Assembly (NCBI GenBank): GCA_005772955.1
Contig: SXID01000235.1
Coordinates: 1 to 35,705 of the forward strand
Direction of reading: 5' to 3'
Length of the DNA stretch: 35,705 bases
DNA from: Planctomycetia bacterium
GTDB taxonomy: Bacteria > Planctomycetota > Planctomycetia > Gemmatales > Gemmataceae
Shown: positions 1 through 35,705 of the stretch, in pieces
Layout of the letters: every line of letters starts with the position of its first letter
Position numbering within the stretch: the first letter of the stretch is position 1
Translations under genes and position numbers: made by a program
The notes under the pieces: model-generated
Told to the model about the DNA's origin: nothing
Database searches by the model: none
The model's input: the letters and a program-made list of their open reading frames with translations, nothing else

Positions 1-132
1 CCCGACCGCCCACAGCGATTGCCCGCGCATACGTGCCTCGTTCGTCAAGGGAGAGGGAAGGGGAGTTATTGTGCGAAGTGCGGGCGGATGTGGCGCGAAG
101 TTGTGGAGAAGGCTCTCGCGTCCGTGAATGAG

Positions 133-162
133 ATGAGCCGCGGGGAGTGCCCCGCGGCTCAT
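133..162 (-). terminator. Hairpin downstream of the DUF1501 gene
   Basis: A perfect 13-bp GC-rich stem with a 4-base loop (AGTG) lies 26 bases beyond the stop codon of the minus-strand DUF1501 gene. The position suits a transcription terminator for the minus-strand run. No clear T-run follows it on the minus strand, so it may instead be an RNA-stabilising hairpin. The rest of bases 1-187 shows no convincing gene. Confidence 0.55.
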
Positions 163-187
163 TCCAGCAATCCGCGTTGCGGACGGA

Positions 188-1456
188 TCAGGAGAACAGT
201 TCGTCCACCGGCTTGCCGTTATCGACGAGCTTCATTGGCCGCTGGAGCGGGGTCATCACTTCCTTGTTCGGGTCGATGCCGAGCGCGTGGCAGATCGACG
301 CGTGCAGGTGCGTGACCTTCACCGGGCGATCCTTGGGCTGCATCGCGTCCTCGTCGGACGAACCGATGACCTGACCACCCTTCACGCCACCGCCCGCGAA
401 GAGGCAGCTAAACACGCCCGGGTGGTGGTCGCGGCCCATCGTCATGTTGATCTTCGGCGTGCGGCCGAACTCGCTCAACATCACGATCATCGTCTTCTTG
501 AGCAACCCGGATTCGGCGAGGTCACCGATCAGCGCGGCCAGCGCCGGGTCCATCACGTCGCCGTGGTCACGCATCGCGGGGAACGCGTTGGCGTGAACGT
601 CGAACCCGCCGCGGTTCACCTGAACGAACCGCACGCCCTTTTCCACCAACCGACGCGCGAGCAGGGCGGAGCGCCCGAACTCGGTGTCGCCGTACCGTTC
701 CAGAACTTCGGGCTTTTCCTTGCGGACCTCGAACGCTTCCAGCGCGGGGCTGCGCATGAGCCGCACGGCGTCCGAGAGGGCCGTCTGCGCGCCACTTACT
801 TCTTCGCCCGGCAGGGTGCCGGCCTGCTTGTCGTTCATCTTCTTGAGGATGTCGAGGCGCTTGTTGCCGCGTGTGTCGCCGATCCCCGACGGGAACGCGA
901 GATACGGGTCCTTCTCACCGGGCCGACCGACGAAGTACGCTTCGCACTTCTGGCCCAGATAACCCGCCTTCGGAGCTTGCCCGCCGACCGTGACGTACGC
1001 GGGCAGATCGCCCATGGCCTTCTTCTCGCTGACCACCACCGACCCGATACCGGGGTGCTGGAGGTTCGCGCTCTGGCCGTAGCTGGTCTGGAGTTGATAG
1101 GTCGCGCGGCCGTGGTCGCCGTTCTGACCCGCGATGCTGCGGATCAGCGCGATGTGCTTCATCTGCTTCGCGAGTAGCGGGAAGATTTCGGAAATCTGGA
1201 TGCCCGCGACGCTGGTCTTGATCGGCTCGAGATCGCCCTGCACGTCGCGACCTGGCTTGGGGTCGAACGTGTCGATGTGGCTACAGCCGCCGCCATTCCA
1301 GAACAGGATGACGTGTTCGGCGCTGGCCTTGCGGTCTTCACCGGCGCGGGCGACGAGCGTCCGCACGTTCATACCGAGGAAGGTGCCCGCCGCCGCGCCG
1401 ACGAACATACGTCGGCTCAGGCGGTATCCGGTGCAGCCGGTCGATTCGGTTCGCAT
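188..1456 (-). CDS. DUF1501 domain protein, Tat-exported
   Basis: This 422-residue protein belongs to the DUF1501 family, an alkaline-phosphatase-superfamily-like group that is greatly expanded in planctomycetes and has no settled function. The N-terminus carries a twin-arginine signal (SRRMFVGAAAG, about residues 14-24), so export in the folded state is likely. The SEFGRTPKI and GRDHHPGVFS motifs near residues 330-350 and the following AGGGVKGG are typical of the family and probably hold metal ligands. An AAGGA Shine-Dalgarno sequence about 8 bases before the ATG supports the start. The gene is the last of the minus-strand run, directly downstream of a DUF1549/DUF1553 gene. That pairing is very common in planctomycetes and suggests the two products work together. 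Family assignment is confident; the reaction is unknown. Confidence 0.93.
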   Translation of the reverse strand: MRTESTGCTGYRLSRRMFVGAAAGTFLGMNVRTLVARAGEDRKASAEHVILFWNGGGCSHIDTFDPKPGRDVQGDLEPIKTSVAGIQISEIFPLLAKQMKHIALIRSIAGQNGDHGRATYQLQTSYGQSANLQHPGIGSVVVSEKKAMGDLPAYVTVGGQAPKAGYLGQKCEAYFVGRPGEKDPYLAFPSGIGDTRGNKRLDILKKMNDKQAGTLPGEEVSGAQTALSDAVRLMRSPALEAFEVRKEKPEVLERYGDTEFGRSALLARRLVEKGVRFVQVNRGGFDVHANAFPAMRDHGDVMDPALAALIGDLAESGLLKKTMIVMLSEFGRTPKINMTMGRDHHPGVFSCLFAGGGVKGGQVIGSSDEDAMQPKDRPVKVTHLHASICHALGIDPNKEVMTPLQRPMKLVDNGKPVDELFS

Positions 1457-1538
1457 GATCAGGTTCCTTTGTAATTGTGCTGAAGGTTAGTGGTTTGGTA
1501 CACGCCGCTCCATTGCAGTGGGGCGGCCGGCAATCGCA

Positions 1539-3683
1539 TTACGGAATAAAGCGGAACTCGTTGCTGTTGAACAGTGCCCAGCGGAGGTCGGCCAGCCCGT
1601 CGGCGGGAGTTGCAGCCTCCTTGAGGATCGTCTTGGCGAAGGTCAGTTCCTCAGCGGTCGGCTCTCGCGTCAGAGCCTCGCGATACACCAATTTGACGGC
1701 GGCGTCCACATCGGCCTTCGGCCCGGTGATCAGCACCGCAACCGGCTCCAACTGCCCGACGCGGGCGGCTTCGTTAGTGAGCTTGCCGTTGAGCATCATC
1801 AGCGCCTGACGCATCGACGGGCTGTGGTCGCGGCGCTCGTCCAGCGACCCGCGATCGGTCTGCCCGAACACGCGCAGGAAGTGCCCCGTCGGCGCCGGGC
1901 TGGCCATCCGCATCGAACTCGTGAACCGCGGGTTGTCGTCCACGAGGGTCTTGAGTTCCTTCGTGATGTACCGCACGCGGGTTCCGGGCGGCATGGTGCC
2001 GCTCTTCATCATCATCTCGGCTTCAAGTTCTTCGGGAGACTTCGCGTTCATCTTCTCCAGTTCGAGAACGTCCTTCTTCTTGAGCGCGTCCTTGAAGTCC
2101 ACCTCGATACCCTTTTCGAGGTCGTAGGCGCCGGCAACCGTCTTCGGTGCACCGGGCATGGCCGGCATCTTGTCGCCGCCGAGCTTCGGCGGTTTGATGC
2201 TCGGCTTCGTCGGGTCTTCCTTCACCGCGACCGCGACCTGCTGGTAGGTAACGACCGTGGTGACATTCTCGCCTGGCCGATGCTTCGGCGTGAACAGGTG
2301 GCCTGCTTGCACGATGCTGTCGAACAGGGCTTCGCTGCCCATGCGGCGCACGGGAGTCGCAGTGAACGCTTTTTCCGCGGCGAGCCGTTCGATGGCGGGA
2401 ATGGTGCCGGGCAGGTGCCCACGCCGGTAGGCGTCGGTGCGGACGATCGTGGATACCAGAAACCGGAAGTCGAACCCGCTCGCGACGAACTCGTCGGCGA
2501 GGTAGTCGAGGGTCTTCGGGTGACTTGCCGGGTTGTCGCCGCGGAAGTCGTCGATCGGGTTCACGAATCCGCGACCGACCAGCTCGGCCCACACGCGGTT
2601 CACGAACGATTGCGCGTAGAGCCGGTTCCGCGGGTCGGTGACGGACTCGGCCAGTTGCCGCCGCAGTTCGCTCGCCTTGTATAAATCGCCTTCGAGGTCG
2701 AGCTTCCTGAGCGCGGCCTTGATTTCGGCGGAGACGCCCGCGAGGTCGTCCTTCTTGGTGCCGGTGGCGGGACCGTCGATGATGTCATCGATGTTCGTAC
2801 CCTTCGCGGCGATCTTGGCCTTCGCTTCGGCGGCCTGCCACTCGCGCAGTGCCTTGAAGCGGGCGAGTTGTTTGTTCGGGCCATCGGCGGCCATTTCAAA
2901 CGGGAACCTTGCTTTAACTGCCGCGCGGGCGTTCGGTTCGCCCTTACCTTCCGGGGGCCACATGATCGTGGTCGTGGGGCGTTCGTTCAGGAAGATGCCG
3001 AGGATCTGCATCTTCACGCGGTGCTCGACGCGCTGGGTCTTCCCGAAGAACGCGGCGAGGTCGTAGAAGTCTTTCTGGCTCCACACGTCGAACGGGTGGT
3101 TGTGGCACTGGGCGCACGAGATGCGAACGCCCATGAACACCTGCGACACGACGCCGGTGAGGGCGTAGGGGTCGGCGTCGTCACCGAGGATGAAGCCGGT
3201 TTCCGGCTGGCTGCCAGCGCGCCCGGAAGCTGAGATCAGTTTGCGGGTGAGCACGTCGTATGGTTCATTTGTCCGCACCGCGTTGTGGACGAATGCCTGA
3301 AGCGCCGGGCCACCGTCGGAACCATAGCGAACGCGGAACAGATCGCTGTAGAAGATCGCCCAGCGGTCGGCGTACTGATCGCGGCCCATGAAGTCTTCGA
3401 TGGCCTTTGTGCGCCGCTCATCCGCGGGCCACGCCACGAACTTCTTGATCTCGGCTTCGGTCGGGATGCGACCATTCAGGTCGATCGAGATGCGGCGCAG
3501 GAACGCGAGGTCATCGACCACGGGAGCTTCCCGCGTCTTTGGCCCACCGGCGTTCTCTTGGGCCAGCAGTTTGTCGACTGCTTGGGCCGTCGCCGCCGGA
3601 TTGGCGGTCGGCGGTGCGGCCCCCACGGTCGCCGCGCAAAGCGCGAGCGCCGAGACCGAAAGCAGGTACAGGCGAACTTTCAC
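1539..3683 (-). CDS. DUF1549/DUF1553 domain protein with a CxxCH motif
   Basis: The product has about 714 residues. An ATG 30 bases upstream (3713) is in frame, but the GTG at 3683 has a strong GAGGAGGGG Shine-Dalgarno sequence just before it and starts directly with a signal peptide (KVRLYLLSVSALALCA), so GTG 3683 is preferred. The N-terminal half is DUF1549, with conserved FLRRISIDLNGRIPT and a CAQCHNHPFD segment. That segment contains a CxxCH motif, which in this family may bind haem or metal. The C-terminal half is DUF1553, ending in the usual TNEAARV and WALFNSNEF motifs. The family is characteristic of planctomycetes and often proposed to be involved in surface or polysaccharide processing, but this is unproven. 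It lies between the second ExbD gene (65-base gap) and its DUF1501 partner. Confidence 0.92.
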   Translation of the reverse strand: MKVRLYLLSVSALALCAATVGAAPPTANPAATAQAVDKLLAQENAGGPKTREAPVVDDLAFLRRISIDLNGRIPTEAEIKKFVAWPADERRTKAIEDFMGRDQYADRWAIFYSDLFRVRYGSDGGPALQAFVHNAVRTNEPYDVLTRKLISASGRAGSQPETGFILGDDADPYALTGVVSQVFMGVRISCAQCHNHPFDVWSQKDFYDLAAFFGKTQRVEHRVKMQILGIFLNERPTTTIMWPPEGKGEPNARAAVKARFPFEMAADGPNKQLARFKALREWQAAEAKAKIAAKGTNIDDIIDGPATGTKKDDLAGVSAEIKAALRKLDLEGDLYKASELRRQLAESVTDPRNRLYAQSFVNRVWAELVGRGFVNPIDDFRGDNPASHPKTLDYLADEFVASGFDFRFLVSTIVRTDAYRRGHLPGTIPAIERLAAEKAFTATPVRRMGSEALFDSIVQAGHLFTPKHRPGENVTTVVTYQQVAVAVKEDPTKPSIKPPKLGGDKMPAMPGAPKTVAGAYDLEKGIEVDFKDALKKKDVLELEKMNAKSPEELEAEMMMKSGTMPPGTRVRYITKELKTLVDDNPRFTSSMRMASPAPTGHFLRVFGQTDRGSLDERRDHSPSMRQALMMLNGKLTNEAARVGQLEPVAVLITGPKADVDAAVKLVYREALTREPTAEELTFAKTILKEAATPADGLADLRWALFNSNEFRFIP

Positions 3684-3748
3684 GCGTCCCCTCCTCGCCA
3701 ATGAACGCCCCACGGAGTGGGGCGGGTTGCGGTACTTCTGAGCAACCG

Positions 3749-4156
3749 TTACGGTGGTTGCTCATCTTCGATCACATGCACCATCTCGCCGCCGGCCTCG
3801 CTGACCTTCGCAATGAGGTCTTCAAATGTGGCGGCTAGCGTGTCCTTGTGAATCTTCAGTAAAACGGTGCGCTCGCCTGGTGGGGTATCTCCCAGTTCCG
3901 ACGCGACGAGCGAGGTCAGGTTCATCAACCCCACCTGTTTGCCGTTCAAATATACCTTATTGTCTATGTCCACCGTAAGAGAAACTCTCGCTTTTACGAC
4001 CGGTTTGGCGCCCGCGCCGTGTGCCGGTTCCCACTTGATCTGACTTTCGTCCTGCATCTTGGCGAGGATCAGGAAGAACAGGACGAGGTTGAAGACGATG
4101 TCGGCCATCCCCACGAATGGCGGAACGATCTCCAGGTTTCGCCGCTTGAACTTCAT
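3749..4156 (-). CDS. ExbD/TolR family protein (second copy)
   Basis: This 135-residue protein has a short cytoplasmic N-terminus, one membrane span (about residues 15-33) and a periplasmic domain, the standard ExbD/TolR layout. Asp19 at the start of the span matches the aspartate that carries protons in ExbD and TolR. In that family the protein forms the stator and peptidoglycan-facing part of a proton-driven motor with ExbB/TolQ. The tail (about residues 95-130, VLLKIHKDTLAATFEDLI) fits the end of the ExbD fold. It is the second of two dissimilar ExbD genes after an ExbB gene. A stable palindrome separates the two ExbD genes, so their expression could differ. Whether the two form heteromers is inference. 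Confidence 0.88.
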   Translation of the reverse strand: MKFKRRNLEIVPPFVGMADIVFNLVLFFLILAKMQDESQIKWEPAHGAGAKPVVKARVSLTVDIDNKVYLNGKQVGLMNLTSLVASELGDTPPGERTVLLKIHKDTLAATFEDLIAKVSEAGGEMVHVIEDEQPP

Positions 4157-4194
4157 CGCTGATCCTTGAAGAACCTGGCCCCAGTCCCGTTTTC

Positions 4195-4235
4195 GCCGCT
4201 TGCGGCGTAGCGTTCCCCGCCACGCCGCAAGCGGC
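4195..4235. repeat. Intergenic palindrome between the two ExbD genes
   Basis: A perfect 14-bp inverted repeat with a 13-base spacer fills most of the 88-base gap between the two ExbD genes. The arm contains GCCGCTTGCGGC, which is almost the same as the core of the palindrome at 27288-27338 (GCCGCTCGCGGC). It may be a REP-like dispersed element or an mRNA-processing or stability hairpin within the operon. It lacks a T-run on the minus strand. Confidence 0.6.
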
Positions 4236-4244
4236 TCAGATAAC

Positions 4245-4685
4245 TCACTTCACCACAACGTCCTTATCGACTTCCACTTGAAGCGCCACCACCCCGCCGG
4301 CCTCCTCAATCGCGCCCGTGACGCGAATCCACATGCTGTATGGCGTGTCCTTCGCGCTCTTGACCTCGACAATCTTGTCCTCGGGGCGAGTCTTGTTCGC
4401 GAGCAGCGCCGCGAGTTTGGCCTTTAACTGCGGCAGTGGCACGTCCGCCCCGTTCAGCGACACCGCGGTCCGCGTGATCGACACCTCGACGTTCTGCGGT
4501 TTCACTTCGTTCGGTTTGTTCTCGCTTTGGGTGCTTGGCACCTGTTGCGGCTTGCCCTTCTGTTCTTGCGCGCTCGACGCGCACACCACGAAGAAGATCA
4601 ACAGGTTGAAGGCGAGGTCGGTGAGGAGGTTCATTACCCAGGCCGCGTGTGCTCCCCCTTTGCCCCCCGTGGGTCCGGCAGCCAT
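4245..4685 (-). CDS. ExbD/TolR family protein (first copy)
   Basis: This 146-residue protein has one membrane span (about residues 17-36) with Asp23 at the position of the proton-carrying aspartate of ExbD/TolR, then a Gln/Lys-rich linker and a periplasmic domain. The ATG overlaps the TGA of the upstream ExbB gene by one base (TGATG), a strong sign of translational coupling and of a shared complex. The periplasmic end (KDTPYSMWIRVTGAIEEAGG) fits the family. It is clearly different in sequence from the second ExbD copy, so it is not a recent duplicate. Role: with ExbB it is expected to convert proton flow into movement of a periplasmic partner. The partner here is not identified. Confidence 0.9.
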   Translation of the reverse strand: MAAGPTGGKGGAHAAWVMNLLTDLAFNLLIFFVVCASSAQEQKGKPQQVPSTQSENKPNEVKPQNVEVSITRTAVSLNGADVPLPQLKAKLAALLANKTRPEDKIVEVKSAKDTPYSMWIRVTGAIEEAGGVVALQVEVDKDVVVK

Positions 4686-5494
4686 CAGGTCGCTCCCTCT
4701 TTGGCGAGAGCCGGACTCGAGCTACCGTTGGGTGCGGGCGTTGCGTTTGCGATTGGCGTCGCGACCGTGGCGTCTGAAACCGGGGCCAACTGCAATATCA
4801 GCGCCTCCACTAACGCGGTCGCCGTTTCTTCCGCTTCCAGAATGTGCGTGCTCACGATCGAGGTGAAGTAGTTGAAGAACATGTACGCGGGGATGCCGAC
4901 CATCAGCCCCCAGACCGTGACGATGAGCTTCACCTTGATGCCCGCGGCGGCCTCTTTGATGATGTTGGCTCCGGGAGGCATCTCGGTGATGCCCTGAAAC
5001 ATCAGTACCATCCCGACCACCGTACCGAGCGAGCCAAGCATGGGCGCGACAGTCGCGATAGTGGACAGAATCGGCAGGTTCTTCTCCAGCGCCGCGCTGA
5101 TGTGGGAACCGTAATCCTCCATCGCCTTGACCACTTGCTCTTCGACTTTCGCGGGGTCGTAGTTCAGTTTGCGGAGCAACTTGTACCGGTGGATGCCGAT
5201 CGCAAGGATCGCGGGGACCGGGCCGTGCGACCGCGCACACAGCGCAACGGCTTCCTCAATCTTGTCTTGGTGGAGCAGATCGAGAACGTTGCGCCGCAGC
5301 GCCTCGGCGTCGATGGCGATGAGCCGTAACGCGCGATACCGCTCGATGACGACGCCCGTAGCGATGACCGCCAGCAGGAGGATCGGCCACATGAACGGGC
5401 CGCCAGCGATCATGTAACCCATCGCGCCGGACTGCCACCACTCATTGGCGGCGGGGGCGGCGGTCTGGGCGGCTTCTGCGAACAACGTCAGCAT
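4685..5494 (-). CDS. MotA/TolQ/ExbB proton channel family protein
   Basis: This 269-residue inner-membrane protein has three predicted spans, at about residues 27-50, 143-170 and 188-212, as in ExbB and TolQ. The family signature is clear in the second span (TIATVAPMLGSLGTVVGMVLMFQG) and third span (VKLIVTVWGLMVGIPAYMFFNYF). A large cytoplasmic loop lies between spans 1 and 2. An N-terminal segment of about 25 residues (rich in Ala) precedes the first span. ExbB-type pentamers surround an ExbD dimer and pass protons. The gene follows the giant TPR gene after a 125-base gap with a long hairpin, and is coupled to the first ExbD gene. No TonB, TolA or TolB homologue is visible in the window. Confidence 0.93.
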   Translation of the reverse strand: MLTLFAEAAQTAAPAANEWWQSGAMGYMIAGGPFMWPILLLAVIATGVVIERYRALRLIAIDAEALRRNVLDLLHQDKIEEAVALCARSHGPVPAILAIGIHRYKLLRKLNYDPAKVEEQVVKAMEDYGSHISAALEKNLPILSTIATVAPMLGSLGTVVGMVLMFQGITEMPPGANIIKEAAAGIKVKLIVTVWGLMVGIPAYMFFNYFTSIVSTHILEAEETATALVEALILQLAPVSDATVATPIANATPAPNGSSSPALAKEGAT

Positions 5495-5539
5495 GTCGTT
5501 TGGTGGTGAGTAGGTGGCGATTCGGTCTTGGTGGGTGGT

Positions 5540-5593
5540 TAGCGTAGACCCCGTAGAGGTCGTGGATTTGCGACCTCTTCGAGGTCTACGCTA
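5540..5593. repeat. Long intergenic hairpin upstream of the ExbB gene
   Basis: The outer arms TAGCGTAGACC and GGTCTACGCTA pair perfectly over 11 bp. An inner 8-bp stem (AGAGGTCG with CGACCTCT) carries an 8-base loop, and a 4-base partly mismatched joint links the two stems. The element sits between the end of the giant TPR gene and the start of the ExbB gene, all on the minus strand. It could be an attenuator, an RNA-processing site or a REP-like element. There is no T-run after it, so a simple intrinsic terminator is less likely. Confidence 0.6.
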
Positions 5594-5619
5594 GTCTTGG
5601 CCTGCTCGTTAAACACAAC

Positions 5620-8600
5620 TCAATTCTTGTCCAGTCCGCTTGAAGCCTCTTCAAACTGGCGGAGCATTTCGGGCAACGCCAATCGGCCGCGGGCGTACTT
5701 CGCCGCTTCCGTCGCGGGGTAATCCCAGCGGCACTTGTTGTAGCTCTCGAACGCCTTCTTCATGTTGCTCGCGGTGCGGTAACTCTCGCCCGCCCAGAAC
5801 ATCGCATCGGCCGCGAGCGCGTCCTCGCGGAACGTCTTCACGAACTTGTCGAACGTGTCGGCGGCCTTCGCGTACTGCTTGTCCTTGTAGTAACACTGGC
5901 CGACGCGGAACGCCATCTTCGGCGACCACTTGTGGCCCTCGAACTTCTCCAAGAATTTCTCGCCCACCTGCGCGGCGACCTTGAAGTTCTCTGCCTTGTA
6001 GAAGTGCTCGCTGATGCGCACCATCACGTTCGCGATCAGCGGGTTCTTCGGGTACGTCGCAGCCAGCGTGACGTAAGCCTCCAGCGCCTGATTGAACTCG
6101 CCAGCGTCCTCATAGCACTGCGCGAGTTTGAATTGCGCATCAGGGGCGAGGGCGTGGTCCGGGTACTGCTTCACGATCGTCTGATAGGCCTGTGCCGCTT
6201 CACCGTACTGCTTGAGTTCCTGTGCGAACTGGCCGAGCAAGTACGACACGCGTGGCGTGTACTTCGGGTTCGGGTAGTCCTCAATGACCTCGCGCAGCAC
6301 GCGCCGTCCGGCTTCCAGCGCAGCCTTGGCATCACTTTCGCGGCCCAGAGTCTTGTGGCTCTTGAACAGCTCGAAGTGGCTCTCCGCGATGTGGAACTGC
6401 GTCTCCACCGCGAGCGCCTCGTCGCTGAACACCTTGCTGAACGCTTGAAGTTTGCCGTCGGTGCCGATGACCACTGCAACCGTGGCCGTCGATTCGAGCT
6501 TCCCATCGGCGGTGCTCGCGGCGCGATCGTCGGTGTACGCGACTTCGAGTGTGTCGCCGAAGTAGCACTCGATCTCTGGCGCGTCTTGCTTCAAGTTGCC
6601 CGGTGTCGGCTTCTCGACCGGCTTGAGTAGCACCGACCCGGTGAAGGTGCCGCTGTGTGCGCTCGTCTCGACCAACTCGACCAACTCGTCCTCGCCGCGC
6701 TTCGTCTTGACACGGACCTTCACCTTATCGCGGTCCGGGGTGCGGTCGCAGTCGAAGTCCACGACCTTGAGGAACAACCGCTCGCCGACGTGAACCGCGG
6801 TCAGATCCCGCTGGTACTCGGAGTCAGTGCAAGTCAGTTTGCCGTCAGTTACCAACCGGCCGTTCGCGGTGAGCGCGGTCGCGGGTCCGGCGGGGCGGCG
6901 CTCGTCCTTGTAGAGGACCTCGATCACGTCCGACCCGTTGAGGTTCAGCACGCGGGTGACGAGTGTCCTGTCCGGCCCCTTGCCTTCCTCGTTCATTTCT
7001 TCCTTCGGAATTACTGGCCCGCCGACCAGGCCGCGCGGCATCGTCGCCGTGAGCGGCACCAGCGAAGCGCTGTCCTTGCTGCCGAGTTGAAGGATCACTT
7101 GACCTGTGAAACGGCCTTCGAGGAGTGCGCTACCGGCTTGCGTGGCGGCCCCGGTAACGGTGCCCGCAAGTTGGCTGTCGTCGAGAACGCATTCGACCTC
7201 GACCTCGGCCCCGCTGGTTGTCTTCAGTTTCACGATCACTTTGCTGCGGCTGTCTTTCGCCGCGTCGCGGTCGATGACTTCGACAGTGAAGGGCGCCTCG
7301 AACGCCACACCCGCGACAAACTTCGGATCGGCGTTCGGCGTCCCGGGGAGGTATCGAATGATCGGCGTGGGATCGACTCCCGGGCCGCCGGGCACTTGCA
7401 CCGGGCGCGTGGCGCGGGTCTCGATCACCCGGACGGTAGCGACGGTCGGCTCGTTCACGTACACGACCGATTCGCGAACGGCAGCATGACCGGGGACCGT
7501 ATTCTGCTGATCGACGTAGCGGATGAAGACCCGGTCGCCGGGCTTCACCACAATCTTGCCTTCGGCCGGGACCGGGGCCGTGTCCACTTCCTTCGTGAAC
7601 ACGCCGCTGTTCTCGGCCGTCTCGGTCGCTTCGAGGTCGATCGGCGGGCCGTTGTTCACGGACACTTGAACTTTAATCTTGTCGGGCGCGGCGGTCGCGT
7701 CCTGGTCAAAGTCGGTGACTTCGATGACGATCCGCTCGCCGGGGTCGATGCGGAGCAGTTGCTTGCGGATCGTGGACACCGCGCCGTTCGGACTCTTCAC
7801 GAAGTCGTAGGCGATGGGCACGATCGTGCCGTTGTGGTAGGTCGCGGTGAGTTTGCCCGTGAGCAGGCGCGCCCCGCCGGAGGTGTTGACCTCGTCGATG
7901 TACGTCGCAGTGACCACGTCGCCACCGGCGATTTCCAACACGTCGTTGGTCGCGAGCGAGAGCAGGTCCGTCTCCGTGGGGATATGGAGAACGTTCTTCG
8001 CGCCATCGCGTATCTCGACATGGTTAATGGCGACTGCTTCGCCGCGATACTCGTGAATCACGGTGCGGAGGTGCCGCACGTTGAGCGCCGAGAACGTGAA
8101 GTCCCACGACGTACCTTCTTTGTCCGCGACCGCTTCGCCCAGCGCGCGGGGGGTGCCCGCGAGCTTCGCTTCCGGCCGGTCGAGGTCGAAATCGGACGCG
8201 CGGAACGCGACCGTGGCGACCTGCTCCGTGGTCGCGTCACCGGTCGCCCAGCGTGCTTCGAGCGTGGTCGTGTTCACGCTCGCTGCCGCGAATATCGTGA
8301 CCGTGTGCGTGCCCGCGTCGAGGTGCATATCGACGTGGCGCCCGCCGGGGCCAACCGGCATTTCGAGCCGCCCGTCCACCATCACTGCTGTCCTGCTGCC
8401 CAGCACTTCGAAACGGGCCGCACCGGTCTTCGGCTGCACGATCTTGCCGTGCCACACGATCGCGGTCGCTTTCTTGGCCGGATCCGTCGGCTGACGCGTC
8501 CAGAACAGATCCGCAGCCTTGCCTTCGGCCGTGGGCTTCACGTTCTTCGTGAGTGCGACGACCTGATCCCACGTTGTGTACCCGGAGCCGTCGGTGCCCT

Positions 8601-11600
8601 CGAAGATACGCGTCGTCATCGGCCCGGTCTCACCCGCGACCGGCACTCCTTTCGCGTCCGGGTGCGTGCTGCCAAGCCGGAACCAGAGGCGACCATCGTC
8701 GCTACCTTCGAGCGTCATGCGGATTGGCGCGTTGCGCTGCGGGTCCGGCGTCCAGACCGTGACGCGATCGGTCCGCTTCAGGTCTTTCATGTCAATGCTG
8801 AGAACCTTCGGCGTGACGCCGTCCGGTTCGCTCAACCACGTCGTCTTCTTGTCCTTGTCGATCGCCATGAGCGGGCTGTGGTCGATCGCGGTGTTAGTCG
8901 CGAGCGCGCCGGCTGGGAGTTCGCCGCTCTTCGCTGTTCCCTCAAAGACGCCAGTGTGCGGTCCGGTTTCGGTCAGTACCACGCTCACCGCGTCGCCGCT
9001 GGCCGCGACGAGCTTCACCGTGATCTTGTCTGGTTCGTTGCTGATGTCGCGGTCGGCGTCCTTCACGCGAAGGTAAATCAAGTTGCCTGGCTTGATCTGA
9101 TCCTTCGGACGGTCCAGCCCCTTGCGTAAGTCGACCTTGTCGCCCATCGCTTCGCGTTCGAGCTTCTTGCCGAAGGTCTCGTCGTCCTCGTCGATGATCT
9201 TGCCAGACGCCACATCGAGTTTCGCGTCACCCGCGATGCGGATCTCGGCGTCGGGCAGCGGGGCGTCCTTGAACTCCTTCTTGAACTCCGGCGGGTAATC
9301 GACGCGGATGACGTCCTTACCCGTGAGTTGCAGAATGCGGTCGTTCTTAGCAGCGGAGCCGAGGCGCGTTTCGAGGTCCGCGCGGAACAGGCCCTTGCCG
9401 GCGCCGCCGGACGTGAGGTACACCGTCTCGACATCGCCGCCCGGTTCGGTGGTCACAAGTACCGGGATGCGCGCGTGCCCGCGGCTCACGCCCAGGTCGC
9501 TGTCCTGCACCACGATCGAGAGCGGTTCGCCGGGCGTGTGGAATCGCTTGCTGGCGCGCCCGAGCCGACCGACAGTGCGGAGCAGTTCGAGCTGATCCAC
9601 GTAGCGCTGTTCGGCCCCGTACACCTCGGACAGGTTGTACAGCGTCTGGTTCGCGAGTTCGATGTTCGGCACACGTTCCAGCACGCTGCGGAAGATGGCC
9701 CTGGCCCCGTCGCGGTCGCCGCGCCGACTCGCCAGCACGCCGCGAAGGAACTCGGCGCGGATCACGACATCGCGTTCGCGGCTCCCGGCGAGGCGCTCGA
9801 ACACTTGCTCCGCCTGGTCGTACACCTTCTGTTCCATGAACGTTTCGCCAGTGCCGAAGTCGGCTTCGACCGCTTGCGGGGTCTTCGCGTAACGGTTCAG
9901 GAGCGTGGTGAACTCGGCCCGCGCGAGATCGTAGCGTTTGGCCTTGAAGTAGTTCCGGCCCAGGAGCAGTTGGATGCGGGCCTTCTCCACGTCATCGACC
10001 GATTTCACGTCGGCGTTCTTGATGAGCCACGCACGAAGCGTGTCTTCGACGCGAGTGTGGTTCACGTCTCCACCGGCCGCGATGTGGTTCTCGCAGACGA
10101 ACACGATCAGATCGACGGGAACATCGGTTCGGTGTTCGTCGAACAACTTCTGGTTGGCGAGATACGTCTCGAACGCGAGTTTCTGATCGCCGAGTCGCAG
10201 TTGTAGTGACGCCGCGAGGAGAGGGGCGATCGGTGACTTCTCGTCGATGGCCGCACCGCCGGCGGCGCCGAGCCGCGTGTACGCCTGCGTGAGGAGATCG
10301 CGCCCCGTTTTTCGGCGGGCTTCGTCCAAGCCGTAGAAGTGGCCGAGCATCCCGCTCGTCATTGTAGCAGCGGCCATGTAGTCTTTGCGGCCCATCGCGG
10401 CTTGCACGTACGGCGCGAGGTAGTCGAAGTCGGTCGCGTCGCCGTAGCTGTAAATGGTCGCGTCCGAGAGTGCGAGGAGACGCTTCATCGGCGGCATCGT
10501 TGCGGCGACATCTTCGAGTTCAAGCAGCGCCACCTGAGCGACCACCGAGGACCGGTTGACGTTCAGGTCGCGGACCAGCGTGAAGAGTGCCCGCTTGTCG
10601 GCCAGCGTGATGACCACCGGCTTTGGATCGACCTTCGGGCCAGCCTTCGGATCGACGGCAGGGGGCACCCAGGCGCGGTACGTCCCGACCCAGTTGTAGA
10701 GCGCGTTCCACTCCTGATCAGGGCTTTGCGCGCCGAAGGCCCGGTCGCGGACCTTGTCGGCCGCGGGAAGCAGCAACTTCGCCGCGCCCGCGATGTCGTT
10801 CGCTTTGATAAGGTGTTCCGCCCGCATCACGGCGAGGCTGAAGTGCCAGCCGCTGTCCTTCGCCACGAGCGTGTCGAGGAACTTGGGCTTCTCCGCGTCC
10901 GGGAGCAGCGCGACCAACCGCGAAGCGCTCTGCACGTAGTCCGCTGTGTCGGGGTTGCCGGTGAGGGCGCGTTCCCAACATTCCTTCGCTTCGGCCTTCA
11001 TGCCCAGCGCGGTGAGCGTGTCGCCCATCGCGGACGCGGAGCCGTTGTCGTACCCGAACTTGTCGAACATCTTCTTCGTCCAGGCCCATGCCTGTGTTGC
11101 GACCGCGTTGTCCTTGAAGTGACCCGCGACGACGAGGAGCCGGCGGGCGGTGTCGGTGTTCGTGTGGGTCGGTTCGAGTTTGAGCAGGATTGGCGCGGCG
11201 TCGCGGAACGATTCCGGTTTGGTGTAATCGGTGGCGTGGTTCAGGTACGCGACGGCCGCGTCGTACGACTGCGGCAATCGCGTCACCCACGCCTTCGCCG
11301 CGTCGATGCTCTTCGCGGGCGTCGGCGAGTAATGACGCATGAAGTACTGCTGCTGGTAGAGCAAGTCGTTCGCGACCGCGTCGGGGTACGCAGTGACGCG
11401 CGCCGGATCAACAATCAACTTCGCACGTGTTGCCGCGGACTGCGGACTCCACACGTTCGGTGCGACCGCGGCTTCGTACGCGTTCCACTCTGCGTTCACC
11501 GGCTCCTTGTTGGACGCGGTGAGCGCGACCTGCGCGGCCTTGACCCGCTTGGCGAGATCCTTGTTCGCGAGTTTCGCTTGCGCCCAGTTGGCGAGCGTTG

Positions 11601-13047
11601 CGCGATAGGTCGTGATCCACGGGAACTTGCGCCAGGCCTCGACGATGCGGGCTACTTCCGCATCGAACTCGGCGTCATCGGCGGCAGAGTCGAGGAGCCA
11701 GTTCACGGCCCCGCCGGTGTGCCCATCGTTCGATGGGAACTGGTACGCGACCTCGCGCGCCACGACCTTTGCCGCGGGGATGTTCGCAACGCGGTCGCGG
11801 AGCAACTCGAGTGCAAGGGAGTATCGCAGAACGACCGCGTTCGCGGGGGTACTCTTGGCGATCGCAGCACGAAGATTGGCTTCGGCCGCGGCGAGCCGGT
11901 TTGCCTTCACGGTCTTGTCCACATCCGCGCCGAACAGTTGCACATAAGCGCTCGACGCGTTGTGTGAACGCGCGTCAAACGGCAGCACGCTTGCGAGAAT
12001 TTGCTCTGCCTTCGCCGCGTCCTTGTTGGTGAGGTACACGCTCGCGAGCCGGACCTGAGCCGCGAACCGGTCCGGACGCGTGGGGTACTTCGCGAGGTAG
12101 TCGTTGACAGTTGGCTCGAACTCGGCCGGCTTCGGGTTCGTCTGGAACAACTCCTCAATTAGCCGCATGTGTAGGTCGGGGCGCGCCGGCGTGTTCGGCA
12201 CCGCGATGGCCTTGCGCCAGCTCTCGACGGCGTTCACGCGCTGCCCGAGTCGGCTGTAGTTCTCCGCGACACGTGCGTGCAGGTATTGCAGGTAGTACGG
12301 GGTGGCCGGTGGGCTTTTGGCGAGGAGTTTCGTGGCAACGGCGTTGGCCTTCGCCCACTGACTCTGCCGCTCGTGGGCATCGACGGCGCTCCAACCTGCA
12401 CTTGTTGCGGGTCCGCCAGCGGGGAGTTTGTCGAGCATCTCCTCGCCGAGAGCCGCGGCCTTGTTCAGCGAGTCGGCGTTGTTGATCGAGAAGTAAAGCC
12501 CGATGGCGTCACGGCCGGACCGCTGGCCTTCCGGCATGGCGCCGAGCCGCTTCCAGTGGGCTTCCTGCATGAGCGCGGTCGCGGCGGTATCGTTCGTTTT
12601 GCGCAAGAGTCGCGCCAGCCATCGCTCGATCTCGATGCACGCGGGGTCGGCTGGGTGGCGTGTCAGGAACTGCCGCCCTGTGGCGATGAGTTCCTTGTTG
12701 CGACCCGTAGCGCGGAGGCCGTCGAGCAACTTCAGCATCGCGTCCTTGTGCCGCGTGTGCGTAGTATGCACCGCGACGAACGACTGCCCCGTGCGGACCA
12801 GCCCGAACGGCCGCCCATTCTCGTGGTACAGGTCGATCAACTTCAGTTGGGCTTCAGCGCCTTCCTTGCTCGCGCTGTTCAGTTTGGCGAGTTGGGTTTC
12901 GAGCGCGGCGGCTTGCTTACCGATGGCGTCGATGTCACCTTCGGGGACGGCAGCCTTGTCTGCGGGCTTGGGTGGCTGGTGAGCGGCGAGGCCAACGCCG
13001 AGTAGGGCGAGGAACAGGCAGGCGAAGGATAGCGTGCGAGTGAACAT
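5620..13047 (-). CDS. Giant exported TPR/beta-repeat protein
   Basis: The product has about 2,475 residues. An in-frame ATG at 13092 exists, but it lies inside a palindromic repeat. The ATG at 13047 starts directly with a signal peptide (TRTLSFACLFLALLGVGLAAH), so it is chosen. Layout: about residues 30-1230, TPR-like helical repeats; then at least four beta-type repeats near 1330-1375, 1775-1820, 1920-1985 and 2090-2140. Each repeat has a D-x-D start, a DKxxVxV strand and usually a TETxxxTGxF-like end. About 1380-1465 resembles an F5/8 type C (discoidin) fold and 1530-1615 a PA14-like module. The C-terminal 250 residues are canonical TPRs like those of YbgF/BamD-type proteins. It is probably a periplasmic or surface scaffold. 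It lies just upstream of the ExbB-ExbD-ExbD genes, suggesting it is a partner of that motor. Domain borders are estimates made by eye. Confidence 0.88.
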   Translation of the reverse strand: MFTRTLSFACLFLALLGVGLAAHQPPKPADKAAVPEGDIDAIGKQAAALETQLAKLNSASKEGAEAQLKLIDLYHENGRPFGLVRTGQSFVAVHTTHTRHKDAMLKLLDGLRATGRNKELIATGRQFLTRHPADPACIEIERWLARLLRKTNDTAATALMQEAHWKRLGAMPEGQRSGRDAIGLYFSINNADSLNKAAALGEEMLDKLPAGGPATSAGWSAVDAHERQSQWAKANAVATKLLAKSPPATPYYLQYLHARVAENYSRLGQRVNAVESWRKAIAVPNTPARPDLHMRLIEELFQTNPKPAEFEPTVNDYLAKYPTRPDRFAAQVRLASVYLTNKDAAKAEQILASVLPFDARSHNASSAYVQLFGADVDKTVKANRLAAAEANLRAAIAKSTPANAVVLRYSLALELLRDRVANIPAAKVVAREVAYQFPSNDGHTGGAVNWLLDSAADDAEFDAEVARIVEAWRKFPWITTYRATLANWAQAKLANKDLAKRVKAAQVALTASNKEPVNAEWNAYEAAVAPNVWSPQSAATRAKLIVDPARVTAYPDAVANDLLYQQQYFMRHYSPTPAKSIDAAKAWVTRLPQSYDAAVAYLNHATDYTKPESFRDAAPILLKLEPTHTNTDTARRLLVVAGHFKDNAVATQAWAWTKKMFDKFGYDNGSASAMGDTLTALGMKAEAKECWERALTGNPDTADYVQSASRLVALLPDAEKPKFLDTLVAKDSGWHFSLAVMRAEHLIKANDIAGAAKLLLPAADKVRDRAFGAQSPDQEWNALYNWVGTYRAWVPPAVDPKAGPKVDPKPVVITLADKRALFTLVRDLNVNRSSVVAQVALLELEDVAATMPPMKRLLALSDATIYSYGDATDFDYLAPYVQAAMGRKDYMAAATMTSGMLGHFYGLDEARRKTGRDLLTQAYTRLGAAGGAAIDEKSPIAPLLAASLQLRLGDQKLAFETYLANQKLFDEHRTDVPVDLIVFVCENHIAAGGDVNHTRVEDTLRAWLIKNADVKSVDDVEKARIQLLLGRNYFKAKRYDLARAEFTTLLNRYAKTPQAVEADFGTGETFMEQKVYDQAEQVFERLAGSRERDVVIRAEFLRGVLASRRGDRDGARAIFRSVLERVPNIELANQTLYNLSEVYGAEQRYVDQLELLRTVGRLGRASKRFHTPGEPLSIVVQDSDLGVSRGHARIPVLVTTEPGGDVETVYLTSGGAGKGLFRADLETRLGSAAKNDRILQLTGKDVIRVDYPPEFKKEFKDAPLPDAEIRIAGDAKLDVASGKIIDEDDETFGKKLEREAMGDKVDLRKGLDRPKDQIKPGNLIYLRVKDADRDISNEPDKITVKLVAASGDAVSVVLTETGPHTGVFEGTAKSGELPAGALATNTAIDHSPLMAIDKDKKTTWLSEPDGVTPKVLSIDMKDLKRTDRVTVWTPDPQRNAPIRMTLEGSDDGRLWFRLGSTHPDAKGVPVAGETGPMTTRIFEGTDGSGYTTWDQVVALTKNVKPTAEGKAADLFWTRQPTDPAKKATAIVWHGKIVQPKTGAARFEVLGSRTAVMVDGRLEMPVGPGGRHVDMHLDAGTHTVTIFAAASVNTTTLEARWATGDATTEQVATVAFRASDFDLDRPEAKLAGTPRALGEAVADKEGTSWDFTFSALNVRHLRTVIHEYRGEAVAINHVEIRDGAKNVLHIPTETDLLSLATNDVLEIAGGDVVTATYIDEVNTSGGARLLTGKLTATYHNGTIVPIAYDFVKSPNGAVSTIRKQLLRIDPGERIVIEVTDFDQDATAAPDKIKVQVSVNNGPPIDLEATETAENSGVFTKEVDTAPVPAEGKIVVKPGDRVFIRYVDQQNTVPGHAAVRESVVYVNEPTVATVRVIETRATRPVQVPGGPGVDPTPIIRYLPGTPNADPKFVAGVAFEAPFTVEVIDRDAAKDSRSKVIVKLKTTSGAEVEVECVLDDSQLAGTVTGAATQAGSALLEGRFTGQVILQLGSKDSASLVPLTATMPRGLVGGPVIPKEEMNEEGKGPDRTLVTRVLNLNGSDVIEVLYKDERRPAGPATALTANGRLVTDGKLTCTDSEYQRDLTAVHVGERLFLKVVDFDCDRTPDRDKVKVRVKTKRGEDELVELVETSAHSGTFTGSVLLKPVEKPTPGNLKQDAPEIECYFGDTLEVAYTDDRAASTADGKLESTATVAVVIGTDGKLQAFSKVFSDEALAVETQFHIAESHFELFKSHKTLGRESDAKAALEAGRRVLREVIEDYPNPKYTPRVSYLLGQFAQELKQYGEAAQAYQTIVKQYPDHALAPDAQFKLAQCYEDAGEFNQALEAYVTLAATYPKNPLIANVMVRISEHFYKAENFKVAAQVGEKFLEKFEGHKWSPKMAFRVGQCYYKDKQYAKAADTFDKFVKTFREDALAADAMFWAGESYRTASNMKKAFESYNKCRWDYPATEAAKYARGRLALPEMLRQFEEASSGLDKN

Positions 13048-13086
13048 ATCGTGTTGCCGTGTGAGGTCGTGGTTCTTGAGAGTAGT

Positions 13087-13234
13087 CATCACGCTCCGCG
13101 TGATGTCCGCTGGCGTATTGTGTCATCGAGTGAGCGACCGCTCTACCTCGCGTCATCACGCTCCGCGTGATGACCGCTGCACATCGCGGAACGCGATCCG
13201 CGTTTCTGTTGCCGACATCACGCTCCGCGTGATG
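13087..13234. repeat. Three copies of a perfect 19-base palindrome
   Basis: The 19-mer CATCACGCTCCGCGTGATG (8-bp stem, 3-base loop) occurs exactly at 13087-13105, 13154-13172 and 13216-13234. In the second copy the stem extends to 10 bp. The first two copies are followed by similar bases (TGATG, one base, CCGCTG). A further small palindrome, TCGCGGAACGCGA, lies between the second and third copies. The array fills most of the 195-base gap between two minus-strand TPR genes. It resembles REP/BIME-type arrays and could act on mRNA stability or attenuation between the two cistrons. Confidence 0.85.
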
Positions 13235-13242
13235 ACTACGAT

Positions 13243-15726
13243 TTAGTTCCCTGCCTTGCGGAGCGCTTCGGAGATCTTCTTGGCGTCGGGAGCGAGCGGG
13301 CTTTCGGGGAAGTCCGCGATCATCTGGTCGAACTGCTTCCGCGCCTCGGTCTTCTTGTCTAGGCGGTACAGACAGCGCCCGTAGTTGAACAGGATCACGT
13401 CGAGGAACTTGGCGTCGGGGTGGGTGCGGAGAACCGTCTCGAATACGTCGATGGCGCGGGCGTAGTCTTTCTGCACGTAGTAGTAGTTCGCCATCTTCGC
13501 GACCGCTTCGCCCACGCGCCCGCTGTCGGGGTGCTTGTCGAATACCTTCTTGTACTCTTGGAACGACTGGTCGAAAAGTTGCGCTGCGCGGGCACCCTCA
13601 ACTTCCTTCGCCATCTCCTCGTAGCACTCCGCGATGCCGAACTGGGCCTCACCGCGAAGGGGACTCTTGTCAAGCCGCAACACGCTGGTGTAGATGCCGA
13701 TCGCACGCTGCATTTGCTTTTGTTTGCGCGCGACTTGTGCGAGCGAGATGAGTGCCGCGTCCACGAACTCGCTGTTCGGGAACTCCTTCTGCAACCGCTG
13801 GCTCATCGCGGCGGCGAGGTCGAGGTTGTCCATCTCAAAGTAGATCTTCCAGAGCTGGACGTAAGTCTCTTCGAGCGTGCGCCCGCCGAGCTTCGCGGCC
13901 TCGGCGCTGATCTCCTCGCACAGTTTCATCGCCTGTTCGTACTTCGTGTCGGCGTGCTGCTTGAGGCCGAACTCCTTGTAGCGGTTGCCGATGTTGGTGA
14001 GCGCGCTCGCGGTCTTCAGTTGTGTCTTGACTCGCAACTCCTGATCGTTGATCTGCGTTTGCGAGACGCGCACGCTGCCGAGGCTGCCTTCCACGACGCG
14101 CGCTTTGAAGACTACCGTGCGGGCTTCGGCGGTCGAGTTCTTCGTGTCGCTGTAGGTGAGAACGATCAGGTCGTTCGGCTGCGCCTGAAGAACCAGATCG
14201 CCGAGTTTCACCACCTCCGACTTCTCCAGCGACACGACCGCCCGGAATACGCCCGAGTGGATTGTGCCGTCGTCTTCCGGCGGCTTCGGCGGCTCCACCA
14301 CGGGTGGCGGCTCTTTCTTTGGCTCTTCCTTCTTTGGATCTTCCTTCTTTGGATCTTCCTTCTTTGGCTCTTCCTTCTTCGGCTCGCTGTCTTTCTTGGG
14401 CTCGCCGTCTTTCTTGGGTTCTTCGACCGGCGGAATGATGAGCGGGATGTTCTCCGGTGCCGCGCGAACGATCTTCGCCTCGGTGAGAATGGCATCCACC
14501 TTGTCGATCTTCTTGAAGCGATCGAGCTTGTTCGGGTCGGACTTGGTTGGCATCGGCGGCATCCCGCCCGGTCCAGCCTCCGCGGTGATTTCTTCGGGCG
14601 TCTTCTCGCGGTAAACCTCGATTGTGGCCTTCAACACGTCGGCGCCGTCGGTGAGGTCGAAGTCGGCATCAACAACCTGAAGGTGAATCCCACGACCGAG
14701 AACTACGCCCTGCAGCGTTTCGGAATACGCGCCGTCCACGACAGTGGCCGTCGCAGTGCCCACGACCGAGATCTCTTTGATGATGAGGTTCTCTTTGCCA
14801 CCGGCGGCGGTGTGCATGTCGCGGTAGGTGATCTTGACTTTGTCGCCACCGCGAACTTCAAGCCGGTTGTTGCCTGGTTTCGGCTTGCCGAGAGCCGTGG
14901 TGATGGTCCCGATGACGACGCGAACGTTCCTGCCGATCGGGACGCATTCAACCATTTCAAAGTCGCCGCTGGTCGCCTCGACCTTCACGCTCAGGGTTTT
15001 ACCGGGTTCGAGCGCGGCAAGGTCGGCGTCCTCGATCCGTACGAACAACCGCTTCCCGGCTTCCAAGATTTCGGGCACGGGCTTCATGCCGTCGGGGGTC
15101 GACGCATCCGGTGGGGGAAGGGCAGTGCCAACGCGCTCCAGCGCGGCAATCGCCCGGCTATAGTGGCCCTGCTGAAAGTGGCCCAGACCGATGTAGTAGT
15201 AGGCCTGGTTCACCTGCGGGCTAACCGGGTACTTCTCGATCACGTCGCGCATGTACTTGAAGCACTTGCCATAGTTGCGGCCCTCGAAGTAGCACACACC
15301 CACTTTGAGGGTCGCTTCGGAGCGCGATTCCTCGCTGGGGTTGTCGTCGGCTGCGGCGGACTCGAAGAACGTGCGAGCGCGGTCAAATGCGCGGTCTTTC
15401 GTGAGGAGATGGTTGCCGAGTTTGAGATACGCGTCGAACCGGACCTTGCTGCGCGGATACCGTTCGATCACCGAGAGCCACACTTCAACGGCCTTCGCCG
15501 GTTCGCCGGCTTCAAGACGGGCGTCTCCGGCTTCGAGGAGTTTCCGCGCGGTGCGGTCCTCAACGATGGACCCGCGTTCCGGGGCGCCCTTGTCTTTGTC
15601 TTTATCCTTGGCGTCTTGCGCGTCGGGGACGCGAGGTGAACCGTGGCTTTCGACGAAGCTGAGTGCGACCCCGCCCAGAACGAGAGCAGGCAGGAGGAGA
15701 CGCAAACGAAGAACGGCGATGTTCAT
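13243..15726 (-). CDS. Exported TPR/beta-repeat protein
   Basis: This 827-residue protein has an N-terminal signal segment (about residues 5-25). TPR repeats follow at about 55-215, then beta-type segments at about 225-375 that start with D-x-D and resemble those of the giant neighbour. A Lys/Glu/Pro-rich linker lies at about 433-472, with another beta segment near 485-560 containing HSGVFRAVV, a degenerate form of the neighbour's repeat end. A second TPR block runs from about 575 to the end. The TPR-beta-TPR order is the same as in the giant protein, so the two look like distant paralogues or partners. It is the first gene of the minus-strand run, beginning in the divergent control region at 15727-16055. 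Function is not known; a periplasmic scaffold role is inferred. Confidence 0.88.
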   Translation of the reverse strand: MNIAVLRLRLLLPALVLGGVALSFVESHGSPRVPDAQDAKDKDKDKGAPERGSIVEDRTARKLLEAGDARLEAGEPAKAVEVWLSVIERYPRSKVRFDAYLKLGNHLLTKDRAFDRARTFFESAAADDNPSEESRSEATLKVGVCYFEGRNYGKCFKYMRDVIEKYPVSPQVNQAYYYIGLGHFQQGHYSRAIAALERVGTALPPPDASTPDGMKPVPEILEAGKRLFVRIEDADLAALEPGKTLSVKVEATSGDFEMVECVPIGRNVRVVIGTITTALGKPKPGNNRLEVRGGDKVKITYRDMHTAAGGKENLIIKEISVVGTATATVVDGAYSETLQGVVLGRGIHLQVVDADFDLTDGADVLKATIEVYREKTPEEITAEAGPGGMPPMPTKSDPNKLDRFKKIDKVDAILTEAKIVRAAPENIPLIIPPVEEPKKDGEPKKDSEPKKEEPKKEDPKKEDPKKEEPKKEPPPVVEPPKPPEDDGTIHSGVFRAVVSLEKSEVVKLGDLVLQAQPNDLIVLTYSDTKNSTAEARTVVFKARVVEGSLGSVRVSQTQINDQELRVKTQLKTASALTNIGNRYKEFGLKQHADTKYEQAMKLCEEISAEAAKLGGRTLEETYVQLWKIYFEMDNLDLAAAMSQRLQKEFPNSEFVDAALISLAQVARKQKQMQRAIGIYTSVLRLDKSPLRGEAQFGIAECYEEMAKEVEGARAAQLFDQSFQEYKKVFDKHPDSGRVGEAVAKMANYYYVQKDYARAIDVFETVLRTHPDAKFLDVILFNYGRCLYRLDKKTEARKQFDQMIADFPESPLAPDAKKISEALRKAGN
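14310..14426 (-). repeat. 15-base tandem repeats coding an EPKK linker
   Basis: Inside the 827-residue TPR gene, repeats of about 15 bases (units like GGATCTTCCTTCTTT on the plus strand) encode a highly charged run of EPKKE/EDPKK units of roughly 40 residues. Some neighbouring units are identical at DNA level, so the tract probably changes length by slippage. At protein level it is probably a flexible or extended spacer between two beta domains, similar in spirit to the Lys-Pro spacer of TonB. Confidence 0.85.
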
Positions 15727-15805
15727 GAATTAGCTCGGCGACGGTGCAGTTCGTGTTGGGCGGTCGTGAGGGCGTGAACCCTGTTTCGGCGGGAGCGTCG
15801 TAACT

Positions 15806-15881
15806 CGGACTTTTTCGGACAACGACCAGCGGGGCAGTGAGAATCCCGCGGCTGGACAGTTGTGGGCACGAAAAAGTTCCG
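15806..15881. promoter_or_regulatory. Long imperfect dyad in the divergent region
   Basis: The outer arms CGGACTTTTTCG (15806-15817) and CGAAAAAGTTCCG (15869-15881) are inverted copies with one extra base. The inner segments also pair in order: ACAAC with GTTGT, and CCAGC with GCTGG. The whole could form a long stem-loop in RNA from either strand, or be a double operator. No T-run sits after the structure, so it is not a typical terminator. Confidence 0.45.
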
Positions 15882-15968
15882 TGGGTAGATAGTGTGTCCC
15901 AGACGCGTCACGAATGCAAGGGGCAAACGCGCGAACCGCGCGATTGCTCGAAAGCATCCCGAAGGGCG

Positions 15969-15996
15969 TTGCTCTGTCCCGCGGTTCGGGTAAGAT
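15969..15996 (+). promoter_or_regulatory. Possible sigma-70-type promoter for the plus-strand genes
   Basis: TTGCTC (15969-15974) and TAAGAT (15991-15996) are 16 bases apart and lie about 60 bases before the ATG at 16056. Each box matches 4 of 6 consensus positions. The call rests only on this resemblance and on location. Confidence 0.3.
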
Positions 15997-16055
15997 AGAC
16001 AAACTGCCGGTTGCCGACATCCGACCCACTCAACTTCCCTAATGTTGAACCTCAC

Positions 16056-16544
16056 ATGACCCAAACCCACTCAAACGGCCAACCCCAGAGAGGGCAACTC
16101 TTGACCACGCACGCGGAACCGCAGGCAGTCACCGACTCGCCACACCCAACCCGCACGCGACCACCACGAGACACGCTCGGACATTCCGCACGCAGCGACC
16201 TTTTTTTGGCATCGCTAGTGGCGGGGTTCGGCTTCGCCGTGCTGTTCGTGGGCTTGACGTTCGGTCCGTATTACTGGAACAAGTCGCAGGGTACGACGAA
16301 GGCGACGCCAGCCCCAGCGGAGAAGTCTGACGCTCCTCCCGCGAGTCTGCCGGTGGCACCGGCGCCCACGTCCCCGGACCCAGGCGCCGCAAAACTCCCA
16401 CCGGGCGGTTCGCCGGTCGTGGGCAAGGTGCCCGGTAAGGGTGACATTCTCGACAAACTCGGCGAGAGCGGGACGAAGGCCGCGCCCGCGAAGGTGAACC
16501 CGCTCGACAAGAAGGACGACGACATCCTTAAGGACATCAAGTAA
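16056..16544 (+). CDS. One-pass membrane protein with proline-rich periplasmic tail
   Basis: This protein of about 162 residues matches no family I recognise. An in-frame ATG at 16011 would add 15 residues; the ATG at 16056 is preferred because it sits better behind the possible promoter, but no strong Shine-Dalgarno sequence decides it. About 47 polar residues come first, then one membrane span (about residues 48-70, LASLVAGFGFAVLFVGLTF). A tail of about 90 residues follows, rich in Pro and Ala and ending with many Asp and Lys residues. The layout recalls TonB/TolA-type energy transducers, but the span lacks the TonB Ser-His pair and there is no TonB C-terminal domain. It is first in the plus-strand set, upstream of the DUF4159 gene. 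Confidence 0.72.
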   Translation: MTQTHSNGQPQRGQLLTTHAEPQAVTDSPHPTRTRPPRDTLGHSARSDLFLASLVAGFGFAVLFVGLTFGPYYWNKSQGTTKATPAPAEKSDAPPASLPVAPAPTSPDPGAAKLPPGGSPVVGKVPGKGDILDKLGESGTKAAPAKVNPLDKKDDDILKDIK

Positions 16545-16592
16545 CTGATCGTTTGGCGTTCGCTCTACCCACCCACCAAGCGACCCACAACC

Positions 16593-18119
16593 GTGCGCAG
16601 TTTCCACCTGACTCCGTCTCGGGCCGCCCTTCTGAGCGGTCTGTTTGTCGCCCTGTGGGGCGGCCTCGTCCTGGTGTTTCCAGATAAGCCGTCCGTTGCG
16701 CTGTGGGACGGTCTCGTACTTGTGCTTCCAGAAAAGCAGTTTGTCGCATTCATCGGCTGGGTGGTGCTGTACCTGATCGGGTTTGCGTGGGGAATCTACC
16801 TACTCGAACGCGCCGCGAAGCGGATTGAATCGTCCGCTGTTCCGACCAGAGACAACGCGCGACCGCAGATTTCGGTGAGTGGCGAAGCCGTCGGCAACCG
16901 GCGTGGCGCGTGGAACCCGTTCGATCCCGACGCGCGATACTATGGCCCCGCACTTGGTATCGTCTGCTTTTTCGTGTGCATGTCGCTTTTCGCCGCGGCG
17001 GTGGTTTCCGAGTTCCCTAACCTCGGTTCTGAATCGGCGGTGTTCAAACTTTGTGCGGCACTCCAGCCCGTGAAGTTCACGGCCCTCATCCTCGCGACTG
17101 CGGGTCTGGCAACGGCCGTGGCGCGGAGCAAGCGAGTCCGTCAGTCGCTCTCGATGATCGCCGCGTATTCGCTCCTCTTCACACTGGTGTACTTCCTCGC
17201 GCACCGGAGGTCTGGTACCAACGAGGAAGAATACGCGCTGCCTGCGGGCGGCGGCAACGACTCGCCACAGGCGATGTCGGTGAAGGTCCAGAAGGTTGTG
17301 CGCAAGCGGTACGTCATCAACCCCTACAGTTCCATCACGTTCGCGGCCCCGCCGCCAATCGAGAACATCGACGTGAAACTGACCGACGAGACGTCCAACC
17401 GGTATCAGGTCGGCATGGGCGATGGCGGTCTTGGGCAGGGCGACGGCGAAGGCGGCGGGTTCGGCAGCGGCAAGGACGGCGGCAAGATCCGCTTCATCCG
17501 ACTGCGTCACTCCGACAAGTCGTGGGATAAGAACTTCGGCATCGGTGGCGACCGCAATCTGCTCGCGGAACTGGTCGTTCGCTTTCCGAAGATGAACGGA
17601 AAAGTGGCCGACGAAACCGAGGCGATAGACTTCGTTACGCTCGGCAACTACAAGCCGAAGGCCGCGCCGCCCGTGGTGTACGTCGGCGGTGCGGGCACGT
17701 TCGCGCCGTCGGCCACCGACAAGCGAGTACTGAAGCAGTACATCACTGAGCGGCACGGCATGATCCTTGGGGACACGCTTGGCGGTGGCGCGTTCCACAG
17801 CAACTTCATCGCTGTGATGAACGAGATCACGGGCACAACGCGAGTTGAGATTCCCCGCGACGACCCCATCCACAAGCGGCCCTACGAGATTCCCCAATTG
17901 CCGTTCGTTGTTGCGCACGGCGGTTCGACCCCATACGGTTGGAAGCTCGACGGGCGCTGGGTGGTGTACCACCACCCCGGCGCGCTCAGCGACGCGTGGC
18001 GCGACGACCGCGCCGGCATCAAGAAGGTCATCGCCGACCACTGTTACTTGCTCGGCATCAATATTATCTCTTACGCTCACCGGGAGCACGACCAATGGCG
18101 CCGTTCGCAACAACCCTGA
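16593..18119 (+). CDS. Multi-pass membrane protein with C-terminal DUF4159 domain
   Basis: This 508-residue protein begins with GTG. Five hydrophobic segments are visible at about residues 11-30, 50-70, 122-142, 160-176 and 188-205. A glycine-rich stretch follows near 275-295, then a DUF4159 domain from about 298 to 500. DUF4159 features include FIRLRHSDKSWD at its start and a family-like GRWVVYHHPGALSDAWRD segment late in it. DUF4159 is related to glutamine-amidotransferase-like folds and occurs mostly in planctomycetes and other bacteria near membrane-complex genes; its role is unknown. The first membrane segment contains a 16-residue tandem duplication. The 3' end overlaps the next gene's likely ATG by 25 bases. 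Confidence 0.88.
   Translation: MRSFHLTPSRAALLSGLFVALWGGLVLVFPDKPSVALWDGLVLVLPEKQFVAFIGWVVLYLIGFAWGIYLLERAAKRIESSAVPTRDNARPQISVSGEAVGNRRGAWNPFDPDARYYGPALGIVCFFVCMSLFAAAVVSEFPNLGSESAVFKLCAALQPVKFTALILATAGLATAVARSKRVRQSLSMIAAYSLLFTLVYFLAHRRSGTNEEEYALPAGGGNDSPQAMSVKVQKVVRKRYVINPYSSITFAAPPPIENIDVKLTDETSNRYQVGMGDGGLGQGDGEGGGFGSGKDGGKIRFIRLRHSDKSWDKNFGIGGDRNLLAELVVRFPKMNGKVADETEAIDFVTLGNYKPKAAPPVVYVGGAGTFAPSATDKRVLKQYITERHGMILGDTLGGGAFHSNFIAVMNEITGTTRVEIPRDDPIHKRPYEIPQLPFVVAHGGSTPYGWKLDGRWVVYHHPGALSDAWRDDRAGIKKVIADHCYLLGINIISYAHREHDQWRRSQQP
16644..16739 (+). repeat. 48-base in-frame tandem duplication
   Basis: Two adjacent 48-base units code FVALWGGLVLVFPDKP and SVALWDGLVLVLPEKQ, about 77% identical at DNA level by hand count; the next bases restart with FVAF. 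The duplication lies in the first membrane segment of the DUF4159 protein and so lengthens or doubles this segment. Confidence 0.85.
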
Positions 18120-19852
18120 GTGCGGAAGAACCCCTCCCCCCAACCCCCTCCCCTAAGAAGGGAGGGGGAGCCTGCATTACACCCCCTCCCTTCTTAGAGG
18201 AGGGGGTTGGGGGGAGGGGTCGTCTTTTCTTCCGCATCGCGCTCGTCGTGCTCGCCCTCGGCTTCTGCGCAACGCTCGCGCCGGCTGGACCGCTTGACGA
18301 GATGTCGGTCGAGCGCTGGGCGAAGCTCAAGGAAGCGGAACGGTTCCAACTGAACGCCGCCGAACGACTCTTCCGCGAGAGCCAGTGGAAGGCCGCGGCC
18401 GACGAGTACGAGAAGTTCCTCAAGCTCTACGAGCGGAGCGAGGGGGCCGCGTTCGCCCAACTCAAATGGTCGCACTGCCAGGTGAACCTGCGGAGGCAGA
18501 ACGCCGCCATCAAGGACGGCTACCAGTCGCTGCTCGACTACTACCCGGAATCCCCGGAAGCCCCGATCGCGGGGTTGCTAATCGGGCGCACGTATCGCGA
18601 CATCGGCGACGCGAAGCCCGCGAAGAAAGCCTACGCGAAGGTGATCGCGGCGCACCCCAAACACTTCGCCGCGGTGATGTCACGCCTGGACCTGGTCGAA
18701 CTTGCGGCCAAGGAGAACGACACTGAGACTTACGCGCGACTACTGCGCGAACTCACATACGACGTTGAGCGTAAGGGCGCGACGACTGCGCCGTGCGTTA
18801 CGGCGTCGCAGCAATACGCACGGCTCACGTTCCGCGCGGGCAACTTCGAGGAAGGGCTGAAGGCGCTTGCCACCAGTTGTTCAGAGGCACAGTTGCCTCA
18901 CCACCTCATGCACCCCAGTTGGGGCGCACTGCCGACCATCGTGGGCGAACTCACTGGGTCGAAGGACGAACCGACGAAGAAGAACGGCGAGAAACTCACG
19001 GACGCTGGCGCGGCGTGGTTCAAGACGCAAGTGACGGCCAACCTGAAAGACCCGAAGACCAAGCCGCAGGCACAGGCGGCCTGGTACGACATCGCCGAGA
19101 TTCGCCGGCACGCGGGCCAGACGGACAAGCAGAAGGCGGTGTACGAGGACATCATCGCCACGCTCGGGCCGGACGACACCACGCTCGGGTACCTCGCACG
19201 CTGGTACAAGGTCCACAAGCAACCGGAACTGGCGCGCACGACCTACGGCAGATTCAAGGACGTGGCCGAGGGACAGGGTCAGATCGCGCTAAGTTACCGC
19301 GAAGAGACCCCACCGCAGACTGACAAGGCGGTCGCGATATACCGGCAACTCGCGGCTGATGTGAAGGTGGCTCCGCGGTGGCTCGGCGAAGCGGCAATGG
19401 CGTACCGCCGCGGCGGCAAGCCCGATCTCGCCATAGCCGTGTACCGCGAACTGATCACCTCCGACGCGAAGGGCGCCGACGCTTACGCCATCGAGATCGC
19501 CGAAACGCTGTACCAGGCGCAGCGGTGGAAGGAGTGCATCGCCGCGTACCGGGGCACCAACAACTTCCCGACGAACTACCTGCACATGGCGACCGCGAAC
19601 CGGCGCCTCAAGCAGTACGACGAGGCCATCGCGCTCTACCGACAAGTGATCGCGGCTTCCCCGGCAAACGCGTCTTCCGCGCTGCTTCAGATTGCATACA
19701 CGCAGGAAGAAGCAGGCAAGAAGGAAGACGCGATCAAAACGCTGAAGCAGATTTGTGACAAGCACCCAAAGACATCTGAGGGTAGCACGGCCCACACCCG
19801 GCTGAACGACGTGTATAAGATTCCCATCACGCTCGGCGGGGCCAAGGATTGA
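18095..19852 (+). CDS. Exported TPR protein
   Basis: The protein has about 585 residues if it starts at ATG 18095, which overlaps the end of the DUF4159 gene. Residues about 12-42 are encoded by a large inverted repeat (18131-18219). Only after it comes the signal peptide (FRIALVVLALGFCATLAPAGP, about residues 46-66), an unusual position. No ATG lies between the repeat and the signal, so either translation runs through the hairpin or a rare start is used. The remainder is TPR repeats (for example residues about 85-210 and 400-575), with motifs like YRELITSDAKGADAYAIEIAE and YRQVIAASPANASSALLQIAY, as in tol-pal-type YbgF proteins. It probably acts in the periplasm with the other TPR proteins of this locus. 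Confidence 0.82.
   Translation: MAPFATTLSAEEPLPPTPSPKKGGGACITPPPFLEEGVGGRGRLFFRIALVVLALGFCATLAPAGPLDEMSVERWAKLKEAERFQLNAAERLFRESQWKAAADEYEKFLKLYERSEGAAFAQLKWSHCQVNLRRQNAAIKDGYQSLLDYYPESPEAPIAGLLIGRTYRDIGDAKPAKKAYAKVIAAHPKHFAAVMSRLDLVELAAKENDTETYARLLRELTYDVERKGATTAPCVTASQQYARLTFRAGNFEEGLKALATSCSEAQLPHHLMHPSWGALPTIVGELTGSKDEPTKKNGEKLTDAGAAWFKTQVTANLKDPKTKPQAQAAWYDIAEIRRHAGQTDKQKAVYEDIIATLGPDDTTLGYLARWYKVHKQPELARTTYGRFKDVAEGQGQIALSYREETPPQTDKAVAIYRQLAADVKVAPRWLGEAAMAYRRGGKPDLAIAVYRELITSDAKGADAYAIEIAETLYQAQRWKECIAAYRGTNNFPTNYLHMATANRRLKQYDEAIALYRQVIAASPANASSALLQIAYTQEEAGKKEDAIKTLKQICDKHPKTSEGSTAHTRLNDVYKIPITLGGAKD
18131..18219. repeat. 38-bp near-perfect inverted repeat inside a coding region
   Basis: Arms at 18131-18168 and 18182-18219 are complementary at 37 of 38 positions, with a 13-base loop. 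The arms are built of C-runs and G-runs. Outside them TGCGGAAGAA (18121-18130) and TTCTTCCGCA (18227-18236) are also inverted copies. It resembles MITE-like or REP-like elements. It begins 12 bases after the DUF4159 stop codon and is open in the frame of the TPR gene. Confidence 0.9.
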
Positions 19853-19972
19853 GTCTTACTTTACGCGGTCGGGACCGAAGACAGTTCGTTCCTGACGCGC
19901 CGGAAGCGTAAGCGATTGGCAGCGTTATCCATCGCGTACGGTTCCGGTTCTTCAAACCGTCTCAATCCCAGT

Positions 19973-20434
19973 TCACGGCGGGCTGAGGTCGAAGTTGTAC
20001 GCGCCTGCGGTCGGGTTCTCGACCACCTCGATCTGTAGGTCGGTTGTCTCTTTCTTCACGTACTTCGCTGCGACATGCGCCCGAATGGGCTTCAGTTGCC
20101 CGCTCGCGTCGTAGGCTGGCGCCGCCGGGACCGGCTCGGCCCACGCCCAGACCACGACCTTGTACCGACCCGGACGAACCCCGCCCTTGTCGTTGGTCGC
20201 CAGCGTGTAGGTGCCATCCGGTTGGAGGTCGCCCAGGGAATACTCTGCGTGCGTATTGCCCTGAGGCTCGTCCGGGATGAACGCGAGTTGACCCGCTGTC
20301 AGCGGTTTACCGCTGACAGTCACCCGTCCGGAAACGGTGACGAACTTCTCGGGCGGCGGGCTACCACAGCCCACCGCCAGAAGTCCCGTACACACCGCCA
20401 GTGCCACCACGCCTAACTTTCGCATCGGATCCAT
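19973..20434 (-). CDS. Small lipoprotein, carboxypeptidase-regulatory-like
   Basis: This 153-residue protein has a lipoprotein signal (VVALAVCTGLLAVGC, lipobox AVGC with the cysteine at about residue 23), so it should be lipid-anchored. The mature part is a single small beta domain with VSGRVTVSGKPLTAGQLAF and GRYKVVVWAW, typical of the many planctomycete lipoproteins with a carboxypeptidase-regulatory (transthyretin-like) fold. The second ATG (20425) could also be the start. It follows the DUF1559 gene by 28 bases on the same strand, a frequent pairing in planctomycetes, so the two are probably co-transcribed. Precise function is unknown. Bases 19853-19972 before it hold no gene I can support. 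Confidence 0.85.
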   Translation of the reverse strand: MDPMRKLGVVALAVCTGLLAVGCGSPPPEKFVTVSGRVTVSGKPLTAGQLAFIPDEPQGNTHAEYSLGDLQPDGTYTLATNDKGGVRPGRYKVVVWAWAEPVPAAPAYDASGQLKPIRAHVAAKYVKKETTDLQIEVVENPTAGAYNFDLSPP

Positions 20435-20462
20435 CCCGGGTGATCGTTCGGAGTTCGGCCGG

Positions 20463-21518
<1,056 letters not shown>

Positions 21519-21821
21519 GATAAGCATCCTAGGCGGGATGATTAACGGCCTGCATGCCGGGATGGGAACCCGATCACGGGCCGAACTGGCGGATCGCAGT
21601 GGTTGCAGGTGCCGCGACAAAGGAGCGCACTTCCAGGCAGAAATTGAGAGTAACAGCACCGCATGGGGATGTCAATCAGTACAGGGCAGTGACGTGTGAG
21701 CCTGGGAAGTTTGGAATGTGGCGTCGCGGCATCGCTCGATCCCAGAACGAGCGAAAACCGAGGCATTCAGACCCGGCGCCCAACAACCTACGTCCTCGCG
21801 TCAATCTCTGAGCAGCGTTGG

Positions 21822-23075
21822 TCACGCTGGTTTCAGGTGCCTGTCGAGGAAGGCGAAGCAGTCGTCCTGCATCTCCTTCGTGAACTTGTGCGGCACGTCG
21901 TAGAACCGACCGGTAAATTGCTCCTTCGACCCCGCCTTCTCGTACACCTTCGCGATCACTTCAACGGACTCCTTCATCCCCGCGAGCGGAAACAGCCCGT
22001 CCCTGGAACATTGCTGCACGAGCAGCGCTCGCGGGGCCGCCAGCGAAACCACGTCGGGCAGGTCGAGCCACCGGTGCAGGTGCGGAACGAAGTGGACGAA
22101 CGAGTGCGTGTCGAGGTGCGCTTTCACCATCGGGCGCACCGTAGACATGAACCCGGTCACGCACGCCGCCGCGATGCGGTCGTCTAAACCCGCCAGGTAC
22201 AGCGTGCGGTGCCCGCCCATCGAGACGCCGAGACACCCGATGCGCTTCGGATCGACCTCCGGCCGCGACACGAGGTAGTCCACGGTGCGGATGTCGTCCC
22301 ACGTCACGATGCCCGGCCACGTCAACCCCGCGAGCGTCAAGCCCTTCACGACGGTCGATTCTTTTGCGCGGCACTTCGCGTTGAGTTGCTGCACGTCGGC
22401 CGCGGTGTACTTGGTGCGGTCCCAACCGGTCTTCGCGTCCGCGTCCATCATTACGCGGCGCTCGCCGAACATGAACGCGTCGATCACGATCACCACGTAC
22501 CCGCGACGCACGAACGCCGTGGCCGTGGGTCGGCCGTCGTAATTGCGCTCGTGGTAGTCGGTCATCACCGGATGATTCTTGCCAAAGTCGATTACCTTCT
22601 CTTTGCCGAACACAAACATCCCGCCGTGCGAGTGCAGATCGACGATCGCGGGTGCCGGCTTCTTCAGCCCCTTCGGAATGAGCACATACGCGGGCACGCG
22701 GAACTGCGGGCTGGTGGAGAAGAGAACCTTCTCGCGGGTGTAATCCGCCAACTCGGTGCGCTCGATCACTTCCGGCTTCGGATCGACCTTCGCGGGCCGG
22801 TACGCGAACGCCTCGAACACCTTCTCGCGCCCGGCTTGCTTGAACTCGTCGAGTGTCTTGAAGCGGTCGCCGAGGAACGAGTACGCGAAGCGGTTCGCCT
22901 CCGCGAGTTCGTTCACCGGCGTGAAGTTCGTGCCGAGGTCGGCCCCGGTGGGTTTTAGTTCGCGTGGCGCGTCGATTGGCAGGTCGAGCGCACGAACGGG
23001 GTCCGCGGTCACGGCCAGCCCCAGCGCCGCCGGCACCGCGGCCCGTTGCAGAAACTCGCGTCGCGTCGCGCCCAT
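21822..23075 (-). CDS. Tat-exported alpha/beta hydrolase (acetyl xylan esterase-like)
   Basis: The product has about 417 residues from ATG 23075, which is preceded by GAGGAG at good spacing. An upstream in-frame ATG (23141) lies within a terminator hairpin and is rejected. The N-terminus has a twin-arginine signal (TRREFLQRAAVPAALG). The body is an alpha/beta hydrolase with the nucleophile elbow GVSMGG (Ser285) and HGG-like HSHGGMF earlier near residue 150. The late DGLFPLAGM and HKFTKEM segments probably carry the acid and histidine of the triad. It resembles acetyl xylan esterase and dienelactone-hydrolase-type enzymes, so a carbohydrate-ester substrate is plausible but not shown. It is downstream of a porin gene in the same direction, with a terminator-like hairpin between. 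Bases 21519-21821 behind its stop hold no gene I can support. Confidence 0.86.
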   Translation of the reverse strand: MGATRREFLQRAAVPAALGLAVTADPVRALDLPIDAPRELKPTGADLGTNFTPVNELAEANRFAYSFLGDRFKTLDEFKQAGREKVFEAFAYRPAKVDPKPEVIERTELADYTREKVLFSTSPQFRVPAYVLIPKGLKKPAPAIVDLHSHGGMFVFGKEKVIDFGKNHPVMTDYHERNYDGRPTATAFVRRGYVVIVIDAFMFGERRVMMDADAKTGWDRTKYTAADVQQLNAKCRAKESTVVKGLTLAGLTWPGIVTWDDIRTVDYLVSRPEVDPKRIGCLGVSMGGHRTLYLAGLDDRIAAACVTGFMSTVRPMVKAHLDTHSFVHFVPHLHRWLDLPDVVSLAAPRALLVQQCSRDGLFPLAGMKESVEVIAKVYEKAGSKEQFTGRFYDVPHKFTKEMQDDCFAFLDRHLKPA

Positions 23076-23103
23076 TCGTGTATCTCCTCGGTGGCGGAAA
23101 CGG

Positions 23104-23144
23104 AGTGTGCCCGGCGGAACCGCGATGGTTCCGCCGGGCACACT
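23104..23144 (-). terminator. Strong hairpin after the porin gene
   Basis: An 18-bp perfect GC-rich stem with a 5-base loop (GCGAT) lies 20 bases beyond the stop of the minus-strand porin gene and before the hydrolase gene. After it on the minus strand comes CCGTTTCC, only a short T-run. It is probably an intrinsic terminator or a partial read-through terminator. Confidence 0.7.
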
Positions 23145-23164
23145 TCAAGATACTCGCGGACGCG

Positions 23165-24634
23165 TCAGTAGTTGATCTGGAACTGCGCGCGGAGTACACC
23201 GCCCTCAAAGTTCCGATACGACCGCGTGTTGGCCCGGTCGATCGCGGTCAGGCTCACGTTGTCCACGAAGTTGTATTCCAACACCAACTCCATCTCCTTG
23301 CGGATCTGCCACTCCACGCCGATGTCCCACTGGTTGGTGGTGCCGAACGGGGCGTTCGCTGCCGACCGGTAGCCGCCGTCGAAGTGCTGATACCGGACGT
23401 ATGGGGTGAAGATGCCGCAGTTCGGCGTGTCGTGCTTGTACATCGCCATGACGTAACCACCGTGCAGGTTCCGCACCACGACGGCGGTCTGCGCGTCGTT
23501 CAGTCCCGGTCCCTCGCCGACGTTCCATTCAGCCTGGAACCCAAACGGCTGCGCGTACCAGATGAACGAGGCCGCGAGCCGCTGGTCGCGGTGCCCGCGC
23601 AGGTTGCCGGTGGCTCGCGTACCGGTCGGTGTGAACGACGACCCAGTCCCCAACCGGCGGATCGGTGCGCTCTCCACCACGTACTCGCCGGTGTACCCCT
23701 GGAGGCTTGCTTCCACCACCTGCCCGTTCGCCAGTTGAACCGGCCAGGTGACGCGGGCGACTGTGTGCAGGTTGCGGTTCTGCTCCAGTTGCGACCCGCC
23801 CTGACCGTTGTAAACGCCGAGGCCGAAGATGCCGTAGTTGCCCGATCCCTTCAGCCCGCCATCCACCAGTTCCTTGAACAGATTCTGCTTGTCCTCTGGG
23901 GTCCAGTAGTAGAACACGCCGAGGTCGCGCTCGTTCGGGCTGACCGCGGAGTTGATCGGGTCGGTACGGTCCAGTGGCACCCGGTTCTGGCTCGACTGCA
24001 AGTTCTCGAATCCGAACGGCACCTTCGACAGACCGACCCGGAACCGGTGGACCTTGTCGGTGTCGAGGTACACGTCGCCGTACAGGTCGCGCATCTGCGC
24101 GAAGAGCGTGCCGTTGGGGCTACCCGTGGGCGTATTTCCGGCGTCCACCTGCGCATACAGGCTGAGGTGTTCACTAACGTCGCCGAACAGGATGAACCGC
24201 GCACGCCGGACCGAGAAGTCTTCGGCACTGCCGTTGATAGAGCGGTCGCCGAGAAGCGTTCGCGGAACTCCAATCGGGTCGCTGTCGAGGGTCCGCCCGA
24301 AACGAAACTGGGTGTAGCCGCGGACGCTGAGTTTCTCGTACCAGCCCTTCGACTTCGCCCCCTTCACTGGGGCCGGGTGGAGCGAGTCGAACAGCGACTT
24401 CAGCCCGTAGTTGTCGTCGTGGTGGAGCGAATCCACCAGTGGGTTCGGCGCGCCACCCGGAGTCACGGCGGCGGTCGCGTCCGCACCGGGCGCCGCGACC
24501 TCAATCGTGGGCGGAAGTTGCTCCGCAGACGGTGGTTGGAACGCGGGCTGCGCGAGTGCCGTCGCCGCGCTCAACGCGATGCAGCACAGAGTGGCAATGG
24601 TCCTTTGGGTGTGCGCAAGGAGGGTAGGCGCCAC
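23165..24634 (-). CDS. Phosphate-selective porin O/P-like outer-membrane protein
   Basis: The product has about 489 residues. The frame opens at GTG 24691, but a possible promoter places the transcript start near 24690, so the GTG at 24634, which leads straight into a signal peptide (RTIATLCCIALSAATALAQ), is preferred. A linker rich in Pro/Ala and a segment near residue 75-90 precede the barrel. Then come strands typical of the OprP/OprO family: VRGYTQFRFGR, DFSVRRARFILFGDVSEHLSLYAQVD, VHRFRVGLSKVPFGFENLQSS and RDLGVFYYW. The last strand ends in a hydrophobic pattern with no terminal Phe (ends AQFQINY). Members form outer-membrane channels, some selective for phosphate or polyphosphate; the selectivity here is not decided by sequence. 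The start codon is the least certain part. Confidence 0.88.
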   Translation of the reverse strand: MAPTLLAHTQRTIATLCCIALSAATALAQPAFQPPSAEQLPPTIEVAAPGADATAAVTPGGAPNPLVDSLHHDDNYGLKSLFDSLHPAPVKGAKSKGWYEKLSVRGYTQFRFGRTLDSDPIGVPRTLLGDRSINGSAEDFSVRRARFILFGDVSEHLSLYAQVDAGNTPTGSPNGTLFAQMRDLYGDVYLDTDKVHRFRVGLSKVPFGFENLQSSQNRVPLDRTDPINSAVSPNERDLGVFYYWTPEDKQNLFKELVDGGLKGSGNYGIFGLGVYNGQGGSQLEQNRNLHTVARVTWPVQLANGQVVEASLQGYTGEYVVESAPIRRLGTGSSFTPTGTRATGNLRGHRDQRLAASFIWYAQPFGFQAEWNVGEGPGLNDAQTAVVVRNLHGGYVMAMYKHDTPNCGIFTPYVRYQHFDGGYRSAANAPFGTTNQWDIGVEWQIRKEMELVLEYNFVDNVSLTAIDRANTRSYRNFEGGVLRAQFQINY

Positions 24635-24696
24635 GGTTGTCTCGTTACGTATCGATTCCGTTCCAACTCGATGAGGTAGGTATCGACCCACTTGAA

Positions 24697-24724
24697 ATAA
24701 TTCGTGAGAAATTGTTCGTGTCGA
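24697..24724 (-). promoter_or_regulatory. Possible promoter of the porin gene
   Basis: On the minus strand TCGACA (24724-24719, 5 of 6 to the -35 consensus) and AATTAT (24702-24697, 4 of 6 to the -10 consensus) are 16 bases apart. The surrounding DNA is unusually AT-rich for this window. The predicted transcript start near 24690 would leave a leader of about 56 bases before GTG 24634. Confidence 0.35.
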
Positions 24725-25007
24725 GAGGTATTCGGCTGCGTAACCCTCTTCGGCCTCGCGATTGTGAAGACGCTTGCCGAGGTTTCCTTGCCGCGATCAC
24801 CACCCATTCCCCAGTTTCCGTCGAACGGCCTCGAACCGCTCCAATGGATGATGGACGCTTGCGCGTGGCTGCTGCTACCATGTTCTTATTCCTCTCTTCC
24901 CGCGCTGAGCGCCCCGCGAAAAGCAGGAGATGTTCCGCCATGCCCCGCCGACCGCGAACAGAAGACTCCGCTGTGCGGGCGCACCGACCCCGATCTCGAC
25001 GCGCCGG
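24725..25007. other. Stretch without a supported gene
   Basis: No reading frame here resembles a protein family. A plus-strand frame near 24930-25005 (with PADREQKTPLC and TDPDLDAP) could be an upstream, frame-shifted part of the hydrolase remnant at 25008-25280, but the match is too short to claim. The rest appears to be decayed or non-coding sequence. Confidence 0.5.
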
Positions 25008-25280
25008 AAGTACCTTGCGCACGACATCACCGTGCAACCCGGCTCGCGCATGCGGCACATCCTGGGCGACGCCATCGTGCCGGTGAACCGCATACACCAT
25101 CAGGCGATCAAAGACCTCGCGCCGACCGCCTACGCGCCGGACGGCATCATCGAGGGCGTCGAAGGGACGGACTCGCAGTACCTGATCGCGGTGCAGTGGC
25201 ACCCGGAAGAACTGACGGAAACTCAACCCGGCATGGCGCGGCTGTTCACTACCTTCGCAGACACGTCCAGCGCCGCGTGA
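25008..25280 (+). pseudogene. 3' remnant of a class I glutamine-amidotransferase-like hydrolase
   Basis: About 90 codons match the C-terminal part of the gamma-glutamyl-GABA hydrolase (PuuD, peptidase C26) family: KYLAHDITVQPGSRM, VNRIHHQAIKDLAP, and AVQWHPEEL, which carries the catalytic His-Pro-Glu of class I amidotransferases. The N-terminal two thirds, including the nucleophile Cys (GxCRG), are absent. An ATG at 24930 opens the frame, but its first 26 codons do not resemble the family. A frameshift near 25005 is possible. The product would be inactive, so this is scored as a gene fragment. Confidence 0.75.
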
Positions 25281-25354
25281 TGTAGAACAACGAAGAGGTT
25301 GGCCACAAAAAAGCACAAGAGGCATCACAGAAAACCAACAGCAGAACTGTTTTC

Positions 25355-25564
25355 AAACGCTCTTTACTGTTGACGAACGGTGTTAAAATCGTTTGGTAGG
25401 TGGACTACGAGGAGCACAACGTCACGGTTTATCGCCCGAACCAGAACACGAATGTTCTCCGCGAAGGCGGCGAACTCACCGGCGGAGACGATCAGGTCGC
25501 GGACATTTTCAAACTTACCGGCGAATGGGCGGTGACACCTCCACCACAAGCGCCGCTCGCGTAG
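25355..25564 (+). pseudogene. Remnant of a Uma2 family nuclease, with an in-frame stop
   Basis: In one frame the DNA reads TNGVKIVW, then TAG (25397-25399), then VDYEEHNVTVYRPNQ and LREGGELTGG, followed by VADIF. This is the C-terminal motif order of the Uma2 (DUF820, PD-(D/E)XK-type) family, where the stop replaces a hydrophobic residue of the VWVVD strand. The GGDVLPGF segment that normally follows GG is shortened by about six or seven residues. The N-terminal half with the nuclease core is absent. Uma2 genes are highly multicopy in planctomycetes, so loss of one is no surprise. Confidence 0.7.
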
Positions 25565-25573
25565 GCTGTCTGC

Positions 25574-26209
25574 ATGGTTCGTATCAAGATTTGCGGCGTC
25601 ACAACACCTGCCGACGCGAAGTTCGCGGCCGATGCCGGGGCTGACGCCGTTGGGTTGAACTTCTATCCCCAATCCCCGCGACACGTAGCTCCGCAGCAAT
25701 CCGCCGCGATCATGCGCGAGCTTCCGGCGTTCACGGCAGCAGTTGGCGTGTTTGTGGGAATGCCGCTGAGGCAGGTGTGTGCGATCGCGTTCCAGTTGGG
25801 GCTACGCGGCGTGCAGACCTACGACGAACAGCCGCCCACGGAAGACACGTTCCCGTTCGCGCACGTCCCGGCGTTCCGCGTGAAGGATCAGGCCGGACTC
25901 GATCACGTCCGACGGTTCCTGGACGCGGCACGCGTTCTCAACCGAACGCCCTCGGCGGTGCTGATCGACTCGAACGTTCCGGGGCAGTTCGGCGGCACTG
26001 GGCACGCGGCCCCGTGGGAGTTGCTACGACGCTTCGATGCCGGCGTGCCGCTCATACTCGCGGGGGGACTCACGCCAGAGAACGTCGCGGAGGCCATCGC
26101 GATTGTGCGCCCGTGGGGCGTCGATGTAGCGAGCGGTGTGGAGCGCGCGCCGGGCGTCAAAGACCCCGATAAAGTGACGCGATTTGTGAAGAACGTGCGA
26201 AGCGCGTGA
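25574..26209 (+). CDS. trpF: Phosphoribosylanthranilate isomerase
   Basis: This 211-residue enzyme is the (beta/alpha)8 barrel TrpF, which converts N-(5'-phosphoribosyl)anthranilate to CdRP in tryptophan biosynthesis in the cytoplasm. The N-terminal RIKICGVT has the catalytic Cys7; the late VLIDSNVPGQFGGTG holds the catalytic Asp132. The phosphate-binding ends LAGGLTPENV and VDVASGVERAPGVKD are complete. Length is normal for the family. No other trp gene is in the window, so this is an isolated trpF, as often in planctomycetes. It begins 9 bases after the Uma2 remnant; no good Shine-Dalgarno sequence is present. Confidence 0.96.
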   Translation: MVRIKICGVTTPADAKFAADAGADAVGLNFYPQSPRHVAPQQSAAIMRELPAFTAAVGVFVGMPLRQVCAIAFQLGLRGVQTYDEQPPTEDTFPFAHVPAFRVKDQAGLDHVRRFLDAARVLNRTPSAVLIDSNVPGQFGGTGHAAPWELLRRFDAGVPLILAGGLTPENVAEAIAIVRPWGVDVASGVERAPGVKDPDKVTRFVKNVRSA

Positions 26210-26332
26210 ACGCACTTTCCGATTGACTCGTGCTCCGTTTCTCGTTGCGTAAGTGCGGTGCGGTCTTACAATAAGCGGCGCCAGGACGGCGGCACGGCCC
26301 CCGACCGGACCTACCCCCTACGGAAGCCCGGC

Positions 26333-27286
26333 ATGAGCACCGGATACTGGCTCGGCGTCGATCTCGGTGGGACCAAAATCCTGTCCGGCTTGTTCGACGA
26401 CAATCTCAAACTACTCGCGCGCTCCAAACAACCCACATCAGCCGAAGGCGGACCAGCCGGGGTGTTCTCTCGCATCGTCGAGGGCGTGGAAGCCGTCGTC
26501 CGCGAGGCCAACGTAGACCCGGGCCAAATTCGCGGAATGGGGATGGGCATCCCAGGGCAAATCGAGTTGGGCACCACGAAGGTGAAGTTCGCCCCGAACC
26601 TCGAATGGCGCGACGTTGACCTCAAGCCACTCATGCCCGCGACCTGGCGCTGGCCACTCGTCGTCGAGAATGACGTGCGGATGGGTACCTACGGCGAGTT
26701 CGCCCACGGCTCCGCGAAAGGCGCGAAGAACGTGTTGGGCGTGTTCATTGGCACCGGCGTCGGCGGCGGGATGATACTCAACGGCGAACTGTTCACCGGG
26801 TTCAACGGCAACGCGGGCGAGATCGGGCACCTCATAGTTCACTGGCGCCAGGGCACCGAACTCGAAGGCATCGCGGGCCGCAAGTACATGATGAAACGCG
26901 CGAAGGAGATTCTGGACGACGCGCCCAAGCGCGTGCGAAAGGAATGGAAGGGCGTGGACCTCGGCGGTGTGCGAAGCTCGCAGCTCGCGGAGTACTACCA
27001 GAAGGACGACCCGGTCGCGGTGCAACTCGTCGATGACGCAGCCCGCGCACTCGGGGCGGCACTCGGCGGACTGGTGAACTTCATCAGCCCGGAGGTGATC
27101 GTGGTCGGCGGCGGCGTGACCGGCGCGCTGGGTGACACGTTCATCGAGCGCATCTGGGAAATCGCCCAGCGGTACGCGCTGCCCGGTGCCGCAACTGGCG
27201 TGAAGTGCGTCTCGGCCGCCCTCGGCGACGATAGCGGCATCGTCGGCTGCGCAGCTTACGCGAAGGCCCACCCGCCGACAGCGTAA
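26333..27286 (+). CDS. ROK family sugar kinase-like protein
   Basis: This protein of about 317 residues from ATG 26333 starts with MSTGYWLGVDLGGTKI, where DLGGTK is the ATP phosphate-1 motif of the ROK family. A GTG at 26258 in the same frame adds a tail that does not fit. Later motifs are VENDVRMGTYGE (sugar-binding and base Asp), GVFIGTGVGGGMI (phosphate 2), GEIGHLIV and the adenosine motif VVGGGVTG. The usual ROK zinc loop (CxCGxxGCxE) after GEIGH is missing; the segment reads HWRQGTELEGIAG. It is probably a cytoplasmic glucokinase-like enzyme, substrate unknown. It could also be a non-kinase ROK protein. Confidence 0.88.
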   Translation: MSTGYWLGVDLGGTKILSGLFDDNLKLLARSKQPTSAEGGPAGVFSRIVEGVEAVVREANVDPGQIRGMGMGIPGQIELGTTKVKFAPNLEWRDVDLKPLMPATWRWPLVVENDVRMGTYGEFAHGSAKGAKNVLGVFIGTGVGGGMILNGELFTGFNGNAGEIGHLIVHWRQGTELEGIAGRKYMMKRAKEILDDAPKRVRKEWKGVDLGGVRSSQLAEYYQKDDPVAVQLVDDAARALGAALGGLVNFISPEVIVVGGGVTGALGDTFIERIWEIAQRYALPGAATGVKCVSAALGDDSGIVGCAAYAKAHPPTA

Positions 27287-27287
27287 G

Positions 27288-27338
27288 CCGCTCGCGGCTT
27301 CGTCAGTCGTGCGCGAACACTCGCGAAGCCGCGAGCGG
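27288..27338. repeat. Intergenic palindrome after the ROK gene
   Basis: A perfect 15-bp inverted repeat (arms 27288-27302 and 27324-27338) with a 21-base spacer starts directly after the ROK stop codon. The arm core is almost that of the palindrome at 4195-4235. The element could end transcription or be a dispersed REP-like repeat. No T-run follows the right arm. Confidence 0.65.
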
Positions 27339-27364
27339 TTTCAGGACGAAGAGTAAAGACACAC

Positions 27365-28135
27365 ATGAATGCCGATTGGCGCACGCGATATGACTTGGCC
27401 GTGAACGCGGCACACAAGGCCGGCGACCTCGCCCGCACGTACTACGAAACCACGTTCGCGGTCGAACACAAAGCCGATAACAGCCCGGTCACGATAGCGG
27501 ACAAGTCTGCGGAGAAGTTAATCCGCGACGCGGTGTCCGCCGCGTTCCCGAACGACGGCTTCCTGGGCGAAGAGTTCGGCGACCAGCCCGGCACGAGCGG
27601 GTTCCGTTGGATCATCGACCCCATCGACGGCACCAAGTCGTTCATACGCCACGTGCCCATCTGGGCCACGCTCATCGGCCTGGAATATCAGGGCGAACAG
27701 ATCGGCGGAGTCGCGTATATCCCGGTGTTCGGGATGACATACCGCGCGCTCCGTGGCGACGGTGCCTACCACAACGAGCGTCGCATCCGCGTCTCGGACG
27801 TGACCGCACTCGCAGAGTGCTCGCTGTGCTATTCGAGCATGGGATGGTTCACGCGCGCCGGCCGCGAAAACGTGTTCCACGACCTCTACCGCCGGACGAA
27901 GCGCCAGCGCGGGCACGGCGACTTCTACGGCTTCGTGCTGGTGGCCGAGGGTGCCGCGGACGTGATGATTGAGCACGGCGTGAACCCGTGGGACGTGGCC
28001 GCGACCAAGCCCATCGTCGAAGAAGCCGGCGGCACGTTCACCGACTGGAACGGTGTGGCGACGATTCACACGCCCGACGTGCTCGCAACGAATGGCAAGT
28101 TGCACGCCGACGTGCTGGCGATCCTTCGGCAGTAG
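27365..28135 (+). CDS. hisN: Histidinol-phosphatase, inositol-monophosphatase type
   Basis: This 256-residue protein is in the IMPase superfamily. It has the metal-binding motifs GEEFG (about residues 68-72), DPIDGTKSF (Asp85, Asp88) and NPWDVAA (Asp210), all intact. The segment GHGDFYGFVLVAEGAADVMIE matches the HisN branch, which hydrolyses histidinol phosphate in histidine biosynthesis, better than the inositol branch. The start ATG is 78 bases after the ROK stop. Like trpF, it lies apart from other genes of its pathway. A wider phosphatase activity on inositol phosphates cannot be ruled out from sequence. Confidence 0.87.
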   Translation: MNADWRTRYDLAVNAAHKAGDLARTYYETTFAVEHKADNSPVTIADKSAEKLIRDAVSAAFPNDGFLGEEFGDQPGTSGFRWIIDPIDGTKSFIRHVPIWATLIGLEYQGEQIGGVAYIPVFGMTYRALRGDGAYHNERRIRVSDVTALAECSLCYSSMGWFTRAGRENVFHDLYRRTKRQRGHGDFYGFVLVAEGAADVMIEHGVNPWDVAATKPIVEEAGGTFTDWNGVATIHTPDVLATNGKLHADVLAILRQ

Positions 28136-28313
28136 TCTGAGGTCATTCGTCAGGGGCGACGTTGGCATTCGCCACACAGACGAGTTCGGCCCCTTCGGGT
28201 CCGACGCGAAACGACCAATGACTGTGGACGATTGGACACTTCGCCAGAACAATAAGAAGGTCGTAGCCCGCCAACCACGCCCAAATACCCTCTCACAACC
28301 GGAGTTGCCCCTC

Positions 28314-29102
28314 ATGCAACGTATTGTGTTTTCCTCACTGTTCGCCGCGCTCGTGCTGGCCGGTACCGGTCTCACGGCAACCGCCCAGGATAAGTGGGCG
28401 ACGATTAAAGGCCAGGTCGTGTTCCCGGCAGACAAGGAACTCCCCAAACGTGGCCCGCTCAACGTCACGCAGGACAAGGAGCACTGCGAGAGCAAAGGCA
28501 AAATTCTCGACGAGTCGATTCTGGTGAACGCGAAGAACAAGGGCATCAAGAACGTGGTCGTGTTCCTGCGGCCCGACGACGATGACCTGAAAGTCGAGTT
28601 CCCGAGGAACAAGATCCACCCGGACGACGCGAAGCGGAAGCCCGGCGAAGTGGTCATCGACCAGCCGTGTTGCATGTTCGTTAACCGCGTCTCGGTCGCG
28701 CGTGTGGGCGACAAACTCGTCGTGAAGAACTCCGCTCCGGTCGCGCACAACTTCTTCTGGGACAGCGGCAACAACGGTGCGCACAACATCACCGTGCCGA
28801 AGATGGACAAGTGGGAGATGAAAGACGCGCTGGTGAAGGAAAGCCCGCCGATCCAGTACAAGTGTACGATCCACGGCTGGATGACCGGCTACGTGCGCAT
28901 CTTCGACCACCCGTACTACACGATCACCGACGAGGACGGGAAGTTCGAGATCAAGAACGCCCCGGCCGGTAAGTTCCGCATCGTGTACTGGCACGAGAAC
29001 GGCGTCCGTGGCGGCGTCAAGGGCCGCGGGGGCAACCCGGTCGATATCACCGGCCCGACGACAGAGATGAAGCCCATCGACTTCGACGTTAGCCCAAAGT
29101 AA
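28314..29102 (+). CDS. Exported cupredoxin (type 1 copper-like) protein
   Basis: The product has about 262 residues from ATG 28314, with GGAG about 9 bases before it and a signal peptide (RIVFSSLFAALVLAGTGLTATAQ). The longer open frame from 28053 overlaps hisN and is rejected. Residues about 110-200 form a cupredoxin-like domain. His145 (VAHNF), then Cys184, His187 and Met190 in KCTIHGWM, give the His-Cys-His-Met ligand set of type 1 (blue) copper sites. The last 60 residues (ITDEDGKFEIKNAPAGKFRIVYWHE) are a carboxypeptidase-regulatory-like beta domain. It probably carries single electrons in the periplasm. A large multihaem cytochrome gene faces it, a plausible redox partner. Confidence 0.86.
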   Translation: MQRIVFSSLFAALVLAGTGLTATAQDKWATIKGQVVFPADKELPKRGPLNVTQDKEHCESKGKILDESILVNAKNKGIKNVVVFLRPDDDDLKVEFPRNKIHPDDAKRKPGEVVIDQPCCMFVNRVSVARVGDKLVVKNSAPVAHNFFWDSGNNGAHNITVPKMDKWEMKDALVKESPPIQYKCTIHGWMTGYVRIFDHPYYTITDEDGKFEIKNAPAGKFRIVYWHENGVRGGVKGRGGNPVDITGPTTEMKPIDFDVSPK

Positions 29103-29112
29103 GGCCGTCTTC

Positions 29113-29141
29113 TTGCCCTCTCCCCTTGCGGGAGAGGGCAA
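29113..29141 (+). terminator. Hairpin after the cupredoxin gene
   Basis: A perfect 12-bp stem (TTGCCCTCTCCC with GGGAGAGGGCAA) with a 5-base loop lies 10 bases after the cupredoxin stop. It would end the plus-strand transcript, although it lacks a T-run. Stems of this C/T-G/A type are also found as dispersed repeats in such genomes. Confidence 0.55.
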
Positions 29142-29147
29142 TGAAAA

Positions 29148-29188
29148 GACCGGAGGTGACGCACACTGAGTGTGCGTCACCTCCGGTC
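29148..29188 (-). terminator. Strong bidirectional hairpin between convergent genes
   Basis: A perfect 19-bp stem with a 3-base loop (TGA) lies 29 bases after the stop of the minus-strand cytochrome gene. On the minus strand it is followed by TTTTC, a short T-run, which suits an intrinsic terminator. It probably stops transcription from both sides. Confidence 0.75.
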
Positions 29189-29217
29189 GCTTACGCTCCC
29201 GGCTCGCCGGGGTTAGG

Positions 29218-32200
29218 CTACTTCTTGCGGCGATCTTCGTAGAGTGCGTCCTTCGGGTCGTCGCTCACGAACCACGGCTTCCCGTCCCGCAGATACATCT
29301 TCCGCTGCTCGGCCCCGTTCAACGGCCGGGCACCCACGCGGCCGAACACGCCGAGTTGGTTACCGTTCTCGTCCACCGCGCGGTCGCGGTCGAGCGCGCG
29401 GGCCACGCTCTTGATATGCCCGCCGTGCGGCAACCTGTATGTCGCCACCAGACGCGGGGTCGGCTTCGGGCCGAAGCCCTCGTATCCGGGCGTTTCGGGC
29501 GACATCAGTTGCACTACCCGCAGCCCGTTCTTCCCGTCCGCGACGTAGGCGAACAGGCTGTTGTAGGTGATGCCGAGTTTCACGTCGTGGGCGTCGTTGA
29601 TGTGCCCACCGGCCGTGTAAACCTGATCGACCTTCGGCTCCTCGGCGTTCTGGATGTCGAGGATCACAAGCCCGCGCGGGCCCGCCGCGACGTAGGCGTA
29701 GGTACGAGCCAGGTAGATGCTGTGCGTGTCCGGGAGCTTGATCTGCGACTTCACCACCGGCTTCGCCAGGTCCGTGATGTCCAGAACCTTAATGCCCTCT
29801 TCATCCGCCACATAGGCGTAGCGGAACTGGGTCGCGACCATGTGCGGATTCTTGATGTACTTCTCGCCAATCACGGACGTCACCTTCGGCTTCTTCGGGT
29901 CGTCGATGTCGATGACCACGAGGCCCGCGGCGCACGACACGTACACGTAGTGACCGACCACGAGAGCGTGCTTCGCGTCGAACAGTAGCCCGTCCGGATT
30001 GAAGCACACGTCCTTCCTGAGGAAGTTGTTCACCGGGTTGCCGTCGAGGAGGGTCCCCACGCCGGTGATGATCAACCCCTCGTACTTGTCGCAGATATAC
30101 AGGTAGCCGAACAGCGGGTGAACCGGCTGCTCCTTGTTACTGGGATTCATCTTCCGCGTCGGGTCCACGGCCACGGTTGAAGGGGCCGCAACGTAAGTCG
30201 CGTACTTGGTGTCCAGGTAGAACTTCTGACCAAGCGGCGAAACCGGGGCGGTGGTGATCCGCTCGGCGAACGCCTTGTCGTCGATGAACGCGATGTCGAA
30301 CACGCGGACCCCGCCCTCGCCGCACGCGGCATAGAGGTACTCCCCGCGGTTCTGCACCATCAGCACCTCGGATTTCTTGAATGGCCGGGTCATACCCTTG
30401 GCGATGTCTCGCCCGGGGTGCTCGTGAGCGTTCTTCAGCAACCCGCCCTTCTCCGCGTGCTTCTTGTAGTGGTCCGGGTACGCGTAGTAGTGCAGGTCGC
30501 TGCCGAACACCGCTTGCGGCTCGGTCGCCTCGGTGACCTGGACGGCGAACAGTCCTTCCTCGCCCGCCCCGACCCAGGCATACTTGCCCATGAAGTTCAT
30601 GAACCCAGTGCCATGCATGAGCAGTTGCGCCATCCAGGCGTTGTTGTCGTTCTTCTTTGAGAGGTGGCAGTCGCTGCACTGCTTAGTCTCGCCGACCCCG
30701 CTCCCGCGGACCGTGTGCGGTACGTTCGTGCTGAACGCGATGCCGCTGTACCCCTCGGCCGAGTGGGTCTGCTGTTGGACGTAGATGGACTCGCGGTTCC
30801 CGTTGTGCGACCCGACGTGGATCGCGCAACTGGAGCGAGCCGGGTTAATCTTGTTGCCAGTCGCATCGCCGTCGCGGGCGAGCATGTAGGTGCAATCACG
30901 CAGAGTCTGGAAGTTGTACGCGGTGTAGTTGCGTTGCGTGTCGCCGTCAGCGTGGAGCACCGGCATTTTCAGGTTGGCCCGCTGCGGCAAGTGACACCCG
31001 AAGCAACTCGGGTTCCAGGCCGAGTGGCACGTCATGCAACTCATGTTGTCGTTGGTGTGGGCGCACTTCCCGTCGGCGGGCAGTTCCCCCCACACCATCT
31101 TGCCGTTCTCGACGCGCACGGTCTTGGCGAGCGCGGCCTTCTCGTTGTACCGGGCGTGGCCCTTCGTGATCGCGTCTTTAGTCTGCACCAATTCCCACTG
31201 TAGCCCCTTCTCGACGTTGGAATTCTGGAAGTAGCGTTTGGTGCCGTCCGAGGACTCGCGGATCTCGAACCGCGGGGTGCCGAACGGGGTCTTCATGGCC
31301 AGGAGGTTACGACCGTTACCGTCGGGCGCGGATGTGTAGCTCGCGGGGCCGGAGGTCTTCAGCGTCGCGTGCTGGCCCGCAGTACCGTGACAGTCGATGC
31401 ACGCGATCTCGGTCGCGGCGCGAACCTCCATGTGGAGCCGGTTGTTACCGTGCATGTCCTGCGTGAAGTGGCAGTCCACGCAGTGCATCCCCTTCTCCAG
31501 GTGGATGTCCATGAGGTGAACCGGTTTGCCCGCGCGGCACGAGTCGTTGAGAGCCTTCTCGGCCTTCTTGGCATCAGCCGAACCGGTCTTCGGGTCCGGG
31601 AACTTGGATGTCTGGTGGAACTTCCGGGCCTGGTTCGGCCAGTCCACGCCTGCAGCCATCTTCTCCGCAGTTGGCGGCCCCACGAACCCACCCGCGTAAT
31701 CGATCCAGTTGCCCTTCTTGTCCTTCTTGAACACCGCGCGATACGCCCACCCGTGTCCGTGAAAGTCCGCGAAGTGGGTCTTCGACAGTTTCGGGTTCAG
31801 GTCGCTCAGGTTGGCTGTGAAATCCGGGTCCGCGAGGTTGCCGCGTGCGGCCGACTCGTTCGGGTTCCGCAGCATTGAGCGGACCAACTCTTCGTGTGTG
31901 GGGTTCTTCTGCTTCGCGGGATACATGTGCTTGCCGTCAGATTCCTCGTCGTACCACATCAAGCCCAGGTAGCTGTTCATGACCGTGGTGCCGGGGTGCA
32001 TATGGCACACCATGCACTGGCTGGTCGGAACCGAGTTGGTGAACTTGTGGTCGATCGGGTGCCCCGGTTCGTTCTTCGGAATGGTCGGGTCGGGGCTGAA
32101 GCTCAACCCGCGGTTGCCGTACTTGGCGAACGGCCCGGAGTGGACCGGAGAGCGGTCGTTGGCGTACGCAACGTGACACGCCGAACAGCCGCTACTGCGG

Positions 32201-33246
32201 TAGTCGCCGGGGTTGTCGTTGGTGCCCAGGAAGTTGAGAGTCGGATCGAAGAGACGCGTCTTGTTCGCGCTCACGAGCACCGGGTCGGTCCGGTTACTGG
32301 TCCCCAGCCCGCGAACGCTCAACCGCGTGCGCGGGCGTCCGGGTTCTTCGAGGCGCTCGGGGATACCGATTTCCGGGAGGAATCGCCCGCCCGGCTCGAA
32401 GATGCGGAGCACGTTACCCGGCTGGCTCATCTCGAACCGCGGGTATGGCACGAGTTGACCGACAACGCCGCGTTTCTGCTCCTCAGGCGTGGGCGGCGGG
32501 AACGACTTGATCAGCAGCGGCGCCCCATCCATACCGTAAGCTTCGCCGATGATCGCGTGTTTCACAGGGAGAGTGCCGTTGTTGTACGCGGCAGCCCCGA
32601 TCAACATGCACCCGGTGGCCATGATCTGCTTGCGATTCGTCTGGACTTCCTTCGGGTGACAGCCGCTTGTGCCGCAACTGATGTGCGCGATACGGAAGTC
32701 GCCGGGGTTGATGAACCTGATAAACTCGGGCGACTCGTTGTTGAGCAGTGTGTAGGACCGGACCGGGTTGGCCGAGGAGGTCCAGAACTGCGGCATCTTG
32801 GGTAAAACGTGCGCCTTGTTCTTGTCGCTAGAGTTCGCGTTCCCGCCGTGGCAGTCAGTGCAACCAATGCGAAGCGTGTCCTTGCCGTGCGGATCGCCAA
32901 CCCCCTTGTGACATCCCATGCACCCGACGGACTTGGCATAAGCCTCCCCGTGTGTCTGCTTCATCAGTTCAAGGTTGGCGAACTCCGGCGGCATCGGGTA
33001 CGGGTCGGTTGGGTCCGTGGACCACCGCGGGTTCTTGGGGTCGCGTGTGCCGTCGCCGCTTGCCGGCAAGATCGTGGGCGCCTTGGTCAAGCCCCGCACC
33101 GCGGGCTGTTTGGCGTAGGCGACCGCCGCGCAGAGCGTGACGACGCACGCGAGCGGTAGGAAGAGTACGGCCGCCCGAACCGCGATTGAGCGGCGAGCGC
33201 GTACACTTGGGTTGTGACTCCGAACCGACGTTTCAACCGCGTCCAT
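29218..33246 (-). CDS. Multihaem cytochrome c fused to LVIVD-repeat region
   Basis: The product has about 1,342 residues. The frame opens at 33306, but this codon lies between the -35 and -10 boxes of the promoter. ATG 33246, behind a GGGGGG run, is therefore used. A signal or anchor segment lies at about residues 19-45. Nine CxxCH haem motifs occur (first at about 109 and 129, last near 855). A CX4CH variant (CGTSGCH, about 193) may bind a tenth haem. From about residue 960 the protein changes to repeats such as GLVVIDIDDPKKPKV, GIKVLDITDLAKPVV and GLVILDIQNAEEPKV. These are LVIVD repeats, thought to build a beta-propeller-like fold. Role: probably periplasmic or outer-surface electron transfer. 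Its partner and acceptor are unknown; the cupredoxin gene faces it. Confidence 0.9.
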   Translation of the reverse strand: MDAVETSVRSHNPSVRARRSIAVRAAVLFLPLACVVTLCAAVAYAKQPAVRGLTKAPTILPASGDGTRDPKNPRWSTDPTDPYPMPPEFANLELMKQTHGEAYAKSVGCMGCHKGVGDPHGKDTLRIGCTDCHGGNANSSDKNKAHVLPKMPQFWTSSANPVRSYTLLNNESPEFIRFINPGDFRIAHISCGTSGCHPKEVQTNRKQIMATGCMLIGAAAYNNGTLPVKHAIIGEAYGMDGAPLLIKSFPPPTPEEQKRGVVGQLVPYPRFEMSQPGNVLRIFEPGGRFLPEIGIPERLEEPGRPRTRLSVRGLGTSNRTDPVLVSANKTRLFDPTLNFLGTNDNPGDYRSSGCSACHVAYANDRSPVHSGPFAKYGNRGLSFSPDPTIPKNEPGHPIDHKFTNSVPTSQCMVCHMHPGTTVMNSYLGLMWYDEESDGKHMYPAKQKNPTHEELVRSMLRNPNESAARGNLADPDFTANLSDLNPKLSKTHFADFHGHGWAYRAVFKKDKKGNWIDYAGGFVGPPTAEKMAAGVDWPNQARKFHQTSKFPDPKTGSADAKKAEKALNDSCRAGKPVHLMDIHLEKGMHCVDCHFTQDMHGNNRLHMEVRAATEIACIDCHGTAGQHATLKTSGPASYTSAPDGNGRNLLAMKTPFGTPRFEIRESSDGTKRYFQNSNVEKGLQWELVQTKDAITKGHARYNEKAALAKTVRVENGKMVWGELPADGKCAHTNDNMSCMTCHSAWNPSCFGCHLPQRANLKMPVLHADGDTQRNYTAYNFQTLRDCTYMLARDGDATGNKINPARSSCAIHVGSHNGNRESIYVQQQTHSAEGYSGIAFSTNVPHTVRGSGVGETKQCSDCHLSKKNDNNAWMAQLLMHGTGFMNFMGKYAWVGAGEEGLFAVQVTEATEPQAVFGSDLHYYAYPDHYKKHAEKGGLLKNAHEHPGRDIAKGMTRPFKKSEVLMVQNRGEYLYAACGEGGVRVFDIAFIDDKAFAERITTAPVSPLGQKFYLDTKYATYVAAPSTVAVDPTRKMNPSNKEQPVHPLFGYLYICDKYEGLIITGVGTLLDGNPVNNFLRKDVCFNPDGLLFDAKHALVVGHYVYVSCAAGLVVIDIDDPKKPKVTSVIGEKYIKNPHMVATQFRYAYVADEEGIKVLDITDLAKPVVKSQIKLPDTHSIYLARTYAYVAAGPRGLVILDIQNAEEPKVDQVYTAGGHINDAHDVKLGITYNSLFAYVADGKNGLRVVQLMSPETPGYEGFGPKPTPRLVATYRLPHGGHIKSVARALDRDRAVDENGNQLGVFGRVGARPLNGAEQRKMYLRDGKPWFVSDDPKDALYEDRRKK

Positions 33247-33291
33247 GCGGCACCCCCCAAATATTCCACGGGCTCGCGCAGTGAACCGGCG

Positions 33292-33319
33292 GCTATACCG
33301 CGACACGCGACCGTGTCAA
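33292..33319 (-). promoter_or_regulatory. Promoter of the multihaem cytochrome gene
   Basis: On the minus strand a perfect -35 box TTGACA (33319-33314) and TATAGC (33297-33292, 4 of 6) are 16 bases apart. The predicted transcript start near 33285 is about 40 bases before ATG 33246. This is the best sigma-70-like promoter seen in the window and decides the start codon. Confidence 0.65.
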
Positions 33320-33361
33320 GACAATCAAAAAAAACACACGCACGGGAGGTCAGTGCGCGGT

Positions 33362-33389
33362 TTGCCGATCGTGCCCAAACGGTTATTCT
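33362..33389 (+). promoter_or_regulatory. Possible promoter of the cyclase gene
   Basis: TTGCCG (33362-33367) and TATTCT (33384-33389) are 16 bases apart, each 4 of 6 to consensus, about 130 bases before the cyclase ATG. The call is weak. It would make the 276-base space between the cytochrome and cyclase genes a divergent promoter region. Confidence 0.25.
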
Positions 33390-33522
33390 GGCGCGGACGG
33401 GAATGACACCGCCAGAAAACTTCGAACACTCATCTCTCACCGAACGGGTCCAGCAAGTACGATAAGAAAAACGAGCCGGTACAAGCACGCACCGCCGGTA
33501 TGCACGGAGGAGTTCGCAGACG

Positions 33523-35430
33523 ATGGCAGAACTCGAAGCGATCACTGACATTCAGGCCGATCCGAAAAAATCGGCAGTCGTGGCCCGTCAGTACGGGCGT
33601 CGATTCCCGCTCACCCCGAACCGGCCGCTCAATCTCGGCCGGGACGAGGGGAAGATGGACATCGCCATCCCCGAAGACGACCAGATCTCCCGCTTCCAGG
33701 CGGTTCTCACCTGGGAACCGGCCAAGGAGATGCTGACCGTCCAGACGCGTCCCAACAGTCCCGGCTACCCCAACGCGCCAGCCAACCAGACACTCGTCTT
33801 CGACGAGAAAGTTAAGAAACTGGTGGAGTCGCCAGAGGGCAATTGCGTCGTCGGGCGTGACGGATCATTCTGGATCGGGCAGACCCGGTTCACACTGCAC
33901 AGCGAAGAGGGAGTACAGCAAGAAAGCCCGGCGGACATGACCATCGCGCCGCGCCGGGAGGAGAAGACCCGGGCGCAACTCGAAGATATTCCGTTCGCGA
34001 ACCCGGCTGCGGCGCTGCGCGCGATGGAGAGCCTGCCCAACACGATCCGCGCGATCACCACCGAACAGGCACTGTTCCGGCAGATGCTCCGCGTCATCAT
34101 GGACGCGATGCCACGGGCCGACGCGGCCGCCATCGTCCGCATCCCGCCGGATTGCCCGCCCAACGAGAAACGCCTCAACTTACTTGAGTTCAACGTTCGG
34201 CCCAAAACGTCACACGCGTCGGACGGCTTCAACCCGTCGAAGCGATTGGCGCACCGCGCGATCACCGAACGCCGGCGTAGTTGCCTGCACTGTTGGTCGC
34301 CCGAATCGGCCGGTGGCGGGGCTGAACTCACGATGGCTGCTGCGTCCGCCCAGGGGATCACGCCATGGGCCATCTGTACGCCGTTCCAGGACGGCTCGAA
34401 GTACGCGCTCTACGTCGCTGGGCAGACCAACGGCCAGTGGAACATTCTCGATAAGTCCGCGCAGGACAAGATTGTCAATGACCTCACGCAGTACCAGAAG
34501 TTCGGCGAACTCTTCGTCGGCATGATCGAGACCACACTGCGAGTGAGCCGCCTCACCGAGCAGAACAAGGTGATCCGCCGGGCATGGCCCCAGAGCCTCT
34601 GGAAGTACCTCGACAATCCGGCCGAACTGGAACGGATGTTGGTCCCAGTAGAGAAGGAAATCACGACGCTGTTCTGCGACCTGCGGAACTACTCGCTGTT
34701 CGCGTCGCAGCACTCGAGCGAGTTGCTCGCCTCTCAGCGCGAGATCGGTAACGCGCTGAACACGATGGCCTCGACGATCACGGACCGTGACGGCGTGGTG
34801 GGCGGGTTCCGCGGCGATGCGGTACTCGGGTTCTGGGGTTGGCCCACACTGCAGGAGCGTCAGGTCGGTCTGGCCGCCCGCGCCGCGATCTCAATCGCGG
34901 GGCGCCTCGGGGACTGGACGCGGAGCGGACGCTGTGGGGTAGGGGTCACGCACGGCACGGCGGTCGCCGGCCGCCTCGGCGCCCACGACCTCGCGGTCGT
35001 CGATCTCTACGGCCCAGTGGTGAACCTGACGTTCCGCCTGGAAGCCATGACGAAGGCGTTCGGGGTGCCGATCATCGTCTCGCAAGAGGTTTCGCGACAG
35101 GTCGCGGAGATCGACCCGTCGGGCCGCGAGATGCTGACACGCCCGCTGGGCAAGGTGCGCGCGAAGGGGTTCCCTGAACCGCTGTGGGCGTTCGAGTTGT
35201 ATTCGGCCCCGACCGCGATCCTCCCTGACTGGCTTCGCGACGAATGGGCTTCAATGGTGGATTTATTCACGCAAGGCAAGTGGAACGACTGCTACGAGGA
35301 AATCACCACCAAGTTCCCCGACGACCCGGTGGGCAAGTGTCTGATTCGCGTGATGGACGCGACCAAACGCCGCCCGCCCGCCAACTGGGACGGCTCGTTC
35401 GTTCCGCCCGCGACGAGTGGTTCAGAGTAA
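33523..35430 (+). CDS. FHA-GAF-class III adenylate/guanylate cyclase
   Basis: This 635-residue cytoplasmic signalling protein starts at an ATG behind GGAGGAG. Domains: an FHA domain (about residues 20-125, phosphothreonine-reading), a GAF-like domain (about 180-345), and a class III nucleotide cyclase domain (about 375-560). The two metal-binding Asp are Asp386 (LFCDLRNYS) and Asp432 (FRGDAVLGF). The transition-state pair Asn501/Arg505 is in VVNLTFRLE. Asp494 sits at the usual Asp/Thr base-contact position. However, the base-contact Lys expected shortly before GD (K-F-x-GD) is a Gly here. The family makes cAMP or cGMP from ATP or GTP. FHA links it to Ser/Thr kinase signalling, which is expanded in planctomycetes. 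No membrane span is seen. Confidence 0.92.
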   Translation: MAELEAITDIQADPKKSAVVARQYGRRFPLTPNRPLNLGRDEGKMDIAIPEDDQISRFQAVLTWEPAKEMLTVQTRPNSPGYPNAPANQTLVFDEKVKKLVESPEGNCVVGRDGSFWIGQTRFTLHSEEGVQQESPADMTIAPRREEKTRAQLEDIPFANPAAALRAMESLPNTIRAITTEQALFRQMLRVIMDAMPRADAAAIVRIPPDCPPNEKRLNLLEFNVRPKTSHASDGFNPSKRLAHRAITERRRSCLHCWSPESAGGGAELTMAAASAQGITPWAICTPFQDGSKYALYVAGQTNGQWNILDKSAQDKIVNDLTQYQKFGELFVGMIETTLRVSRLTEQNKVIRRAWPQSLWKYLDNPAELERMLVPVEKEITTLFCDLRNYSLFASQHSSELLASQREIGNALNTMASTITDRDGVVGGFRGDAVLGFWGWPTLQERQVGLAARAAISIAGRLGDWTRSGRCGVGVTHGTAVAGRLGAHDLAVVDLYGPVVNLTFRLEAMTKAFGVPIIVSQEVSRQVAEIDPSGREMLTRPLGKVRAKGFPEPLWAFELYSAPTAILPDWLRDEWASMVDLFTQGKWNDCYEEITTKFPDDPVGKCLIRVMDATKRRPPANWDGSFVPPATSGSE

Positions 35431-35700
35431 ATCGATCAGAAGTCGCAGCGCATCACCGCCGGCGCGGGTACGCAGTCCCTCCGGCGCGATTCCGTTGTTC
35501 ACGAAACGTACGCTCTCATCGCCAAAACAACGTTCGCGTCCACGAAGTGCCAGATCCGAGCGGCCATCAGACACATGTCGCATATTCGACAGGAAGGGCG
35601 TTACCCTGCTCGTCCGCTGGCCCTCCGCAAAGCAGCGATTCCAGGCTGTCGCCTTGGAGTTTGCCATGCGGTTTCGTGTTGCCGTGACTTCGTTGGTCAT
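35422..35700 (-). CDS. Uncertain 92-residue hypothetical protein at window edge
   Basis: A minus-strand frame of 92 residues ends inside the last codons of the cyclase gene (9-base overlap) and is open to the window edge, so it may start outside the window. I recognise no family. It is rich in Arg and ends ALRLLIDLL. No Shine-Dalgarno sequence can be judged. It might be a real small gene, the end of a longer one, or a chance frame in high-GC DNA. Nothing else is visible in 35431-35705. Confidence 0.25.
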   Translation of the reverse strand: MTNEVTATRNRMANSKATAWNRCFAEGQRTSRVTPFLSNMRHVSDGRSDLALRGRERCFGDESVRFVNNGIAPEGLRTRAGGDALRLLIDLL

Positions 35701-35705
35701 CGAGA

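Follow-up and report, generated by a model that had tools for sequence, protein, structure and literature searches.

Results

The window, that is, the whole 35,705-nucleotide stretch of planctomycete DNA analysed here, carries the following genes and features.

188-1456, minus strand: DUF1501 protein (PF07394, E = 3.9e-103), with a twin-arginine-type signal by eye
1539-3713, minus strand: PSCyt2/PSD1 (DUF1549/DUF1553) protein with CxxCH (PF07583/PF07587)
3749-4156, minus strand: ExbD2 (PF02472, E = 4e-15)
4245-4685, minus strand: ExbD1 (PF02472, E = 4.8e-15), with a 1-base overlap with exbB
4685-5494, minus strand: ExbB/TolQ-type motor ring protein (PF01618, E = 2.3e-23)
5620-13092, minus strand: giant exported TPR-beta-TPR protein (big), with TPR families matched in both end regions
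6307-9591, minus strand: central beta-sandwich array of big (AlphaFold model, pLDDT 79)
8668-8883, minus strand: discoidin (F5/8 type C) match in big, residues 1404-1475 (E = 0.075)
13243-15726, minus strand: exported TPR-beta-TPR protein of 827 aa (tpr2)
16056-16544, plus strand: proline-rich protein with one membrane pass (pro), the proposed force transducer without a head domain; no Pfam match
16200-16277, plus strand: membrane helix of pro, by eye, without His (alignment of 32 relatives)
16443-16541, plus strand: conserved C-terminal tail of pro (alignment of 32 relatives)
16593-18119, plus strand: DUF4159 membrane protein (PF13709, E = 1.3e-17)
about 18095-19852, plus strand: third exported TPR protein (tpr3; frame 17939-19852)

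Every gene named in an earlier note on this DNA was found where that note had placed it. The exbB gene, described there as coupled to one exbD gene, has base 4685 in common with exbD1; the second, unlike ExbD lies beside this pair, with its own PF02472 match at 3749-4156 on the minus strand; the two exported TPR-beta-TPR proteins of about 2,475 and 827 residues are in place, and pro, the DUF4159 gene, and tpr3 run divergently on the plus strand. The named genes all belong to the block, but the list was too short, having omitted DUF1501 (188-1456) and PSCyt2/PSD1 (1539-3713).

The motor proteins are well supported at the family level. The ExbB profile matches solved TolQ/ExbB (E = 1.2e-16), and its best NCBIfam match is TolQ, at 83.1 bits against a cut-off of 221. 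The membrane Asp of ExbD1 was recovered by pattern in 47 of 48 ExbD1 sequences, the remaining one being cut by a contig end, and that of ExbD2 in 42 of 43, where the missed row (L074) also shows an Asp (GDIIF). A Glu in the third helix of ExbB varies between relatives, so that neither its conservation nor its absence was accepted as a family mark. Besides the block exbB, the window genome holds five other ExbB/MotA-type genes, and a separate vWA protein is encoded near another ExbB-like gene (L152).

All three TPR proteins have signal-peptide-like starts and exceed the NCBIfam cut-off for YbgF/CpoB, which in E. coli is a TolA partner. The tpr2 protein is 53-95% identical in 10 relatives. The open frame of big encodes 2,490 aa from a GTG, or 2,475 aa from an ATG at codon 16, and seven orthologues are 46-78% identical to it. 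Its earlier description as TPR-beta-TPR holds for the TPR ends, and the central part can be refined to a modelled beta-sandwich array with a discoidin-type domain. The best Foldseek match of this array is an S-layer protein (E = 6.7e-24, with a low TM), and the discoidin match is found at E<=1 in seven of eight members (best 3.3e-7), the window's own being weak (E = 0.075).

The DUF4159 protein has several membrane helices by eye; past the last hydrophobic segment comes a conserved stretch, VKVQKVIRKKYVINP. The model of its DUF4159 domain aligns with PDB 4i66 (Z 22.4, rmsd 2.1, 185 aligned), that is, Hoch_4089 of Haliangium ochraceum, a likeness of fold, and the modelled fold is glutaminase/ThuA-like (class I glutamine amidotransferase type). 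As to the catalytic Cys of class I glutamine amidotransferases, no invariant Cys was present in one DUF4159 alignment (A6, 7 rows), and another (A1, 6 rows) has one invariant Cys, near the C terminus. No paper in the collection searched mentions DUF4159. The PSCyt2/PSD1 proteins carry CxxCHxHPF in 57 of 58 block copies, and some PSCyt genes bear carbohydrate-binding modules.

By eye, pro has a single helix. NPL, NPF, or DPF occurs in the last 40 residues of 28 of 38 rows, counting rows cut by locus ends. The membrane His is absent from the window pro and from the membrane segments of aligned close relatives, and the cytosolic motif of the window pro is degenerate.

The claim that no TonB homologue is present was borne out at the genome level. 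In the window genome, TonB_C (PF03544) gave no match at E<=1 (the control was above cut-off in 3 of 14 genomes), TonB_2 (PF13103) reached 13.6 bits against a cut-off of 22 in what is a weak test (control above cut-off in 1 of 14), and the TonB-dependent receptor barrel (PF00593) gave no match at E<=0.1 (control above cut-off in 3 of 14). A standard Ton system was rejected on these grounds. The TolB, Pal, and TolA families had no match among the 20 window proteins scanned.

The block of about ten genes is a conserved unit, apparently co-inherited across scattered members of the planctomycetes and verrucomicrobia. A check of co-conservation across relatives showed that the gene order recurs outside the family and also outside the phylum of the window; the order tpr2-big-exbB-exbD1-exbD2-pro-DUF4159-tpr3 was found in Planctomycetota and Verrucomicrobiota. 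Most relatives read have one co-directional block with the DUF1501 and PSCyt2/PSD1 genes first, the divergent arrangement being confined, among the loci read, to a Gemmataceae group. Counting loci with room for the gene in question, big adjoins tpr2 in 68 of 69, exbB lies downstream of tpr2 in 55 of 56, both ExbD genes come after exbB in 40 of 47, and upstream of tpr2 DUF1501 is found in 63 of 74 and PSCyt2/PSD1 in 56 of 66. Five loci (L058, L063, L069, L073, and L076) are without ExbD within about 1.1 kb past exbB, and a single ExbD was found in two (L057 and L062). The tpr3 gene follows DUF4159 in 18 of 19 loci, the remaining one ending at a contig end. Further block members were rejected, since every other neighbour family occurs in at most 10 of the 99 loci covered.

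The unit is not invariant. The gene set is split in some Gemmataceae, and in Zavarzinella and in G050 the pro-DUF4159-tpr3 module sits at a separate genomic site; the gene order is rotated in G116 and L052, and L042 has tpr2 without other block genes. The subfamilies of the beta domain of the TPR giant, of DUF4159, and of DUF1501 nevertheless occupy, among the matches listed, an identical set of 11 of the 148 class genomes, an equality that hinges on thresholds of 1e-10, 1e-20, and 1e-140; this set includes genomes with the modules apart (G125 and G050). The co-occurrence figure of 7.8e-17 is not a true probability, since these are related genomes, from 7 genera and 3 families. Because of its patchy distribution (11 of 148 class genomes, among the matches listed), the block is not a housekeeping system.

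In a tree of tpr2 (85 rows, quick method), the Gemmataceae group stays together, and the Verrucomicrobiota and Kiritimatiellia fall into a single group of 10 placed among Phycisphaeraceae-named rows, a placement with which gene transfer between phyla would be compatible. Some record names look misbinned; for example, L039 is named Bacteroidales and groups with Gemmataceae.

The core of the window block recurs in a distant sister block. Its one-pass proteins have a TonB/TolA-like membrane His in all seven of the loci read downstream and, by eye, a similar short tail in five of the seven; in L143, helix and tail of the one-pass gene fall in different frames. Of the other distant-branch loci, L130 is ordered differently, L129 and L131 are truncated, and the 20 kb at L128 contain tpr2 but no further block gene.

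Discussion

The best explanation of these data as a whole, to which we assign a probability of about 0.5, is that the block encodes an uncharacterised proton-driven envelope machine. ExbB and the ExbD1/ExbD2 pair would form a 5:2 rotary motor, on which pro may dock via its conserved cytosolic and membrane segment, while the proline/alanine-rich arm of pro would span the periplasm. We read pro, from its sequence features, as a putative TonB-type transducer with a conserved tail in place of the globular head; this tail probably engages the TPR scaffolds, the tail-TPR contact itself being a guess, and could serve as the hook that pulls tpr2, tpr3, or the giant in the way a TonB/TolA head would otherwise do. 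The earlier note had suggested that the TPR scaffolds or pro might take the TonB/TolA role, and the case for pro has gained support because the one-pass protein of the sister block has a TonB/TolA-like membrane His. The DUF4159 protein would be a membrane-anchored partner of the tether, and the giant TPR-Ig-discoidin rod may transmit the motion to a glycan, at the surface or in the periplasm, that the DUF1501 and PSD1 proteins could act on. We consider the motor plus headless tether rather likely. Glycan handling as the output is a tentative proposal, surface-glycan handling being our best guess, and its likelihood is lowered because PMC5615132 classes F5/8 type C as a protein-protein interaction domain, not as a carbohydrate-binding one. 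Among the block proteins, none was recognised as an outer-membrane barrel or a lipoprotein, which leaves the force path without an outer end.

An unlikely alternative is that the DUF4159 protein is the force transducer, with its last helix, a basic stretch, a Gly-rich linker, and a globular head, and that pro is a mere assembly subunit. The DUF4159 gene directly follows pro, behind the motor genes, in both branches, and occurs in the shared set of 11 of 148 genomes (among the matches listed); furthermore, its VKVQKVIRKKYVINP stretch sits where TonB has a D-box in the portion of PMC10907165 available to us. However, the fit of this stretch to the D-box pattern is inexact, the several helices seen by eye are unlike TonB, TolA, and the published vWA transducers, and the glutaminase/ThuA-like fold counts against a transducer role, whereas the one-pass topology and the sister-branch membrane His are features of pro.

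It is also rather improbable that the block serves gliding or surface transport as an Agl-Glt-like machine, in which the motor would move TPR complexes along the envelope and the discoidin-bearing giant would carry a surface polymer. The resemblance to Agl-Glt/Agl-Nfs of Myxococcus xanthus is one of parts lists: as set out in the sections of PMC3169522 drawn on here, there are one TolQ/ExbB-type and two TolR/ExbD-type proteins, a Pro-rich membrane partner, and three exported TPR proteins plus a giant TPR protein, as here. According to the same sections and to extracts of PMC3858216, one TolQ-type and two TolR-type proteins drive the movement of surface polysaccharide by Agl-Nfs, Agl-Glt adds the TPR proteins, and the polysaccharides acted on by Agl-Glt/Nfs are those of slime and the spore coat. 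On the other hand, GltG has FHA and TonB domains, whereas the window genome has no TonB_C protein; barrels are present in Agl-Glt (PMC3169522, same sections), but none was recognised in the block; the GltE model gave only 25.8 bits against a cut-off of 225, on the giant protein; and GltI, in those sections, is without a predicted signal peptide, unlike the giant here.

A Tol-Pal-like system with CpoB-like TPR proteins, joining outer membrane and wall while the cell buds or divides, would account for the YbgF/CpoB scores of the block TPR proteins and for TolQ being the best NCBIfam match of ExbB, though below cut-off. We regard it as quite improbable, since envelope maintenance should be general and the block is confined to 11 of the 148 class genomes (among the matches listed), and since no TolB, Pal, or TolA was matched among the 20 window proteins scanned. 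That the genes are chance or loosely linked neighbours without a common machine is very improbable: these genomes have many TPR and DUF1501 proteins (among the matches listed), and the split, rearranged, and solitary cases (some Gemmataceae; G116 and L052; L042) fit it, but three components share identical genome sets (among the matches listed), and the same gene order spans two phyla.

Taking the proton-driven envelope machine with pro as its tether, the block would be a variation on a known force-transducer arrangement, with Agl-Glt a close functional parallel. It shares with TonB-ExbB-ExbD and TolQ-TolR-TolA the motor proteins, a one-pass Pro-rich partner, and, in the sister branch, the membrane His of that partner, but has two unlike ExbD proteins and no TonB_C head and lies in a genome without a TonB-dependent receptor. 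PVC clusters of the order TPR-tolQ-tolR-tolR'-transducer, with a vWA transducer and no known function in the text available to us, were reported in 2025 (PMC12204202). The order TPR, tolQ, two tolR, transducer is matched in relatives, while in the window itself the transducer gene is divergent; however, the published transducers, in that text, end in a vWA domain, many with an SHLS motif, whereas the C terminus of pro is a short conserved tail, and the block adds DUF4159, a TPR gene after the transducer, the giant discoidin-bearing TPR protein, DUF1501, and PSD1. A published vWA-type transducer was rejected, there being no vWA match in pro or DUF4159 proteins. The earlier proposal of a distinct energised envelope system is supported as regards the conserved unit and the lack of a recognised TonB. 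It is conceivable, if somewhat doubtful, that the block defines a distinct class, in which a headless transducer would clip into TPR solenoids with a conserved C-terminal peptide hook and pull a TPR-Ig-discoidin rod of about 2,500 residues gripping surface glycans, in two deep Planctomycetota branches, one of them shared with Verrucomicrobiota. Literature searches found no paper describing the ten-gene block, among the matches listed.

The window genome is without a recognisable TonB or TonB-dependent receptor, yet carries a co-inherited motor block. Planctomycetes have unusual envelopes and take up big polymers. DUF1501, PSD1, and DUF4159, with little or no described function, gain a shared context and a testable role, and, as the isolate Zavarzinella formosa has both modules, culture work on the idea is feasible. 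A comparable gene content is seen in Fibrobacter succinogenes, where, in the excerpts of PMC6851124 used here, TPR proteins lie near one ExbB and two ExbD genes; that set differs in including a TonB-domain protein, and the TPR and ExbB/ExbD/TonB genes (FSU_2397-2403 by locus tag) are raised on cellulose.

The gene block and its conservation

The block is real and conserved; it appears to encode a machine of a known kind, some parts of which set it off from every published relative used for comparison. The gene set described for the window in the earlier note is correct, with all the genes that it names found on the strands listed below, and the one base common to exbB and exbD1 fits its description of these two as coupled.

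Genes of the block in the window
188-1456, minus: DUF1501 gene
1539-3713, minus: PSCyt2/PSD1 gene (PSD1)
3749-4156, minus: exbD2
4245-4685, minus: exbD1
4685-5494, minus: exbB
5620-13092, minus: big, a giant TPR-beta-TPR protein
13243-15726, minus: tpr2, a second TPR-beta-TPR protein
16056-16544, plus: pro, a one-pass proline-rich protein
16593-18119, plus: DUF4159 membrane protein
18095-19852, plus: tpr3, a TPR protein

A near-perfect palindrome with 39-nt arms and a 13-nt loop (18130-18220), which looks like a mobile repeat element, lies 5' within the tpr3 open frame, ahead of a signal-peptide-like segment. Elsewhere in the window, a frame of 1,362 residues (29218-33306, minus) combines LVIVD repeats with a stretch resembling cytochrome c3.

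Across the class, the beta middle of big gave matches in 11 of 148 genomes, and the DUF4159 subfamily profile and the DUF1501 subfamily gave the identical 11, the latter although first-look DUF1501 candidates number 32 or more in every genome listed in that survey. Gene neighbourhoods were read in the ten relatives. Two genomes of a second family (G140 and G057) carry the single line PSD1-DUF1501-tpr2-big-exbB-exbD1-exbD2-pro-DUF4159-tpr3, and a third member of that family (G116) has the block genes in rotated order. One contig of G120 runs from tpr2 through pro and DUF4159 into tpr3, with the DUF1501 gene on a separate contig; contig ends truncate the block in G126, G114, and G145. The Gemmataceae group (the window, G050, G086, and G125) has the PSD1-DUF1501 pair downstream of exbD2. 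Its pro-DUF4159-tpr3 module runs divergently in the window and G086, and is apart but retained in G125 (contigs C3 versus C10) and G050 (C3 versus C127). On the co-conservation check proposed earlier, the genes form a unit, with the same order in relatives and the same 11 of 148 genomes for three components.

A wider scan returned 169 relatives of tpr2, and the counts in this paragraph rest on the best 80 of these 169 loci, which, by the taxa named in database records, belong to Gemmataceae (among them the isolate Zavarzinella formosa), other Planctomycetota, Verrucomicrobiota, and Kiritimatiellia. Where the locus had room, big adjoins tpr2 in 68 of 69 cases and exbB lies downstream in 55 of 56, followed by both exbD1 and exbD2 in 40 of 47; upstream are DUF1501 (63/74) and PSD1 (56/66), the loci missing these being those of the Gemmataceae group and L042. 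At L042, tpr2 is highly similar, and no other block gene was found within ~10 kb on each side.

The DUF4159 subfamily is present in all 20 chosen genomes, strongly in 19 and weakly in G427 (E=3e-12), and the order pro, then DUF4159, then tpr3 recurs in the 19 downstream loci fetched, contig ends aside (there, L123 is without tpr3 and L125 without pro). No other family among the neighbouring genes occurred in more than 10 of the 99 loci examined. Ten of these 99 (e.g. L114 1-681, plus) encode a small protein that bears CC..C motifs in pairs and is by eye of the heavy-metal-associated type; its closest block gene is PSD1 in nine of the ten, on the opposite strand.

In a phylum sample, 18 of 294 genomes contain tpr2 relatives at E<=1e-30, the match being strong over the full length in the window genome, G057, and G354 and more distant in the other 15. 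Seven of the 11 loci read in the distant (sister) branch have all three TPR genes and exbB, six in the order tpr3-tpr2-big-exbB and L130 ordered otherwise; in L134 all three TPR genes are present and exbB lies in the following stretch, and L128, L129, and L131 show fewer block genes. In all seven distant loci with the downstream part fetched, exbD2 is followed by a one-pass gene and then DUF4159. A membrane protein of ~400-500 residues follows DUF4159 in L141, L142, L144, L146, and L147, with a weak FAM176-like Pfam match in the one scanned, and L145 has tandem DUF4159 frames (4391-5995 and 6028-7623).

Motor proteins, proposed transducer, and associated proteins

We infer the mechanism of the block from the anatomy of its parts. 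The membrane aspartate is retained in both ExbD1 and ExbD2, and among solved structures the ExbB profile matches TolQ and ExbB. In the alignment of the window's branch, pro keeps a cytosolic segment of consensus ELREFLxxLKGRSPQEMLG (the window's own pro has a degenerate version), then the membrane helix, a linker, and a tail that is likewise conserved (LDKLGIGETKxADPKxNPLDxxxDDLLDG); the membrane-helix histidine of the TonB/TolA type is missing from this branch. The distant one-pass proteins have this histidine, as do TonB and TolA, in seven loci (six plus L143, where helix and tail are in different frames), together with an arm that is charged and rich in proline/alanine, and a short tail, which by eye is similar in five of the seven; no Pfam head was found on the one scanned (L142). 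We read pro as a putative TonB-type transducer in which the tail would replace the head. A short linear segment of TonB, the D-box, can act as a handle for ExbD, according to PMC10907165.

In line with the absence of TonB stated in the earlier note, searches of the window genome, an assembly of 5.9 Mb in 278 contigs with a completeness rating of 100%, found neither TonB_C (E<=1) nor a TonB-dependent receptor barrel (E<=0.1), and nothing above cut-off for TonB_2. All three TPR proteins score above the NCBIfam cut-off for YbgF/CpoB, tpr3 barely so (90.8 versus 90.1 bits); CpoB is a TolA partner in E. coli. A discoidin-type match is present in seven of eight members of big and in one distant-branch protein (E ~0.005-0.007). 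The centre of big is predicted to be a chain of beta-sandwiches (pLDDT 79). In Foldseek this centre comes closest to an archaeal S-layer protein, with a low TM-score, which means no more than a shared arrangement. The DUF4159 domain model, built from 7 sequences and unreliable over its first 92 residues, matches 4i66 (Z 22.4) and has a glutaminase/ThuA-like fold; no conserved catalytic cysteine was found in the alignments. The motif CxxCHxHPF occurs in 57 of 58 block PSD1 proteins, and 52 of 63 block DUF1501 proteins have a twin-arginine-like motif.

Relation to known systems

Several related systems are described in print. In the PVC group, vWA-headed transducers of unknown function adjoin TPR, tolQ, and two tolR genes (PMC12204202). 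The Agl-Glt machinery combines one ExbB-type and two ExbD-type proteins with a proline-rich membrane partner and TPR proteins, of which there are four: three carry signal peptides and the other, 4,132 residues long, has none (PMC3169522), and Agl-Nfs moves glycan strands on the spore (PMC3858216). Fibrobacter on cellulose raises TPR and ExbB/ExbD/TonB genes (PMC6851124), and some PSCyt genes bear carbohydrate-binding modules (PMC5615132). Given such precedents, glycan handling would be the leading guess for the output of the block, and no more. The paper on the PSCyt genes (PMC5615132) lists F5/8 type C among protein-protein interaction domains. A redox function for PSD1/PSC2 proteins is suggested in a Rhodopirellula paper (PMC2754498), and PMC5087111 describes Poribacteria ExbD genes in another context.

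Other motor genes

The window genome has five further ExbB/MotA-type genes.

Contigs with further ExbB/MotA-type genes
C101: with two long ExbD
C138: with two ExbD and a one-pass protein
C164: close to a vWA protein
C194: in a flagellar-looking gene cluster (by eye)
C262: ExbB/MotA-type gene

The one-pass protein on C138 (locus L148, 5831-7450, minus) combines a helix resembling that of TonB (SGAIHVAVIAV) with a stretch similar to squalene-hopene cyclase, which may be another type of transducer head. The vWA protein near the ExbB-like gene on C164 (locus L152, 9077-10705, plus) has an aspartate in its helix and resembles the second vWA family of PMC12204202.
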